Source: Pelagicoccus sp. SDUM812005
GTDB taxonomy: Bacteria > Verrucomicrobiota > Verrucomicrobiia > Opitutales > Opitutaceae
Length of the DNA: 64,000 nt
Direction of reading: 5' to 3'
Assembly (NCBI RefSeq): GCF_031127875.1
Contig: NZ_JARXIA010000009.1
Span: 62,001 to 126,000, forward strand
Shown: positions 1 through 64,000 of the stretch, in pieces
How the letters are laid out: each line of letters starts with the position of its first letter
How positions within the stretch are numbered: position 1 is the first letter of the stretch
Notes under the pieces: model-generated
What the model was told of the DNA's origin: nothing
Seen by the model: only the letters and a program-made list of their open reading frames with translations
Database searches by the model: none
Position numbers and translations under genes: made by a program

Positions 1-973
1 TGGGGCCGAAGCAGAGGTTAGCGAGGAAGAAGAAGCGGATGAGGTCTGCTATCTCCATGGCTCCGTCGAGGGTCCTCCACCCGCCTACGAAGAGCAGCAG
101 GGCGATGAAGAACTGGCTGTTGAGCTCGAGTAAAGGGATGAGCAGCGCGGAGGTGCGGGCTAGCATCATATTGAAGCGAGCATGGTCCACGATGAGGGCG
201 CGGAAAAGATCCGCGTTGCGTGATTCGCGAGCGAAGCCTTGGGTGATGCGGATGCCGTTGACGGATTCGGCGAGGTTTGCGGTAACCCGGCTGAAGCTCT
301 CTTGCGTTTGTCGCGACGATTGGCTGAGGCGTGAGCGGAAGTGGCGATTGATTGCCCATAGGATCGGAGCGAGGGCGGCCACGATGGCGAACATGACGAG
401 ATCGGTATACGCCATGAGGCTTGCGGCGAAAACGAGAATTCCCACTTGTACAATGGAAACGAAGAAGACGTCTTGGATAGCAGTACGCAGGGTCTGGACG
501 TCCGAGGTCATGCGACCAATGATAGACCCCAGCTTTACGCGCTGAAAGAATGCCATCGGCTGTCGCTGGACGGCTTCGAAGATCTCGCTGCGCAAGGTTT
601 TCACTACGGTTTCTCCGATTTCCTGGGCGAATCGCTGGCGGAAGTGGAAGAGGAAATCGGTGCTGAAAGCGAGGAGCAGGTAGCCTGCGACGGACCAAAA
701 TAGGAGATCTGTATCGAATTGGGCGATCGGACCGGCGATGATGCTGCCGACCATCCAAGCAAGAAGCGGGAGCTGGATAGCGCGGACGAGGGTGAGCGCT
801 ATGAGGAGGTTTCGCTTGAAAGCGATGGGCTTGGTGTAGCTGATGAGTCGGGTGATCAAGCTCCACTCCAGCGGACGGGTGAATGCTTCCTCCTCGGCGT
901 CTCGTTGGCGTTGCAGCAGTCCGATTTCTCGTGGGGTTCGGTCGATGCCGCGAGGCGATTTTAGGTCGTTCAT
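1..973 (-). CDS. ABC exporter half-transporter, membrane domain (3' end outside window)
   Basis: I translated this from the minus strand; it has no stop inside the window. It starts MNDLKSPRGIDRTPREIG and reads 324 codons to the window edge. The ATG overlaps the stop of the upstream ABC gene in an ATGA junction, so the two are translationally coupled. Visible are the helices of a type IV (MsbA-like) ABC membrane domain: two N-terminal helices, the conserved stretch QEIGETVVKTLRSEIFEAVQ, then SIIGRMTSDVQTLRTAIQDV, which is the usual coupling-helix region after helix 2, and helices around VMFAIVAALAPILWAI. The nucleotide-binding domain lies beyond position 1. It is almost certainly the partner of the next gene in a heterodimeric exporter of lipid, drug or peptide type. 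The substrate cannot be told from the sequence. Confidence 0.9.
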   Translation of the reverse strand, partial: MNDLKSPRGIDRTPREIGLLQRQRDAEEEAFTRPLEWSLITRLISYTKPIAFKRNLLIALTLVRAIQLPLLAWMVGSIIAGPIAQFDTDLLFWSVAGYLLLAFSTDFLFHFRQRFAQEIGETVVKTLRSEIFEAVQRQPMAFFQRVKLGSIIGRMTSDVQTLRTAIQDVFFVSIVQVGILVFAASLMAYTDLVMFAIVAALAPILWAINRHFRSRLSQSSRQTQESFSRVTANLAESVNGIRITQGFARESRNADLFRALIVDHARFNMMLARTSALLIPLLELNSQFFIALLLFVGGWRTLDGAMEIADLIRFFFLANLCFGP

Positions 974-2850
974 TCGAAGTCTCCTTTTCTGTAAAAACTC
1001 TCCAAGTCCCCCGTGTCTGCCAATTGCAGGTGAGCGACTCGACGATAGGGGCCTCTTTGTTGGAGGAGCTCTTGGTGGCTGCCGCGTTGGGCGATGCGCC
1101 CCCGCTCCATGACTATTATGGTGTCGGCTCTTTTCAGGGTGTTGAGGCGGTGGGCGACGAGAAAGGTGGTTCGCCCTGCGATGGCTTGATCTAGGGCAGT
1201 GAAAATTTCCTGTTCCGTTTCACTGTCGATGGCGGCGGTAGGATCGTCGAGAAGGAGGATTGGTGGCTCGAGCAAGATCGCGCGGGCGATGGCGAGACGT
1301 TGTTTTTGGCCGCCGGACAAGGTGTTTCCGTTTTCGCCGAGAATGGTTTCGTAGCCGTGCGGGAGGGCACTTATGAAGTCGTGGGCGGCGGCAATCCGGG
1401 CCGCTTTTTCGATTTGTTCCCGAGTCGCTTCGGGGTGGCCGAAGGCGATATTGGCGGCGACGGTGTTTGAAAAGAGGAAGCTCTCCTGGAAGACGATGCC
1501 GATGCTGCGCCGGAGGTCTTCGAGCTTGAGTTGGCGCACGTCTATGTCGTCGATCATCACCTGTCCGCTCTGCGGGTCGAAGAAGCGCGGGATCAGGCTC
1601 ATGAGCGCAGATTTTCCGGAACCAGTAGCGCCGAGGATGGCGACGCATTGGCCGGGCGGCACCTCGAGGTCTATTTCGTCCACTACGGACTGAGTCCCGT
1701 TGTAGGCGAAGCTGACGTTTCGCAGGGAGACCTTTCCACTGATCGCTGGGCGATGAATCGGGTGGGGAACGTCTTTGACTTCGATGGGTGCATCGAGAAT
1801 TTCGAAGACCCGTCGGGCGCCGATAAGCGACTGCTGCATGCTGTTGGCGACGTTGGCGACTTGATTGACTTGGTTGGAGAACTGCTCGAGCAGGCCGGCG
1901 AAGACGACCAGTCCGGATCCAAGTGCCAGTTGTCCATTGATCACCTGCCAACCGCCGAAGCCGAGCAGCACGGCGATGTTGACGCGTGTCAGGAAACCGA
2001 CGGTCGGGGAGAAAAGGCTCACCCGCCAAAAGATGCTGCGTTGCTGCTGGAATACGTTCTCGTTGGCCTTTTCGAAGGCGGCCCTTTGGTCGTTTCCGAA
2101 GTTGAAGGCTTTGACGACCTGCATGCCTTGAAGGTTTTCGGCGAACTTCTGGACAAGGCGGTCGACGAGTTTTTGGTTCTTACCGTAGAGAGGTTGTATC
2201 CGTCGTGAGAATACAGTGGTGAACAGCCAAAGGATAGGAGTGGTGGCGAGGCAGGCTAGGGTGAGGCTGGGACTGAGGCTGACCATGTAGAGAGTGTAGA
2301 TGGTCAGGGAAACGCTCATTATGAATACCTGAATTACGACCTGATCCATGAACAAACGCACGGATTGTACGTCGCTAGTGACTCGAGTGATGATGGATCC
2401 CGTGGTATTGGCGTCGAAGAAGCGAAAGCTCAAGCGTTGCAGGCGTTCATAGACTTCTCCTCTCAGGTCGACCACAAGTTTGCCTTGTACTAGTTGGTTG
2501 AGGGAAATCGTGTAGGCGTAGTTTAGGAGACCACGTAGGATCGCGAAAGCGAGGATGGCTGCCGCGATGGTTGCGATGGAGACCATAGGTTTCCAATGGC
2601 GGGGTACGGTGAACCCGAACTTGCCGGCAGGATAGGCGACGCTTTGCTCGGTGATACCCGATTCGCTGATGGAGTAGTGGATGTAGTCGATGCCAAGTCC
2701 GGTAAGGGTGAGCCCCGCAAGTCCCAGGCAGAGCAGGGCGCCTTGCAGGCTGATGACCTTCAGGCTATTGCCGCGGTAGCGCCAGATCAGCCTAAGAAGG
2801 CGTTTGATCAGCCACCAATTGTCGGACTTAGCTTGGGACGTCTCTGGCAT
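970..2850 (-). CDS. ABC transporter, fused membrane and ATP-binding domains
   Basis: This 626-residue half-transporter of the multidrug/lipid exporter type sits in the inner membrane. Six membrane helices lie in residues ~30-340, including the coupling motif SIITRVTSDVQSVRLFMDQV. The ATP-binding domain follows, with Walker A GATGSGKS, Q-loop VFQES, signature LSGGQ, Walker B ILLLDD and H-loop VAHR. The residue after the Walker B aspartate, normally the catalytic glutamate, is Asp536 (DDPTAAID). That substitution is known in the degenerate subunit of heterodimeric exporters such as BmrC or TM287. Its stop overlaps the start of the next ABC gene by four bases, which fits a heterodimer. The start was chosen as the first ATG (MPETSQAKSDNW). 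The substrate is unknown. Confidence 0.93.
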   Translation of the reverse strand: MPETSQAKSDNWWLIKRLLRLIWRYRGNSLKVISLQGALLCLGLAGLTLTGLGIDYIHYSISESGITEQSVAYPAGKFGFTVPRHWKPMVSIATIAAAILAFAILRGLLNYAYTISLNQLVQGKLVVDLRGEVYERLQRLSFRFFDANTTGSIITRVTSDVQSVRLFMDQVVIQVFIMSVSLTIYTLYMVSLSPSLTLACLATTPILWLFTTVFSRRIQPLYGKNQKLVDRLVQKFAENLQGMQVVKAFNFGNDQRAAFEKANENVFQQQRSIFWRVSLFSPTVGFLTRVNIAVLLGFGGWQVINGQLALGSGLVVFAGLLEQFSNQVNQVANVANSMQQSLIGARRVFEILDAPIEVKDVPHPIHRPAISGKVSLRNVSFAYNGTQSVVDEIDLEVPPGQCVAILGATGSGKSALMSLIPRFFDPQSGQVMIDDIDVRQLKLEDLRRSIGIVFQESFLFSNTVAANIAFGHPEATREQIEKAARIAAAHDFISALPHGYETILGENGNTLSGGQKQRLAIARAILLEPPILLLDDPTAAIDSETEQEIFTALDQAIAGRTTFLVAHRLNTLKRADTIIVMERGRIAQRGSHQELLQQRGPYRRVAHLQLADTGDLESFYRKGDFE

Positions 2851-2901
2851 GGCGGGTACTGTTCTTACGGATACAGTCGGTGGTACTGCTTGTATTCGTG
2901 G

Positions 2902-3684
2902 CTAGCCCCTCGCGGCGTAGCTGACCAGTTGGATGTTTCGGTGGCGAATGAGCTCTAGCAAAGAAGGACTGCAGCAAGCATCAGTAAAGTGTTGTCGCTC
3001 TCGCGCTATTTTTCGGCCGTTTACATTACAGATACCTTGCATCTCCTCATTGTCGAGAGAGGGATGGTCGATCAAAATCCACTTGCCAGGCTGGAGGCAG
3101 GAAAGGGCCTGGTGGAGGCGTTCCGTCGTATTGGCGATTTCGGATTTTGGCGCGAGTGGAATGCTTTTAAATCCGGCGGCGAAGGGATCAGCCGCTAGTT
3201 CGTACTCGACGGCAAGTTCACGGCAGAGGGTCCCGATTCGAGGATCTGCGTCGTTGCAGCCCATGTGGTAGCTGAGATGGTTGAGCTCGGGGAGTTGGGC
3301 TTGGCAGAGTTCGATCTGAGCGCGAAATTCCGCTTCGACTTCGTCGCGTTTCCAAGGCCTGTTGCGTAGGCAGAGATCGCCATCGAAGCGCGGCCAGATT
3401 CTGGGGAGGAAGTAGCCTAGCTCGTCGGTTAAGCTTGGGCAGTGCGTAAGTGGACGCCACTTCACGTTCGGCCATTCGGACGTAAGGGTAAGGTGTACGC
3501 CGACATCGCGGCCGGCAGGAAGGTCTTTAAGCAGGGAGACTGCTTCGGGAAACCAGGAGCAAGGGGCCATTATTTCGACCGATCGGGCAATGCCGTCGCG
3601 CAAGGCTTTGACGCAGGCGAGGTTCGCGGCGTGGCTGGATCCAATGTCGTCGGCTCGAACGAGAAGCTGGATTTCCGCTGTCAT
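2902..3684 (-). CDS. ChbG/YdjC-family carbohydrate deacetylase
   Basis: This 260-residue cytoplasmic protein has no signal peptide. The ChbG/YdjC family removes acetyl groups from N-acetylated oligosaccharides with a divalent metal. Visible are the N-terminal RADDIGSSHAAN motif (metal-binding Asp pair at residues 12-13), the DVGVHLTLTSEW motif with a metal-ligand histidine, and SYHMGCNDADPRIG, which carries another family histidine. Length is normal for the family. It lies 9 bases after the oxidoreductase at 3694-4731 and, with ThuA upstream, forms a three-gene minus-strand operon. The family call is good; the natural substrate (acetylated amino sugar or another acylated sugar) is inference. 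Confidence 0.8.
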   Translation of the reverse strand: MTAEIQLLVRADDIGSSHAANLACVKALRDGIARSVEIMAPCSWFPEAVSLLKDLPAGRDVGVHLTLTSEWPNVKWRPLTHCPSLTDELGYFLPRIWPRFDGDLCLRNRPWKRDEVEAEFRAQIELCQAQLPELNHLSYHMGCNDADPRIGTLCRELAVEYELAADPFAAGFKSIPLAPKSEIANTTERLHQALSCLQPGKWILIDHPSLDNEEMQGICNVNGRKIARERQHFTDACCSPSLLELIRHRNIQLVSYAARG

Positions 3685-3693
3685 ATCAAGGAG

Positions 3694-4731
3694 CTAGGCG
3701 AGGCTGACCGGCTGGCCCGATGCGGCGCTGAGGTAGATGGCATCGAGGATTTTCATGACGAGTAGGCCCTCCTCGGCGGTGGCGGTGTGTGGACGTCCTG
3801 CGCTTATGCAATCGACGAAGTGGTGCATGCCGCTAGGGGGGCCTTGGGTGCCGCCTTTGATTTCGATATCGAGTTTGCTGCCTTGCGATTCGGTGTAGAG
3901 GAAGCTTCGGAAGTCGTAGCTGCCATCGATGTTGTTTTGCGACAAGCCGCCTCTCGTGCCAAGCAGCGATGTCTCCATGGTTTCCTCCTTGATGTGTCCC
4001 ATCCACGAGGCCTCGACTTGCAGGCTAACGCCCTTTTCGAATGTGATCTGGGCGGAAGCGAAATCTTCGACGTCGAATTCCTTTCCGGCTGCGTCGGCTT
4101 TCTGTTTACCAAGCGTATTGGCGGTCGTGGCCAATACGTATTTAGGATTTGGATATCCCATGAGCCAGAGAGCGAGGTCGAGTCGGTGCACGCCGAGATC
4201 GATCAACGGCCCGCCGCCGGCTAAGCTCTTCTTGCCGAACCAGCCGCCGAAGCCCGGCATCCCGTCGCGGCGCAGCCAGCGGGTTCGGCCTGCGTAAACG
4301 TCGCCGATCGCTCCCGAGTCAACTTGTTGTTTGAGGGCCCAGGAGGTCGGTGTGAAGCGAAAGGAAAAATTGATCATCAGCCGGCGGTCGGCGTTTTGGG
4401 ATGCCGCGATCATCTCTTCCGCTTCCCGAGCGTTGAGCGCGACCGGCTTTTCGCAGAAGACGTGGGCTCCGTGCTGGAAGGCTTGCAGGGCCACGGGCTT
4501 GTGCAGGCTGTTTGGCGTGGCGATGCTGACGATGTCCAGCTGCTCGTTGGCGAATAGTTCGTCAACCGATTGGTAACGATTAGGAATCTGGTGCTGGTCT
4601 CCGATATCCTTCAGCCGTTTTTCGTCGAGGTCCACAAGGGCGACCACAGTGGAATCCGGGTGTTCGTGGAAGGCTTTCACGTGGTGCCTGCCCATGCCGA
4701 GGCCGACGACGGCGCACTTAAGTTGCTTCAT
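3694..4731 (-). CDS. Gfo/Idh/MocA-family oxidoreductase
   Basis: This is a 345-residue NAD(P)-dependent sugar oxidoreductase of the Gfo/Idh/MocA family, probably cytoplasmic. The Rossmann motif is at the N terminus (AVVGLGMGRHHVKAFHEH) with an acidic ribose-binding turn at VDLDEKR. The family signature EKP occurs in VFCEKPVALNAREAEEM. The C-terminal alpha/beta domain contains GGGPLIDLGVHRLDLALW, the usual substrate-binding D...H region. It lies 15 bases downstream of ThuA and just before the ChbG gene, so the three are probably co-transcribed. Such proteins oxidise or epimerise a sugar hydroxyl; the substrate is unknown. Confidence 0.9.
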   Translation of the reverse strand: MKQLKCAVVGLGMGRHHVKAFHEHPDSTVVALVDLDEKRLKDIGDQHQIPNRYQSVDELFANEQLDIVSIATPNSLHKPVALQAFQHGAHVFCEKPVALNAREAEEMIAASQNADRRLMINFSFRFTPTSWALKQQVDSGAIGDVYAGRTRWLRRDGMPGFGGWFGKKSLAGGGPLIDLGVHRLDLALWLMGYPNPKYVLATTANTLGKQKADAAGKEFDVEDFASAQITFEKGVSLQVEASWMGHIKEETMETSLLGTRGGLSQNNIDGSYDFRSFLYTESQGSKLDIEIKGGTQGPPSGMHHFVDCISAGRPHTATAEEGLLVMKILDAIYLSAASGQPVSLA

Positions 4732-4746
4732 CTTTCGAGCCTGTAA

Positions 4747-5520
4747 CTACTGGCCTTTGATGCCAGCTTCGCCAAATGTGGCACTTTTCTCGGAAAGGGA
4801 CTCGAGCGGTTCGGTGTTGGGAGCGAGATTGGTGGGGATGTTTACCATTGGCTTTGCCCAGTGAACCGCGTTGCGGATCACTTGTTGAACGTCTTTGTTG
4901 TGGTAGGTTGGATACGTCTCGTGACCGGGGCGAAAGTAAAAGACTTTTCCATTGCCGCGAGTCCAGGTCACTCCGCTGCGAAAGACTTCTCCTCCTTCGA
5001 ACCAAGAGATGAAAATCAGCTGATCCGGTTCTGGAATGTCGAATCGTTCGCCGTACATTTCCTCGTTGGGAAGCTCGACGTATTCTCCAATCCCTTGGGT
5101 GATGGGGTGTCCGGGTGCGATATTCCAGAGTCGTTCTTTTTCTGCTGCTTCCCGCCAGCGAAGCGAGCAGTTGGAGCCCATGAGGCGCTTGAAGATCTTC
5201 GAGTAATGGCCGGAGTGCAGGACGATCAGGCCCATGCCCGAGAGTACTCTTTGCTGAACTTTCTCGACGATCTCGTCGGAAACCTCGCCGTGGGCGCAGT
5301 GTCCCCACCAGATCAATACATCGGTATTGTTCAACGCTTCCTCGTTTAGTCCGTGCTGATCTTCGTCTAGGGTGGCGGTGCTCACCTCGATCTTGGCATC
5401 TTTCTCGAGGGACTCGGCTAGGGTCGAATGGATCCCTTTTGGATAGATCTTTTGCACAGCTGGGTTGCTCTTCTCGTGTCGAAATTCGTTCCAGATGGTT
5501 AGCTTGATTGTATCAGTCAT
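4747..5520 (-). CDS. ThuA-like protein (trehalose utilisation family)
   Basis: This 257-residue protein of the ThuA family has a glutamine-amidotransferase-like fold and no signal peptide. Family features seen are the N-terminal strand [12 protein letters not shown], the segment [20 protein letters not shown], the strand and turn [19 protein letters not shown], and the C-terminal [20 protein letters not shown] followed by VIRNAVHWA. These match the subgroup usually annotated as trehalose utilisation protein ThuA. The family is linked to 3-keto-sugar metabolism in other bacteria, and the downstream Gfo/Idh/MocA enzyme agrees with that; this is inference. It is the first gene of a minus-strand operon. 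A TTAACGAATTAA sequence lies 57-68 bases upstream of its start. Confidence 0.85.
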
Positions 5521-5576
5521 ATCTATGGGCTGGAGCTTTTGTTTGCTGCAAGGCGGCTTGGGAAGCTGCCTTGCAA

Positions 5577-5588
5577 TTAATTCGTTAA
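5577..5588. promoter_or_regulatory. Candidate operator TTAATTCGTTAA upstream of thuA-like gene
   Basis: The twelve-base partly palindromic word TTAATTCGTTAA sits between the ThuA gene and the convergent end of the araC-like gene, overlapping the latter's stop codon. The identical word lies upstream of the esterase at 13767-13778, and shorter relatives lie near 11658 and 13808. Its role as a binding site is inferred from this recurrence only. Confidence 0.3.
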
Positions 5589-6385
5589 ACGGAGTCCTCG
5601 CGATTTTGAGCTCTGAATTCGGAAGGACTCATTCCGGTCTTCTTCCTAAATTGACGGGAGAAAAAAGGAGTGTCGTTGAAGCCGAGGGCTTGAGCGATCT
5701 GGTCGATATTGAGAGTACTCTCGAGAAGTAAGCGTTTGGCTGTTTCGAGACGTTGCAAGATCGAAAAGGTTCTCGGTTGGGTTTGAGTCAGCTTCGCGAA
5801 ACGTCGACGGTATTGCGAGAGCGATAAGCCAGCTTCCTTGGCGAGCTCCTCGGTGGGAAAGGATTGATAGGGGCGTTCTTTAATTCGCTCAACTTGGGCT
5901 CGAATAATCTGGTCGCGAGGGTCCTCCGGACCAAGCAGCCAATCACGGGCGAACACATGAAATATCTTAGTCGCCCAGTCGTTCGCCTCTTCCTGTTGCG
6001 ATACTGGAACTTCAGAGAGGTAACGGGCCATTTCGTGAATCAGGCTTAATCTTCTCAGTTGGATGGGATGGAGTTTGAATGCCTGAAGTCCTCTTTTGTT
6101 GGTAGGCTCGTTGATGCACCTAAAGTGCAAGCCAATGTTTCGCATTCCCGCCGAGTCGAGCCGTTCCGCATAAACGCTATCGTTCGGATACAGTAGAATG
6201 GCTGTACCTGCCGAGAAGGGTATGAGTTCGTCGTTGATCCACATTTTTCCCGGTCCTGAGAGTGCAATCCAAAGATTGTAGTAATCTGGAATATTGGAAC
6301 GCCAGTTCCAGCCCGGTGGATTGTTGTGGAGAATCAAGCGATCGCAGAGGGAAAGTTTTAAGCCTCTGAGTTTTTCTTGTTTCAT
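5585..6385 (-). CDS. AraC-family transcriptional regulator
   Basis: This 266-residue regulator has an N-terminal cupin-like sensor domain (residues ~10-150, with [18 protein letters not shown] and the [18 protein letters not shown] sugar-sensing type segment). The C-terminal double helix-turn-helix of AraC/XylS type spans residues ~165-262: [22 protein letters not shown] for the first helix pair and [20 protein letters not shown] for the second, ending in [11 protein letters not shown]. It is divergent from the oxidoreductase gene at 6462, with a 76-base gap that must hold both promoters. It probably controls that gene and the neighbouring ThuA operon in response to a sugar; this is inference from position. 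Confidence 0.92.
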
Positions 6386-6461
6386 GAGATGACAGGAAAG
6401 TGCAAGAGATGCACCTTTGAGTCCATTCCAAAGCTAGGCTCCGTTTTGCTATTATTGCGAC

Positions 6462-7619
6462 ATGGATAAATCAGTTCGCGTCGGAATTATTGGATTAGGA
6501 AACATGGGCAGTGCTCATGCACGAATGATCATGGAAGGGAAGGTGCCGGGCTTGGAGTTAGCAGCTATAGCGGACGAGCGAAGTGACGTTTCCAAAGCTT
6601 TCCCGGATATCCGTTTCTTCGAGTCTGGAAGCGATTTGATAAAGTCTGGAGAGGTAGAGGCTATGATCGTATGCACGCCTCATTTCAGCCATACGACATA
6701 CGGTATCGAAACTTTGGTTGCAGGATTGCACTTGTTGGTAGAGAAGCCGATTTCCGTTCATAAAGCAGATTGCGAACGTTTGATCGAGGCGAGTAAGGGT
6801 AAGGACGTTGTCTTTGCCGCTATGTTTAACCAACGAACGGATCCGGCTTACATCAAGTTGAAGCAATTGATCGAGAGCGGCGAGTTGGGTGAAATCGAGA
6901 GAGTTCAATGGACCATTACGGACTGGTATCGACCCGACGCCTACTACGCGTCGGGCGGCTGGCGGGCTACATGGTCGGGTGAAGGTGGGGGCGTTTTGAT
7001 GAACCAATGTCCGCATCAGCTCGACCTTTGGCAGTGGCTCTTTGGTATGCCGGAAACGATTTGGGCGGATTGCCAGATCGGTCGTTTCCATGACGTCGAA
7101 GTCGAGGATAGCGTTACCGCGGTTATGAAATATGCGGATGGTAAGCGGGGCGTGATGATCACTACGACCGGCGAGGCACCGGGAACGAATCGCCTAGAGG
7201 TCGCTTGCGCCAGAGGGCGGGTGATCTTGGAAAACGGAAAAGTCGAATGGCTGCGCAACGAAGTCGAGAACCGAGAGTTTCTGAAAACAACGAAAAACCT
7301 GTTCGGCAAACCCGACACCTGGAAGGTTGAGATCCCTTTCCCCAATACAGGAGAACAGCATCTTGGAGTGCTGAAAAACTTCGCTAAGGCAATACTCGAT
7401 GGAGAGCTCTTGATCGCTCCCGCCGCAGAAGGGATGAACTCGGTCGAGCTGGCAAATGCGATGCTTCTATCAGCTGCGGAAGGAGGAGAGGTGAGCTTGC
7501 CGATGGATAGCTCGCGTTATGAAGCTCTTCTGAAATCCCGTATTGCTGCCTCGAAGCCCAAAGCTCGAGTGGACGTGCGAGGCACTGTAGATAGCGACGA
7601 ATTTGCGAAGTCCTTCTAA
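6462..7619 (+). CDS. Gfo/Idh/MocA-family oxidoreductase
   Basis: This 385-residue NAD(P)-dependent sugar oxidoreductase is related to, but clearly distinct from, the one at 3694-4731. The Rossmann motif is VGIIGLGNMGSAHARMI, the signature EKP is in LLVEKPISVHKADCERLI, and the C-terminal domain contains EGGGVLMNQCPHQLDLWQW, which carries the typical catalytic/substrate-binding residues. No signal peptide. It is followed after 30 bases by an isomerase-like gene, so the pair is probably one operon divergent from the AraC regulator. Pairing of this family with xylose-isomerase-like proteins is common in inositol, 3-keto-sugar and C-glycoside pathways; the actual substrate is unknown. Confidence 0.92.
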   Translation: MDKSVRVGIIGLGNMGSAHARMIMEGKVPGLELAAIADERSDVSKAFPDIRFFESGSDLIKSGEVEAMIVCTPHFSHTTYGIETLVAGLHLLVEKPISVHKADCERLIEASKGKDVVFAAMFNQRTDPAYIKLKQLIESGELGEIERVQWTITDWYRPDAYYASGGWRATWSGEGGGVLMNQCPHQLDLWQWLFGMPETIWADCQIGRFHDVEVEDSVTAVMKYADGKRGVMITTTGEAPGTNRLEVACARGRVILENGKVEWLRNEVENREFLKTTKNLFGKPDTWKVEIPFPNTGEQHLGVLKNFAKAILDGELLIAPAAEGMNSVELANAMLLSAAEGGEVSLPMDSSRYEALLKSRIAASKPKARVDVRGTVDSDEFAKSF

Positions 7620-7649
7620 GCAAGGTGAAACGATAAATAGGAATAGATA

Positions 7650-8432
7650 ATGCCGAAAATAGAACAGTTTGGAGTGATCCTTTATACGTTAAGGGATTTT
7701 GTGAAAACCCGAGAGGATGCCTTGGCGACATTCGAAAAAGTATCTAAAATGGGATACAAGTCGGTGCAGGTCAGCGGACTGTCAGCAGACTTGTTCACGG
7801 AACAGGAGCTTGTGGAAGTCTTGGGCGAGCGGGGTTTGACGATTTGCGCTACGCACGAGTCTGGGGAACAGATCCTCAACGAAACAGATACGGTGATTGC
7901 TCGCCTGCAAAATCTAGGCGTCCGCTACACTGCTTATCCTTACCCTGCGGGGGTAGACTTTTCTAGCGACGAGGAAGTGGATGCGTTGATCAAAGGGCTA
8001 AACGACGCCGGTCGAAAGATGGCGGAGGCGGGCTTGGTATTGTGCTACCACAACCATCATCACGAGTTCCAGCGCAGTCGAGGTAAGATCATCTTAGAGC
8101 GAATCTACGAGGAGACGGATGCCCGCTTCCTTCAGGCTGAGATTGACACTTTTTGGGTGCAGAGGGGCGGCGGTTCGCCAGCTGGTTGGCTGCGTGGCTT
8201 GAAGGGTCGGTCACCGCTTTTGCACATGAAGGACTATCGCCTGAAGCCTGATTCTCTGGACGCTGACTATGCGGAGATCGGCAATGGAAATATGGACTTC
8301 GTGGAAATTGTCAGAGAAGCGGAAGCAGCGGGATGCGAGCACTATATTGTAGAGCAGGACACTTGCCCTGGGGATCCTTTCGATTCGCTATCCCAAAGTT
8401 TTGAATACATCCGAAAGAATTTGGTTTGGTAG
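7650..8432 (+). CDS. Sugar phosphate isomerase/epimerase (xylose-isomerase-like TIM barrel)
   Basis: This 260-residue cytoplasmic protein of the AP-endonuclease-2/xylose-isomerase-like TIM-barrel family is normal in length. Seen are MPKIEQFGVILYTLRD at the N terminus, the metal-binding strand end LVLCYHNHHHEF, the LQAEIDTFWVQRGG motif (metal-binding Glu and Asp), the LLHMKDYR motif and the final YAEIGNGNMDFVEIV and HYIVEQDTC segments. These metal-dependent enzymes isomerise, epimerise or eliminate on keto-sugars or cyclitols. It follows the Gfo/Idh/MocA gene and probably acts on its keto product; that link is inference from operon structure. Confidence 0.9.
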   Translation: MPKIEQFGVILYTLRDFVKTREDALATFEKVSKMGYKSVQVSGLSADLFTEQELVEVLGERGLTICATHESGEQILNETDTVIARLQNLGVRYTAYPYPAGVDFSSDEEVDALIKGLNDAGRKMAEAGLVLCYHNHHHEFQRSRGKIILERIYEETDARFLQAEIDTFWVQRGGGSPAGWLRGLKGRSPLLHMKDYRLKPDSLDADYAEIGNGNMDFVEIVREAEAAGCEHYIVEQDTCPGDPFDSLSQSFEYIRKNLVW

Positions 8433-8442
8433 CTTATGCGGG

Positions 8443-8475
8443 AAGGCCGGTCTATAGCGACTGGCCTTTCTGCTT
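8443..8475. terminator. Hairpin between convergent genes
   Basis: The stem aaggccgg...ctggcctt, with a short T-rich tail ending in ttctgcttt, lies in the 42-base gap between the isomerase (plus) and the DUF3592-like gene (minus). Position and shape fit a terminator for the plus-strand operon. The U-tract is weak. Confidence 0.5.
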
Positions 8476-9062
8476 TAAGCGTGCGCTGGATCCTCGGATA
8501 AGTCTTCGGCGGCTTCCTCGTCGATGAGGATTGGTTTGCCGACCGCCAAAAGAGTTGGCACCGCACAGGATGTAAGGAGGCCTCCGACAAACAAAAAGCC
8601 GATTCCAAAGGACCAGGTGCGGTGTTCATAAAGTTGATACGCGTGACTGTCTTCAGTGAAGTAGATGATCTCGACGTCATCGTTCACGTTCACAAACGCG
8701 TTTCTGCGACTACCAATTGCGAGGGTGAAGTCCCTTGAGCTTCCATCTTCTTGGTCGACAGTGGCGGTGTAAGTGAAGCGCGTAAAGTAGTCGCCTTCTG
8801 GGATCTCTTTACGATAGCGAATCAGTTGAGGCTCCGTGTCCGGATCGTTTCTCTCGATGCGGGTGATGCGAGCCATTTCCTGTTCGCCAAATAGATACCT
8901 TACCGCTGGATCCCAAATGAGGATGACGCCCAAAGCAGTGATCGCGAGGCTTCCGATTAGGAACGCAAGCTTGGCTGCGAACTTGTCGGGCGTGTAATAC
9001 CAGCGTCCGTCACTCGCTTTCGCGATATTAGCTTCGTCTTTGTATAATTCTTCTGGGCTCAT
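8475..9062 (-). CDS. Small membrane protein, DUF3592-like
   Basis: This 195-residue protein has two predicted membrane helices, AFLIGSLAITALGVILIW (residues ~30-47) and FGIGFLFVGGLLTSCAVPTLLAV (residues ~145-170), with a soluble beta-rich region between them. That region contains TYTATVDQEDGSSRDF and DDVEIIYFTEDSH, resembling DUF3592 proteins, where a conversion-like beta domain lies between helices. The start ATG overlaps the stop of the MFS transporter by four bases, so the two are coupled and the protein may be an accessory of that transporter. The function is not known. Confidence 0.7.
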   Translation of the reverse strand: MSPEELYKDEANIAKASDGRWYYTPDKFAAKLAFLIGSLAITALGVILIWDPAVRYLFGEQEMARITRIERNDPDTEPQLIRYRKEIPEGDYFTRFTYTATVDQEDGSSRDFTLAIGSRRNAFVNVNDDVEIIYFTEDSHAYQLYEHRTWSFGIGFLFVGGLLTSCAVPTLLAVGKPILIDEEAAEDLSEDPAHA

Positions 9063-11581
9063 CGTTTTAGATCCTCCTCTGCTCCGTAGCGGCGAATGAC
9101 ACCTTTTTTCTCGATATAGATTATGAAGAAGATGATAGCGAAACCTACCAGGTCGCTCGCGATTTCCAGGGTTTTGCTGGAAAAGAAGTATTCATACTCC
9201 CGCTCCGTATGTTTGCTGCGAGGTGTGTTTTCGGGGATGTTTACGTAGAAGGGTTGCGAGGCGAGCACGTCCGCCAAGCGGAGGTAGGTTTCAGTGGCTA
9301 AGCCTTGGGCGAACGCCTCGCCCTGCATCAGGGAATCGAGTCGGGTTCGGATTTCGTCTGCTCGAGAGCGGGATAACCAGTCGGAATTTTTGGCTGTCAT
9401 CGCTTCGCTCGCGAGTTGGAGTTCGAAGCGATATCGGTTGTCCGCGATTTGCTGAGTGCTGGCGTCTTCGATCGCTTGCTCTTGGGTAAGGGCTTCTGCC
9501 AGGAGGGAAGCGTCCGAGGTGAGGGCGTTTTGTGAGATGCTTAGCTCGAAGCTGAGCGTTGCTTGACCATCGCGTGTTCCTTTCTCTACCGAAGTGATCG
9601 TGAATTGCTGGTTACCACGACCGAGCCCGCTTTGGAAGATGCTATTGATCGAATTCGCTAGCTCGAAGGTGGCAGGGATCAAGTTATCTCCTGTATTCAA
9701 AATCCGATAGATGCGGGTGAAGTTCGGATCGAACTTCGCATTAACTTGCAAGCCCGGCGTTTCTCCGTCCACGACTTCGACGCGTACCTCTGATCGCCAA
9801 CGAGAGCTGGATAGGTCATTCTTGCTAGCAGTGACTTGGTATTGCGGACCGTTGAGGTTTTGCTCGAACAACTCGACTTGTTCCTGAGGGAGTTCCTCAA
9901 TCGTCGTTAGGGCGAGAAACAAGGTGTCGTCCTCGAATCGAGCGTCGCGTAATTGGGCGCCTGGTTCGAAGAGTGCGTCGCCGAGAACCGCGTAAAGCTT
10001 TCGGTGTAGCTCGGATTTGCCGCGCTCAAGTGTTTCGTTGATTTCAGTGGTGCGCGATTTCGCGGTGTCGATTTTCTCGTTGATAGCGTCGCGTTCTGGC
10101 TCCGTTAAGAAGGGCGAAGTGACTTCTGCTTCGAGGCTGGATAGCTCGTTCTTGAGGTCTTTTAGCTCAGCTAGGATATCTGCCGTTTCTTCATCGTTGC
10201 GATGTATCCACCAACGCATGGACGTTTCCTTGTCGACTCCGTATTGATGAATTGGGCGTAGCAGGTAGTCGTCGGGGTCGAGTCCGGTCGATTCGATCTT
10301 TGAGCGTAGTTGATCCGCGTCAATTTCGTCGGGGAAGGTGGTCGCGGTTTGGTAGCCGGCTTGCGGGAAGAACCAGACCGACCACCAGACCAGCCAGACG
10401 CCCACAAACAGAAGAACGAGGCTGCGAAACAGGTTTTGGAAGAGGTAGATGCCTGCGCTTGCCGAGCCCATACGGCTTCGTTTCACGTACTCCATCATCA
10501 GCGGGTAGGTTACGACCGACTTCACCATCATGAAGGCTTGGGTGATGTTTCCGATGACTATGATTTGGATGAGTGTGGGCCGGTTGTCTGGCTGGAAGGC
10601 TACCCATACTGTATAGAAGATGTTCATGATCAGCGACCCTGCCGAAGCGAGAACGAAGGTTTGGATCTTTCCATAGCGGTCTGCGAACCAACCTGCTATG
10701 AGGGCGAAGGTAATGGAGAAGATGGCTCCTACTGCCATCGTGTTCCCCATGTCCTGCAGCGAGTAGCCCCATTGCTCGGTGTAGAGCAGTGGCTGGAAAA
10801 TCCCCAAGTTTACCGCGAACATGATCGTGACGAATACAAAGAGATAGATCGGTAGTAGGTCTTTTGCGAATACGTCTTGGTAGAACGATTTGAAGAAGTG
10901 GATGAAGATCGATTGTCCGGGCTTTCTACCGTCGTTTATGCTGCCGCCATCGGGTGGCTTAATTTCGCGAAAGCCCAATGCTTCGAAAGCGGAGATGCCG
11001 AGCAGGACGAAGGCGCAAAGCCAAAACATGATGGCGCCGCCGCTGAGTTCGGTCACATAGCGAAACGGCCCCATGAAATAATAGTCGTCGAATCGACCGA
11101 GCAGCAGGAAGAAAAAGATGATGTTGCCAAATTGGACGGAGGCTTGGAAGAAGCCGGAAAGCCGCCCGCGTTGGGGAGGTGGAACGACTTCGTAGATCAA
11201 GGCTTGAGTCATGCTGCCAAAGCTGCCGGCGAGACTGAACGCCCAACGCAGGATGATCAGGACTATGACGTTTGGCGCGAAGGGCATGGCGAGCAGGCAG
11301 AGGGCGCGTCCCGTGTCAGCGATTACGACGAAGAATTTGCGGCGTCCCCAGCGAGTCCATACGCGGTCGCTCAGCCACGAAATGAAAGGAGCTCCAAACA
11401 GGTTGATATAGATCTCCATACTGATCAGCCCCATGATGGCCGCGGGGTTGTCCATGAATTTCTTCATGAGCAGGAGGAAGGGCGCGTGAATAACGGATTC
11501 GCCGTATATCGTGAGAAGGAGTGGCAACTGGGCGTAGAAAAGCCAGTGGACGGGGACCTTTTTCTTTCGGGTAATGATCAT
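9059..11581 (-). CDS. MFS/GPH-type sugar transporter with large soluble insert
   Basis: At 840 residues this is nearly twice the usual ~450 of the glycoside-pentoside-hexuronide/MFS family. Residues 1-408 carry about eleven membrane helices with MFS loop motifs (LSDRVWTRWGRRKFF between helices 2 and 3, and FADRYGKIQTF between helices 8 and 9). After helix WLVWWSVWFF (~396-405) a soluble region of ~395 residues runs to ~805. It is acidic and contains a coiled-coil-like stretch (ILAELKDLKNELSSLEAEV) and an alpha/beta region. A last helix, VGFAIIFFIIYIEKKG, ends the protein. It lies between GH130 and the DUF3592-like gene in a minus-strand operon and probably imports an oligosaccharide. The role of the insert is unknown. 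Confidence 0.82.
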   Translation of the reverse strand: MIITRKKKVPVHWLFYAQLPLLLTIYGESVIHAPFLLLMKKFMDNPAAIMGLISMEIYINLFGAPFISWLSDRVWTRWGRRKFFVVIADTGRALCLLAMPFAPNVIVLIILRWAFSLAGSFGSMTQALIYEVVPPPQRGRLSGFFQASVQFGNIIFFFLLLGRFDDYYFMGPFRYVTELSGGAIMFWLCAFVLLGISAFEALGFREIKPPDGGSINDGRKPGQSIFIHFFKSFYQDVFAKDLLPIYLFVFVTIMFAVNLGIFQPLLYTEQWGYSLQDMGNTMAVGAIFSITFALIAGWFADRYGKIQTFVLASAGSLIMNIFYTVWVAFQPDNRPTLIQIIVIGNITQAFMMVKSVVTYPLMMEYVKRSRMGSASAGIYLFQNLFRSLVLLFVGVWLVWWSVWFFPQAGYQTATTFPDEIDADQLRSKIESTGLDPDDYLLRPIHQYGVDKETSMRWWIHRNDEETADILAELKDLKNELSSLEAEVTSPFLTEPERDAINEKIDTAKSRTTEINETLERGKSELHRKLYAVLGDALFEPGAQLRDARFEDDTLFLALTTIEELPQEQVELFEQNLNGPQYQVTASKNDLSSSRWRSEVRVEVVDGETPGLQVNAKFDPNFTRIYRILNTGDNLIPATFELANSINSIFQSGLGRGNQQFTITSVEKGTRDGQATLSFELSISQNALTSDASLLAEALTQEQAIEDASTQQIADNRYRFELQLASEAMTAKNSDWLSRSRADEIRTRLDSLMQGEAFAQGLATETYLRLADVLASQPFYVNIPENTPRSKHTEREYEYFFSSKTLEIASDLVGFAIIFFIIYIEKKGVIRRYGAEEDLKR

Positions 11582-11657
11582 GGAGCGGGGCGGGAGATTT
11601 AGTTTATAGGGATCATGAAGAATTCAAGGCGAGCGCGATACGCGGACGGTCTCATGA

Positions 11658-11670
11658 ATCCGTTAACTAA
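11658..11670. promoter_or_regulatory. Candidate operator-like word ATCCGTTAACTAA
   Basis: The complement contains TTAACGGAT, resembling the TTAACGAATTAA word at 5577-5588 and 13767-13778. It overlaps the stop of the GH130 gene and lies 77-89 bases upstream of the MFS transporter start. The match is short, so the support is weak. Confidence 0.2.
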
Positions 11671-12740
11671 AGGGAGTCCTGGCAGGGGTGGCGGACTAGC
11701 ACTGATAGAAGCTCGCTGAGGCTGGCTCGAGCGAGGCCAATGGAGGTGTCGCAGGCTCCGTAGTAGAGCAGCAGCGTGTCGCCTTCCAGCAGGCAACTGG
11801 TGGGGAAGACGACATTGGGAATGTAGAGGCCAACGCGTTCGTAGTAGGCTTCTGGTTCGAAAAGCGGCAGCGGGCAGCGAGCAATGATTTTTTGGGGATC
11901 TGCTAGATCGAGAAGCATGGCGCCCATGCGATAAGTGACGGCCTTGACAGATGGATCGGTGGTTTCCACTCCGTGATAGAAGAGCAGCCAGCCGGCGTCG
12001 GTACGGATAGGCGGGCAAGAACCTCCGATGCGGTTGTTCTCCCATGGATACGCGGCCTTGGCGAGGAGTTCGGGGGCGGTCCAGGTTTCGAGATCATCCG
12101 AGTAGCTTAGCCAAATAGAGGAACTCGTGGCTTCCAGGGGACGGCGGAGCACGGCGTAGCGTCCGTCGATCTTTTCTGGGAAGAGGATGACATTACGGTC
12201 GTCGATATTCGCTGGGGTGATCCAGGAGTGGAAGCTCCAGTTTAGCCCATCGTCGGATACAGCCAGACCGGATCGAGTAAGGTTGTCTGAGCGACCGTTC
12301 GCGACATTGGATGAGCCAGCCGCGTCGGCTTGAGGCAAGGGTGGCAAGTTTGGGAAGTCGGTCTCGTGCGATTCAGGTACTCCTACGCCTGTGGGGTGCG
12401 ATGACCAAGCGTAGGGGCGGTAGGCGAAAGTGAGCCACCAGCGCCCCTCCAGCCTCGTCACGCGTGGATCTTGCACGCTGCCGATGGGGCTGCCGCACAT
12501 GGCGGGGGTGAATACGGGTTCGTCGCAAGCGAGCTCCCAGTTTACGCCGTCGTCGCTCCTTAGGAGTCCGAGGTGACAGATGAAGGGACGGAGGCTGCCG
12601 GCGCAGCGTTCAAGCATCCGATACTGCTGGCCGTCGTGGAAGACGGCTGGATTGAAGCTAACGGCGCGTCGCCAGGACGGTGCGCCGGGAGTGACGATGG
12701 GGTTGGCGGGTTCTCGGGTGAAGAGGGGTGGGGTAATCAT
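11667..12740 (-). CDS. GH130-like beta-mannoside phosphorylase/mannosidase family
   Basis: This 357-residue five-bladed propeller enzyme has no signal peptide, so it is cytoplasmic. GH130 features seen are EPANPIVTPGAPSWRRAVSF with FNPAVFHDGQQYRML (substrate Asn and the first blade), SPIGSVQDPRVTRLEGRWWL (the DPR motif), GWLLFYHGVETT, and the C-terminal LLLYYGACDTSIGLARASL signature. The family cleaves beta-mannosidic bonds by phosphorolysis or hydrolysis; a close alternative is a GH43/GH32-like propeller, but the YYGACD motif favours GH130. It lies upstream of the MFS transporter, so import followed by intracellular cleavage of an oligosaccharide is the likely order. Confidence in the exact reaction is low. 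Confidence 0.8.
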   Translation of the reverse strand: MITPPLFTREPANPIVTPGAPSWRRAVSFNPAVFHDGQQYRMLERCAGSLRPFICHLGLLRSDDGVNWELACDEPVFTPAMCGSPIGSVQDPRVTRLEGRWWLTFAYRPYAWSSHPTGVGVPESHETDFPNLPPLPQADAAGSSNVANGRSDNLTRSGLAVSDDGLNWSFHSWITPANIDDRNVILFPEKIDGRYAVLRRPLEATSSSIWLSYSDDLETWTAPELLAKAAYPWENNRIGGSCPPIRTDAGWLLFYHGVETTDPSVKAVTYRMGAMLLDLADPQKIIARCPLPLFEPEAYYERVGLYIPNVVFPTSCLLEGDTLLLYYGACDTSIGLARASLSELLSVLVRHPCQDSL

Positions 12741-12805
12741 AAATCAGATTGGGAATGTCATGGTAGTTTGGATACGAAGTAGTTCCTCAGTTCGCAGGAC
12801 GCCAC

Positions 12806-13672
12806 CTAGAGGTGGGCGGCGAGGAATTTGACGGCTGCATGTAGGGCTTGCTCACGGGGGTAGCGGGTGTCGCCGATCGTGTCGTGGCCGATATTGTCCA
12901 GGATTTTTAGTTCGCTACGAGCTCCGGCGGCTTGCCATGCGGCATGGGCGATTTTGCCTTGCCGCAGGTGAACGACGCGGTCTTGGCTTCCATACACTAG
13001 GATTGCAGGAGGGAGGGGCGCTGTGGCGTATTTGACGGGACTCACGATGTGGTAGAGCCGCGGGTCTTGCAAGTAAGTTGTACCCAGCAGATCTGCCTCG
13101 GCTCCGGGAGATTGGCCTCGGTCGAACCAGCGCGCTACGTAGTCGAAGCATCCCCAAAGCGAGATGAGGGCAGCGGGCCTGTGAGTCTGAGGGTCGAGGG
13201 AGAGCAAGGGACTTTCTACTGCGAGATGGGCGGCTTGCAGGACGCCGGCGGATTCCCCCGATACCGCTATCCGTGTAGGGTCGATGTTGAGCTCGACCGC
13301 GTGATCCAAAATCCAACGCCAAGATAGCGAGGCTTCTTCGAAGATACCTGGGTAGCTTGGCTCGCCTTCGCTTGCCAGTCGGTACGAAGCGGATACAGTG
13401 GTGATGCCTAGCGAAAGCGCTAGCGTCTTAGCGATCTCGCCGCAGCCATTTGGGTTGCCGGCGATAAATCCTCCTCCGTGGAAGGCGAGTAGTCCGGGCG
13501 CGGGCTGGCTTGAGAGGTGGCTCGGTCGGTAGATTGTAGCGTAGACTGAGTGGCCATCAGGGAGCTCGCCCAATATGCGTTCGAATTCGATCTCCACTCC
13601 GGGGCAAGGTTCGTGTCCTTGCAGGTCAAGAATGGCATCGAGTTGTTCTGACGTGAGCGAGGCGGGAGTCAT
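12806..13672 (-). CDS. Alpha/beta hydrolase, HSL-type esterase
   Basis: This 288-residue alpha/beta hydrolase has no signal peptide. The oxyanion motif HGGG is at residues 65-68, the nucleophile elbow is GESAG with Ser141, the acid is probably Asp231 in YGSQDRVV, and the base is His263 in NIGHDT. This is the hormone-sensitive-lipase/BD-FAE layout used by many carbohydrate esterases. It stands 65 bases upstream of GH130 on the same strand and is divergent from the rhamnosidase gene. A role in removing acyl groups from imported oligosaccharides is inference from this context. Confidence 0.88.
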   Translation of the reverse strand: MTPASLTSEQLDAILDLQGHEPCPGVEIEFERILGELPDGHSVYATIYRPSHLSSQPAPGLLAFHGGGFIAGNPNGCGEIAKTLALSLGITTVSASYRLASEGEPSYPGIFEEASLSWRWILDHAVELNIDPTRIAVSGESAGVLQAAHLAVESPLLSLDPQTHRPAALISLWGCFDYVARWFDRGQSPGAEADLLGTTYLQDPRLYHIVSPVKYATAPLPPAILVYGSQDRVVHLRQGKIAHAAWQAAGARSELKILDNIGHDTIGDTRYPREQALHAAVKFLAAHL

Positions 13673-13766
13673 CTTCAGGAGTTGGCCGTGGAAAATGGGT
13701 ATGGGAGATTGGTTGTAAGAATACGTAAACTCGCGAGGGGAAGGCGGCTGTCACGATGTTTCGAGG

Positions 13767-13778
13767 TTAATTCGTTAA
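13767..13778. promoter_or_regulatory. Candidate operator TTAATTCGTTAA in divergent promoter region
   Basis: This word is identical to that at 5577-5588. It lies in the 253-base region between the divergent esterase and rhamnosidase genes. A related ATTAACGGTTT is found at 13808-13818. It is a candidate binding site for the local AraC regulator or another sugar regulator; only the recurrence supports this. Confidence 0.35.
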
Positions 13779-13925
13779 GGACAAATCACGGATTAGGGTA
13801 GTCAGGATTAACGGTTTGATAGGAGATGTGGGTGACGCGCTCGTACCGTTTTGTTCGTCTCACGTATGAGTCGCCCCAACTTGGAGCGCTTGTTCTCCCC
13901 CCTTATCCCAAGCAGCTAGTTCAGG

Positions 13926-16658
13926 ATGTTTTCGCCACGAGCCAGATTTGTTGGTTTGCCCGTCCATAAAGCCCATCGTAGCCAGGTGCTGCTCTATCGT
14001 TTAGATTTAGATGGATACGATGGCTCGCGAGATGGAGAGCTTTGTTTGCACCTGTTCGCGGAGACTCGCTATCGGCTTTGGGTGAATGGGGCGTTTGTGT
14101 CCTCGGGTCCTGCTCGCTTCGTGCAATCGGCTCCCCTGTTCGATAGCATCGACTTGGCTCCGTTTCTTGGTTCTGGCCCGAACTGTATCGCGGTAGAGGT
14201 TCATCATTACGGCTGTTCTTCGTTTCAAACGATGCCTGGAGGTCGCGACGGATTCATCGCATGGGGAGGGCGTGGCAGTATCGACTTCGGCACTCCGGGA
14301 TCCTGGAAAGTGAGGGCACTCGACGGGTGGGCGAAGGACACCGCTCTCTACACCTTCGCCCTCAATGCGGTCGAGGTTCGCGACACGCGTTGCACGGAGG
14401 ACGCCTGGTACCTGCCAGGAGTCTTGGGCCATGGATGGGAGCCGCCGCGTTTGCTCCCGGAATCAGAGGTGGCCTGGGGCGAGCTTGCGCCGAGGAATGT
14501 GCCTCGGCCCCCGTTCGAGAGAGCGGAGCCGCGCTCGCTTGTTTTGCAGGAATCGCTAGCGGACCTTGGTGAAATCTTTGGGATCCATTTTCCTGATAGG
14601 TATCTTGGTCCTCCGGGGATTATCCAAGGAAGTAGGTGTTTGGCGATTCAGTTTTGGGTAAAGTCGGATCGGTCGCATGCCATCGAACTCTGGCACCACT
14701 GGGGAGTGTATTGGATCAATGGTGACGTTTTGGGGAGTGAAGCTGAAGAGGTTGCTGGACTCCGCATGGTTGGCTCAGTGTCTCTCAAGAGGGGGTGGAA
14801 CTGTATTTGCGGGTTTGTGAAGTGTTTGCCCAATACAGTTTATTGGGACTGCCTCTTTCGACTGCCGCGAGGATTGCGGGCTTGCGCATTTCCGATCGCG
14901 GATTGTCGAGATCGACTACGCGTATCGCCTTTGTTGGATGAGCAATCGCAAAACGAGTGGATCGTGGCGGGGCAGCCGGTGGAGAACGCGGATTGGATTG
15001 CCGCTGACGGAGACCCATGGAAGCTCACCCCGGCCCGCCTTATGGCGTGGCAAAAACTCAAGATGGAGTTTGGGTCCGATTCAAAAGAGGATGGGGGAAC
15101 AGTTTTGGTCTTCGATTTTGGAAGGGAGGTCCTTGGCCATGTGGAGCTCGAGGTGGACGCTGAGCCGGGGCAGATAATCGACGTGGGCTACGACGAATGG
15201 CAGCAGCCTAACGGTATGATCGATCTCTATCGCACGAACCCTTTTGTCCACACCGTCGATCGCTACGTGTTGCGAGGCGGTTTGCAGAAGATTACCGGTC
15301 TTAATCCTAGGGGCGGGCATGTTGTCCAGGTGGTGATGTATCCAGCCGCTGGTGCAGAGAAAAAGCCTACATTGAATTCGCTAAATGTCATAGAGACGCG
15401 GACTCTCAAAGCCGCGAAGGGTATGTTTGCCGATGGTAATCCGACTGACGAGGCAATATGGAGAGCGGCGCTAGCAACGGTCATTGGTAGCGCGGAAGAC
15501 GTGTATTCAGATTCTCCGTGGCGAGAGAGGGGAGCTTACATTGGCGACTTCACGGTCAATCAACTATTGCAAGGCCTCATCGACGCGGACCTGCGAATCG
15601 CCCGTCGCTGTCTGCAGCTCTTTGCTCAATCGCAATTGGAGAACGGTCAGTTTGCGTGCGTAGCGCCAGCCCATCATCGCACCCCACACGAAGACTTTTC
15701 GCTAATCTGGGTGCTTGGCCTTTGGGAACATTGGGCCATGTCAGGCGATAAATCTATCGTAGAGGAATTGTGGCCACATCTGTTGCGCTTGTGGGAAAGC
15801 TCGGTTTGGCAGGCAGGCCCAACAGGGCTATGGGGATCCGAGGGAATGAAGCTTTTTATAGATTGGGGGGTACGATTGGAAGATCGGCAGGGAGTTGCGA
15901 ATGCGGTTTTGAACGCATTAAGGATTCTCGCCCTCGAAAAGTCGGCTGCTCTAGCTCTCGAGCTCGGTCACACCGACGAAGCGGAAGCTTTTCAGGGTGA
16001 GGCTTTGAAGGTGAGGGAAGCTTTTGCGTCCGCTCTTTGGATTGCCGCGGAAGGACGTTATGCGGCTTGTATCGAAAGTAAGGGTACTATGTCAACGAGC
16101 CCTGCGGCCCATTCTAACCTGTTGGCATGGTCCTTGAAGATAGGATCGGCAAGTCAGCTTGAGAGCGTTCAAAGTTACCTTTTCGATCTTCTGGAGGGTA
16201 ACTTGGAACTAGGGCTGAAGGAAGGCAGATTTGCGGGGCATATCGAATTGTACTTTTTCCGTTATCTGCTTTCAGAGATGGCCGAGCGAGGTTTTGGCGA
16301 GCGAGCACTAAGCTTAATCCGGACGCATTGGGGGCCACTTGTTGAGGACGGATTTGGAACTCTTCCGGAATGTTTCTATCGATTTAAGGATGGAATGGGG
16401 AGTCGCTGTCACGGATGGAGCGGGTATCCAGCAGTTTGGTACACCAAGTGGGTGCTCGGTTTGAGGCAGGAGTTTGCGGGTGATCCAGATCATTGGATTC
16501 TTGATCCGCTACGAATCGAGGGGATTGATCAGGCTGAGGGTTCTCTCCCACATCGCCTGGGACTTATCAGAGTAGCGTGGACTCGCGAGCCTGATTGTAG
16601 TCTCAAGGTCGAGATAGAAGCACCCGATGGAGTTCGTGTGAGGCGGACTTTTCCCTAG
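13926..16658 (+). CDS. GH78-like alpha-L-rhamnosidase
   Basis: This 910-residue protein has no signal peptide. The N-terminal beta-rich part (residues ~1-480) resembles rhamnosidase N and concanavalin-like domains (TRYRLWVNGAFVSSGPARF, FDFGREVLGHVELEV). The (alpha/alpha)6 catalytic domain begins near residue 500 with the family motif DSPWRERGAYIGDFTVNQL (Asp529, Asp541) and continues with DFSLIWVLGLWEHWAMSGD and RCHGWSGYPAVW; a short C-terminal beta domain closes it. These match GH78/six-hairpin rhamnosidases. It probably removes alpha-L-rhamnose from imported glycosides in the cytoplasm. It is divergent from the esterase and GH130 genes, sharing a control region with a repeated TTAATTCGTTAA word. 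Confidence 0.85.
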   Translation: MFSPRARFVGLPVHKAHRSQVLLYRLDLDGYDGSRDGELCLHLFAETRYRLWVNGAFVSSGPARFVQSAPLFDSIDLAPFLGSGPNCIAVEVHHYGCSSFQTMPGGRDGFIAWGGRGSIDFGTPGSWKVRALDGWAKDTALYTFALNAVEVRDTRCTEDAWYLPGVLGHGWEPPRLLPESEVAWGELAPRNVPRPPFERAEPRSLVLQESLADLGEIFGIHFPDRYLGPPGIIQGSRCLAIQFWVKSDRSHAIELWHHWGVYWINGDVLGSEAEEVAGLRMVGSVSLKRGWNCICGFVKCLPNTVYWDCLFRLPRGLRACAFPIADCRDRLRVSPLLDEQSQNEWIVAGQPVENADWIAADGDPWKLTPARLMAWQKLKMEFGSDSKEDGGTVLVFDFGREVLGHVELEVDAEPGQIIDVGYDEWQQPNGMIDLYRTNPFVHTVDRYVLRGGLQKITGLNPRGGHVVQVVMYPAAGAEKKPTLNSLNVIETRTLKAAKGMFADGNPTDEAIWRAALATVIGSAEDVYSDSPWRERGAYIGDFTVNQLLQGLIDADLRIARRCLQLFAQSQLENGQFACVAPAHHRTPHEDFSLIWVLGLWEHWAMSGDKSIVEELWPHLLRLWESSVWQAGPTGLWGSEGMKLFIDWGVRLEDRQGVANAVLNALRILALEKSAALALELGHTDEAEAFQGEALKVREAFASALWIAAEGRYAACIESKGTMSTSPAAHSNLLAWSLKIGSASQLESVQSYLFDLLEGNLELGLKEGRFAGHIELYFFRYLLSEMAERGFGERALSLIRTHWGPLVEDGFGTLPECFYRFKDGMGSRCHGWSGYPAVWYTKWVLGLRQEFAGDPDHWILDPLRIEGIDQAEGSLPHRLGLIRVAWTREPDCSLKVEIEAPDGVRVRRTFP

Positions 16659-16689
16659 TAGTGTCTGGGCTTTTTTATTAGGGTAATAC

Positions 16690-16717
16690 TTTCCAAGCTT
16701 TTTACTGGATATATAAT
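16690..16717 (+). promoter_or_regulatory. Candidate sigma-70-type promoter for the dockerin protein
   Basis: A perfect TATAAT at 16712-16717 is preceded after 16 bases by TTTCCA (16690-16695), which matches TTGACA at four of six positions. It is in the 158-base AT-rich gap before the giant gene. The leader to the first ATG would be about 95 bases. Confidence 0.4.
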
Positions 16718-16816
16718 TAGGGCTATAAACGGATTTATGCTATAACAAATAGTGTGTTCGTCTGCTTCGGCTAATCACTTTAGCAAGTATTTATAAAGCC
16801 CCTGATTAAGTGGCGA

Positions 16817-19800
16817 GTGGAGAATTGTTTCACCGTCTCTAGTCCCCTACCTGAAATTGCTATGAGAGAAGCTATGTCTACGAGCGCACCCGCATGTCTA
16901 CACCCCAAGGGGAGAGGACTGATTTTTTCATTAATCGTTATGATACTCGGAAGCCTGACCCCGAGTATCATATTTGCTCAAGAGGATACCTATCCCGAAC
17001 TGACAACAGCGAATATCGGCGGAATCGGCAGTGGCCCAATGAGGGCATTTGTCGATGTCGTTAAGACGTCGAATCGCTGGGCTCAGCCGAACGGAGACCC
17101 GCTCGATTGGGACACAATGCGCGATGAACGTGGCTGGCCGACGACTGATTTTCGCATGATCTTGTTCGACTGGCGTCTGTGGGGCGGCTGGTTGAATCCG
17201 CCCTACGACGATCCTGAACGGAAGCAGATCGACGTGAGTGGAGTTTATAAGGTATCTTTTAAGGGAGATGCGACCGTTTCTTCGTTTGCGGGCGATTCGT
17301 ACTTTTCAATTACGAATCAAACCTATGATGTGGCGAGCAACACCACGACTTTGGACTTGTACGTATTTAGCCAAGACGAAGTGATTGCAAACGACCCGAA
17401 TGACAATTCCGGTCTAGCTGCGATTCAGTTTACGAATACGGTTAATCCAGAGAGCTCCACCGGCGCTGGGATAACGGACCTGGAGGTCATTCGCCCCGGT
17501 TACCATGACCGCCCGGATCAAGTCTTTACCGACGAGTTTATAAACGCGTTGAAGCCATTCGCGGCCCTACGTTTTATGGATGTGCAGCACACGAATAATT
17601 CGAATCCCTTTCAAGGCGATCCGTATCCAAATAACGTTACCTTGTGGCAAGATCGCGTAACGAAGGATAGCCCTTCGCAAGTGCTTGAGAACCGCGGTCT
17701 CAAGCAGCCGGTAGTCGCCTGGGAGTATGACATCGAAATCGCTAACGAAGTAGGGGCGGACCTTTGGTTGAACATTCCCGTGCATGCGGAACTCGACTAC
17801 GTGAAGAAGTTGGCGATATTGGTCGCTTACGGCGTAGATATGGGGGATGCGGACGTAAGCGGACCCTTCAGTGAAGCTATGCTGGCTCAAGGCGTCCAGA
17901 CGACCGATCCGCTTGACCCAAGCCTCAATGTCTACCTCGAGCATTCGAACGAGGTTTGGAACTTTGGCTTCAGCCAATATATATACAACAAGCTGGCCGC
18001 GGTCGAAGCCGCAGACAATGGCTTCGATTGGGGAACGAGCGATGAAGAACACATGGCGCGTCGTCGCCATATCAAGCGAGCTTACGAGTTCGGACAGATA
18101 TTCTCCGAAGTATTGTCTGAAAAGTATGGTACAGACGTATTGTTGGACAAGGTACGCCCGATTCATGCTCACTGGGCGAGTGCAATCGGTTTCGATTTGC
18201 AAAACCAATGGCAAGCCGCAGTCGACTGGATGGAATCGACTTACGGTCCGGTTAGCGACTATTTTTACGGCTTCGCGATCGCGCCTTACATGAACGACGG
18301 TGCCGCGTCAGATACAGCGACACCCGAGGAGCTTTTGGCTGCTTTGGTTGCCAGTAGCGACAGCCAAGCGGCAGGAGGTCGTTCTACCTTTATCGACAAG
18401 AGCGTCAACGATTGGGGCGTTGCTCCCATGGTTTACGAAGGCGGTCCGGATACAGGCGGCGGCTCGACGACCAATGTGCAGAACCGTATCCTGATGAACC
18501 GCTTGCCGGGCATGAAAGACGCGGTGAAGCGAGACATGATCGACAACTGGTTTGAACTTGGAGGAAAAGAGTTCGCTTACTTCGTCGTCGCTGGTGGCGC
18601 CAGCCGTCATGGGTCATGGGGGGCTACTGAAGACGTTGCAGATCTGACTGCTCCCAAGTACCAGGCTCTGCTTGAGATAGCAGGGGACGTTAGTATCCAG
18701 CTTATCACCGCGAGCATCCCCGATGGTGCAGTGAATACTGAATACGCGACCCAGCTGCAGACCTTTGGCGGTGTACCTCCGATCGATTGGACTGTGGAAA
18801 GTGGCAGTCTGCCAGTCGGCCTCACCCTTAATGCCGTGACCGGGTTGATTTCAGGTACGCCTGCTCCGGGTTCGGAAGGAGTCTATTCTCCGACGATTCG
18901 CGCGACAGATGAAGGAGGCGAATTCGATGAAGCTCTATTCCCGTTTGAGATTCTCGCCTTTAATGATACTGCTCCTGTGTTCCAAACTTCCACTACGCTA
19001 GCAGATGGTCAGGAGGGAAATCCCTACCAAGCCAACCTTATAGTGACAGGTGGAAATGGAGCGTTGAATTGGAGTGTAACCAATCCCGTTGATCTGCCTT
19101 CAGGCTTAAGTTTCAATGACGGCCTCTTCTCCGGAACTCCTCAAGTGGCTGGTAACTACAGTTTCGAAGTCGTGGTGACGGATTCCGACACCAATTCTGG
19201 AGCAGGGGACGAGGCGAGGGCGACATTCTCCGTGGTCATTGACGAGAACCCTGACATCCCGGCGTCTCCCACCGATCTCGCGGTCAACGCTGTTTCTGCG
19301 ACGGTAATCGACCTATCATGGACGGACAATGCAGACAACGAAACGGGCTACGAAATCCAAATTTCCGGCGACGGCGGACAGAACTATTTGCAGAGCATTG
19401 ATGTTGGGCCGAATGTGACGAGCTATTCGCATACCGGACTGACGCCAGAGACAATCTACTTCTACCGTGTCCGCGCGGTGAACGGTAGCTTTGTATCCGG
19501 ATTTTCAGGAGCGGCCGGTACGACCACGCTACCTCCACTTCCTGAGCTCGACGTGATTGCTGGGTTTGATTTTGCGACCTACGCAGGCACTGAAAATACA
19601 GCGACAGCGACGACGGCTAACAGCGGCGCCACTGTTACGGACCTAACACGCGGAGCGGGCGCAGCTGGGAGAACCAATTACGGAAACGAATTAGGAGGAT
19701 TTAATACCGCCGCTACGAGCTTCACTAAGGCGACCTTGCAGGAAGCTATTTCTGCCGATAACTACTTTGAGTTTACGGTGTCACCATTGGAAGGATACGC

Positions 19801-22800
19801 TTTTGATATTGAAGAAGTTTTCTACTCAGCGTTTGCCCAGGCCAATGGTACCAACCCAGGCGACTTTTCGATTGAGGTCGAGTACAGCCTCGATGGTTTC
19901 GCCACGGCTGGTACATCGCTTGGTGGCAATTCGGGTGTGGTTGCTCAGACTATTGGAGGGCTGCTCGGAAATCCCTTTTCATTGCAAACGGCAGGGGAAG
20001 CTGCTCTGCAGGGAGTGACGGCCCCAGTGACGTTCCGAATCTATGGATACAAGGGAGCGGGCTACACTTCCAAGGGGATAGGTTTTGACGCTGGAGATGA
20101 CTTGGCGATTCGTGGTACGGTCACGGAGTTGAACCCTGCGGTTCCAGAGGTGATAGCAGGATTCGATTTCGCTACTTATTCAGGAAGTGAGGCCACAGCG
20201 AGCGCGTCAACGATTGCCGAAAACTCCGCTGCGAGTAATTTGGTTCGCGGTGCGGGAACGACCGGCAGTGGCTCGACCTACCAAGGAGAGCTTGGAGGCT
20301 TCAATACCTCAGGTCCTCGATTCGATGCCGCGGATATCGCAGGCTCGATCGCGAACGATGATTACTTCGAGTTTTCCGTTACTCCAGATAGTGGATACGT
20401 TTTCGATATCGAAGAATTTTTCTACTCGGCCTATGCCCAAAACAATGGGACGAGTCCTGAGAACTTCTCCATAGAAGTTCAGTACAGTCTTGATGGGTTC
20501 GCGACCAACGGGGTGTCGCTGGGAGGTAATAACGGCGTGACTGCTCAAACGATCGGAGGTATGCTCGGCAATCCGTTTACCCTCTCGACCGAGAGCGAAG
20601 CGGCTTTGCAAGGGGTATCCGAGACGGTAACCTTCCGACTCTACGGATACAAGGGTGCTAGCTACACGGCCAAGGGTATTGGTTTCGACGCGGGCGAAGA
20701 CTTGTTTGTCTTTGGAACGGTGCGCTCAGCTGGAGGTTCTGGCGGTGGAGGTCTCACTTTGGCGGCTCCCAGCGATCTAGCGATCTCGGCACCTGCCTTT
20801 GACCGGATTGCTGCAACTTGGCAGGATAATGCTGACGGTGAGACGGCTTACGAAGTTCAAGTATCCACGGATGGTGGGGCTACTTATCCGCAGGTCGAAA
20901 CTCTGGACGCAGACTCCAGCGAAATATTGATCACCGGCCTCTCTGCCAGTACTGAGTACACGATTCGCGTGCGTGCGGTAGCTGGATCGGATGCATCCTC
21001 CTTCGCAGGTCCAGTCGCAATCGAAACGCCCGCCGTTCCTGGCGATTCGGCTGTGATTGCAGCGTTTGACTTTGCGGGGTATGGTGGTGGCGAGGCCAGT
21101 GCTGCGGCTACCACGGAGAATCTCAACGTAACTGTGAGCGACCTCACCCGTGGTCCGGGAGCGAGTGGAAGTAATACCTATGGTGGCGAGACCGGCGGTT
21201 TTAACACGACCGGTACTCGATTCGATGATCCGACTTTGGAGGTAGCTATCGCGAACGGAGAGTACTATGAGTTCTCTGTGTCTCCGAAAATAGGATACGC
21301 GTTGAAGATCGATCAAATATTCTACTCGGCTTACGCTCAGAATAACGGCACTGATCCAGAGGATTTTTCGATTGAGATCCAGTATAGCCTTGATGGCTTC
21401 GAAACAGCAGGAATTTCGCTGGGAGGAAATTCCGGTGTGACTCCGCAAACTCTGGGAGGAATGCTAGGAAATCCTTTCTCAGTTTCCACGACAACTGAAG
21501 CTGCCCTGCAGTCTGTGGAGGGTACAGTCACCTTCAGAATATACGGTTACGATGGAGTGGCCTATACAAGCAAGGGGGTTGGCTTCAGTGACGGAGATGA
21601 CATCGCGGTGTTTGGTAGTCTGGTCGAAGCGAATTCCAACCAGGCGAAGGCCTACCGTTATCTTCGCTTCTGGATAGACGCGTCTTCCAGCGACCCAAAT
21701 CCCATGCAGCTGCGCGAGCTTCGTTGGCTGTTTGGAGACAAGGAAATGCCATTTAACTTGATCACAGGTTCCGTTGGCGACGAGTCTGTGGAGATATCCA
21801 CAAGCACGGGCAATGTCTACGCGTTCGACGGTCCGTGGAAGATGTTCGACGGTGATACAAACTCTCATTGGTATGTGGAGTCTGGAAACGAGGTGACGCT
21901 TGACTTCAAGGATACGGCGGCGATCCCGACCGGGGTTCGTATCGCTTCGCCTAGCTGGTCGCGTTTAACAGCATTCCATTGCGAAGCTTCCAACGACGGT
22001 GAAACGTGGACAGAGCTTTATGAAGCGACGGAACTCACTGGTGCTGACTATCCGGATAGTTGGGGTAGCGTGAGGTCTGGCGATTTCGATTTCGGCTTTC
22101 CCATACCAGATACGGTCGATCAAACGCCGCCGTCCGTTCCTGACGGATTGGCTGCAGTAGACGTTCAAGACATTGAAGCCAAGCTCACCTGGGAGCCTTC
22201 CGTTGACGCCGGGGTAGGCGTTAGCAGCTACCGTGTATTCGTTGAAGGACAATTCTGGAATGCCACCACTGAACCAGAACTGCGTTTACTTGGCTTGTCT
22301 CCGAATACGACCTACGACGTTACGATCTCCGCATTGGATGTATATGGGAACGAGTCGGCTCCGAGCGCTGCCTTTAGTGTAACGACTTTGGAACGTGCTC
22401 AAGCCCTTGATCCGATGGTTTTGGGAATCGGACTGGGAAGCGACTTGAACGGGGTTTGGAAGTCTGGTGTTAACTTCGCCGACGAATGGGCGAACTACGA
22501 TACCAGCAATCCGTTCAATCCCGTCTTCCTCGACGAGCTCGCTCACTATGAGGTGATTCGATTCATGGACATGAATCCGACCAATAATAATTGGATCGAG
22601 AACTGGGAAGACCGCAGGCAGCCCGACGATTTGGACCAGCGAGTGATCCAAAATTATACTAAGGAAAATGTCCGAGTTCTGCAAGGCGTCGCCTTCGAAT
22701 GGATGATCAAGCTCTGCAACTTGCTTGAAGTCGATATGTGGATCAATGTGCCGCACGCTGCGAGCAACGACTACGTTGCCCAGCTGGCCAATCTCATCAG

Positions 22801-24616
22801 GGACAATCTAGATCCTAATCTCCAGGTGATGGTCGAGTACTCGAACGAGGCCTGGGCTGGTTTCGGCTCGGAAATCTACACTCAAGAGCAAGGCTATGCC
22901 CTTGGTTTGGAGCAAGGTGACTTCCCGCGCTACGGATGGTTTCAGGACAAGGAGTATGCCCGCTTCCGCTTCTATGTGATGCGTTCGCTAGAGCTGCACG
23001 AGATCTTCGATGCAAGCTTCGGCGAGGAAAGCCATCGTGTTTACAAAGTGCTTTCTGGCTGGTCCAGCTTCCCGGACCTTTCAAGGGTGCACCGCGATGC
23101 CTTAAGCGATCCGTTGATCAATCCGAATGGTCGGGAGATCGATGGCTATGCCTTGGCTCCGTATTTCAACTTCACTTCGAGTGGGGACGACGAAGCGATG
23201 CTGGCTGACTTCTATGCCCGCTTGGAAGGAGTTAAGACGACCGCTCGCGATCACTATGAAGTTTGGTCTGCGGAGGATATTCCGATGATCACTTACGAAG
23301 GGGGCCAGCATATCACGACAGCTGGCGAAGCGGCGAGCCGTAATCCGCTGATTTACAATGCCTACATGGCATACCTCGACGCGTTGGCGCCGTTCTATCA
23401 GGAGTTCACTCACTTTGTGCATCACGGTGGCTACGGTCGCGGCATGGCTTGGGGCTCCAAGGAGTACGTTGGCCAGCCGGAGCTGCTCGCCTTCAAGTAC
23501 CGAGCATTAAAGGACTGGTGGCTGTTGAACGCTTCATTGCCGGAAGCCGAGGCGCCAATCATCGTCAGCCAACCTGATGATGCCAATGTCGGTGAAGGTG
23601 CGGGCGCTTCGTTCGAAGTGGTAGCTATCGGAAAGGCGCCATTTACTTACACGTGGTACCGCAATGGCGAGGTGGTTTCAGGTGCGGAAGGCCCTGCTTT
23701 GCAGTTGAGCAACCTTTCCGTCGAGAACGACGGAGACGAGTACTACGTTGTCGTATCCAATTCTCTGGGACCGGTAATCAGTGATATCGCTACTCTCAGC
23801 GTGACCGCGTTGCCAAACAAGGCGGAGATCAAGTTCGCTGCGGAGAGCATTGCGATCGATGGCCTGATGGACTCCGCTTGGTCGGACGCGAATGAGTATC
23901 CCATCTCTCGCGTCAACCGTGGGACTGTAGATGGAGCCGCCGATCTTGATGGAAGCTACCGCGTTCTGTGGGATGGTGCAGGTCTCTACTTTTACGTCGA
24001 GGTTCAAGACGACATTCTTGTCTATCATACAGAAGGGACGACGAAGAGCGCGCACGACTTCGATTCAGTTGAGTTCTACTTAGATCCCGACAACGCGAAG
24101 ACCACGAGCTACCAAAACGATGGGCAGTATGTTTATAACATCGTGACCGGTGTGGGCGCGAGTGCCGGCAATCCTACGCTTGAGGGGGTCTTGGCAGCAG
24201 GTGTTGAAGTAGAAGGAGGATACAACGTGGAGTTCTTTGTTCCCTGGAGTAACTATGGAGTTAACCCAAGTGCAGGTGACTACATCGGATTTGATCTGAT
24301 GATTGCCGATAATGACATTCCGGATACGGAGTCCAGCGAGGGTAAGATTGCTTGGTGGACTGATGTGAATCAGTCTTGGTCAGACCCATCCTACTTCGGG
24401 ACTGGACTTTTGCTTTCAGAGGAAATCGAAGCGGTACCTGGGGATTTGTCAGGCGACGGTGTCATAGACTCGCAGGATGCCGTATTGGCGAGGGGCGCCG
24501 TTGGCACCACCGTCGGAAGCCCAAGATTTATCGAATCCATGGATTACGACAACGATGGAACGATAACAAGATCGGACTATTCGGTATGGTATAAAATTGC
24601 TCGGAGAAGTATGTGA
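16817..24616 (+). CDS. Giant secreted protein: two GH-A-like catalytic domains, Ig/FN3/CBM modules, C-terminal dockerin
   Basis: This protein has 2599 residues; a signal peptide (GLIFSLIVMILGSLTPSIIFAQ) follows an N-terminal extension, so ATGs at 16862 or 16874 are possible true starts. Order: catalytic-like domain 1 (~45-640; acid/base candidate NE at Glu379 in LEHSNEVWNFG, nucleophile candidate Glu541 in VYEGGP); two putative Ig domains (~645-820); FN3 (~815-905); three ~195-residue repeats (~912-1110, 1110-1307, 1411-1608) with an FN3 before the third; discoidin-like region (~1612-1765); FN3; catalytic-like domain 2 (~1865-2250; Glu2011 in EYSNEAW, Glu2161 in TYEGGQ); Ig-like; CBM9-like (~2335-2535); dockerin (2542-2597) with two calcium-binding repeats, DLSGDGVIDSQD and DYDNDGTITRSD. 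The NE motif suggests clan GH-A; no CAZy family was recognised. It lies 42 bases before a cohesin-like gene. Confidence 0.88.
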   Translation: MENCFTVSSPLPEIAMREAMSTSAPACLHPKGRGLIFSLIVMILGSLTPSIIFAQEDTYPELTTANIGGIGSGPMRAFVDVVKTSNRWAQPNGDPLDWDTMRDERGWPTTDFRMILFDWRLWGGWLNPPYDDPERKQIDVSGVYKVSFKGDATVSSFAGDSYFSITNQTYDVASNTTTLDLYVFSQDEVIANDPNDNSGLAAIQFTNTVNPESSTGAGITDLEVIRPGYHDRPDQVFTDEFINALKPFAALRFMDVQHTNNSNPFQGDPYPNNVTLWQDRVTKDSPSQVLENRGLKQPVVAWEYDIEIANEVGADLWLNIPVHAELDYVKKLAILVAYGVDMGDADVSGPFSEAMLAQGVQTTDPLDPSLNVYLEHSNEVWNFGFSQYIYNKLAAVEAADNGFDWGTSDEEHMARRRHIKRAYEFGQIFSEVLSEKYGTDVLLDKVRPIHAHWASAIGFDLQNQWQAAVDWMESTYGPVSDYFYGFAIAPYMNDGAASDTATPEELLAALVASSDSQAAGGRSTFIDKSVNDWGVAPMVYEGGPDTGGGSTTNVQNRILMNRLPGMKDAVKRDMIDNWFELGGKEFAYFVVAGGASRHGSWGATEDVADLTAPKYQALLEIAGDVSIQLITASIPDGAVNTEYATQLQTFGGVPPIDWTVESGSLPVGLTLNAVTGLISGTPAPGSEGVYSPTIRATDEGGEFDEALFPFEILAFNDTAPVFQTSTTLADGQEGNPYQANLIVTGGNGALNWSVTNPVDLPSGLSFNDGLFSGTPQVAGNYSFEVVVTDSDTNSGAGDEARATFSVVIDENPDIPASPTDLAVNAVSATVIDLSWTDNADNETGYEIQISGDGGQNYLQSIDVGPNVTSYSHTGLTPETIYFYRVRAVNGSFVSGFSGAAGTTTLPPLPELDVIAGFDFATYAGTENTATATTANSGATVTDLTRGAGAAGRTNYGNELGGFNTAATSFTKATLQEAISADNYFEFTVSPLEGYAFDIEEVFYSAFAQANGTNPGDFSIEVEYSLDGFATAGTSLGGNSGVVAQTIGGLLGNPFSLQTAGEAALQGVTAPVTFRIYGYKGAGYTSKGIGFDAGDDLAIRGTVTELNPAVPEVIAGFDFATYSGSEATASASTIAENSAASNLVRGAGTTGSGSTYQGELGGFNTSGPRFDAADIAGSIANDDYFEFSVTPDSGYVFDIEEFFYSAYAQNNGTSPENFSIEVQYSLDGFATNGVSLGGNNGVTAQTIGGMLGNPFTLSTESEAALQGVSETVTFRLYGYKGASYTAKGIGFDAGEDLFVFGTVRSAGGSGGGGLTLAAPSDLAISAPAFDRIAATWQDNADGETAYEVQVSTDGGATYPQVETLDADSSEILITGLSASTEYTIRVRAVAGSDASSFAGPVAIETPAVPGDSAVIAAFDFAGYGGGEASAAATTENLNVTVSDLTRGPGASGSNTYGGETGGFNTTGTRFDDPTLEVAIANGEYYEFSVSPKIGYALKIDQIFYSAYAQNNGTDPEDFSIEIQYSLDGFETAGISLGGNSGVTPQTLGGMLGNPFSVSTTTEAALQSVEGTVTFRIYGYDGVAYTSKGVGFSDGDDIAVFGSLVEANSNQAKAYRYLRFWIDASSSDPNPMQLRELRWLFGDKEMPFNLITGSVGDESVEISTSTGNVYAFDGPWKMFDGDTNSHWYVESGNEVTLDFKDTAAIPTGVRIASPSWSRLTAFHCEASNDGETWTELYEATELTGADYPDSWGSVRSGDFDFGFPIPDTVDQTPPSVPDGLAAVDVQDIEAKLTWEPSVDAGVGVSSYRVFVEGQFWNATTEPELRLLGLSPNTTYDVTISALDVYGNESAPSAAFSVTTLERAQALDPMVLGIGLGSDLNGVWKSGVNFADEWANYDTSNPFNPVFLDELAHYEVIRFMDMNPTNNNWIENWEDRRQPDDLDQRVIQNYTKENVRVLQGVAFEWMIKLCNLLEVDMWINVPHAASNDYVAQLANLIRDNLDPNLQVMVEYSNEAWAGFGSEIYTQEQGYALGLEQGDFPRYGWFQDKEYARFRFYVMRSLELHEIFDASFGEESHRVYKVLSGWSSFPDLSRVHRDALSDPLINPNGREIDGYALAPYFNFTSSGDDEAMLADFYARLEGVKTTARDHYEVWSAEDIPMITYEGGQHITTAGEAASRNPLIYNAYMAYLDALAPFYQEFTHFVHHGGYGRGMAWGSKEYVGQPELLAFKYRALKDWWLLNASLPEAEAPIIVSQPDDANVGEGAGASFEVVAIGKAPFTYTWYRNGEVVSGAEGPALQLSNLSVENDGDEYYVVVSNSLGPVISDIATLSVTALPNKAEIKFAAESIAIDGLMDSAWSDANEYPISRVNRGTVDGAADLDGSYRVLWDGAGLYFYVEVQDDILVYHTEGTTKSAHDFDSVEFYLDPDNAKTTSYQNDGQYVYNIVTGVGASAGNPTLEGVLAAGVEVEGGYNVEFFVPWSNYGVNPSAGDYIGFDLMIADNDIPDTESSEGKIAWWTDVNQSWSDPSYFGTGLLLSEEIEAVPGDLSGDGVIDSQDAVLARGAVGTTVGSPRFIESMDYDNDGTITRSDYSVWYKIARRSM
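19552..20145 (+). repeat. Protein-coding repeat unit 1 of 3
   Basis: This encodes a ~197-residue module starting VIAGFDFATYAGTE and ending near IGFDAGDDLAIRGTV. Units at 20143-20735 and 21049-21640 share most positions, including GGFNT, YFEFTVSP, FSIEVEYSLDGF, GLLGNPFSL and FRIYGYKG. It is probably a beta-sandwich module; the function is unknown. Confidence 0.85.
20143..20735 (+). repeat. Protein-coding repeat unit 2 of 3
   Basis: This is the second copy, directly adjoining the first (VIAGFDFATYSGSE to IGFDAGEDLFVFGTV). At the protein level it is very close to unit 1, with mostly conservative changes, so the duplication looks relatively recent. Confidence 0.85.
21049..21640 (+). repeat. Protein-coding repeat unit 3 of 3
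   Basis: This is the third copy (VIAAFDFAGYGGGE to VGFSDGDDIAVFGSL), separated from unit 2 by an FN3 domain and a short glycine-rich linker (SAGGSGGGGL). It is the most diverged of the three. Confidence 0.83.
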
Positions 24617-24658
24617 GGCAGCAAGCTGCCCAAGTGAAAACACAACAATATAAAGAAA

Positions 24659-25246
24659 ATGAATATTAAAGATATAACCAGAATGGGATCGCTCGTAATG
24701 GTAGGTGTCGCTGCTCTGGCTTGCGCTTCCTCGAGCAAGGCAGTCTCCTATAACTTCGAAGTCTTGGATTCTTCGATTCAAGTCGGCGAGAGTTTCGACG
24801 TCGCCTTTGTGGCAACCTTCAACTCGGTTTTGGAAGTGGCAACCTTCGCATTCGATCTTGATCCGCTAGGCTTTTTGCCGGCCAACGGAATCATTCAGCT
24901 TAATGATTGGAGCGTGCCGTTGCCGCTCACAAAGTTCTCTTTCGGGGAGCCCGAAGTGGGAGCTCTGGGTGACCCGTTTGATCCGATTTTTGGTGGAACA
25001 GACATCCTGCTCGCGACTTTGAGCTTCACGGCTCTAAGCGCGGGGACCGAGTCGGTCGCGGTTGTGGGCCCCGCATCGATAGGCCAAGGACTTGAGCTAT
25101 ATGATTTCGATTCAGATACCTCAGAGTTCTTTGATATCGAATCAAGTTTTGGGGTAACGGTTAACGCAGTTCCGGATTCGTCTATCTATGCGGCGTTACC
25201 AATGATCTTGATTGGGATGGCAGCTTTCAGACGTAAGATCGCCTAG
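24659..25246 (+). CDS. Secreted cohesin-like protein with VPDSS C-terminal sorting tail
   Basis: This 195-residue protein has an N-terminal signal peptide (GSLVMVGVAALACASSSKA). Residues ~28-165 look like a cohesin-type beta sandwich: QVGESFDVAFVATFNSVLEV for the first strands, FAFDLDPLGF in the position of the cohesin DP motif, and ILLATLSFTALSAGTESVAV near the end. The last 25 residues are a sorting tail: VPDSS, one hydrophobic helix, then the basic end RRKIA. This is the VPDSG/PEP-CTERM layout known in Verrucomicrobia, recognised by an exosortase. It follows the dockerin-bearing giant protein by 42 bases and is probably co-transcribed. A role as its surface anchor is inference. Confidence 0.78.
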   Translation: MNIKDITRMGSLVMVGVAALACASSSKAVSYNFEVLDSSIQVGESFDVAFVATFNSVLEVATFAFDLDPLGFLPANGIIQLNDWSVPLPLTKFSFGEPEVGALGDPFDPIFGGTDILLATLSFTALSAGTESVAVVGPASIGQGLELYDFDSDTSEFFDIESSFGVTVNAVPDSSIYAALPMILIGMAAFRRKIA

Positions 25247-25258
25247 TCTGCGAATATG

Positions 25259-25295
25259 AAAGGGAGCTGTTTATTTGCAGTCCCTTGTCGTTTTT
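25259..25295 (+). terminator. Terminator after the cohesin-like gene
   Basis: A stem AAGGGAGCTG / CAGTCCCTT with one bulge is followed by TGTCGTTTTT, directly after the stop codon of the 24659-25246 gene. Confidence 0.5.
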
Positions 25296-25303
25296 AGAAA
25301 ATA

Positions 25304-25334
25304 GGGGAGGACGATTTTCATCGTCCTCCCCTTT
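25304..25334. terminator. Strong hairpin terminator between convergent genes
   Basis: The perfect stem GGGGAGGACGA / TCGTCCTCCCC with loop TTTTCA is followed by TTTGCTTTTT on the plus strand. It lies between the cohesin-like gene (plus) and the FAD oxidoreductase (minus), so it may stop both. Confidence 0.75.
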
Positions 25335-25344
25335 GCTTTTTCAA

Positions 25345-27021
25345 TTAGTTCTCGAGGATCTGTTGGTCTTGTAGCAAGCGTTTTTGTAAGCGCTCGATAT
25401 CAAGTTCGGAAAGCGTTTGGTCGTGTTCCAGCGCATGAACCGCAGCGGTCGCGGCGGATTGTCCTAGAATCATAAATACCGGCTCCATGCGGATTGAGCC
25501 GAAGGCCACGTGGCTCGACGAGAGGCAAACGGGGACGAGCAAGTTATTTGCTTCCTCTGCTTTTGGAAGCATTGAGCGGTAGCTAATGGGGTAGGGAGCA
25601 GGAGCGTCGGCTTGCATATTGCCCTCGTTGCGAGCGTGTCCGTTGGCGTCCACGTAGCGTTGTACGTGATGAGAATCCATTCCGTAGGCAGCCATGCCGA
25701 CTGAATCGGAGACGGTCTCAAGACCCTCACAGTGATGCTGCGTCATTACGATTTGCCCCACCATGCGGCGAGCCTCGCGCACGTAGAGTTGAGGCGACCA
25801 GTTTCCGTTTTCTGGGTATTCATCTTTTGGCAATCCCCATTTGGATACGTATTCCCGAGCCCAAGCTGGAGTACGAGGGTGGTAGGCCAAGGTCCAGTAG
25901 AGGCCCAGTTGGTAGTCTCGGTGCGCTTCGATGATTCGTTCTCTTTCGGCGTAGCTAGCTTCAGGGTAGTCATGGTTCATGCCGATAAAGTCGCCAGAGA
26001 ATCCGCCCCCGTTATTTGTATCCGTTTTCCAGTTAGGCATCGCTGCATTGATCCAAAGGAACTTAGCGCCGTTTTCGAGATGGCGAAAGAGTAGCTCGTA
26101 GTGAAGTTCGTCGTAATTCTCAGGTTTTTGGAAGGGGATTCGGTTTTCTGGGTGGCTCGTGAGGGTCGCCCGGAAGCAGTAGGCTTGTACCATCTTATCG
26201 CCGCTTCCTTCGATCCCCGGTCCGGCGTTGCGCACGAAGGGCAGGGTGCCGCTACTGGGATCGCCAGGAATAACGTAGGCGTTGACGCCATCCGCGATCT
26301 GGTGATTGGCTGCGTTTTTCGAGATCTTGTATTGCAAGGTGGGGGAGATGCGATCAGCCACGACACCATTGAGCGTTTCGCCGTATTGAGCGTTCGCTTC
26401 GCGTCCGACGGTGTAGCTAACACCTGACTCGGCAAGGAGATCGCCTTCGTAGGTGGCGTCGATGAAAATCTCGCCGCTGATGACTCGTCCGTTTTCCATC
26501 TTTATGGATCGGATTTGGGCACCCTCATTCGTGACACCTCCGCCGTCTCGATCGAGGCGATGGTTTGTGAAGACCTTCAAATCGGCATCTTCGATCATCT
26601 TGTCGAGGACGCTTTGAGCGGCGCTCGGTTCGAAGGTCCACATGGTGTCTTCATGTTCCTCGGTGCGGGTCTGACCACCGTCCCGATACTCTTCAGATTT
26701 TTGCCAGATCCAGGCTTCTGGTTTGCGGTAGTGGTTCCGGATTCCTCTGTAGAACTCGCGGGCGATTCCGCCGATGACTTGCTTGTTGCCGATGTCGGTT
26801 TGGCCCAGTCCGCCAGTCGTGAGTCCGCCAACATGTTCATAAGGTTCGATAACAATGACGGAGCGGCCCATTCTTTTGGCTTGGATACCAGCGGCGATTC
26901 CGGCGGAGGTGGCTCCATAGATAACTATGTCAGCTTCCAAGGGGGCTGGGGTATCGGCTTTGATCGAACCTTGGCCGACCAAGAGAGCGGAGATAAGGGT
27001 AAGGATGGTTTTTAGGCGCAT
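25345..27021 (-). CDS. Exported FAD-dependent oxidoreductase
   Basis: This is an FAD-dependent oxidoreductase of the large PF12831-like group common in Verrucomicrobia, 558 residues from the chosen start. An in-frame ATG 30 bases upstream (27051) is possible, but the chosen Met is followed directly by a signal peptide (MRLKTILTLISALLVGQGSI, cleavage near KA-DTPA). The dinucleotide motif is ADIVIYGATSAGIAAGIQA with VIVIEPYEHVGGLTTGG; note GATSAG in place of GxGxxG, usual for this group. A C-terminal segment SHVAFGSIRMEPVFMILGQS closes the FAD fold. The substrate is unknown. The gene stands alone, convergent with the dockerin/cohesin pair. Confidence 0.82.
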   Translation of the reverse strand: MRLKTILTLISALLVGQGSIKADTPAPLEADIVIYGATSAGIAAGIQAKRMGRSVIVIEPYEHVGGLTTGGLGQTDIGNKQVIGGIAREFYRGIRNHYRKPEAWIWQKSEEYRDGGQTRTEEHEDTMWTFEPSAAQSVLDKMIEDADLKVFTNHRLDRDGGGVTNEGAQIRSIKMENGRVISGEIFIDATYEGDLLAESGVSYTVGREANAQYGETLNGVVADRISPTLQYKISKNAANHQIADGVNAYVIPGDPSSGTLPFVRNAGPGIEGSGDKMVQAYCFRATLTSHPENRIPFQKPENYDELHYELLFRHLENGAKFLWINAAMPNWKTDTNNGGGFSGDFIGMNHDYPEASYAERERIIEAHRDYQLGLYWTLAYHPRTPAWAREYVSKWGLPKDEYPENGNWSPQLYVREARRMVGQIVMTQHHCEGLETVSDSVGMAAYGMDSHHVQRYVDANGHARNEGNMQADAPAPYPISYRSMLPKAEEANNLLVPVCLSSSHVAFGSIRMEPVFMILGQSAATAAVHALEHDQTLSELDIERLQKRLLQDQQILEN

Positions 27022-27051
27022 TGTGTGTTTTGGGGTTCTGTAAATTGACAT

Positions 27052-27549
27052 GATACGAGAAGGGAAAATCGCTCCATGCGTTCGAACCAGTTTTCCTTTC
27101 CTAAACTCGTTTATTAGGTTCTCCCACGATCAGGTGGCCTCAATCGTTTCTTTGAAATTGCGGACCTTACACCATTAAGTAGATTCTGAAGTTAAGGCTT
27201 CCGATAGCTAGGTCTAAGTCTAGGACGTTGGAGCGGCCTGGCATCGCGAGTTACTTCTCCTTTAGCCGAGCGTGCTTTGCCGATCTTCCTGTGTTTCGTA
27301 GAAACGTTTGGATGCTCGATTTTGCGAATAAGCTCGAGTTGCTTATGCGACAGGCTTGGCTGATCGGTGTTACTGCTTTGGGGGGAAATTGGAAGTAGTA
27401 GGCGTGGAGAGCAGTTTTTCAGCCGCTACTGGCACGGTCGCAGTAGAACAGCCTGGCTGTTTGCAGAAGGTGTTGGATGGAAAGGGGCGATGCATGCCTT
27501 CGAAGTCCGTAGGATGGATCCAACCTAGATTTGTTCTGCTAACGAAGAA
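27052..27549. other. Intergenic region, no gene seen
   Basis: There are about 500 bases between the FAD oxidoreductase and sulfatase genes, both on the minus strand. Only short open frames without family motifs are present. I see no repeat, RNA gene or convincing promoter, and no copy of the GCGTA operator found elsewhere. Confidence 0.5.
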
Positions 27550-28911
27550 TTACTTGAACAGGGGGGCGATGGGGGAGGGGGTGTGGGAGTCGGAAGCGCG
27601 GCGGGAAAGTTGGCGAACCACCTGGGGGTATTTGGAGGCGATATCGTGGAGCTCGGCAGGGTCCGAAGTGATGTTATAAAGTTCCCATTCTGCGTTCGAG
27701 TTATCGATAATGCCTTTGCGGTAGAGCTTCCAGTCGTTCTCGAGCACGGCTTGCTGACCTCCGTACTCTTGGTTCTCCCAGTAAAGGAAGGCGTGCTTCT
27801 CTTGCTTATTGCCCGTGAGGGTGGGCAGGAAGCTGATCCCGTCCGTGTCGGCGGGAAGGGGCTCGCCCGCGATATCGACAAAGGTAGGAAGCATGTCCCA
27901 AAAAGCGGATACATGGTCGCTTTGGCTGTGTTGAGGCACGATATCCGGCCAGCGGACGATCAGGGGCACGCGGATGCCGCCCTCTAGCAAGTCGCGCTTA
28001 GCTCCGCGGAGGGGGCCGTTGCTGTTGAAAAAGCGATGGTCGTGTCCTCCTTCGAGGTGGGGGCCATTGTCGCTTGTGAAGAATACGACCGTGTTCTTTG
28101 CAAGGCCCTGCGTTTCGAGTTCTTTGAGGAAGCGGCCCGTGTTTGTATCGAGATTCTGGAGCATGGAGGCGAAGACCTTCTCTACCTCCGGCCAATCCTT
28201 GTTGGCGTAGTCAGGAGATATTTTTCCGTCCATCGGGACGTGAACGCCTTGGAAGGAGAGAAAGAGGATGAAGGGCTTCTCGTTATCGCGTTCGTTGAGG
28301 AATCGGATGGCGGCGTCGGTGTAGAGGTCGTCCATGTACGCTCCACGTTGGCCATTTTGGTTTTCTGGAATCTTTACCATTTTTCCGTTTTCGAAGAGGT
28401 GGCTGGGCCAGTGCTCGACGCCACCCTCGGGATAGGGGAATCCCACGCAGTAGTTGTAGTCGAATCCGTGATACGGAGCAATGTCCTCCGTGTCGTTGCG
28501 ATCTCCTACATGCCATTTGCCCGTGATCGCGGTGGCATAGCCGGCCTCTTTCATTGCTTCCGCAAAGGTGGTCTCCTGGGGGAGAAATCCGTAGCTGTCG
28601 ACGAAGCGGGGGTTGTCGCGGTGGCGGACATTGCCGGGGTGCTTGCCGGTGAGCAAGCTGGAACGAGAAGGGGTGCAGACAGCGTTGCCCGCGTAGTGTT
28701 GGGTAAACTTCATGCCCTCTTGGGCAAGCCTGTCGATGTTCGGGGTCGCGATCATCTTTTGGCCGTAGCAACCCAGGTCGCCGTAGCCGAGGTCATCGGC
28801 GAGGATGTATACGATATTTGGCCGCTGGTCCTTGGTCTCGGCTTGGGCTGCTGCAGCGAGGCAGGAGAGTGTTATTGTAATGAAAAGAAGAATACGGGAG
28901 CGCGAAAGCAT
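27550..28911 (-). CDS. S1-family sulfatase (secreted)
   Basis: This 453-residue sulfatase has a signal peptide (MLSRSRILLFITITLSCLAA, cleavage near AQA-ET). The formylglycine motif is C79-T-P-S-R, followed by SSLLTGKHPG. Metal ligands are in NIVYILADDLGYGDLG and in FFTSDNGPHLEGG; ITGKWHVGD carries the usual lysine and histidine. The C terminus ends PSPIAPLFK. It removes sulfate esters from a glycan, probably in the periplasm. It is the last gene of the minus-strand operon GH2 - SSS symporter - sulfatase (22-base gap to the symporter). The sulfate position and substrate subfamily cannot be told by eye. Confidence 0.93.
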   Translation of the reverse strand: MLSRSRILLFITITLSCLAAAAQAETKDQRPNIVYILADDLGYGDLGCYGQKMIATPNIDRLAQEGMKFTQHYAGNAVCTPSRSSLLTGKHPGNVRHRDNPRFVDSYGFLPQETTFAEAMKEAGYATAITGKWHVGDRNDTEDIAPYHGFDYNYCVGFPYPEGGVEHWPSHLFENGKMVKIPENQNGQRGAYMDDLYTDAAIRFLNERDNEKPFILFLSFQGVHVPMDGKISPDYANKDWPEVEKVFASMLQNLDTNTGRFLKELETQGLAKNTVVFFTSDNGPHLEGGHDHRFFNSNGPLRGAKRDLLEGGIRVPLIVRWPDIVPQHSQSDHVSAFWDMLPTFVDIAGEPLPADTDGISFLPTLTGNKQEKHAFLYWENQEYGGQQAVLENDWKLYRKGIIDNSNAEWELYNITSDPAELHDIASKYPQVVRQLSRRASDSHTPSPIAPLFK

Positions 28912-28933
28912 GGTAGTTGGGGGGGAGTGAAAC

Positions 28934-30685
28934 TTAAGATTTTACCCGCTTCGAGTAAACGATAAGGGCGGTTCCGATAGCGAGGGGGAAAAGGGCGCAA
29001 CCAAGGATCCCCATTCGTCCAGACATCGGATTTGGAATTAAGGTTAGCAGTGCGATGAAGCAACCGAATGCGACTGTCAGGCGACCTATGGCCAGGGATT
29101 GGCGGGCCGTGATATCTCCGCCGACTTCCTTTTCGAAGTCGATGGGAGTGTTCATGCGGCGGAAGAATTCATGCGAGCGCGTTTGTTGTTCGACGTCTTT
29201 TTCAGGGTTGTAGCAGTAGCGCGTCGCCCAGAAGAAGAGGGCGGTGAGGGGTCCCCCTACGAGGTTGCCGACTACGAACTTGTTGGAGACCATGTACTCG
29301 TAAACTGAGTTGCCAAGGAAGGGCTCGAAGAAGGCCCTGCCGGAGTCGGTGGGCACGAAGTTGAAGATCACGATCGAAACGAGTATTCCGAAGAAGGTCG
29401 TGGCCCAGCCTGACCATTTCGGAACCTTGCGCATCAGCATGCCGAAGATGAGGGGGATGGCGAGCGGTACTCCGAGGTAGCCGCCCAGGTAGAGGAAGGC
29501 GTCGAAAAGCGTGATGCCGGACTGGGTGGTAACGAGGAGGGCGCAGGCCGTTACGAAGAGTCCGAAGAAGATGGTCGATCCTCTGCCCGCTAGGAGCAGC
29601 TCCCGGTCGGTGGCCTGCTGGCGCAGGATGGGTTGGTAGAAGTTTTTCACGAAGAAGCCCGCGTTCTTGTTCAGGGCGACGTCCATGCTGGACATGGTTG
29701 CCGAGAACATGCAGACGACGAGCAGTCCGATCATGCCTTGTGGAAGAATCGCGAGGCAGACTTCGATGTATGATGCCTCGCCGGGATTTGCTACCACGGT
29801 ACGTTCGGCCAGGTCTGGCACCAAGGTGAAGGCCGCCAGGGGAGGGATCATCCAAATGAAGGGCATCACGATGTATCCAATCGCTGGTATGAGAGCTGAC
29901 TTGCGGGCGTGGGTGGAATCCTTGGCTGTGATGTACTTGCCGGCGTTTACTAGGTTGTTGCGCGCGTAGACGGCAGCGAAGAACGCGGTGGCGAGGTAAA
30001 GCCAGTCGTAGGGGATGGATCCGGTGGGGTGGAAGATGCGTTCGTGTCCTTCAGGAATTTGGGCAATGAAATTGCTCAGGCCTCCCAGCTCGACAAGGGT
30101 AAGGATCGCAACGACTACGGTGACGCCCAACAACACGACGAGTTGGACGAAATCGCTGGCTGCGACGGCCCAGCTTCCTCCCAGCAGCGCCACGATGGTG
30201 ACGATGCCGCCGGCTGCGATGATAACGGGTACCGGAGGGATTTGGAAAGAGGAGGAGAGGACCACGGAAAGGCTAATGAGCCAGACGGTAGCCACGCCGA
30301 GGGAGCTGACGAAACCGAGCCAGGTGAAGAACTGCTCGCTCGAAGCCCCGAAGCGGAGCCGTACGGCGTCCATGGCGGTGACTAGGCGAAGCTGACGGAA
30401 TCTCGGAGCGAACCAGAGGTAGCTGATGAAGAACGCCGCCGCGTCCATGAAGAAGAAGGCGAAGATAAGGGCTCCGTAGGTGTAGGCCATATGGGCCGCG
30501 CCGGTAAAAGACCAGGCGCTGAAATTGGATACGAAGGATCCGGCTCCAATCAGCCACCAGTTCATCTTGAAGCCGCCGGCGAAATAGTCGGTACTGCCTC
30601 CGGTGAATCGACGGAAAAGCCAGCCGATGGAGGCTAAGAAGACGAGATAGAGGCCGATGGTTGCGTAATCGAATGAAGAGACCAT
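28934..30685 (-). CDS. Sodium/solute symporter (SSS family)
   Basis: This is a 583-residue inner-membrane transporter with about 13-14 helices. It begins MVSSFDYATIGLYLVFLASIGW and contains the SSS-type stretch GSFVSNFSAWSFTGAAHMAYTYG and FSATMSSMDVALNKNAGFFV. I chose the ATG at 30685, two bases after the GH2 stop; a longer frame from 30712 would overlap that gene. The neighbours suggest it imports the monosaccharide or uronic acid released by the GH2 enzyme together with sodium; the exact substrate is inference. It is co-transcribed with GH2 (upstream) and a sulfatase (downstream). Confidence 0.9.
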   Translation of the reverse strand: MVSSFDYATIGLYLVFLASIGWLFRRFTGGSTDYFAGGFKMNWWLIGAGSFVSNFSAWSFTGAAHMAYTYGALIFAFFFMDAAAFFISYLWFAPRFRQLRLVTAMDAVRLRFGASSEQFFTWLGFVSSLGVATVWLISLSVVLSSSFQIPPVPVIIAAGGIVTIVALLGGSWAVAASDFVQLVVLLGVTVVVAILTLVELGGLSNFIAQIPEGHERIFHPTGSIPYDWLYLATAFFAAVYARNNLVNAGKYITAKDSTHARKSALIPAIGYIVMPFIWMIPPLAAFTLVPDLAERTVVANPGEASYIEVCLAILPQGMIGLLVVCMFSATMSSMDVALNKNAGFFVKNFYQPILRQQATDRELLLAGRGSTIFFGLFVTACALLVTTQSGITLFDAFLYLGGYLGVPLAIPLIFGMLMRKVPKWSGWATTFFGILVSIVIFNFVPTDSGRAFFEPFLGNSVYEYMVSNKFVVGNLVGGPLTALFFWATRYCYNPEKDVEQQTRSHEFFRRMNTPIDFEKEVGGDITARQSLAIGRLTVAFGCFIALLTLIPNPMSGRMGILGCALFPLAIGTALIVYSKRVKS

Positions 30686-30687
30686 GC

Positions 30688-32439
30688 TTAGGCTTGACCC
30701 GTTTCTGTCCAAATGCGGCGGATACAGTGAGCGGCCATCTTAGGCAATCGATCTCGAGTGAAGATGCCCTTGTGGTTGCGCACGGCTCGGGTGATGGACT
30801 GACCGGTTTTGAAATCGGAGAACGCCCAAACGTGGGTACCGATAACCCAGTCGCGAGATTCGGCGGCGAGAATTTGGGCTTCGATGATGTCGGCTTGGAA
30901 CTCTTCGGTAAACATGATGGAGGGGAGGGAGTGTTCACCGGGTATAGCGTCTGCTCCGAATTCGGCTAGCAAAATTGGCTTTCCGAAGGTGGAGTGGAAA
31001 TTGTCGAGTACCTTTCCGAGGTAGGCGGTGCCCGTTTCGATATCGCCCGGATAGTCGTACCAACCTCCGTATCGATTTACGGATACAATGTCGCAATCGC
31101 GGCAAGCTGCATTGATTTCAATGCCGTTGTGCGCGACGTAGGTGACGGGGCGGGAGCTATCCTGGGAGCGTGCCTCGGAGAGCAGGGCCTTGATGAAGTC
31201 CGTTCCTTTTTGGGATTCGATCCAAGGTTCGTTGGCCACGCTCCACATGATCACGCTCGGGTGGTGATGGTCGCGATCGACCATGTCTCGAACGAGCTTC
31301 AAGGCTTTGGCCTTTATATCATCGGATTCGAACAATCGTTCGCAGAGGCCGACCATAGGAGTCTCTGCTATGATGAGGATACCGTGCCTGTCGGCGAACT
31401 CGTACCACTCTTCGGCATAGGGGTAGTGGGAGGTGCGGAAGGAGTTTGCCCCTGTCCACTTCAGCAGGTCGAAATCGCGAGCGATCAAGGGAAGGGAAAG
31501 GCCTCGCCCCAAGACCGGAAAGTCTTCGTGCTTTCCGTATCCACGTAGAAATACAGTTTTTCCGTTCAGCTTTAGGGAGTTGCCGACAACTTCAATGGTT
31601 CGGATGCCGAAGGTTTGCCGGTAGTGGTCGATCGCTTGATCGTCTTTGAGTAGGGTTACTTCGGCTACGTAGAGCTCAGGGGTTTTTAGGTCCCACAGGC
31701 GTGGATTCGCGATGTCGATGTAGAGGGTGGCGACGCCATGGGAGTCGAGCGCCGCAGTCGCGGCCGCTTTTTCGATACGAACTTCCACGCTACAAGCGGT
31801 ACTGTCCTTTACGGTGACGGTTATGCCGACCTTGGCGGTTTTCGACTCAAGGTTCAGGCCGGTGTCGACGCGGATCTTGTCGATGCTTTCGCGCGTCGGC
31901 GTGACCTGCAGGGAGACGGGGCGAGGGATTCCGCCGTATGGAAAAAAGTCATACGTCACGGATGGGTTGCTGTTGTGGAAGCCTTCGTTTTTCGCGTTGG
32001 TCGCGATGCGGGCCGGGGGGAGGTCCCAAGGGTTGATGGACGCGTCCACTTGCACGACGAGCAGGTTTTCCTTTCCCGGAACGATGCATCGGGAGAGGTC
32101 GCACTGAAACGGGAGGCTCCCGCCCTCGTGAGTACCGACCAAGGTTCCGTTTAGCCAGACCTTGGCATGGTTCTGCACGCTTCCGAAGTGGACGGATACG
32201 CCGTGTTCCTGCCAGGAGGAATGGGCGACGAAGGTTTGGGAGTACCAAGCGATTCCGAAGTATTGCTCGAGGTCGGTACGTTGTTCGTTCCAACTTCCCG
32301 GCACCGCGATTTCGCATTCGCTGTCAAAGCCAAGAAACCAGTTTCGCGCTTCGCCTATGCCGTCTTTGTCTCGTTTGAAGTTCCAGAAACCGTCGAGTGA
32401 ACGGGTTTGGCGGAGATGGTTAGATTGAGGTTTGATCAT
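30688..32439 (-). CDS. GH2 beta-glucuronidase-like glycosidase
   Basis: This 583-residue enzyme has no signal peptide and the usual GH2 order: jelly-roll sugar-binding domain (~10-180), Ig-like domain (~180-285), TIM barrel (~285-583). The acid/base is Glu404 in SVANEPWIES and the nucleophile is Glu493 in ILLAEFGAD. Segments SFRTSHYPYAEEWYEFADRH and WAFSDFKTGQSITRAVRNHK, with GIFTRDRLPK, closely follow E. coli UidA, so beta-glucuronidase is more likely than beta-galactosidase. It should release glucuronate or a related uronic acid in the cytoplasm. It is the first gene of a minus-strand operon divergent from the LacI regulator, with a shared operator at 32544-32557. Confidence 0.9.
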   Translation of the reverse strand: MIKPQSNHLRQTRSLDGFWNFKRDKDGIGEARNWFLGFDSECEIAVPGSWNEQRTDLEQYFGIAWYSQTFVAHSSWQEHGVSVHFGSVQNHAKVWLNGTLVGTHEGGSLPFQCDLSRCIVPGKENLLVVQVDASINPWDLPPARIATNAKNEGFHNSNPSVTYDFFPYGGIPRPVSLQVTPTRESIDKIRVDTGLNLESKTAKVGITVTVKDSTACSVEVRIEKAAATAALDSHGVATLYIDIANPRLWDLKTPELYVAEVTLLKDDQAIDHYRQTFGIRTIEVVGNSLKLNGKTVFLRGYGKHEDFPVLGRGLSLPLIARDFDLLKWTGANSFRTSHYPYAEEWYEFADRHGILIIAETPMVGLCERLFESDDIKAKALKLVRDMVDRDHHHPSVIMWSVANEPWIESQKGTDFIKALLSEARSQDSSRPVTYVAHNGIEINAACRDCDIVSVNRYGGWYDYPGDIETGTAYLGKVLDNFHSTFGKPILLAEFGADAIPGEHSLPSIMFTEEFQADIIEAQILAAESRDWVIGTHVWAFSDFKTGQSITRAVRNHKGIFTRDRLPKMAAHCIRRIWTETGQA

Positions 32440-32543
32440 GGATAAAAAGAGAGGGTAAGTCCTAGGAGCTCAGGTTTGATCGATGAGCGTCCCTCGGAGC
32501 TAGAATCAAAGCGCTGGCTTTTGAAATTGACCAGTGAGCGACT

Positions 32544-32557
32544 ATTGTAGCGTATAG
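32544..32557. promoter_or_regulatory. Operator copy 1 (ATTGTAGCGTATAG), LacI/GH2 divergent region
   Basis: TTGTA-GCG-TATAG lies 11-24 bases before the LacI start and about 105 bases from the divergent GH2 start. It is one of eight sites sharing the core T(G)TA-GCG/CGC-TA. Its place next to the regulator fits autoregulation. Confidence 0.55.
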
Positions 32558-32567
32558 TAAATTCTGC

Positions 32568-33641
32568 ATGGCGGAGAAGCGAAACGAGGAGAAAGGCAAC
32601 GAGAAAACCCCTCGAAGAGTGGGTCAGCGAGAGGTCGCGAAAGAAGCGGGGGTCAGCTTAATGACGGTTTCCCTCGCGATGCGGAACAGTCCGTCCATCA
32701 GCGTGGCGACGCGTGAAAAGGTAAGGGAGGCTGCGGAGCGTGTCGGATACCGTCCCGATCCAGAGGTGGCTCGCTTGATGGGAAAGCTCCGCTCGTCGCG
32801 GGTGGCCAGCCGTAGCGTCGTGATCGCCTTGATCGACTTGCAGACGTCTGACCTGCAGCACAGCTACAACCTGCGCTTGAAGGAAGGCGTGGAGAAGCAT
32901 CTCGATCGTCTTGGTTATGGTTGCGCTTGCTTCAAGCTGAGAGACTACCGGGACGATGTATCCAAAATTGTACGTGTGATCAGGGAGCGGGGAATCATCG
33001 GCTGCATCCTGCTTCCGTCGGATCGGCCGATAACGTTTTCCTCCAAGGTCAACTGGGATGGGATTTCCGTAGTGGCGGCCACGACTTCGGTTTTGTCTCC
33101 GAGATTCCACAGGGTGGGCCCAAACCAAGTCTTCAATTCGATGCGGGTGGTCGAGGAGATGCAGTTGCGAGGCTACACTAATATTGGAGCCATTTTCAGC
33201 GAGAGCTTGGAGCGCAGGCAAAGGCACCGCTATTCGATTGCCTTGGCTTGGTATGGTCATCGAGACCGTATTCTATTGTTGCCGGACGATATCGACGACG
33301 CCCAGGAAGCCAAAATGATTCGAGATTGGGTGGCCACGCATCGGGTCGACGTGCTCTTCGTGCAGAACGCGTCGATGGTGATGCGCGCCTTGCAGGCTAG
33401 GAAGTTCGGTTCCGGCGCGAAGCAGGTCGGCTTAGTTTCCTTGGGGACGGTGGAAGACTCGAAGGTTTCCAGTTTGGACGAGCTCCCGGAGTTCGTCGGC
33501 GAGAGCGCGGTGAGCCTTCTCGTGGGAATGATGTTCAACAGCGAAACGGGGGTTCCCGCTACGCCTCGATCTACGGTGGTCGATGGCATTTTTCGAGAGG
33601 GGAAGACGGTGCGAGCCCTACGGCCGACCGGGGAAAAGTAG
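32568..33641 (+). CDS. LacI-family transcriptional regulator
   Basis: This 357-residue regulator has an N-terminal LacI helix-turn-helix (residues ~18-70: QREVAKEAGVSLMTVSLAMR, then VREAAERVGYRPDPEVARLM as the hinge-side helix). The periplasmic-binding-protein-like sensor domain fills the rest (VIALIDLQTSDLQHSY, IIGCILLPSD, NIGAIFSE, QVGLVSLGTV). Its ATG is only eleven bases after a candidate operator. It is divergent from the GH2 operon and upstream of two TonB receptors that carry the same site, so it is the best candidate for the regulator of the whole locus. Whether it represses or activates, and its sugar effector, are unknown. Confidence 0.93.
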   Translation: MAEKRNEEKGNEKTPRRVGQREVAKEAGVSLMTVSLAMRNSPSISVATREKVREAAERVGYRPDPEVARLMGKLRSSRVASRSVVIALIDLQTSDLQHSYNLRLKEGVEKHLDRLGYGCACFKLRDYRDDVSKIVRVIRERGIIGCILLPSDRPITFSSKVNWDGISVVAATTSVLSPRFHRVGPNQVFNSMRVVEEMQLRGYTNIGAIFSESLERRQRHRYSIALAWYGHRDRILLLPDDIDDAQEAKMIRDWVATHRVDVLFVQNASMVMRALQARKFGSGAKQVGLVSLGTVEDSKVSSLDELPEFVGESAVSLLVGMMFNSETGVPATPRSTVVDGIFREGKTVRALRPTGEK

Positions 33642-33700
33642 GCTGCGCCCGCTTTCGCTGCAGGAGCGTTCCTAGCGTCGCGGAGCTCTCTTGCGCGAGG

Positions 33701-33713
33701 TTGTACGCTAAAG
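33701..33713. promoter_or_regulatory. Operator copy 2 (TTGTACGCTAAAG) upstream of TonB receptor 1
   Basis: TTGTA-CGC-TAAAG ends 116 bases before the receptor start. The same thirteen bases occur at 37167-37179 at almost the same distance from receptor 2. A TATAAA at 33746-33751 downstream could be a -10 element. Confidence 0.55.
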
Positions 33714-33829
33714 CGTTGCTCGTATTGTTCGGGGTGAGCGGACGCTATAAAATTGAGGGCATGTTAGGCACGTTTGGCGTAGTGGACATGCGTCCACCGA
33801 ACCTGCCGCCATTACCCTATTAATTAGAT

Positions 33830-36800
33830 ATGAACACTGTAGTACCCTTTACGTGCGAATTTACCCGCCTCGCAATTGTGGCCGGTTGTCTTGTATTCGT
33901 GAATACAAGTTTGTTTGCTCAGGAGGACAACGCTGAGGTTTTCGAGCTGTCTCCGTTTGTCGTTTCGACAGAAGAGGATGACGGCTTTGTCGCTGCCAAT
34001 TCCCTGGCGGGGGGACGGCTATCCAGTTCGCTCAAGGATACCCCTGCTGCCTACTCGGTGCAAACGCGCGAGTTTATCGATGCTCTCGACATCGTCGATC
34101 TTTCCGAGGCGTTGGAATGGACGGTAAACGCAACGAGCGTCGAAGAGGAAGGTCGCTTGGCTATCTTTGGAAATGGAGATCAGACGCTTTCGATTCGTGG
34201 AGTAACTTCTACTGGTAGGCAGCGGAACTTCTTCCCCCTCAACCTCCAGTTCGATAGTTACAACCTAGACCGCTTCGACTATGCGAGAGGACCCAACGCA
34301 ATCCTGTTTGGAGCCGGTTCCTTTTCAGGGACGCCGAATGTCGTAACGAAGCGGGCCATGCTTGCGGAGGACGCGGGGGAAGTGCAGTTCCGCATCGGCT
34401 CCGACAGTAACTACCGCAGCACCTTCGACTACAATAAGGTGATCAACGAGCGTTTTGCCGCTCGCGTGAACCTGCTTTGGCAGGATGCCGGGGGGTGGAG
34501 AACCTTCGAGTTCGACAAGCGAAAAGCGGCCACCCTCGCGACCACTTGGCAGATCTCCGAGAATACCACTCTTCTTTTGGAAGCGGAAGTGGGACACTTC
34601 GAAGAGAGCAGCCCCTTCACGTACTTTTCGGACGAGATTACCGGTTGGGACGGCAGCACCGTCTTCGACGAGTTGGTGACCAACGCCACCACGCCGGGCA
34701 CCAATGCGGCCCGGTCCGCGGGTGTTGTTCGCTCGGGAGGAGGCAACGACAGCAACCCCTTCCTGGTCTACGTTCCGGAGTTTGGCGGCAGCATTCTTGA
34801 CTACGCAAACACGATGACCACGGTCGGTGGAAATCGCTGGGTCCAAACCGGCATCGGTGGCACGGCAGTTCCGAGTGGAGCGCCAAGTATCCAACATCGC
34901 GACCGTCCCATCATCGGTATCGACAATCTCTATACAGGGCGTTTCGACGCAGCCGTTGCCGGATCGGAATTCACGGTTCCGGACGCTTCGTTCGCTCTCT
35001 CTACCGATGAGCCGACGGTAGAAAAGGATTACGAAACGTTTTCCGGATTTTTCCGCCAACGGTTCGGCCAGAATCTACACCTCGAGCTCGGCCTGAACGT
35101 GGCTGAGGAATCTCGGGAGACCAATTACCTCAACGCCCGTGATCTCGACGCGGTCTACATAGACATCAACCGGAAGCTCCCGACCGGCGAGGACCCTAGC
35201 GACCCCAACTTCTCCGGCGGAGTGGACAACCCGATGTTCCTGCAGCCCTACGGTCATGGACGCAGGTCCTGGGGAAGCTTCGGCACCGAGTACACCAGCG
35301 GCCGTATTGCTCTCGCTTATACAGTTCCCGAGGACCGCTTCGGTCGCTACGTGCTCAGCGTGATGGGGGGATACAGCGATTCGACGTTTCGCAAGAAGAT
35401 CTCTAGTTACCGTTTGCTCGATGCGGAGGATCCCAGGGATTGGGCGAGCGCGGAGAGCGTATGGTACCGCTACTACTGGAATGGCGGAAACTTCAGCCTG
35501 CCCGAAATCGATGAAGCGGTCATTGACGGAGAGACCTATCCGGTCGGTTGGGTAGCGGACGGAGACCGTCCACAAGACGTTTCGCTGGTTAATACTTCCT
35601 ACGACTACGCTCAGGCGGCGATCAACGCGAAGTTCTTCAAGGACCGCTTGAACCTCATCTTGGCCATTCGCTACGACGACCTTACCATCGCTCAGGACTA
35701 TAACCGAAACTACGAGGATTATCCTGAGGACTGGGATGGCAGCACCATCTTCTACCGCCAGCCCGCTCCCGCGAATTTCCTGGAACTTTCGGAGGAAGAG
35801 CAGTCGCAGTACAGCCCGCCCGCTATCAATCCCCAGGAGACGACTTACTCCCTCGGATCGGTTTATCACCTGACGAATAACTTCAGTGTCTTCGCGAACT
35901 ATGCGACTGGATACAATCCACCTGCGAGCGAAACGCGTCTCCGCTTGGACGGCACCATCATGCCGACGCCTGTTTCCAAGGGAACGGATATGGGAATTCG
36001 TTTCTCTTTCTTGAATAACAAGCTTCAGGGGAGCTTGTCCCGTTACGATGCCGAAGAGACGGCCCAACCGTTTGAGATCAATTTCCGCAACGAGCTGCAA
36101 CGCATCCATCGAGCCAACGTGGTAGGGGACCTTTCAGCGGAAGGGATCAACGCTCGCGGCTTCCCTCTCGTCCCGAACCAACCGTTCGACCAACGCGATA
36201 TGAGCGCGTCCGGTTACGAGTTCGAGGTCACCGCTAACGTGAACGAGCAATTGCGCCTTTCGGCGAACCTAGCTCTCTCCGACGCGAGCGCGGTGGATGC
36301 GTGGCAGGATACCTTGGCTTTCCTGGACCGGTGGACCGAAACCATGAAGCAAGTTGTTTGGGATTCGGGCGCGGTTTTCCAGTCCGATGGCCGAGCGGTT
36401 GAAGACGTTTCCATTCCGGTGGACCAACGTCCCGATGCGGACGAGGCTGCTAGCGCCTACAACCAGATTTTCTTCAATCGTCTGCCGAAGATAGGCACCG
36501 AGTTTGGGCGTGACCAGAAGCTAACGGGATTGACCGAAACGACTGGGAACCTCTTTGCCGATTACAGCTTTAGGGAAGGGCGGCTCAAGGGGTTCAAGAT
36601 CGGTATGGGCGCCAACTATCGAGGCAAGAAAGTGGTTGGGTTCCGTGGTTTGGATACAATCCAGGACCCGGCCTCGCCCAACGATCCGACAGCGGCTATC
36701 GACGACCCGAGCGTAGACGAATATACGCCCGTCTACGGCGAGCCCTACTGGTTGGCGACTCTCACGCTCGGGTACAAGTTGAAGCTGAAGGATGATCGCG

Positions 36801-36985
36801 GAGTACGCTTCCAGCTTCGCGTGAGTAACTTGTTCGACGAGGACCAGCCCATCGCGGGGACGCGGATTCACCTCTTGCCTCCCGATGGCGACTTCCTGAA
36901 CTCAGCCGCTCGGGTCTCCACCCCCACCCGTTTTCGTTGGCAGACTCCTCGCAGCTACACGTTCACGACAACCTATTCCTTCTAG
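33830..36985 (+). CDS. TonB-dependent receptor (paralogue 1)
   Basis: This is a 1051-residue outer-membrane receptor with a signal peptide (LAIVAGCLVFVNTSLFAQ). The mature N terminus EVFELSPFVVST is the segment typical of Opitutae receptors and precedes the plug domain (~55-190, with SLKDTPAAYSVQTREFID, TLSIRGVTSTGRQR and YDYARGPNAILFGAG-like residues). The 22-strand barrel follows, with GSVYHLTNNFSVFANYATGY and a C-terminal aromatic end TPRSYTFTTTYSF. It should import large oligosaccharides with TonB energy. No SusD partner is present, as usual in Verrucomicrobia. It is very similar to the next gene over its whole length. Confidence 0.95.
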   Translation: MNTVVPFTCEFTRLAIVAGCLVFVNTSLFAQEDNAEVFELSPFVVSTEEDDGFVAANSLAGGRLSSSLKDTPAAYSVQTREFIDALDIVDLSEALEWTVNATSVEEEGRLAIFGNGDQTLSIRGVTSTGRQRNFFPLNLQFDSYNLDRFDYARGPNAILFGAGSFSGTPNVVTKRAMLAEDAGEVQFRIGSDSNYRSTFDYNKVINERFAARVNLLWQDAGGWRTFEFDKRKAATLATTWQISENTTLLLEAEVGHFEESSPFTYFSDEITGWDGSTVFDELVTNATTPGTNAARSAGVVRSGGGNDSNPFLVYVPEFGGSILDYANTMTTVGGNRWVQTGIGGTAVPSGAPSIQHRDRPIIGIDNLYTGRFDAAVAGSEFTVPDASFALSTDEPTVEKDYETFSGFFRQRFGQNLHLELGLNVAEESRETNYLNARDLDAVYIDINRKLPTGEDPSDPNFSGGVDNPMFLQPYGHGRRSWGSFGTEYTSGRIALAYTVPEDRFGRYVLSVMGGYSDSTFRKKISSYRLLDAEDPRDWASAESVWYRYYWNGGNFSLPEIDEAVIDGETYPVGWVADGDRPQDVSLVNTSYDYAQAAINAKFFKDRLNLILAIRYDDLTIAQDYNRNYEDYPEDWDGSTIFYRQPAPANFLELSEEEQSQYSPPAINPQETTYSLGSVYHLTNNFSVFANYATGYNPPASETRLRLDGTIMPTPVSKGTDMGIRFSFLNNKLQGSLSRYDAEETAQPFEINFRNELQRIHRANVVGDLSAEGINARGFPLVPNQPFDQRDMSASGYEFEVTANVNEQLRLSANLALSDASAVDAWQDTLAFLDRWTETMKQVVWDSGAVFQSDGRAVEDVSIPVDQRPDADEAASAYNQIFFNRLPKIGTEFGRDQKLTGLTETTGNLFADYSFREGRLKGFKIGMGANYRGKKVVGFRGLDTIQDPASPNDPTAAIDDPSVDEYTPVYGEPYWLATLTLGYKLKLKDDRGVRFQLRVSNLFDEDQPIAGTRIHLLPPDGDFLNSAARVSTPTRFRWQTPRSYTFTTTYSF

Positions 36986-37299
36986 GGAGGGAGCCGCAGC
37001 TTTGAAATTCTTGGGCGCGAGCGTCGTGGCGCTGGCGCCCAAGCATATTCGCTTAGGGCAGTTCGTTGCCCGAAAGAATTAGGGCCGAAAAGGGGCGAAT
37101 CGCATCGCATTTGCGCCCATTAGTCGGTGGCAGACGGATTGCTTTGGGGGCGGAGCAGGGTTTTTATTGTACGCTAAAGCAGTCGCTCTCTTGAGCTCAA
37201 GGAGGGGACACGCAATTATCGGGTAAACTTCGGTCTTATGGATTGGATAAAGTTATGCGGTCGGCCGAACCACGCTCCTAATTACAAGCTATATATACA
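36986..37299. other. Intergenic region between the two TonB receptor genes
   Basis: This 314-base gap holds a long GC-rich stem (37010-37043, TTGGGCGC...GCGCCCAA, no T-run, so a weak terminator or mRNA stabiliser), an operator copy at 37167-37179, and a possible promoter just after it (TTGAGC at 37191, AATTAT 17 bases later). No gene seen. Confidence 0.55.
37167..37179. promoter_or_regulatory. Operator copy 3 (TTGTACGCTAAAG) upstream of TonB receptor 2
   Basis: It is identical over thirteen bases to the copy at 33701 and ends 120 bases before the second receptor start. The surrounding sequence is otherwise mostly different, so the site itself appears conserved. Confidence 0.6.
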
Positions 37300-40200
37300 A
37301 TGATACCCCTAAAATACCCAACCGGACGTCTCGTGATATTTGCGGGAAGTATTCTTTTTATGAATACAGAAATGTTCTCCCAGGAGAGCGATGAGGAGGT
37401 TTTCGAACTTTCGCCCTTTGTCGTTTCTACGGAAGACGACGACGGCTTTGTCGCCGTGAATTCGCTGGCCGGAGGAAGGCTTTCGAGTTCGTTGAAAGAC
37501 ACTCCTGCGGCCTATTCGGTCCAGACCCGCGAGTTTATCGATGCCCTGGACATCACCGATTTGGAAGAAGCGATCGAGTGGACGGTGAACGCGACGAGCG
37601 TGGAGGAGGAAGGCCGTCTGGCGATCTTCGGAAACGGCGACCAAACGCTTTCGATACGCGGCGTGACCTCCTCGGGTAGGCAACGTAACTTCTTTCCCCT
37701 CAGCATCCAGTTCGATAGCTACAACTTGGATCGTTACGACTACGCCCGCGGTCCCAACGCTATATTGTTCGGGGCGGGGTCGTTTTCGGGCACGCCTAAC
37801 GTGGTCACCAAGCGCGCCAGCCTCAGCGAGGATTTCGGGGAGGCTCAGTTTCGAATCGGCTCGTGGAACCTGCTTCGGACGACCTTCGATTACAATAAGG
37901 TGATCAACGAAAAGTTCGCCGCTCGGGTGAATCTACTGTGGCAAGATTCAGACGACTGGAGGAGCTTCGGCTTCGATCGCCGCAAGGCAGCGACCTTGGC
38001 CGCGACTTGGAAGATCTCGGAGAACACCTCTTTGTTGATGGAGGCCGAGCGCGGAGAGTTCGAACGGAATAGTCCGTTTTCCTATTTTTCGGACCGGTTT
38101 ACCGGCTGGGACGGTACCACCGTCTACGATGAGCTTGTTACGAACGCGACCGCTCCGGGCAACAGCGTATCCCGACCGGCTGGGGTCACTCGAGCCGGCG
38201 GCGGCAGCGACACCAACCCCTTTCTTGTATACGTTCCCCAGTTCGGCGGCGATATCCTAGACTACTCGAGTACCATGACCACTATGGGTGGAAACCGTCG
38301 CACGCAGACTATGATCGGCGGGGTCGCTGTCCCGAACGGGGCGCCCAATATCCAGCACCGCGACCGTCCCATTATCGGGATCGAAAATCTCTTCCCAGGA
38401 CGCTTCGACGCGGCAGTGGCCGGTTCGGAGTTCGAAGTGCCGGACGCCTCGGTCACGCTTTCCACGGACGAGCCCACCGTTTCCCAGGATTACGAAACGT
38501 ACTCCGCGTTCCTCCGTCACCGCGTCGGGCAGAACCTCCACTTCGAAGTGGGCCTCAATGCCGCTGAAGAAGCCCGTGAGACGAACTACCTCAACGCCCG
38601 CGACCTCGACGAAGTGTACATCGACATCAATCGGAAGCTTCCTACCGGCGAAGATCCCACGGATCCGAGCTTCTCGGGCGGCGTGGACAATCCAATGTTC
38701 TTGCAGCCCTACGGGCACGGGCGCCGCTCCTGGGGCAGTTTCGGAACGGAATACACCAGTGGCCGCGTCGCGATGGCTTACTCGGTGCCGGAGACGCGTT
38801 TCGGTCGCTATGTATTCAGCGTGATGGGCGGCTTCACCGATTCGAAGTTCCGCAAGAAGATTTCCAGCTACCGCTTGCTCGATTCCGAGGATCCGCGGGA
38901 CTGGGCCAGCGGCGAGCAAGTGTGGTACCGGTATTACTGGAACGGCGATAACTTCAGCCTGCCGGAAGTGAATCAAGCTATGGTGGATGGTGAGGCCATT
39001 CCAGTAGGTTGGGTGGCGGACGGAAGCCGTCCTCAGGATGTTTCGCGGGTGAACACGTCTTACAATTATGGGCAGGCCGCTCTCAACGCTAGGTTCTTCA
39101 AGGATCGGCTGAACGTCATCCTGGCGATGCGCTACGACGACCTGCAGATCTCCCAGGACTACAACCGGAACTACGAAGACTATCCGGCGAATTGGGACGG
39201 CAGCACCGTGTTCTATCGTGCGCCAGCCCCCGCAAACTACCTCGACCTCACGGAGGAGGAGCAAACTCAGTACAGTCCGCCGGCCATCAATCCGAAGGAG
39301 ACGACCTATTCCCTAGGATCGGTCTATCACGTGAACGATCGTTTCAGCGTGTTCGCCAACTACGCGACTGGATTCAACCCTCCTGCTAGCGAAACGCGAC
39401 TGCGCTTGAACGGTACGATTATGCCGACGCCCGTTTCGAAGGGCACCGATGTCGGGATCCGCTTCGCTTTCCTGGATAGCAAGCTGCAAGGCAGCCTGTC
39501 CCGCTACGACGCGGAAGAAACCGCTCAACCGTTTTCCATCAACTTCACCAACCACCTGCAGCGCTTGCACCGGGCCAACGTGGTGGGCGACCTATCGCCT
39601 GAAGGCGTCAACGCCCGCGGTTTCCCCTTGGTGCCGAACCAGCCCTTCGACCAGCGCGACATGAGCGCCTCCGGCTACGAGTTCGAGTTGGTGGCCAACG
39701 TTAGCGAGCAGTTGCGCGTATCGGCGAACCTGGCGCTCTCCGACGGCAGCGCCGTAGACGCCTGGCAGGACACGTTGGCGTTCCTCGACCAATGGACGGG
39801 CACCATCCGGCAAGTTGTAACCGATTCCGGCGCCTACTTCGACAGCGACGGCATGGCCCTTGTCGACGAGAGCATTCCGGAAGCGGAGCGTCCCGACGCC
39901 GACGAGGCAGCGACCTCCTACAATCAGATCTTCTTCAACAATTTGCCGAATATCGGAACGGAAGCGGGCCGCGAGCAGAAGTTGACTGGTTTGACCGAGA
40001 CCACAGGAAATGTATTCGCAGACTACACCTTCAGGGAAGGCGGCCTCAAGGGATTCAAAATTGGCCTGGGCGCAAACTACCGAGGCAAGAAGGTGCTCGG
40101 GTTCCGCGCTTTGGATACGATCCAGGACCCCGACGCGCCGGGAGATCCAACCGCGGCTATCGATGACCCCAACGCGGATGAATATACACCAGCTTACGGA

Positions 40201-40446
40201 GAGCCGTACTGGCTCGCGACCATGACGCTGGCTTACAAGAGGAAGATCAGCGATGACTTGGACGTACGCTTCCAGTTGCGAGTGAGCAACCTGTTCGACG
40301 AGGACCAGGTCGTGGAGGGCACGCGACTCCATCGCCTCCCGCCCGATGGTGACTTTTTGAATACAGCGGCCCGCGTATCGACGGCGACTCGTTTCCGCTG
40401 GCAAACGCCGCGCAGCTATACCTTCAGCACGACGTTCTCTTTCTAG
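37300..40446 (+). CDS. TonB-dependent receptor (paralogue 2)
   Basis: This 1048-residue outer-membrane receptor is a tandem paralogue of the preceding gene and alignable over its whole length with few gaps. Signal peptide: LVIFAGSILFMNTEMFSQ. It has the same mature start EVFELSPFVVST, the same plug segments (SLKDTPAAYSVQTREFID, TLSIRGVTSSGRQR) and the same barrel end (TPRSYTFSTTFSF). Differences cluster in the signal peptide and in barrel loops such as WNLLRTTFDY versus DSNYRSTFDY. Both have their own operator. The duplicate may widen the range of glycan fragments imported; this is inference. Confidence 0.95.
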   Translation: MIPLKYPTGRLVIFAGSILFMNTEMFSQESDEEVFELSPFVVSTEDDDGFVAVNSLAGGRLSSSLKDTPAAYSVQTREFIDALDITDLEEAIEWTVNATSVEEEGRLAIFGNGDQTLSIRGVTSSGRQRNFFPLSIQFDSYNLDRYDYARGPNAILFGAGSFSGTPNVVTKRASLSEDFGEAQFRIGSWNLLRTTFDYNKVINEKFAARVNLLWQDSDDWRSFGFDRRKAATLAATWKISENTSLLMEAERGEFERNSPFSYFSDRFTGWDGTTVYDELVTNATAPGNSVSRPAGVTRAGGGSDTNPFLVYVPQFGGDILDYSSTMTTMGGNRRTQTMIGGVAVPNGAPNIQHRDRPIIGIENLFPGRFDAAVAGSEFEVPDASVTLSTDEPTVSQDYETYSAFLRHRVGQNLHFEVGLNAAEEARETNYLNARDLDEVYIDINRKLPTGEDPTDPSFSGGVDNPMFLQPYGHGRRSWGSFGTEYTSGRVAMAYSVPETRFGRYVFSVMGGFTDSKFRKKISSYRLLDSEDPRDWASGEQVWYRYYWNGDNFSLPEVNQAMVDGEAIPVGWVADGSRPQDVSRVNTSYNYGQAALNARFFKDRLNVILAMRYDDLQISQDYNRNYEDYPANWDGSTVFYRAPAPANYLDLTEEEQTQYSPPAINPKETTYSLGSVYHVNDRFSVFANYATGFNPPASETRLRLNGTIMPTPVSKGTDVGIRFAFLDSKLQGSLSRYDAEETAQPFSINFTNHLQRLHRANVVGDLSPEGVNARGFPLVPNQPFDQRDMSASGYEFELVANVSEQLRVSANLALSDGSAVDAWQDTLAFLDQWTGTIRQVVTDSGAYFDSDGMALVDESIPEAERPDADEAATSYNQIFFNNLPNIGTEAGREQKLTGLTETTGNVFADYTFREGGLKGFKIGLGANYRGKKVLGFRALDTIQDPDAPGDPTAAIDDPNADEYTPAYGEPYWLATMTLAYKRKISDDLDVRFQLRVSNLFDEDQVVEGTRLHRLPPDGDFLNTAARVSTATRFRWQTPRSYTFSTTFSF

Positions 40447-40459
40447 AAGGTTTTGGTTC

Positions 40460-40495
40460 TCCGCTCCCTTTTTGATGGGGGAGCTGCTTTTAGTA
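40460..40495 (+). terminator. Hairpin after TonB receptor 2
   Basis: GCTCCC / GGGAGC stem with a T-rich loop, followed by TGCTTTTAG, starting within 20 bases of the receptor stop. Confidence 0.45.
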
Positions 40496-40520
40496 ACACA
40501 TCATAGGTTCCTAAATTCAT

Positions 40521-40557
40521 GGGTGCACGTTGGTAGGCGTGCACCCTTTTTCTGTTT
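40521..40557 (+). terminator. Strong intrinsic terminator
   Basis: A perfect nine-pair stem GGGTGCACG / CGTGCACCC with an eight-base loop, followed by TTTTTCTGTTTT. It probably ends the receptor transcript. Confidence 0.8.
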
Positions 40558-40798
40558 TATGGAGGGACAGCAGCGGACGCAGCTGAGTGAGCCGCCGCTC
40601 GTGTTGGCATGCGGCAAGTTCCTGCTGCATCGCGGCGTGGCGCGAGCAGTCTACGCTCTCCGAGCTACGCCTCCCATGGCGCCAGCCCTACGATTTTATG
40701 TGGGACCTCCCCTGCGCTGTTGGTAGGGTCCGACCGCCGGGCGGACCGCTTCGTTCAGCAAGGATGAAGCGGTTGGTTTGAAGCTTCGCCGCTCTGGG

Positions 40799-40834
40799 AA
40801 TAACCGCTGATGTAGGCCGGTAGACGGCGATTTG
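40799..40834. repeat. Direct repeat copy A (AATAACCGCTGATGT... type)
   Basis: It matches copy B at 40980-41016 at most positions: common words TAACCGCTGATGT, TAGACGGCGATTTG. Inside, GCCGRTAGACGGC forms a small hairpin. Confidence 0.6.
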
Positions 40835-40979
40835 AATCGGGTCCATCGCTGTTCCAGCTACCTCAGGGTTCGGCTTGTTTTGTTGGGGGTAGGGGAAAAG
40901 AGCGAACGGAGCTCGTAGGGCTGCCGCTTGCGGCATGCCGCAGATCCCTTCTGCTTTGCTCAGCGGGCGCCAACCCTAC

Positions 40980-41016
40980 GATTAACCGCTGATGTTCGCC
41001 GATAGACGGCGATTTG
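40980..41016. repeat. Direct repeat copy B
   Basis: Second copy of the unit at 40799, about 180 bases away. The word GGCGCCAACCCTACGATT lies directly before it, and a close relative (GGCGCCAGCCCTACGATTT) occurs at about 40679-40697, so a larger unit may be repeated. Confidence 0.6.
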
Positions 41017-41051
41017 TACGCTTGTTATCCTATGCCGCGTGCTATGCTCGC

Positions 41052-41087
41052 AAAAAAAAACAGCCACCTGAGCAGGTGGCTGTTTTG
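41052..41087. terminator. Bidirectional terminator downstream of GH105
   Basis: The perfect stem CAGCCACCTG / CAGGTGGCTG is flanked by nine A on the left and TTTTG on the right. It works best for the minus-strand GH105 operon, which ends at 41105. Confidence 0.85.
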
Positions 41088-41104
41088 TATCGAAATATAG
41101 AATA

Positions 41105-42340
41105 CTAACGCTGCGCTTTTATGAGCTCGGCGGCTGCGAGCAGCAGGGGGCCGGAGCCGTGAAGGTCTGGAGTCGTGGTTTTTCGATTGAGGTAGTGGAA
41201 CACGTCGTCGTGGATTCCAGTGCCTTCGCAGCACTTGAGAAGCGTGCCTTCCGCCGTGACTTGGGAGGCTAGGCCATCCCAGGCGTGCTCGGCGATTTGA
41301 AGGTAGTCGCGGTGGATAAGCTCTTCGTTGACCGCGTAGGCGATAGCGTAGGTGAACATGGCTGTGCCGGATGTTTCCTCGAAGGAATCGGGGCGATCTA
41401 GAAGCTGGTGCCAAAGCCCGCTGGCGGCCTGGTAGTTGGAGAGGCCGATGATCTGTTGGCGCAGGCTGGAGACGACCCAGTCCCGTTGCGGGTGGTCGAC
41501 GGGCAGGTACTTGAGGATTTCGACCTTGGCCATGGCGATCCAGCCGTTGGCCCTGCTCCAGTGGGCGAAGGAGCGGATGCCTTCGTCGGCGTAGTAGCCG
41601 TGGTGATACACTTGTCGGGAATCGTTCCAGAGCAGCTGATGGTACTGGTGAAGTTGGCGTAGGGCCTCGTCGAGGTAGCGCGTGTCACCTGTCTGTTCGG
41701 CGCGGCGTACCAGGAAGGGAGCGCTCATGTAGACGTGGTCGGCCCAGACGGAACGGTCGCGGGGGAACTCCACGTAGAATGCCCCGTCTTCGAGTCGGTG
41801 CTCGTAGTTGAGGATGAAGTCGCCGACTGTCTCGAAATAGGGGGCGTACTCGGGGCGCTTCTTGAGCTTGGAGGCTTCGAAGATTGCGGTGGCCATCGCT
41901 CCGCAGTCGTCGAGCTTTTGCGTGCGGAAGTACCGTTGGTGTTCCACCCAAGGCCGACCCTCGCCGTAGTGGTTTTTGAATACAGCGATGCTTTTGAAGG
42001 TTTCGTCGAAATAGTGGGTCGCAAAGTCTTGGTAACGGTCATCCTCGGTCGCCTCGCTGAGGGAAAGCATGCCGAGCAGCAGGACTCCGTTGCCGTAGTG
42101 CCACACGTTGTAGGGCGAACGTACTCGGAAGTCGGTATTCACCAGCTCGTCGCTCGCAGCTTCGAAACGCTCGCCGGTCTTGCGGTTGTGGAAGTCGAAG
42201 GTGGTTTGCTCGATGAGGTGATTGGCGACTCGCTGAGCGATGGCTTCCGGGCTCTTCTCGGAGCTCTCGGCTGGGGCGGCGCTTAGGAAGGCGAGCGTTA
42301 GTAGGGGGGTGGCTAGCGAAGCGGTGGGGAGTATTCTCAT
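41105..42340 (-). CDS. GH105-like unsaturated uronyl hydrolase (secreted)
   Basis: This 411-residue (alpha/alpha)6 enzyme has a signal peptide (MRILPTASLATPLLTLAFLS, cleavage near PA-ES). GH88/GH105 features are LDDCGAMATAIFEA with the catalytic aspartate, ADHVYMSAPFLVRRAEQTGD, FAHWSRANGWIAMAKVEIL and SGTAMFTYAIAYAVNE. The family removes unsaturated uronic acids left by polysaccharide lyases (rhamnogalacturonan or ulvan fragments). Export to the periplasm distinguishes it from the usual cytoplasmic YteR type. It lies 52 bases after a sulfatase in a minus-strand operon whose promoter carries two operator copies. Confidence 0.9.
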   Translation of the reverse strand: MRILPTASLATPLLTLAFLSAAPAESSEKSPEAIAQRVANHLIEQTTFDFHNRKTGERFEAASDELVNTDFRVRSPYNVWHYGNGVLLLGMLSLSEATEDDRYQDFATHYFDETFKSIAVFKNHYGEGRPWVEHQRYFRTQKLDDCGAMATAIFEASKLKKRPEYAPYFETVGDFILNYEHRLEDGAFYVEFPRDRSVWADHVYMSAPFLVRRAEQTGDTRYLDEALRQLHQYHQLLWNDSRQVYHHGYYADEGIRSFAHWSRANGWIAMAKVEILKYLPVDHPQRDWVVSSLRQQIIGLSNYQAASGLWHQLLDRPDSFEETSGTAMFTYAIAYAVNEELIHRDYLQIAEHAWDGLASQVTAEGTLLKCCEGTGIHDDVFHYLNRKTTTPDLHGSGPLLLAAAELIKAQR

Positions 42341-42392
42341 GTTGTTGAGGTTTTGGTGGGTGGCGTTTGGCTTTTGCCAGTCGCGTGAAGTT

Positions 42393-43925
42393 TTATTGGT
42401 CCGAGCCGCTGGCGTGCGGCGGAAACGTGCGCATGGGCGAGTATCTTGGATAGGTTTCCCAGATATCGCCTCCGTCTACCTGCCGTGGATCTCCGGTTTC
42501 GAGAAGATAGCCTTCCAGCTGGGCGCGCAGCTCCCTTCGGGTGGCAGCGTAGGTTTCCTTGTCGGCGAGATTGTGCAGGCAGCCGGGGTCGTTGAGGATG
42601 TCGTAGAGTTCCTCGGCGGGGCGCTTGTCGACGGCTAAGTGGAAGTATTTGCTGAGGCCTGGCGTATCGTGGCCCGCGAGCAACAAGTCTTGGCTAGGGC
42701 AGCGATCGATATCGGTGTATCCAGAATGTGGGCCCAGGGGCTTGCCTTCGTCATCGAGCTGCACGGGGTCGCCGGCGGGCCAACGTTCTGGGGCGAAGTT
42801 CTTGATGTAGAGGAAGCGACTGGTGCGCAGGGCCCGCTGCGGGTAGGACAGGTTGTTGTAGCGGGAGGAGGAATGTCGCTCCCGGGCGGCGTAGGCAAAG
42901 GAGTCGGGCCGAGTCAGGCCCTGCCTGTCGGAGAGGAGCAGTTCCCGCAGGCTGGCGCCGGAAAGGGCGAGTTCGCCTTGCGGAGGCGCGGTTCCGGAGA
43001 GGTCGAAGATCGTTGCTGTCAGGTCTACGAATCCGACGACGTCCTTCACGATCCGGTTGGGAGGAATCTGGGCGTTCCACATGATGGCGAGCGGGACGTG
43101 CACGCCGTACTCGTAGACGTTCGCCTTGGCTCGCGGGAAGGCCATTCCGTTGTCGCTGGTTACGATGACGATGGTGTTTTCCAGTTCTCCAGAGGCTTCC
43201 AGCATGGCGAGCATTTTGCCGAGGTGTTGGTCGAACCACTCGATCTCCACGCAGTAGTCGGCTAGGTCGGCCCGGATTTCCGGATGGTCGGGCAGGAAGG
43301 AGGGAGGAGTCGCGTCGGAGAGGGACTTTTGAGCGGCGAGGTAGGAACCTTTCTCGAACTTGCGGTGGGGTTCCTTGGCGCCGTACCAGAACAGGAAGGG
43401 CTGCTCCGGATCCCGCTGGGCGAGGAAGTCCTCGAAGTTGCCGGCGTAGTCGATCTTATTGATGCCGTTGGTGGGAGGGACGAGCCGTTTCTCGTGGAAG
43501 CCCGGGCCGGCGGGGTTTTCCGTGCGTCCCTCCAGCTCGTAGTTGCCTGGGCCCCAGCCCTTGCCGGTGTGGCCAGCGGTGTAACCTGCCTCCTGCAGCA
43601 GCTCCACGAAGGTGCGGTACTTCGCGGGGAAGCTGCTGGCATGGGTGCCGGCTTCTTCGATCTGCCAGGTGTGCCTGCCGGTCAGCAGGGCAGCTCGCGA
43701 GGGGCTGCAGCCGGGCGAGGCAGCGATCGCGTTTTCGAAGAAGACGCCGCTGCTGGCGACGCGGTCGAAGTGAGGGGTCGAGACCGCAGGGTATCCGGCG
43801 AAGGAGGTGTGGGCAAAGGACTGGTCGTCGGAGATCGCGATGAGGATGTTCGGACGCTCGCCTGCGGCAGCCGAAGTGGCGGCGATTGTGATAACGAGGG
43901 CTAGGGCCGTGAGGGGGAGTCGCAT
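42393..43925 (-). CDS. S1-family sulfatase (secreted)
   Basis: This is a 510-residue sulfatase. The frame is open up to 44027, but the Met at 43925 is directly followed by a signal peptide (MRLPLTALALVITIAATSAA), so I use it; the longer start would run into the control region. The formylglycine motif is C73-S-P-S-R, then AALLTGRHTWQIEEAG. Metal-binding segments are NILIAISDDQSFAH and VIVTSDNGMAFPRAK. The overall type (SFAGYPAVSTPHFDRVASSG, HTGKGWGPG) resembles heparan/N-sulfoglucosamine sulfohydrolase-like S1 members. It is the first gene of an operon with GH105 and probably removes sulfate before the lyase product is cut. Confidence 0.92.
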   Translation of the reverse strand: MRLPLTALALVITIAATSAAAGERPNILIAISDDQSFAHTSFAGYPAVSTPHFDRVASSGVFFENAIAASPGCSPSRAALLTGRHTWQIEEAGTHASSFPAKYRTFVELLQEAGYTAGHTGKGWGPGNYELEGRTENPAGPGFHEKRLVPPTNGINKIDYAGNFEDFLAQRDPEQPFLFWYGAKEPHRKFEKGSYLAAQKSLSDATPPSFLPDHPEIRADLADYCVEIEWFDQHLGKMLAMLEASGELENTIVIVTSDNGMAFPRAKANVYEYGVHVPLAIMWNAQIPPNRIVKDVVGFVDLTATIFDLSGTAPPQGELALSGASLRELLLSDRQGLTRPDSFAYAARERHSSSRYNNLSYPQRALRTSRFLYIKNFAPERWPAGDPVQLDDEGKPLGPHSGYTDIDRCPSQDLLLAGHDTPGLSKYFHLAVDKRPAEELYDILNDPGCLHNLADKETYAATRRELRAQLEGYLLETGDPRQVDGGDIWETYPRYSPMRTFPPHASGSDQ

Positions 43926-44029
43926 GGGATGGTTCGTGTGGTGTTTCGGTTTAGCTCGGGAATCGGACGCTTGCTGGGGTTTCGAGCAACTATCCGAATT
44001 TGCGGCGCGACCTTTCAAGGGTTGCACAG

Positions 44030-44042
44030 GTTTAGCGTATCA
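44030..44042. promoter_or_regulatory. Operator copy 4 (GTTTAGCGTATCA), divergent sulfatase region
   Basis: TTTA-GCG-TATCA lies 105 bases upstream of the minus-strand sulfatase start at 43925, the same spacing as for the receptors. Confidence 0.5.
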
Positions 44043-44133
44043 TAGGACTGTTCTGCGGTCGCTGTAGAGGGGATTGTTGCGGCAATTTTAATCGCCCGGG
44101 CGGCAGCGTCCCGCTCGCGAAATCCAGCGCCCG

Positions 44134-44147
44134 TTTTACGCTACAAA
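44134..44147. promoter_or_regulatory. Operator copy 5 (TTTTACGCTACAAA), divergent sulfatase region
   Basis: TTTTA-CGC-TACAAA lies 125 bases upstream of the plus-strand sulfatase start at 44272. With copy 4 it gives one site per promoter in this divergent region. Confidence 0.55.
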
Positions 44148-44271
44148 TGGGATACTCTGGATTTGCGGACCGCGATTTGCTTACCTCCCCTTTGACACGA
44201 ACCCCGTTCGATCGTTGCCCGCTTTGGCGGTCGCCCCATACTTTTCATTCAACCCACTCACACCCTTCTGT

Positions 44272-45705
44272 ATGCACCCTTTCCCCAAACGAATTCTGAA
44301 TATATCAGTCGCTGCTCTGGCGTTTGCTCTCGGCGCCGGGTCCAGCCTCGCTGCGACTCGAGACAAGCCGAATGTAATCTTGATCTTGGTCGACGATCTT
44401 GGCTACGGCGATCTCGGTTCCTACGGGCAAAAGAAGATCAAGACGCCCCACCTCGACAAGCTCGGCTCGGAAGGCACCCGCTTCACCAGCGCCTATGCAG
44501 GAGCGACGGTTTGCGCTCCTTCGCGAGGGTCGCTGATGACGGGGCTGCATACCGGCCATGCGAGGATACGAGGCAATTCGCGCACGGTCACGCCGGGGAT
44601 CTTCTTGGCGGACGAAGATGTGACGATTGCGGAGGTGTTGAAGAGCGCCGGCTACCGCACGGCGATGATCGGCAAGTGGGGACTGGGGCAAGTAGGGGAG
44701 CGGGCCGCTGGCCTGCCTCGCCGCCAAGGCTTCTATTACTCCTTCGGCTACCTGAACCAAAGCCATGCTCATAACTCCTATCCCAGCCACATGTGGCGCA
44801 ACGAGTCCAAGATCCATTTTCCGAATACGGTGCCCGACGAGAACGAGTTGGGGATGGGCGTGTCGGACAATAAGGAAGTCTTTTCCCAAGACGTTTTCAT
44901 GGAGGAAGTGCTCGGCTTCCTCGACGAGCAGCAGGGAAGCGAGGATCCCTTCTTCCTTTATTTCGCCCCCACGCTGCCGCACGCCAACAACGAGTCGCGC
45001 CCCTTCGGCCTGGAGATTCCCGACTACGGGGACTACATCGACAAGGAGTGGACGGAGGCCCACAAGGCCTACGCGGCTATGGTTGGCCGCATCGACAGCG
45101 ACGTGGGCAAGATAATGCAGCGCCTGGAGGCTTTGGAGATCGATCAGAACACCCTGGTTATCTTCACCTCCGACAACGGTCCGCACCAAGAGCGCGGGGC
45201 GGATCCCGAGTTTTTCCAGTCCTCCGGTCCCTTCAAGGGCATCAAGCGCGACCTCTACGAAGGCGGTATCCGCGTGCCCATGATCGTGCATTGGCCCGCC
45301 CAAGTGCCCGCTGGCCGCGTGGACGATACGCCTTGGTACTTTCCGGACGTGTTGCCTACGCTGGCCGCGATCGCCGGCGTGGAAGCGCCAGAGGGGATCG
45401 ACGGAGTGGACGTAAGCCCGTTGCTCTTGGGCGCTCGCCAAGCGGAGCTAGAGGAACGCCTGCTCTACTGGGAGTTCCACGAGCGAAACAAACCGCAGGC
45501 GGCTCGCCGCGGGGATTGGAAGGCGGTGCGCTGCTGCGGTTCCGGTCGGGTGGAGCTCTACTTCTTGCCTAACGATCCCGGCGAAACCAACGACCTCGCT
45601 CCGCTTTATCGTGAGCTGCAGACTCAGTTTAGCCGCGACATGCTCGAAGCCCGTACCGTGAGTCCCTATTGGCCGTATCCATTGGATGGCGAAACCAAGC
45701 AGTAA
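44272..45705 (+). CDS. S1-family sulfatase (secreted)
   Basis: This is a 477-residue sulfatase. An in-frame ATG at 44215 exists, but MHPFPKRILNISVAALAFAL begins a clean signal peptide (cleavage near SLA-AT), so 44272 is preferred. The formylglycine motif is C81-A-P-S-R, then GSLMTGLHTGHARIRG. Further motifs are NVILILVDDLGYGDLGSYG, MIGKWGLGQVG and VIFTSDNGPHQERG. This is the arylsulfatase-A-like S1 type frequent in marine glycan loci. It is transcribed alone, divergent from the sulfatase/GH105 operon. The three sulfatases of the locus are clearly different from one another, so they probably act at different sulfate positions (inference). Confidence 0.93.
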   Translation: MHPFPKRILNISVAALAFALGAGSSLAATRDKPNVILILVDDLGYGDLGSYGQKKIKTPHLDKLGSEGTRFTSAYAGATVCAPSRGSLMTGLHTGHARIRGNSRTVTPGIFLADEDVTIAEVLKSAGYRTAMIGKWGLGQVGERAAGLPRRQGFYYSFGYLNQSHAHNSYPSHMWRNESKIHFPNTVPDENELGMGVSDNKEVFSQDVFMEEVLGFLDEQQGSEDPFFLYFAPTLPHANNESRPFGLEIPDYGDYIDKEWTEAHKAYAAMVGRIDSDVGKIMQRLEALEIDQNTLVIFTSDNGPHQERGADPEFFQSSGPFKGIKRDLYEGGIRVPMIVHWPAQVPAGRVDDTPWYFPDVLPTLAAIAGVEAPEGIDGVDVSPLLLGARQAELEERLLYWEFHERNKPQAARRGDWKAVRCCGSGRVELYFLPNDPGETNDLAPLYRELQTQFSRDMLEARTVSPYWPYPLDGETKQ

Positions 45706-45894
45706 CGCCTTTCGAAGAAACGCCTAGGGGGCAACGCCACGATTTCTGCGAATTCTGTGTCCATAGAAGATGGATACAGAACTCGGGATCGGTTAGGCTT
45801 TCGCTTCGCTTGCGAGCTTAGCTTCGTGCTTCAGCTAGAAATATATAGGAGATGGGAATCGCCACAAAAAGGCACAAAGAATCGGGCTTTTGAG

Positions 45895-45915
45895 AACCTG
45901 CCTTATAAGGCAGGT
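45895..45915. repeat. Short perfect inverted repeat
   Basis: ACCTGCCTTATAAGGCAGGT is a self-complementary 20-mer about 190 bases after the third sulfatase. It could form a hairpin but lacks a clear U-tract, so its role is open. Confidence 0.4.
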
Positions 45916-45955
45916 GAGGATGCATGTCAGGAAGCCTTTTGTGAATCGAAGGATG

Positions 45956-46372
45956 CTAATAGGTACGGTCTGACTTTGAGGCTTCATCTCTCACGTGGTT
46001 TGTATAGGTCCAAAAGAAACCTATGACGGTTCCTACCAGAAAAATCGGTGCTTCCAAATCATAGTAGCTGACGTATTCGCTTCGGTTTGCGATCAAAAAG
46101 GCAAGAGAGGCAAATCCTCCTAGTATCGTTCCGAAATAAGCTGGTAGTTTCATCGTTGAGTCTTGAGTCGATTCTTCTTGGTAAATCCGAATTTCGGTAT
46201 CCTCTTTTTTAGCCGTCTGATTGATACTGGGAGGCTCGTACTCGGAAATCGATGAGTTATCGGGATTTATCTCCGAAACAGTTGAACGAATTTCGATTTC
46301 TGATGCCGTAACTCCCGTTGTAGAAAAGCAGAACGTAAAAAAGGCTATGATAAATTTTAGTCTGAAATTCAT
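45956..46372 (-). CDS. Small exported membrane protein, unknown
   Basis: This 138-residue protein matches nothing I know. An N-terminal signal peptide (FIIAFFTFCFSTTGVTAS), a polar region rich in Ser, Glu and Asn (~25-75), then two hydrophobic helices (LPAYFGTILGGFASLAFLIA and APIFLVGTVIGFFWTY) can be seen. The gene is clearly more AT-rich than its neighbours and lies in the same low-GC patch as the HNH gene, which suggests foreign origin. Coding is likely from the coherent protein architecture, but not certain. Confidence 0.6.
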   Translation of the reverse strand: MNFRLKFIIAFFTFCFSTTGVTASEIEIRSTVSEINPDNSSISEYEPPSINQTAKKEDTEIRIYQEESTQDSTMKLPAYFGTILGGFASLAFLIANRSEYVSYYDLEAPIFLVGTVIGFFWTYTNHVRDEASKSDRTY

Positions 46373-46458
46373 TTAGTTCTGCATATCTTCGAGGTGATGT
46401 GCACTGGCTTAGTGTGGAGTGGTGACCGCATTTGTATCGATCGGCTGGTTCGATGTTA

Positions 46459-47159
46459 TTATGTGAGTTCGTATTTCTTTCCTTTTTCTAGTTCGGCTGA
46501 TGGTGCGACGAACGCGATGAAGTCTATCGTTTCATAGAATCTCAGTAACCAGAAGGATCCGTGTACAAATTCCTTAACAATGCCGTATGAGTAGGCGAAT
46601 TCCTTTCCTTCTCCGATTTTGGTCCATGTTGATCCGACACCCGAGGACTGAAGCAGATCATTGATCCACCTTCTTTGTAAATCGTTCATGTCGTCGAATG
46701 AGCGTATGTTGATAGAATAACTGTGATCAAGGATGAGGTCAAAATCCTGATAGATCAAACCTCTTACTACTTTCTCAATCGTTTGGTAAACCGAGTTCGT
46801 TGAGTACGGTACCATTATTCTCTCTTCGAATCTGCCTCCCGGGTTGACAGGCAGCCAAAGCCTACGAGAATCGACTTCAATACGTCTTCTTAATCTTTTA
46901 TTATGCGAAAGGGTTCTGGAAGTCGTAAGTGAGAGTTTTTTTTGGCTGGTGTGTCCATCCCTACTCGCATAGCTATATACATTTTGAACTCCTCGTCTTC
47001 TTTTGACGTGCCGCCGTTGCATTCCTTGCAAGCAGGAACCGTTATTAAGTTCGATGGGCGTGGCTTTGGAAATATGGACTTAGGTGGTACGTGATCGTCG
47101 GTGACGATCTTGTGCTCTCCACAGAAGACGCATGTATCCATATTTTCTTTATTCATCAA
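46459..47159 (-). pseudogene. HNH endonuclease-like gene, split by a -1 frameshift at an A8 run
   Basis: Two overlapping minus-strand frames make one protein of about 233 residues. The first (from 47159 or 47156) carries an HNH-type zinc finger: CVFCGEHKIVTDDHVPPKSI, with DHVPPKS as the catalytic part and PACKECNGG as the second cysteine pair; it goes on to MDTPAKKN and then leaves the frame. The second frame continues smoothly with KLSLTTSRTLSHNKRLRRRI to the end at 46459. They join at T8 on the plus strand (46936-46943), which in coding sense is A-AAA-AAC, a classical -1 slippery heptamer. It is either a broken gene, a sequencing error in the homopolymer, or a real frameshift or slippage product. 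GC content is low, as in a mobile gene. Confidence 0.7.
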
Positions 47160-47626
47160 ACCGTTTTATTCTATGCAGTTTTGGTGCGCATATCACTTAT
47201 GGTGGTATTTGTTTCTTGTGGTCATGTCGCTACGCTCGGTTACCGCTTTTAACCGTTAAGGTGGTAGAATTTCCGGTTATAGGTGCGCTTTGGGGTCGAT
47301 ATACAGATTTTTCGATTTTGGATATTGGGACGATGGCGGGTTGCTCGGTTGGCCAGAAAGGCATGAGATTGCAGATTGTCGCGGATCTGTTGCGAGACAA
47401 GCGGATAATAGGCGAAAGTACGAGCGAACGGGCCCGTTTTGCGCTTAGCTCGGGGCGGGGTTGTGAGTTAACCGCGCCGTTGGGTTCGAGGTCGCGGAGG
47501 GAGTAGGGGTGGCTTCGAGGGTAGCGCTGAGCTTTAGCCAGCGCACGCGATGGTTGGATCACTGCTGCGGGACGCGGACGGGAAAGCGCCGCGTTGCCTG
47601 CCGCGACGCTACAGCGGTGACGGCCC
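47160..47626. other. Intergenic region, no gene seen
   Basis: About 470 bases between the HNH remnant and the GH28 gene end. Open frames here have no recognisable motif and low-complexity arginine-rich translations. GC content rises towards GH28, so the edge of the low-GC patch lies here. No repeats or att-like direct repeats were noticed. Confidence 0.45.
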
Positions 47627-49111
47627 CTACAATCGGTCCGACTCGAGGGGGGCGTTGCGGAAGGCGCGTTCTTCTTCAGGGGTGCCGAGGGTTTCGGCGG
47701 GGTAGATTTTGGGCTGCACCGCTTCGCCGTTGATGCGGACGTTTTCGAAGGTGATGCCCTCGGCGAGGGCGAGGAACTGGGGGACTTGCTTGGCTTGGCC
47801 GATGGTCACGTTGCGTAAGGTGATATTGGATACGAGTGCCTGAGGTTTGCCGACCGCGTAGATGCCGAACTTTTCCGCGATGTTGCAGCTGACGTCTTCG
47901 ATGACGAAATCGGAGTATTGGGAGGGGAAGTTGTTGCCGCGCCAGCCGGGGTAGTCGGTGAGGAAGTCGATGAAGTTGGTGCGGGCGGTGCCGACTTGGA
48001 TGTTGCGCACGCGCACGCCGCGGATGTAGCCGCCGCGGTCGGGATTGGACTTGAAGTAGATGCAGGAGCGGGCGCTGCCGATGCGGCAGTTTTCCATGAA
48101 GATGGATCGCACGCCGCCGGACATTTCGCTGCCGACGGCGAGGGCGTTGTGCACGTCGGGCATCTCGCAGTTGCGGATGACGATGCGCTCGGTGGGACGT
48201 CCCACGTTCCAGCCGTCTTGGTCGCGGCCGGCTTTGATGGCCACGGAGTCGTCGCCGGTAAGGAAGGTGCAGTCCTCGATGAGCACGTTGCGGGAGGAGT
48301 CGGGGTCGACCCCGTCATTGTTCTGGTGGTAGCTATTGACGGTGACCCCGCGCAGGGTCACGTCCGAGCAGAAGACTGGGTGGATACACCAGAAGGGGGA
48401 GTTGGTGACGGTGACATCTTCGACGAGCACTCGCTCGCAGCCGAAGAATTGGATGAAGGGAGGGCGGAGAAAGTCGCCTTCGCCGAAGACGCGCTGGTGA
48501 ACGGGCACGAGGTCGTTGCCCATTTGGCGGAGTCGCAATTGGGCGGCTTGCTGCTGGGGGCGCCAGGTGGCGAAGCCATCGGCTGCGTTGCCGTTGATCG
48601 TTCCGGAGCCGGTGATGGCCACGTCGGTGGCTTGGAAGGCGTAGATGAGGGGGGAGTAGTTGTAGCAGAGGCTGCCTTCCCAGCGAGTGAGCACGGCGGG
48701 CAGGTAGTCAGCGGGATCTTCGCTGAAGACGATTTCGGCCCCTGCTTCCAGATGGAGCTCGATGTGGCTTTTGAGGTGGATGGGGCCCTTGAGGTACCAC
48801 TTGCCTTCGGGGAAGATCAATTTCCCCCCGCCTTGCCGCACGGCGTCGGCGAGGGCGGCCTTGACCGCGGGCAGGGAATCGAAGTCGAGACGTGCTTGGG
48901 CGCCGTATTCGACTATGGAATACAGGCGGGAGGGAATTTCAGGAGCTTGGATCGAATCGACGATCTCGGTAGCGACGTCCCAGGTGAGCTCTGCTTCGGC
49001 GCTCGGATCGCTTTTCGTATTCGAATCGGAACGGCAGCTGCTTGTCGCGGCAAGCAGGACCATCAGGACAGTTAGGTTCCAGAAGCGATTTTGGGAGAAC
49101 AATTGATACAT
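47627..49111 (-). CDS. GH28 polygalacturonase-like lipoprotein
   Basis: This is a 494-residue right-handed beta-helix enzyme. I use the ATG at 49111, which has AAAGGA six bases upstream; a longer frame starts at 49138. The N terminus ends in a lipobox-like LAATSSC, so it is probably a lipoprotein. GH28 motifs are NNDGVDPDSSRNVLIEDC (the NxD aspartate), LTGDDSVAIKAG (the DD pair), LAVGSEMSGG and CIYFKSNPDRGG. The family hydrolyses galacturonan or related rhamnogalacturonan and can act in exo mode. It is divergent from the alpha-galactosidase gene with two operator copies between them. Exact linkage specificity is not clear. Confidence 0.9.
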   Translation of the reverse strand: MYQLFSQNRFWNLTVLMVLLAATSSCRSDSNTKSDPSAEAELTWDVATEIVDSIQAPEIPSRLYSIVEYGAQARLDFDSLPAVKAALADAVRQGGGKLIFPEGKWYLKGPIHLKSHIELHLEAGAEIVFSEDPADYLPAVLTRWEGSLCYNYSPLIYAFQATDVAITGSGTINGNAADGFATWRPQQQAAQLRLRQMGNDLVPVHQRVFGEGDFLRPPFIQFFGCERVLVEDVTVTNSPFWCIHPVFCSDVTLRGVTVNSYHQNNDGVDPDSSRNVLIEDCTFLTGDDSVAIKAGRDQDGWNVGRPTERIVIRNCEMPDVHNALAVGSEMSGGVRSIFMENCRIGSARSCIYFKSNPDRGGYIRGVRVRNIQVGTARTNFIDFLTDYPGWRGNNFPSQYSDFVIEDVSCNIAEKFGIYAVGKPQALVSNITLRNVTIGQAKQVPQFLALAEGITFENVRINGEAVQPKIYPAETLGTPEEERAFRNAPLESDRL

Positions 49112-49249
49112 GAAATTCCTTTGCTGGGTTTGTTGCATTTTGTAGGTGCGCCGTTTCGAGGCGGCAAGCGTTTGGGGCGTTGGCGCTGCGGCGCCTCGCT
49201 CAACGATTAGAAGATTGGGAGTTTGGGGAAGCTTGCTAGCGTGCGGGAG

Positions 49250-49262
49250 CTTTAGCGTAAGG
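49250..49262. promoter_or_regulatory. Operator copy 6 (CTTTAGCGTAAGG), GH28 side
   Basis: TTTA-GCG-TAAGG lies 138 bases upstream of the GH28 start, in the divergent region shared with the alpha-galactosidase. Confidence 0.55.
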
Positions 49263-49298
49263 TTAGGCTATGGCTACCTTTGAAATTGCTCGCGAAGG

Positions 49299-49312
49299 CT
49301 TTACGCTAAAAT
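49299..49312. promoter_or_regulatory. Operator copy 7 (CTTTACGCTAAAAT), alpha-galactosidase side
   Basis: TTTA-CGC-TAAAA lies about 52 bases before the alpha-galactosidase start. It is the inverse of copy 6, so the pair forms a widely spaced inverted arrangement (centres 49 bases apart). Confidence 0.6.
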
Positions 49313-49363
49313 CTGCAGCTCCTTGAGGGAGGCGGTGGCGGGATGTCACAGTGAGAAACCCAA

Positions 49364-51253
49364 ATGAAGTACCTTATTATTTTGATCGGTTCGTGGCTCT
49401 TGGGAGCGACGGTTCTTGGAGCAGAGACCCTGGCGCTGCCGGAAGTCCGTATTCACACCCTGGATGCGGTGCCTGGACTTGTGGCGGAGTCGCGCTTCGA
49501 AACGACTCCAGGCGGCGGGAGAACCTTAAGGGTGGTCCTGCGCAACGAGGGCAGCGAGGCTGTGCGTTTGGACTCGGTAGAAACGCGTTTCGGCTGGGGT
49601 GGCCCGCCTTCCTCCGAAACCTTGGTGGCCACGGGAGGCACGACTCAGTTTCGGCATCCGACTCGCGTCACGGAGGCGGCTCACTGGCCAGCCACCTCCG
49701 CTTCCTTCCTATTGCGCAAGGACGGTGGCAGGCACCTAGTGGCGGGCCTCTTGGGCTGGAGGACGTTCTATACGGAGCTGACCTTCGATGCCGGCGAGGT
49801 GAGGGTGAAGACCTTTGGCGAGCAGAAGCGGATCCAGCCGGGAAGCTCGGTCACTTTGGAGTCGATATGGCTGGCGGAAAGCCAGTCCTGGGAGGGCTTG
49901 CTGTACCGCTATGGCGACCAGATCGCGGCGGCGAATAATGTGAACCTGCCGGAGAAGGAGCAGATCGTGGGCTGGGCCAATTGGGACTACTACGGCAAGC
50001 ATTTCAGCGGCGAGTCGATCATGGAAAACGCTCGGGAGCTTGCGAAGATGGAGCTAGGCGGAAGCTTGGTGCAGATCGACGATGGCTGGCGCGAGCATTC
50101 GGGCGACTTTGGCGACGAGGAAGTGCGTATCGGAGATTTGGATGCGATCGTGGACGAGATCAACGCCTCTGGGATGAGGGCCGGTATCCACGTGGACTCG
50201 ACGCGAGCGGATCCACGCTCGAAGATTGCTCGCAAGCATCCGGAGTATTTCTTGCATTTGGAGGACGGAAGCCTGCTGGTGGGCGAGCGTTCCAACGGTC
50301 GGGTGGGGCATGTCTATTTCGACTACACCCATCCGGGAGCTCGGGCTCACATGGCGGCTAATATTCGTTGGCTGCGGGAGAAGGGCTTCGAGTACTTCAA
50401 GCTCGATTTCATGCGATTCGCGGCGGAGGTGAATATCCTTTCGCGGGCCGAGCTGCCAGCCGATACGCGCATCGTGCGGCATGACGACAGCATGACGCTC
50501 TTTGAAGGATTCAACCTCATGATGCTGGCCTTTCGGGAGGCGATGGGCGAGGAATCGTTTTTCCTCGGTTGCTCGGCGGAGTTTGGCGTGACTTACGGGC
50601 ACGTGGATGGCTTGCGCTCGGGCGGCGATATCGACCCGACCTTCAGCCGCTACCAGCGCTCCACTATGGAGAATGGCGGCATGTTCTTTTTGAACGGTCG
50701 TGTGGTTTGGTCCGATGCGGACTACCTGGTGGTACGCAACAAGTTCGACGAGGACGAGGATCGGGTCGACAGTTATCGAAAATCCGGATGGGAAAACTCC
50801 TGGTCGATGTCGCGTATGTGGGCCCACTATGTGGGGCTCTTTGGCGGGCCGATTATTTCCGGAGACAAGCTGCCGACGTTGCGGGAAGAGCGTCGCGAGC
50901 TGCTACGCGAAGCCATTGAGTTGCCTAAGTGCGAACGCTTCTATCCGGTCGACTTCTGGCAACGCGGCCGCGATCGCGACGACTCCTATCATGCGTTTTT
51001 GGGAGAAGCGAACGATGGGGTTTATCTGGCCTTCTTCAATTGGGGAACGACGACCCGTGAATATCGCATAGAAGGGCTTCCGGCTGGTGCGAAGCTGAGT
51101 GTCTTGGCGGGTGAAGGTATCCTGACGGCGGATACAAAGGTCGGTGCCTTGACGGTACCCTACTTTCATTCGACGATTTTGAAGGTAACTGGCAGCAGCT
51201 TCGACGAGCTACGCCGGACGCTCGCGGTTACGTATCCAGAACGTGGGTTGTAG
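49364..51253 (+). CDS. GH36-like alpha-galactosidase (secreted)
   Basis: This 629-residue enzyme has a signal peptide (MKYLIILIGSWLLGATVLGA). The N-terminal beta-sandwich (~22-190) is followed by a TIM barrel with clan GH-D motifs: VGWANWDYYGKHFSGESI, GSLVQIDDGWREHSGDFG, MRAGIHVDSTRADPRS, and YFKLDFMRF, in which Asp348 is the likely nucleophile. RSGGDIDP (Asp422 or Asp424) carries the likely acid/base. A C-terminal beta domain follows (FFNWGTTTREYRIEGLPAGA). The overall pattern is GH36-like/melibiase, but it is distant from classical members, so alpha-galactosidase is the likely and not the only possible activity. It is divergent from GH28 and should act outside the cytoplasm. Confidence 0.85.
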   Translation: MKYLIILIGSWLLGATVLGAETLALPEVRIHTLDAVPGLVAESRFETTPGGGRTLRVVLRNEGSEAVRLDSVETRFGWGGPPSSETLVATGGTTQFRHPTRVTEAAHWPATSASFLLRKDGGRHLVAGLLGWRTFYTELTFDAGEVRVKTFGEQKRIQPGSSVTLESIWLAESQSWEGLLYRYGDQIAAANNVNLPEKEQIVGWANWDYYGKHFSGESIMENARELAKMELGGSLVQIDDGWREHSGDFGDEEVRIGDLDAIVDEINASGMRAGIHVDSTRADPRSKIARKHPEYFLHLEDGSLLVGERSNGRVGHVYFDYTHPGARAHMAANIRWLREKGFEYFKLDFMRFAAEVNILSRAELPADTRIVRHDDSMTLFEGFNLMMLAFREAMGEESFFLGCSAEFGVTYGHVDGLRSGGDIDPTFSRYQRSTMENGGMFFLNGRVVWSDADYLVVRNKFDEDEDRVDSYRKSGWENSWSMSRMWAHYVGLFGGPIISGDKLPTLREERRELLREAIELPKCERFYPVDFWQRGRDRDDSYHAFLGEANDGVYLAFFNWGTTTREYRIEGLPAGAKLSVLAGEGILTADTKVGALTVPYFHSTILKVTGSSFDELRRTLAVTYPERGL

Positions 51254-51413
51254 TTCGCGGGTGTCGTCTCGGCGTGGCGGCAAACAGTCTTCGCATGGGA
51301 CTACGACCGTCGTCGCGCCAGCCCTACCTTGCTGCGAACCCTGCTGGCTTAAAAGAGCGCGTCTTCCGCAAGGCTCTTTGGGAGATACTATAAGGGACTC
51401 GGCTGACAGCACT

Positions 51414-52934
51414 CTAGCGGGTGCCGGTTATGATGTCGTTTAGGTATTCTTCGATGTTGAGGTAACCGTCGCCATCGTCGTCCTTTAGGGGATCGCTGCC
51501 GTATTCTGTTTCCAGTGTATCCGGAATGCCATCACGGTCGGCGTCGATGGCCGAGGGGAGACCGTAGCTGGCGTAGTCGGGGAGCTTGGGGTCGCCGTCG
51601 GAATCGATGTCGGCCGCGGCCTTAGGGCCGACCGGGTTGAGCCATTTTCCTGGCTGGGATTTTGGTGGCAGGTAGACGACGTCGATAAGGGAACCTTGGC
51701 GGTTGGATATGTCGTTCATCAAGCGGGCGTCGATAGCGTCGCGGGAAGGCCAGCGGGCTCCTACTTCGTCGAGCAGGAAGTCCAGCTCGTTGAGCTGGGA
51801 GGAGAGTTTCGTTATTTCGTTCATCCCGATCCCGGCGAAGGCGGGTTCTGATGTGAAGGCTTCGGATTTGATCTTAGCGTTGGTGAAACCGGCTTCGATC
51901 ACGTCCTGGTGGGGCAGGAGCTCGTAGCCGCTAAACGATGCAGCGTTGCCGCGTAGGAAGATTTTGCTGCCCGAGCTGGAGTCGATTCCGTTGAAGCGGA
52001 CCAGCCGATCCTTGTGGGTGGTCGTGTCCGGGCCTCCTAGCCAGTAGTTAGCTATAACATGGGCTTTGAGCGGGTGCGTTCCCACTTTTATGGAACCGGA
52101 GAGCTGTCCGCCAGCGTTGCCGAAGTTGTAGATATAGTTGTTTATCAGTTCGCTTTGGTCCGTTTGCTTGAGGAAGGGGTTGCGGTATTCGTGATGGGCG
52201 ATGAGGTTGCGGTAGAGAGTAACGTTGCGAGTCCATGGACCGATAACCATGCCCATGCCGTGCTTGGCGTTGTGGTACTCGACTGGAGCTGTCTCATCTT
52301 CGTGGATACTGTCTCGCAGCGAGGATTCGATGATATTGTACTGGAAAGTCACGTTCTGGCAGGCCCGGTAGGCGCTGGCGGTTTCGTCGGTTCCCCAACT
52401 GAAGGAGCAGTGGTCGATAATGATGTCTCTGAGGCTGGGGTCGCTTTCCGCGAGCTCGCCGACTTTGATGGCATCCCGATTGCGGGGCGCGGTGTTGACG
52501 CTGTAGTGCAAGTCGCTCGGTCGCACGCGCAGTCCGCGGACGATGATGTCGTGGGCGCCGTCGCGAATTTCTAGTCCTTCGCCGCGAATGCAGATGCCGC
52601 CTAAGGGAGCGGTTTGGCCGGCGATGGTGATGAAAGGGCTGTCGATGACTAAGGGTCTGCTTTCTTGCAGCGTAATGACTCCGCCGATACGAAATACAAT
52701 GAAGCGACCTCGCTTGCCTTTGACGCTGTCGATGGCGTGCCGGAGGGTACCGGGGCTATCGTCGTCGGCGAGGCTGTCGACGATATAGACTTCGGGCTTC
52801 GTCCCGCCGCGTGCCCCTTGGGCGTATTTGCCGAAACCGGCGGCCCCGGGGAAGGCGGGCAACGGATCCGCTGCCGATGCTACGGCGAGTGAGCAGCTTG
52901 CAAGAGTGGATAGGAAGTAAGCGAAGGATTTCAT
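51414..52934 (-). CDS. PL1-type pectate lyase-like protein with calcium-repeat tail
   Basis: This 506-residue secreted beta-helix protein has a signal peptide (MKSFAYFLSTLASCSLAVAS, cleavage near SAA-DP). The PL1-like segments are FPGAAGFGKYAQGARGG, IVDSLADDDSPGTLRHAI, IVFRIGGVITLQESRPLVID, IIIDHCSFSWGTDETASAY and VTLYRNLIAHHEYRNP. The last ~70 residues hold thrombospondin-type-3-like calcium loops (DIDSDGDPKLPD, DADRDGIPDTLE, DDDGDGYLNIEE). Lyase action on a uronic-acid polymer would create the unsaturated ends that the GH105 enzyme removes. An operator copy lies at 53122-53134, about 190 bases upstream. Confidence 0.87.
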   Translation of the reverse strand: MKSFAYFLSTLASCSLAVASAADPLPAFPGAAGFGKYAQGARGGTKPEVYIVDSLADDDSPGTLRHAIDSVKGKRGRFIVFRIGGVITLQESRPLVIDSPFITIAGQTAPLGGICIRGEGLEIRDGAHDIIVRGLRVRPSDLHYSVNTAPRNRDAIKVGELAESDPSLRDIIIDHCSFSWGTDETASAYRACQNVTFQYNIIESSLRDSIHEDETAPVEYHNAKHGMGMVIGPWTRNVTLYRNLIAHHEYRNPFLKQTDQSELINNYIYNFGNAGGQLSGSIKVGTHPLKAHVIANYWLGGPDTTTHKDRLVRFNGIDSSSGSKIFLRGNAASFSGYELLPHQDVIEAGFTNAKIKSEAFTSEPAFAGIGMNEITKLSSQLNELDFLLDEVGARWPSRDAIDARLMNDISNRQGSLIDVVYLPPKSQPGKWLNPVGPKAAADIDSDGDPKLPDYASYGLPSAIDADRDGIPDTLETEYGSDPLKDDDGDGYLNIEEYLNDIITGTR

Positions 52935-53250
52935 TGGTTTAAGGGTACGAGGGCAAAGGATTTGTAGGAGCTGCTCTTCCGGGGGGAGGGGCGCTGGCTA
53001 GGACGGTCTTTTTCGCGGTCGCGTTTGGCTGCTTTCACATGGCGAGTAGAGGCATTTGGTTTTTTGTTGGCGAGCAGCCGAATGCTTCGGGTCGGGAGGG
53101 CGCGTTGCCAATCTTAAGCGTCTATAGCGTAAAGTGGCGGCGGCTGGCGAAAGCAGGTAGGGCCGCGCTGGCTTCGCGCCGCCTGTCAGGCGCGAGGACT
53201 CCTGCGTTCTTACGCGGCTTCCCGTCGATACGCGTGTTTTCACGCGGGGC
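52935..53250. other. Intergenic region upstream of the lyase
   Basis: About 315 bases with the operator copy at 53122 and GC-rich words such as GTAGGGCCGCGCTGG near 53158 that resemble the scattered repeats at 40.6-41.0 kb. No gene seen. Confidence 0.45.
53122..53134. promoter_or_regulatory. Operator copy 8 (CTATAGCGTAAAG) upstream of the PL1-type lyase
   Basis: TATA-GCG-TAAAG lies about 188 bases before the lyase start, the farthest of the eight sites from its gene. Nothing else between it and the tRNA repeats looks like a gene. Confidence 0.45.
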
Positions 53251-53318
53251 ATTTGCCTACAAAAAAACCGCAGTTGTTTACGCTGCGGTTCTTTGCCCAT
53301 TCGAAAATGGTCGGGGTG
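53251..53318 (-). repeat. tRNA-Pro 3'-tail/terminator repeat, copy 1
   Basis: Read on the minus strand: the 11-base tRNA end CACCCCGACCA (53308-53318), an AATGG/CCATT mini-hairpin, then the terminator hairpin AACCGCAG...CTGCGGTT (53266-53290) and a T7 run. The hairpin loop differs from the other copies (one extra base), which fits drift after duplication. Confidence 0.8.
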
Positions 53319-53469
53319 TTCCGAGGAGCAGGTGCGACGACATCGATGGAGCGGAGTGACATCTCAAGGATTGCTGTCGCTTCGCTCCATCGCTGCGCGA
53401 CTCCCTTCGGTCGGCCTTCTCCGCTGCGCTCCGTCGAACCTTTCGGTCCTCATCCTTTCACGCGAGGCG

Positions 53470-53535
53470 TTTGCGTACAAAAAAACCGCAGTTGTTGTAC
53501 TGCGGTTCTTTGCCCATTCGAAAATGGTCGGGGTG
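53470..53535 (-). repeat. tRNA-Pro 3'-tail/terminator repeat, copy 2
   Basis: Same elements: tRNA end word at 53525-53535, terminator hairpin at 53484-53507. Copies 1 and 2 also share the 3'-adjacent (plus-strand) segment TTCCGAGGAGCAGGTGCGAC and on to about GGATTG, so they were duplicated with flanking DNA not present beside copies 3 and 4. Confidence 0.8.
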
Positions 53536-53694
53536 TTCCGAGGAGCAGGTGCGACGACATCGATGGAGCGGAGTGACATCTCAAGGATTGGTTGGGCTTT
53601 GCCCAAGTCCTTCGGACTCCTGCTTCGCAGGCCCCATCTCCGTTCGCTTCGCTCTCTCCGTCGAACCTTTCGGTCCTCATCCTTTCACGCGAGG

Positions 53695-53770
53695 CATTTG
53701 CCTACAAAAAAACCGCAGTTGTTATGCTGCGGTTCTTTGCCCATTCGAAAATGGTCGGGGTGAAAGGATT
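53695..53770 (-). repeat. tRNA-Pro 3'-tail/terminator repeat, copy 3
   Basis: Hairpin at 53711-53734. This copy keeps 19 bases of the tRNA end (53752-53770, TGGTCGGGGTGAAAGGATT on plus), more than copies 1 and 2, then departs into the 110-base spacer also found after copy 1. Confidence 0.8.
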
Positions 53771-53868
53771 GCTGTCGCTTCGCTCCATCGCTGCGCGACT
53801 CCCTTCGGTCGGCCTTCTCCGCTGCGCTCCGTCGAACCTTTCGGTTCTCATCCTTTCACGCGAGGCGT

Positions 53869-53922
53869 TTGCATACAAAAAAACCGCAGTTGTTGTACTG
53901 CGGTTCTTTGCCCATTCGAAAA
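53869..53922 (-). repeat. tRNA-Pro terminator repeat, copy 4 (adjoining the intact tRNA)
   Basis: This is the copy attached to the functional tRNA gene. The segment GCATACAAAAAAACCGCAG and on to CCCATTCGAAAA is shared with copies 1-3. It is the likely source of the other three. Confidence 0.8.
53877..53905 (-). terminator. Intrinsic terminator of tRNA-Pro
   Basis: In minus sense AACCGCAG - TACAACAA - CTGCGGTT, then TTTTTTT. It begins 17 bases after the encoded CCA end. Confidence 0.85.
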
Positions 53923-53999
53923 TGGTCGGGGTGAAAGGATTCGAACCTTCGACCTCCTGGTCCCAAACCAGGCGCTCTACCAGGCTAAGCTACACCCCG
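53923..53999 (-). tRNA. tRNA-Pro (anticodon TGG), CCA encoded
   Basis: In minus sense the acceptor stem CGGGGTG pairs with CACCCCG. The anticodon arm is CCTGG-TTTGGGA-CCAGG, giving anticodon TGG. The D arm contains AGCCTGGTAGAGC and the T arm GGTTCGAATCC. Discriminator A and CCA (53923-53925) are encoded, for 77 bases in all. Confidence 0.97.
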
Positions 54000-54013
54000 T
54001 AAAAAGGAGGAGC

Positions 54014-54042
54014 AAAAGATTGGGATTCGGGGGTTCTGTCAA
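54014..54042 (-). promoter_or_regulatory. Promoter of tRNA-Pro
   Basis: A perfect TTGACA on the minus strand (54037-54042) is followed after exactly 17 bases by TCTTTT (54014-54019), about 15 bases before the tRNA 5' end. The -35 is strong, the -10 weak. Confidence 0.55.
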
Positions 54043-54177
54043 GAACAAGTTCCGATTCTTTGGGGCATATCTCGAATTTCTCTCGGGGATGCGGGGAAAT
54101 AGGCGTTGCGCCGCTCTGAGAATGCGCTTCTTGTTTTGGTAAAAATGCCTCCTTCAGGGCTCTTTGACTCAGCTAAA

Positions 54178-54807
54178 ATGGAAAACTTATCTTCTTCTGA
54201 ATTGGATTCTCCTTCGAAAACGCCTCTGTTTATCGCGATCGCGGCGGTGATCGTGGCCCTCGTGGCTTTGGGCATCGGTTGGATGGGACTTTCTCGGGCG
54301 GCTGAGCTTGAGAAGGAAATCGCTCGCCTCGAGGAGGCGTCGAGCCAGGACACGGGACTTGAGGATTCGGTGCGGGCGACGGCTGAGCGGGTGGAGAGCC
54401 TCTCGGGCAGCATGAACAATTTTTCCAAGAGCGTGAACGACGCGATCAAGGAGGTGCACTCGGACATGACCAAGGTGCGCAGCGATTTGCGCAAGGTGAC
54501 GATCGATGCCTTGACGGCCAAGAAGATGGTGGAGGAGCTGGAGGAAAAGGGCGTGAAGGTGGCTGTGGTGCCGTCTTCGTCGAGCAGTTCCTCCGCGGCG
54601 CCGGCTGCGTCTTCGTCGGCCCCGAAGACTCCGGACACCAAGCCGGGCACTTCGGGCGTCTACACGATCAAGAGCGGCGACACTTTGGGTAAGATCGCGG
54701 CGGCCTACAAGATCACCTTGAGCCAGCTGCAGGCGGCGAACCCGGGCATCGATCCGCGTCGCTTGCGGATCGGCCAGCAGGTGGCGATCCCTGCTCCGTC
54801 CAACTAA
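54178..54807 (+). CDS. Membrane-anchored LysM protein
   Basis: This is a 209-residue protein. The frame is open from 54106, but MENLSSSELDSPSKTPLF gives the better start, directly before the single membrane helix (residues ~17-40, LFIAIAAVIVALVALGIGWM). Then comes a coiled-coil region (~45-125), a low-complexity Ser/Ala/Pro linker with nine serines in a row or nearly so, and a C-terminal LysM domain (~162-206, YTIKSGDTLGKIAAAYKITL and RRLRIGQQVAIP). It should be anchored in the inner membrane with the LysM bound to peptidoglycan. The function is probably cell-envelope related. Confidence 0.88.
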   Translation: MENLSSSELDSPSKTPLFIAIAAVIVALVALGIGWMGLSRAAELEKEIARLEEASSQDTGLEDSVRATAERVESLSGSMNNFSKSVNDAIKEVHSDMTKVRSDLRKVTIDALTAKKMVEELEEKGVKVAVVPSSSSSSSAAPAASSSAPKTPDTKPGTSGVYTIKSGDTLGKIAAAYKITLSQLQAANPGIDPRRLRIGQQVAIPAPSN

Positions 54808-54840
54808 GTTGGGCTGGGTTGCGTTTTTTGTTGCTGAGCG

Positions 54841-55440
54841 ATGAGTTCGTCTGAGGCAGGGAAGGGCTCCGAGGGCGAGCTGGTGCACGCTTGGCAGCGC
54901 CTGGACGAGAAGGATTTGGTCAATTGCCCGATCTTCGACTTGGTTTCGCGCCGCCTGCGCCATCCGGTGCGGGGGACGGAGGGCGACTTCTACGTTCTGA
55001 AGACGCGGGACTGGGTGAACGTGATTCCGGTGACGCCTGACTTCCAGGTGGTGATGGTGCGGCAGTACCGTTTCGGCATCGAGGAGACGTCTTGGGAAAT
55101 CCCGGGCGGCATCATGGATGCGGGCGAGGATCCGGTGGTGGCGGCGGAGCGGGAGCTGCGCGAGGAAACGGGGTATGTGGCTGCGTCCTGCCGGGTGATC
55201 GGCAAGGTGGCGGCGAACCCGGCGATCCTGGACAATTTTTGCCATTTCGTTTGGGCCGAGGGCGTAACGCTCCTGGCCGAGGTGGCTTGGGACGAGCACG
55301 AGGAGATGGAGACGCGCCTGTTTCCGGTGGACGAGGTTTTCGCCATGGCCCACCGGGGCGAGATCAAGCACTCGCTGGTGGTGGCCGCTTTGTTCCAGTT
55401 CTATCCGGAGTGGCTGAAGATCCGGGCTCGGCGTCGCTAG
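54841..55440 (+). CDS. Nudix hydrolase (ADP-ribose pyrophosphatase-like)
   Basis: This is a 199-residue cytoplasmic Nudix hydrolase. The Nudix box GGIMDAGEDPVVAAERELRE with ETGYVA following is complete, including the REXXEE-type metal residues. The N-terminal strand pattern FDLVSRRLRHPVRGTEGDFY and VVMVRQYRFGIEETSWEIPG is that of ADP-ribose/nucleoside-diphosphate-sugar pyrophosphatases. It lies 33 bases after the LysM gene and may be co-transcribed. Its stop overlaps the stop of the convergent kinase gene, leaving no room for a terminator. Confidence 0.93.
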   Translation: MSSSEAGKGSEGELVHAWQRLDEKDLVNCPIFDLVSRRLRHPVRGTEGDFYVLKTRDWVNVIPVTPDFQVVMVRQYRFGIEETSWEIPGGIMDAGEDPVVAAERELREETGYVAASCRVIGKVAANPAILDNFCHFVWAEGVTLLAEVAWDEHEEMETRLFPVDEVFAMAHRGEIKHSLVVAALFQFYPEWLKIRARRR

Positions 55441-56621
55441 GACTGCGGCGCGCTTAGCTCTTGCGGGAGCGTGTCCTGGGCGGGGGTAGGGTGCTTGAGG
55501 GTGAGCTTGACGGTGGCGCCTCCTTGGGGGCGGTTGTAGGCTTCGGCGGTGCCGCCGTGCAGGTCCATGACGAGCTTGGCGAGGGCGAGGTTGAGGCCGA
55601 GGTTGTCGTCGCGGCCGAGGTCTTCGCGAATGAAGACGCGGAAGAGGTTGCGCAGGACGGCGTCGGGGAAGCCTCTTCCTTGGTCGGATATTTCGATGGA
55701 GAGGGTGTCGTGGGCGGCGTGGGTACGGATGGTGATCTGGCTTCCGTGGGGGGAGTGTTTGGAGGCGTTTTGCAGGATTTCGCCGACGCAGATCTTGAGG
55801 AGCTGGGAGTCGGCGAGGGTGCGGGTTTCGGGGCAGAACTGGTAGGTGACGCTTTGCTGCTTTCGCTCGAGCTCGGGGGCGAGCTGGTCGACGGCGGCTT
55901 GGATGAGCGCGACGATCTCGGTTTCTTGGAGGGCGAGGTTGTAGCGTTTGGCTTTGAGGCTGGTGATGCGTTCGGCGAGCAGGAGGAATTGCTCGAGGCG
56001 GTTGGCGGAGTCTTCGAGCACGTCGATGAGCTCCTTGTTCTTGGAGTTGGGGTCGTCCTGCTGGCTGTTGATCTTGATGAGCTGGGTGGCGCCTTTGAGC
56101 CCGTTGAGGGGGGTGCGCATCTCGTGGCTGATGATCTTGAGGAAGTCGTACTTGAGCTGGTCGCTCTCGCGCAGGGAGAGGTTGGCTTCTTCGAGGGCTT
56201 TGTTCTTCTCGGAGAGCTCGTCGTTGAGGGCGCGGTTGAGCTTGCGCAGGCCGTAGACGTCGAGGGCTTGCTCGATGGTCTGGGTAAGCTTTTCGGTATC
56301 CCAGGGCTTGCGGACGTACTTGAAGATGTTGGCGCGGTTGACGGCGCCTTGGATGGCGTCGATGTCGGAGTAGGCGGTGACGAGGATGCGGCAGGGGCCG
56401 GGGTTGATTTCGAAGACGCGCTCGAGGAATTCGACGCCGCTCATGCCGGGCATGCGTTGGTCGGAGAGGACGAGGTCGACGTCTTCGGCTTGGAACAGGC
56501 GCAGGCCTTCCTCGGCGCTGGCTGCGAGGAGGATGTTGTAGTCTCGCCGGAAGGTGATGCGGAAGGCATTGAGGTTTCCCGGCTCGTCGTCGACGTAGAG
56601 TATGGTGAATTTCTTATCCAT
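55437..56621 (-). CDS. Response regulator-histidine kinase hybrid
   Basis: This 394-residue cytoplasmic protein has the order receiver, coiled coil, kinase. The receiver (~5-120) has its phospho-acceptor at Asp54 (LVLSDQRMPGMSG) and the lysine in KYVRKPW. A coiled coil (~125-155) leads to HisKA with His166 in IISHEMRTPLNG and a HATPase domain with Asn285 in EILQNASKH and DQGRGFPDA. No sensor or membrane segment, so it is probably driven by phosphate transfer to its receiver from the upstream kinase. It overlaps the response-regulator gene by eight bases and is the third gene of the operon. Confidence 0.93.
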   Translation of the reverse strand: MDKKFTILYVDDEPGNLNAFRITFRRDYNILLAASAEEGLRLFQAEDVDLVLSDQRMPGMSGVEFLERVFEINPGPCRILVTAYSDIDAIQGAVNRANIFKYVRKPWDTEKLTQTIEQALDVYGLRKLNRALNDELSEKNKALEEANLSLRESDQLKYDFLKIISHEMRTPLNGLKGATQLIKINSQQDDPNSKNKELIDVLEDSANRLEQFLLLAERITSLKAKRYNLALQETEIVALIQAAVDQLAPELERKQQSVTYQFCPETRTLADSQLLKICVGEILQNASKHSPHGSQITIRTHAAHDTLSIEISDQGRGFPDAVLRNLFRVFIREDLGRDDNLGLNLALAKLVMDLHGGTAEAYNRPQGGATVKLTLKHPTPAQDTLPQELSAPQS

Positions 56622-57009
56622 GCCCGGCCTTGATGGCTTCGATGATGAGGGCTTTGAGGTCGTGTTCGTCCCAAGGCTTTGAGATGAACTTGTAGAGTTT
56701 GTAGTCTTCGAAGGCGAGGTCGATATCTTCTGGTTGGGCGTATCCGGATAGCATGACGCGGCTGGGCGGGGCTTCGGGGTAGAGCCTTTGGATTTCCTTG
56801 AGCAGCTCGATGCCGGACATGTCGGGCATCATCTGGTCGGTGATGAGGAGGTCGATTTCGCGGGTTTTGAGGGTTTCGACGGCTTCGACGGCGTTGTCGG
56901 CGAGCAGGATGTCGAACTCGCGGCGGAAGGTGCTCTTGAAGACGCGCAGGTTGGAGGGTTCGTCGTCGACGTAGAGGATGGTGTAGCGGTCGTTGGCGGT
57001 GGCGCTCAT
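56614..57009 (-). CDS. Single-domain response regulator
   Basis: This 131-residue CheY-like protein is made of a receiver only (Asp58 in LLITDQMMPDMSG, acidic pair in YVDDEPSN, lysine in YKFISKPWDEHD). The start was set at MSATANDRY; a long open frame upstream in the same frame is a shadow of the kinase gene. It lies 20 bases after the PAS kinase and overlaps the hybrid kinase. Its receiver is similar to that of the hybrid (ILYVDDEPSNLRVF versus ILYVDDEPGNLNAF), so one likely arose from the other. Confidence 0.9.
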   Translation of the reverse strand: MSATANDRYTILYVDDEPSNLRVFKSTFRREFDILLADNAVEAVETLKTREIDLLITDQMMPDMSGIELLKEIQRLYPEAPPSRVMLSGYAQPEDIDLAFEDYKLYKFISKPWDEHDLKALIIEAIKAGHG

Positions 57010-57029
57010 GTTGGTTGGAGGGAAGGCGG

Positions 57030-58796
57030 CTAGCGTTGGGCGGGAGGGGGGCCGTCTTGGGTGATCGGGAGTTGGAGGGTGAAGGTGCTGCCGCGTCCGG
57101 GGGCGGTCTCGAGGTGGAGGCTGCCGCGGTGGTCTTGCACGATGGAGTAGGTAATGGCGAGCCCGAGCCCGGTTCCTTTTCCGATGCTTTTTGTGGTGAA
57201 AAAGGGATCGTAGATCTTGTCGCGCACTTCTTCGCTCATGCCGATGCCGTCGTCGGCGAAGCTGAGGGAGACGGATCCGTCGGCGGCGCGGGTGGTGATC
57301 TGGATGGTGCCGTCGCCGCCGCGGGCGTCGATGGCGTCGATGGCGTTGCCGAGGATGTTCATGAAGGCTTGGTTGAGCTTGCCGGGGAAGCAGAGGATGG
57401 GGGGCAGCTGGGGGTCGAAGTCGCGCACGATTTTGATGTGGGGCTTGCACTTGCTCTTGAGCAGGACGAGCACGCTTTCGATGTCTTCGTGGAGGTGGGC
57501 GCGGTGCCAGTCTTCCTTGCCGAGGCGGGAGAACTTGCTGAGGCCGGCCACGATTTCGGTGATGCGGGTGGCGCCGAGCTTGATGTCCTTGAGGGTTTCT
57601 TCGAGGGCTTCGAAGGCTTGCTCGAAGTCGACGGCTTGGCAGGTCTCCTGGAGTTGAGCGATGGCGGCGGCGGGGTCGCTGGCTTGAGGCAGCTTGCGGA
57701 CTTGCTCGACGACGGCTTTCACGTCGGCGAAGTCCTTGCTCATGCTGTTGACGCCGGCGTAGACGAAGTTGATGGGGTTGTTGATCTCGTGGGCGATGCC
57801 GGCGGTGAGGATGCCGAGGGAGGCCATCTTTTCGGATTGCACGAGCTGGGCTTGGGTTTGCTGGAGGAGGGCGAGGGTTTCGCTGAGCTCTTGCTTTTGC
57901 TGGGTGAGCAGGGCGTTGCGTTCGGCGAGCTCGTCGTGGGCTTTGCGCAGCTCCGTGACGTCGCGGCTGATGCCGACCATGCCGATGGGCTCGTTGGTCT
58001 GGGGGTCGAGGATGGGGGTCTTGGTGCTTTTGATGGTGAGCCGGTTTCCTGCGGCGTCCCAGTCTTCCTCTTCCTTGGTGATGCTGGCCTTGCTCTTGAA
58101 CATGGCGGCCTCGTCGTCGAAGCGGCTTTGGGCGGCTTCGGGGCTGAAGTAGTCGAAGTCGGATTTGCCGATGACTTCTTCGATGCTTCGGGCGTGGCGG
58201 CGGCGGTAGAAGGCTTTGTTGCCGTTGAGGTAGCGGCTTTGGGTGTCCTTGAAGTAGATGGAGTCGGGGATGTGGTCGATGACGGTTTGCAGCTGCTCGC
58301 GTTCGATGTCGATGAGGCGTTGCTGCTGGAGGGTTTCGCTGAGGTCGCGCCCGATGCCGGCGAGGGCTACGATTTGCCCGTGGGCGTCGCGGATGGGCTT
58401 TTTGCTTACGAGGTAGGTGAAGGAGGCGCCTTGGGGATCGACGCCTTGTTCCAGTTTGGCGGGGAGGGGCTGGCCGGTTTCGAAGAGGCGGCGCTCTTCC
58501 TGGTGGTGGGCTTCGGCTTGCTTGCGGGGGAGGTAGTCGAGCTCGGTCTTGCCGACGAGCTTCGCGGGGGAGCTTTCGCCGAGGAGCTGGGCGGCGGCTT
58601 GGTTGGCGGCGATGAAGCGGTGCTCGCGGTCCTTGAGGTAGACGACATCGGGGATGTTGTCTATGAGGCTTCGCAAGAGGGAGGGTTCGCTGTTGGCGGC
58701 TCCTGGGATGGGCATGTTCTGGGTTGTTGGGAAGGTGGGCGCTGGGAGTGGGCTCGCGGGCTTGACCAAGCTTAGCGGGAATGGATGTTCCTGCAA
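57030..58796 (-). CDS. PAS-domain sensor histidine kinase
   Basis: This 588-residue protein has no membrane segment. PAS 1 (~40-155, NIPDVVYLKDREHRFIAANQ), PAS 2 (~168-285, HIPDSIYFKDTQSRYLNGNK) and a coiled coil (~285-325) precede HisKA with His336 in GIAHEINNPINF and a HATPase domain ending near residue 580 (SFADDGIGMSEEV, GKGTGLGLAITYSIVQDH). It belongs to the NtrB-like HEINNP group. It is the first gene of a three-gene signalling operon (kinase, response regulator, regulator-kinase hybrid). The signal is unknown; cytoplasmic PAS domains suggest a redox or small-molecule cue. Confidence 0.93.
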   Translation of the reverse strand: MQEHPFPLSLVKPASPLPAPTFPTTQNMPIPGAANSEPSLLRSLIDNIPDVVYLKDREHRFIAANQAAAQLLGESSPAKLVGKTELDYLPRKQAEAHHQEERRLFETGQPLPAKLEQGVDPQGASFTYLVSKKPIRDAHGQIVALAGIGRDLSETLQQQRLIDIEREQLQTVIDHIPDSIYFKDTQSRYLNGNKAFYRRRHARSIEEVIGKSDFDYFSPEAAQSRFDDEAAMFKSKASITKEEEDWDAAGNRLTIKSTKTPILDPQTNEPIGMVGISRDVTELRKAHDELAERNALLTQQKQELSETLALLQQTQAQLVQSEKMASLGILTAGIAHEINNPINFVYAGVNSMSKDFADVKAVVEQVRKLPQASDPAAAIAQLQETCQAVDFEQAFEALEETLKDIKLGATRITEIVAGLSKFSRLGKEDWHRAHLHEDIESVLVLLKSKCKPHIKIVRDFDPQLPPILCFPGKLNQAFMNILGNAIDAIDARGGDGTIQITTRAADGSVSLSFADDGIGMSEEVRDKIYDPFFTTKSIGKGTGLGLAITYSIVQDHRGSLHLETAPGRGSTFTLQLPITQDGPPPAQR

Positions 58797-59035
58797 GGTC
58801 GAAGCTCATCTTGGGCGGGAGGGCAAGCGAGAGGCTCGTTGGGCTTGGGAAGGCCCGACGCTAGCAGGAACGCTAATACATGGGATGGCATATGCTTATC
58901 TTTGTAGGGGTGAAGGATTTATATCTGATTCCTAATTGACCCATTAAAGATCGGACATTACTCGTTTCGGCCTTCGCTAAGGGCGGTCCGTGCTCGGATT
59001 GTTCAGCTGCGGAGAAATGACTTGTTTGTTTACCG

Positions 59036-59809
59036 ATGAATATTCTCAACGCCCTCTTCAAAACCTCGCTGGGCAAGAAAGTGATCATGGCGATCACTGG
59101 CTTGGTCCTTGTCGGGTTCGTCATTGGCCACTTGGTCGGCAATTTGCAGATTTTTTCTCCGCCGGAGAAGATTAATGCCTATGCGCACTTGTTGCAGTCC
59201 TTGGGGCCGGTCCTGTGGGTGATCCGGGCGTTCCTGCTTTTGATGGTCGGCTTGCATATCTGGTCTGCGATCGCGCTTGTTCTGGAGAACAAGGCCGCTC
59301 GTGGGGCCAAGGGGTACGCGAACCAGAAGACGCTGCGGGCTTCCTTCGCTTCGCGCACGATGAAGTGGAGCGGCTTGATCGTCCTGGCCTTCATTATCTA
59401 CCACATCCTGCACTTCACCACGAAGCAGGCTTACGGGCCGGAGCTGTTTATGGTGAACTTGGACGGGGAGATGGTGCCGGACGTGCACACCATGATGGTG
59501 CTCGGCTTCCAGGATCCCTTGGTATCGATCTTCTACTTGGTAGCGATCGGTTTGCTCACGCTGCACCTGAGCCACGGCCTTTCTAGCATGTTCCAGTCGC
59601 TCGGTCTTCGCACGCGGGCTTGGGCCGGCTGCTTGAACAAGGTATCGCTCGCGGTGTGCATCCTCTACTTCCTCGGCAACGCGGCCATCGTGGGCGCGTG
59701 CTTCTCTGGCTTCGTGAAGGTCCAGAACGAGAACTTCCAGGCGAGCTCGGGCGAGCTCTGCACGCCGAACTGCCAAGTTTGCGAAACTCGACTCGCTTCC
59801 AACAACTAG
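59036..59809 (+). CDS. sdhC: Succinate dehydrogenase cytochrome b subunit
   Basis: This 257-residue inner-membrane di-haem cytochrome b has the b558 type of SdhC, with five helices. Seen are [20 protein letters not shown] with a haem-ligand histidine, [55 protein letters not shown] and [20 protein letters not shown]. It anchors SdhA and SdhB and passes electrons to quinone. It is the first gene of sdhCAB, 11 bases before sdhA. The five-helix single-anchor form is typical of the Bacteroidetes/Verrucomicrobia and epsilon-type complexes. Confidence 0.93.
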
Positions 59810-59820
59810 ATTTCCCTCCG

Positions 59821-61737
<1,917 letters not shown>

Positions 61738-61766
61738 GCCAGCCAACAATAGAAGGAATTATTACC

Positions 61767-62531
61767 ATGAACGTTAAACTACGCGTCTGGCGTCAGAAGA
61801 ATAGCGAAACAGAAGGTCGCTTCGAAAACTACGAAGCCAAGAACCTCAATCCCAACATGTCCTTCTTGGAGATGATGGATGTGGTGAACGAAGACCTCAC
61901 CGATGCGGGCGAAGAGCCGATCGCATTTGCCCATGACTGTCGTGAAGGGATTTGCGGAACCTGTTCCTGCATGATCGACGGCAAGCCTCATGGTCCGGAG
62001 CACGGGGTGGCGACTTGCCAAACCTACATGCGCAGCTTCAAGGACGGAGACACCATCACGGTCGAGCCTTTCCGGGCGACTGCTTTTCCGATCGTGAAGG
62101 ATCTGGTGACCGACCGAGCGGCTTTCGACAAGATCCAGCAAGCCGGCGGATTCATTACGGTACGCACAGGAGCGGCTCCCGACGCGAACTCGATCCCTAT
62201 CGGCAAGGAGATCGCGGACCTCGCCATGGACGCGGCGGCTTGTATCGGCTGCGGCGCGTGCGTGGCTGCGTGTAAGAACGCGTCGGCGATGCTCTTCGTA
62301 TCCGCGAAAGCAGGACAGCTCAACTTGCTCCCGCAGGGCCAGCCAGAAAAGGACCGACGCGTCTTGAGCATGGTTGCGGCCATGGACGAGGCAGGCTTCG
62401 GCAACTGCACCAACCAGTACGAGTGTTCGGCGGCGTGCCCGAAGATGATCTCGGAAGAGTTCATCTCCAAGCTCAACCGCGATTTCGTGGGAGCGACGGT
62501 GCGCAACGCGGTGAAGGCCAAGGCGCTCTAG
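61767..62531 (+). CDS. sdhB: Succinate dehydrogenase iron-sulfur subunit
   Basis: This is a 254-residue subunit. The 2Fe-2S ligands are in [15 protein letters not shown] and GVATCQTYM; the C-terminal clusters are in [15 protein letters not shown] and [15 protein letters not shown]. It transfers electrons from SdhA to SdhC. The ATG has AGAAGGA nine bases upstream, a good ribosome-binding site. Third gene of the operon, followed by a strong terminator. Confidence 0.96.
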
Positions 62532-62558
62532 GGCGGGGTGCTGTTATTCTATTTTCCA

Positions 62559-62590
62559 AGACCGCGGCTTTCGGGCCGCGGTCTTTTTTT
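62559..62590 (+). terminator. Terminator of sdhCAB
   Basis: Perfect stem AAGACCGCGGC / GCCGCGGTCTT (partly closed by the loop TTTCGG), followed by a run of seven T. Confidence 0.9.
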
Positions 62591-62685
62591 GCGTTTGCCA
62601 GCCGGAGCTGGGGAGTTTGCTGAAAAAGGGAAGGGCAAGGGAGCGTTTCGGTGTATGGCTTTTTTGGACACCTGTTTTTATCGTT

Positions 62686-63126
62686 ATGAAGCAATTCCCC
62701 TGGATCCCAGTTGCGGCGCTTGGCGCTTTCTTCGCTTTCGGTTTGGCGCTTTCCGCTTGCAGTACGACGGGCTCTTCTTCGGGGCTGGGAAGCGAGGTCG
62801 CGGAGCCGGTGGAGATTTACAAGGGGATGGAGGCTGCGGACTTGTGGGCCGCGTTGGGCAAGCCCTATGAGGTGCGGCCGACCACGCCGCCGGTCGAAGG
62901 CAGCGAAATCTGGGTGTACCGGAAGGTAAGCGAGAACGTTTCCTTGGTGGTGACCGGTACGGTGGAAACGCCGGGCATGGAGGTGGGCGGCGTCCAGATG
63001 ACGATCACGGACAACGTTTATACGCCGGCTACTACGCGTCGCGTGGAGGAGACCTTGTTCCTCATGGTCGATGGCGTGATGACCGCGTGGAAGGTGGCTC
63101 GCGAAGGTTCGGAGCGCCTGAATTAG
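62686..63126 (+). CDS. Small outer-membrane-type lipoprotein, unknown
   Basis: This 146-residue protein begins MKQFPWIPVAALGAFFAFG and continues to a lipobox LALSAC with Cys at ~26, so it is a lipoprotein. The frame is open from 62617, but that start has no signal peptide. The mature part is a compact beta-rich domain (EIYKGMEAADLWAALGKPYE, SEIWVYRKVSENVSLV, MTITDNVYTPATTRRVEET), reminiscent of SmpA/OmlA-like (BamE-type) folds where a small lipoprotein binds an envelope machine. That resemblance is only by eye. It lies after the sdh terminator and is probably transcribed alone. Confidence 0.75.
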   Translation: MKQFPWIPVAALGAFFAFGLALSACSTTGSSSGLGSEVAEPVEIYKGMEAADLWAALGKPYEVRPTTPPVEGSEIWVYRKVSENVSLVVTGTVETPGMEVGGVQMTITDNVYTPATTRRVEETLFLMVDGVMTAWKVAREGSERLN

Positions 63127-63159
63127 CTCGCTATCGCTGGCGGTGGGCCAGCTTGGTTT

Positions 63160-63423
63160 CTAGAAGAGCTCGAGCGCTTCGGCGCTTTCGTAGGCGATCC
63201 ATCCGCAGGCGAGCAGGAAGCTCCAGATGGCTAGGAGGGCTACGGCCCGCTTGAAGCGCTTGGTCTTGTCGTGGCGATCGAGGGCGCGTTTGCGGAATCC
63301 GCTTTGCTGTAGGAAGCTGACGAATTGCACGTTCTTTACGCCATCTCTGGAATCGCTCCGCCTAAGCATTTGATCCTCCCGGATGGGGGATCGTCTCAGT
63401 CGTGACTTTAGATAGGTTAGCAT
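63160..63423 (-). CDS. Small single-helix membrane protein, unknown
   Basis: This 87-residue frame has a C-terminal membrane helix (RAVALLAIWSFLLACGWIAY) after a basic N-terminal part. An internal ATG at 63369 (MLRRSDSRDGVKNV) could be the real start. No known family recognised. It is convergent with the lipoprotein gene and divergent from gpsA. Coding is likely but not certain. Confidence 0.5.
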   Translation of the reverse strand: MLTYLKSRLRRSPIREDQMLRRSDSRDGVKNVQFVSFLQQSGFRKRALDRHDKTKRFKRAVALLAIWSFLLACGWIAYESAEALELF

Positions 63424-63607
63424 TTAAGAAGTATTTGAAATCCGCCTTATCATGAAAGACGGCTTTTGTGAATAAGCGTTCAGTGCAAAGTCCAATTTAA
63501 GCGCTTATACACAAGGAATTTGGCAGTTTTGCGGAAATCTTTTACCGGCGAGATCGCTCTAACTCGCTATTGCTATCAAAGGGGGCGGCCTTAGAACCGG
63601 ATCCTGT

Positions 63608-64000
63608 ATGAGCGAACCCCTGAAAATTACGGTCTGCGGCGCTGGCGCCTGGGGCACTTCCGTGGCTCTCCATTGCGAACGCCAAGGGCTTCCGACCACC
63701 TTGATGGCGCGTCGCCCCGAGCAGGCGGCGGCGATGGAGGCGGAGCGCGAGAACAAGGACTATCTGCCCGGCTACGCGTTCGGGGCGAGCCTACGGGTGA
63801 CTGCCGACCTGGCCACGGCTTTGCGGGGCGCGGACGTGGTCTTCCTTGGGGCTCCGTCCTATGCCTTGCGGGCATGGTGCCAGCAGATTGCGGCTTTGGA
63901 GGAAGGCGTGTTGAAGCAGGGGGCGCTCTTCGTGAGCCTGGCGAAGGGCTTGGAGTTGGAGACGCGCCAGACGCCTTGCGGAATCGTGAAGGAGGAGCTC
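63608..64000 (+). CDS. gpsA: NAD(P)-dependent glycerol-3-phosphate dehydrogenase (partial)
   Basis: The first 131 residues are inside the window. The Rossmann motif ITVCGAGAWGTSVALHCERQ, the segment LMARRPEQAAAMEAERENKD with YLPGYAFG, and LFVSLAKGLELETRQT are the hallmarks of GpsA, which reduces dihydroxyacetone phosphate to glycerol-3-phosphate for phospholipid synthesis. It is complete at the 5' end and cut by the window end. Confidence 0.93.
   Translation, partial: MSEPLKITVCGAGAWGTSVALHCERQGLPTTLMARRPEQAAAMEAERENKDYLPGYAFGASLRVTADLATALRGADVVFLGAPSYALRAWCQQIAALEEGVLKQGALFVSLAKGLELETRQTPCGIVKEEL

Follow-up and report, generated by a model that had tools for sequence, protein, structure and literature searches.

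Eight intergenic words with a common TAGCGTA core, found in a window of 64,000 nucleotides (the whole stretch of DNA analysed here), are very probably the operators of the LacI-family regulator encoded at 32568..33641 on the + strand, and would define a local glycan regulon with an odd operator centre. LacI proteins are textbook repressors and common tools of synthetic biology. A LacI-centred glycan regulon, as proposed in an earlier note on this DNA, appears to be the best reading of the locus, since the regulator carries the sole readable Leu-Met recognition pair of its own genome and the core recurs with orthologous LacI proteins and TonB receptors. The window yields a ready candidate regulon, in which one switch may serve receptors, sulfatases and pectin-type enzymes.

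Probable operator sites and their putative target genes

The eight sites, written as 11-mers in one orientation, all occur in intergenic control regions of the locus genes, as the earlier note had claimed, and all eight of its words were recovered at the positions it gave. The literal word it had given (TTGTA or TTTA, GCG or CGC, TAAA or TACAA) applies to some of them, but the outer halves deviate at 32546 (TATA), 44031 (TATC), 49251 (TAAG) and 53123 (left half TATA). An even palindromic operator with a central CG, which is a usual though not universal LacI feature, is not found, the sites being odd 11-bp words of the form TNTA-GCG-TANA.

The site TGTAGCGTATA (32546..32556, + strand) is located between lacI and a GH2 gene (30688..32439, - strand, assigned by Pfam) which, judging from gene spacing, is the first gene of a likely operon comprising an SSF symporter (28934-30712) and a sulfatase (27550-28911). 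It stands 106 bp from the GH2 start and 11 bp only from the lacI ATG, a distance that counts against its reading as an operator. TonB-dependent receptors 1 (33830..36985, + strand, PF00593 and PF07715) and 2 (37300..40446, + strand, assigned by Pfam, 80% identical to receptor 1) are both preceded by TTTAGCGTACA on the - strand, at 33702..33712 and 37168..37178, respectively. The distances to the receptor starts are 117 and 121 bp, instead of the value of about 118 bases previously noticed for both, and the shared bases number 14 instead of thirteen; this word is the longest common to the two 200-bp upstream regions, and was reached in none of 500 mononucleotide shuffles. In the next control region, TTTAGCGTATC (44031..44041, + strand) is found 105 bp from the start of an operon made of a sulfatase (42393..43925, - strand, PF00884) and a GH88/GH105-type unsaturated glycuronyl hydrolase (41105..42340, - strand, PF07470, 247.8 bits), and TGTAGCGTAAA (44135..44145, - strand) 126 bp from another sulfatase (44272..45705, + strand, PF00884), the starts of both sulfatases (ATG 43925 and ATG 44272) having been chosen by signal peptide. 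Similarly, TTTAGCGTAAG (49251..49261, + strand) lies 112 bp from a GH28 gene (47627..49138, - strand, PF00295, 77.4 bits) and TTTAGCGTAAA (49300..49310, - strand) 53 bp from a gene for a melibiase-like glycosidase, an alpha-galactosidase or related enzyme (49364..51253, + strand), which scores 36.8 bits with PF02065 (cut-off 27) and 25.4 bits with the NCBIfam beta-L-arabinopyranosidase model (cut-off 1100). Finally, TATAGCGTAAA (53123..53133, + strand) is 188 bp away from the start of a pectate lyase-like beta-helix protein (51414..52934, - strand), matched by Pfam Beta_helix below the cut-off and by NCBIfam PelZ at 122.4 bits (cut-off 840).

According to the proposed mechanism, a LacI dimer would read the two TTTA-like arms of an odd palindrome 11 bp in length, T(K)TA-GCG-TA(M)A. 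The core TA-GCG-TA is associated with Leu17 and Met18 of the recognition helix, and the outer T/A with Leu22. We infer that, when the glycan signal is absent, LacI probably occupies these promoters and keeps down its own gene, the two TonB receptors, the GH2-symporter-sulfatase and sulfatase-GH105 operons, the second sulfatase, and the GH28, melibiase-like and pectate lyase-like genes, and that a breakdown product of the glycan would free it from the sites. It is unlikely that LacI acts chiefly as an activator, or in several roles at once, from positions upstream of the promoter, even if six of the nine target starts are 105-126 bp away from a site. Sugar-gene regulators of the LacI family are mostly repressors, and the single weak sigma-70-like match (32521-32548; one seen against 0.4 expected) runs into the lacI site. 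In the portion of PMC4052901 consulted, more than 75% of LacI sites occur 140-30 bp before the start, and distance therefore cannot decide between activator and repressor.

The LacI protein and its counterparts in other genera

The regulator matches PF00356 with 56.6 bits (cut-off 27) and exhibits the recognition residues L17, M18 and L22 (LacI numbering). Its hinge, GYRPDPEVARLM, is one residue longer than that of CcpA in a phmmer alignment, and contains R69 in front of the putative intercalating L70, which, together with M71, is invariant in the protein and eight relatives. Pfam recognized the HTH only, the effector half giving no Pfam match at 1e-3, and residues 90-315 resemble ribose-binding protein by weak phmmer matches (E 0.006-0.009). 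The Leu-Met pair is unique to this protein among 31 readable LacI HTHs of its own genome, which contains 39 LacI domain hits; eight of the 39 were left unread, a looser pattern giving a plausible helix (RTTVS) in L347 and none in the other seven.

The core also occurs upstream of lacI in the genomes G104, G011, G177 and G243. The LacI orthologue of G104 (48% identical) has it 20 bp upstream of the start of the protein match and 65 bp upstream of the HTH. In G263, the orthologue (41%) is devoid of TAGCGTA near its own gene and the core precedes a receptor instead. Orthologues of receptor 1 in these two other genera, G104 and G263, share 49% and 35% identity with it and have the core 135 and 117 bp, respectively, upstream of their likely ATG. 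In the 150 bp preceding the HTH, TAGCGTA was found for 5 of 16 LacIs with the Leu-Met helix, the window included, versus 1 of 255 others (Fisher 2e-6; 3e-5 with the window removed), and the five are distributed over three separate supported branches: the window with G104, G011 with G177, and G243. Counted against this association are the 11 of 16 Leu-Met LacIs without TAGCGTA near their own gene, and L180, a protein with Leu-Met and Leu22, which possesses TTTATGATAAA instead.

With respect to the outer bases, Met18 proteins having an upstream TTA-N3-TAA (gap 3) or TTA-N4-TAA (gap 4) word show outer G..C with Arg22 (22/26), and outer T..A with Leu22 (33/39) or Tyr22 (6/6). This is consistent with the published code of the TVSR group, which, in the portion of PMC2978694 consulted, associates Met18 with a TT half-site and Arg22 with an outer G. 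That study searched 14-bp palindromes within the TVSR group, whereas residue 22 is mostly Leu in the present set and the centre is one base shorter, its length varying with the hinge type.

These observations point to the neighbouring LacI as the likely binder of the eight sites. It is quite improbable that they serve another regulator, be it a paralogous LacI or a two-component protein like those encoded at 55437-58809, the neighbouring LacI being incidental: in spite of the eight domain hits that could not be read confidently among the 39, and of the response-regulator and kinase domains present in the window, the core is repeated before the lacI orthologue and distant Leu-Met LacIs of other genera, the Leu-Met pair occurs in no other readable paralogue, and the arms conform to the code of LacI proteins for residue 22 and Met18, as far as PMC2978694 was consulted. 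The preferred assignment to the neighbouring LacI resembles the local LacI sugar regulons described in the consulted portion of PMC4052901, with an HTH protein beside its targets, palindromic upstream operators, probable autoregulation and glycan genes, and differs from them by the 11-bp odd centre with no CG pair on the dyad. As in a local glycan regulon, predicted operators are found in front of the regulator gene itself and of catabolic operons close by, and the arrangement recurs with orthologues.

Occurrence of the word in the window and the genome

When the matrix built from the sites was scanned over the 64-kb window, a check the earlier note had proposed, the eight sites obtained the eight best scores (18.3-22.3 bits), followed by 12.8 bits. 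Site 44031 is the weakest, with a leave-one-out score of 12.7 bits, compared to 12.8 for the coding word at 13535. The impression that no copies exist outside the promoters has to be corrected insofar as the window contains 11 copies of TAGCGTA; the three further ones (13537, 18994 and 41344) are all within ORFs, and only one of them, as the 11-mer at 13535, reaches 12.8 bits. This 11-mer was ruled out as a ninth site, being located 127 bp inside an esterase ORF (12806-13672). The word TATAGCATAAA at 16734, upstream of a gene for a 2599-aa protein, scores 11.3 bits.

The genome scan, also proposed by the earlier note, gave 13 matches to TNTAGCGTANA and 22 to the reversed control. Seven belong to the window, namely 13535 and all the sites except 44031 and 49251, which deviate from the pattern; five occur elsewhere, all within open frames of 354-940 codons; the remaining match, C118:142125, adjoins a kinase ORF and was not accepted as a site.

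In the 24 intergenic stretches used for the count (7495 bases), TAGCGTA is seen 8 times, whereas 300 order-2 simulations gave a mean of 0.7 and a maximum of 4. For the window as a whole, the 11 copies compare with a mean of 4.0 and a maximum of 11 in 200 order-3 simulations, a count that falls within the simulation range and is less telling than the intergenic one. Although the receptors are 80% identical, seven 7-mers other than AAAAAAA also attain eight or nine intergenic copies in the window, and 11 copies were reached at least once in the 200 simulations, an origin by chance or duplication, with tandem-duplicate receptors and otherwise coincidental 7-mers, is scarcely credible given the intergenic excess, the top matrix ranks at promoters of one gene set, flanks that differ by eye, and the core found with orthologues in other genera.

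Hinge type and length of the operator centre

The odd centre, which the earlier note had contrasted with the usual even one, is indeed unlike that of most LacI regulators (even operators for 1251 of 1303 and odd ones for 4% in the consulted portion of PMC4052901), but is not peculiar to this locus, since it is common among the Met18 LacIs of this bacterial group. Because odd operators make up those 4%, the protein was kept in the LacI/GalR family. Among Met18 LacIs of Verrucomicrobiota, mostly from one family, those with the hinge type of the window have an upstream TTA-N3-TAA in 38 of 76 cases and TTA-N4-TAA in none, and those with an Asn hinge have TTA-N4-TAA in 21 of 32 and TTA-N3-TAA in none. 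The counts derive from an HTH set of 167, reduced to 157 after dropping those in which the helix pattern failed, less than 150 bp of upstream sequence was available or the last 50 upstream bases were identical, and subsequently enlarged to 179, 235 and 271; L072, one distant match from the search of genome contigs for related loci, was excluded from all counts, and a false HTH of L068, which corresponds to an internal stretch, was retained in the non-Met class. Many of the 18 N-type proteins added later are closely related to L009, because N-type queries fetched them.

Asn50 or Asp50 alone was ruled out as the spacing determinant, the Asp hinges of the ALxxYR type having gap 4. The residue before the hinge leucine, in a post hoc rule found after looking, separates gap 3 from gap 4 in 72 of 72 classified cases (TAGCGTA of Leu17 proteins being also scored as gap 3, and 54 of the 126 Met18 proteins whose hinge could be read, having neither gap or both, being set aside): a polar residue, or once Gly, accompanies the 3-base centre, and a small one such as Ala or Thr the 4-base centre. 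The window LacI, with Met18, the polar R69 and a 3-base-centre TAGCGTA site upstream, belongs to the odd-centre class and is itself counted among the gap-3 proteins. Perfect odd palindromes with five arms numbered 32 for the 76 Met18 Asp-LM proteins (12.6 in shuffled sequences) and even ones 17 (13.4 in shuffled); these statistics favour odd centres only moderately, and the claim therefore rests on the TTA-based counts.

The association itself is seen in the sequences, and we infer from it that the hinge type of Met18 regulators, with which the odd centre goes, may be the cause of the spacing. It is tentatively suggested, at somewhat under even odds, that the residue before the intercalating leucine sets the centre length phylum-wide, polar residues or Gly giving an odd 11-bp operator and other small residues an even 12-bp one, so that, with residues 17, 18 and 22, the operator would be largely readable from the protein. 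There is about an even chance that ancestry alone accounts for the association, old LacI lineages differing in both hinge and operator length. Consistent with ancestry, the tree displays few switches, the hinge/gap pattern needing four changes (bootstrap 3-5) with one forced by strongly supported branches, and several protein columns, not one alone, are associated with the gap. Against it, a single residue class separates all 72 cases, gap 4 is seen in 5/5 classified representatives of the Asp hinges in which Ala precedes the leucine (though the one with Gly has gap 3), and gap-3 and gap-4 rows intermingle in a region of the tree where resolution is poor.

In open-licence PMC text, no paper was found on a hinge versus centre-length rule or on LacI operators in Verrucomicrobiota, what sets the half-site distance was not found within the published recognition code, and the main text of PMC4052901 contains no occurrence of 'verrucomicrobi'. 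Since the length of the centre varies with the type of hinge in this lineage, it provides natural pairs with which the cause of the spacing can be examined, and a hinge-spacing rule would aid regulon prediction in poorly studied polysaccharide degraders with dozens of LacIs per genome. The E. coli lac operator O1 also has an odd, asymmetric centre containing GCG, but exceeds the symmetric even form by one base instead of falling one base short of it. E. coli GntR resembles the window LacI by its Met18 and TTA...TAA half-sites, and differs by its Asn hinge and gap of 4, with two gap-4 words before gntK; one gap-3 word, TTAGTTTAA, which was counted against the hinge rule, also occurs 32 bp before gntR. 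The word TTTAGCGCTAAA is the counterpart of TTTAGCGTAAA and is one base longer.

Distribution of the sites in the window and the genome

The source genome is a draft assembly of 6.65 Mb in 118 contigs, and the window occupies positions 62001-126000 of contig C118. The eight words that the earlier note had read as copies of one operator all occur in the window at the places given, as 11-mers with a TAGCGTA core at 32546, 33702, 37168, 44031, 44135, 49251, 49300 and 53123. In a common orientation they read TGTAGCGTATA, TTTAGCGTACA (twice), TTTAGCGTATC, TGTAGCGTAAA, TTTAGCGTAAG, TTTAGCGTAAA and TATAGCGTAAA. A 15-column matrix built from the eight sites gives them 18.3-22.3 bits when scanned over the window, and the next best word (12.8 bits), at 13535, lies inside an ORF. 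Leave-one-out scores range from 12.7 to 20.5 bits, the lowest belonging to site 44031, which is no better than 13535 on this unbiased score. TAGCGTA occurs 11 times window-wide versus a simulated mean of 4.0, but this count is not decisive since the maximum of the 200 order-3 runs is also 11. In the 24 intergenic stretches of the window, it occurs 8 times versus a mean of 0.7 and a maximum of 4 in 300 order-2 runs. Exact matches to TNTAGCGTANA number 13 in the whole genome (22 for the reversed pattern), of which seven are window words (six of the eight sites plus that at 13535), one is at C118:142125 and five lie elsewhere, these five all within open frames of 354-940 codons. The clustering of the site in intergenic DNA is therefore real and local.

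Depending on the target, the distance from the 11-mer edge to the start codon is 11 bp (lacI, 32568-33641, forward strand), 106 bp (GH2), 117 and 121 bp (TonB receptors 1 and 2), 105 bp (sulfatase-GH105 operon, ATG 43925), 126 bp (sulfatase with ATG 44272), 112 bp (GH28), 53 bp (a melibiase-like gene) and 188 bp (a beta-helix gene), so that six of the nine targets fall between 105 and 126 bp. According to the main text of PMC4052901, more than 75% of LacI sites lie 140-30 bp before the start. Domains were assigned with Pfam, and the gene names pectate lyase and alpha-galactosidase proposed earlier are only weakly backed by domain matches. The two receptors share 80% identity; their 200-bp upstreams agree at 117 of 189 ungapped positions, the longest common word being the 14-bp site.

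Outside these genes, the stretch 16817-24616 encodes a protein of 2599 aa in which CBM9, fn3 and putative Ig domains are recognised along with a weak dockerin match, and TATAGCATAAA precedes it at 16734. Beside the glycan locus, response-regulator or histidine-kinase domains occur in two genes (55437-58809), and a further receiver-kinase ORF occurs on C118 near 142.1 kb. Within the locus, long stretches at 45706-47626 and 52935-54186 contain no recognised gene, the four ORFs tested there giving no Pfam match.

The candidate regulator and its relatives

The window LacI is assigned to the LacI family by its helix-turn-helix (HTH), with Leu17-Met18 and Leu22 as recognition residues. In its own genome 31 of 39 LacI HTHs are readable, and it alone among these 31 possesses the Leu17-Met18 pair. 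Its orthologue in G104 (48%) shows TATAGCGTATT 20 bp ahead of the protein-match start, and the 7-mer core recurs 135 bp before the likely ATG of the adjacent TonB receptor, which shares 49% identity with receptor 1. For the G263 orthologue (41%), the core is absent from the 400 bp before the HTH, where one one-mismatch word occurs at 321 bp; the neighbouring receptor (35%) exhibits TTTAGCGTATA 117 bp before its likely ATG. TAGCGTA also occurs upstream of more distant Leu-Met LacIs from G011 and G177 (31-32% identical) and from G243. Among 271 HTHs, TAGCGTA occurs within 150 bp upstream in 5 of 16 Leu-Met proteins (window counted) versus 1 of 255 others (Fisher 2e-6; 3e-5 with the window excluded), the five falling on three separate supported tree branches. 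It is absent from these 150 bp in the other 11, where variant words include TTAGAGTAA (L068) and TTTATGATAAA (L180). These comparisons support the reading of the eight sites as operators for the LacI encoded beside them, the earlier finding thus being right in substance, and the predicted regulon itself is another case of the known local LacI regulons.

The LacIs of G145 and G150 (L084, L082) carry an Ile-Met pair and an upstream word TTTATCGTAAA or TTTATAGTAAA. TAGCGTA words occur 4-19 kb from these lacI genes, some of them between, or next to, genes encoding a GH catalytic-core protein, GH30, GH16, a TSP3-repeat protein and a 2-hydroxyacid dehydrogenase; the others fall within ORFs.

Operator spacing and the hinge

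In the main text of PMC4052901, 1251 of 1303 LacI motifs are even, 1173 with a central CG, and 4% are odd. The main text of PMC2978694 describes, for the TVSR group, a code for residues 17, 18 and 22 in which Met goes with TT, and 14-bp palindromes; the string "verrucomicrobi" has no occurrence in either main text. The odd centre, rightly said to be unlike the usual even one, is common among the Met18 LacIs compared here. Across 157 LacI HTHs, drawn from family f1 and from other families in the order (200 bp upstream), TTA-Nk-TAA peaks at k=3 with 40 proteins versus 0-11 at other k, the k=3 controls giving 1/156 in coding sequence and about 4 in mononucleotide shuffles. The k=3 word precedes 38/82 Met18 versus 2/75 non-Met18 proteins and, in the final 271 HTHs, 43/132 versus 3/139 (Fisher 3e-12), the non-Met class showing instead some palindrome excess at even gaps 4 and 6. 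It precedes 7/138 other gene starts of the fetched loci; five of these seven (L036 twice, L038, L090 twice) are located on stretches surrounding a Met18 lacI, and their words may be shared or target sites of that LacI. Outer operator bases track residue 22 among Met18 LacIs, and those with an Ala-Met helix and Arg22 (L146, L160, L185, L199, L222, L268) have GTTATGATAAC upstream across different families of the phylum. An own-genome paralogue and two same-genus proteins (L096, L204, L209), with near-identical Pro-Met HTHs (Tyr22 in the paralogue), have TTTACCGTAAAT conserved some 60 bp upstream of the HTH, probably a separate regulon.

Met18 LacIs with the Asp and LM-type hinge of the window LacI show gap 3 in 38/76 and gap 4 in none, four more having TAGCGTA only, whereas those with an Asn hinge show gap 4 in 21/32 and gap 3 in none. 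With Asp but without LM, gap 3 occurs in 2/14 and gap 4 in 5/14; with unread or other hinges, in 3/10 and 2/10. The pattern persists in N-type proteins added after it was first seen, a set with many close relatives of a single query (gap 4 in 15/18, gap 3 in none). For the 72 Met18 proteins whose hinge is readable and which have only one of the two gaps (54 others have neither or both), the profile column before the hinge leucine position contains K, R, E, H, Q or G in 46/46 gap-3 and A, T, V, S or C in 26/26 gap-4 proteins (35 versus 15 at 75% redundancy); when the hinge column is used instead, the shifted row of L068 gives I. The position is the best of 18 + 58 overlapping columns, and its residue classes were drawn post hoc. 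On a tree of 60 proteins only 4 gap changes are needed (bootstrap 3-5), 1 of them forced by strongly supported branches, and common ancestry is therefore a live rival explanation of the association. Beyond the phylum, the one case checked, E. coli GntR (Met18, hinge GYIPNRA), has two gap-4 words before gntK, GTTACGGGTAAC and GTTATCGGTAAC, but in addition a single gap-3 word, TTAGTTTAA, 32 bp upstream of gntR. The odd centre is traced to a putative hinge-linked operator class, a new variant that merits a bench test.

G012, a 7.4 Mb genome of the same family, yields 182 first-look LacI candidates (36 scored), more than its relatives, which points to a possible large LacI expansion.
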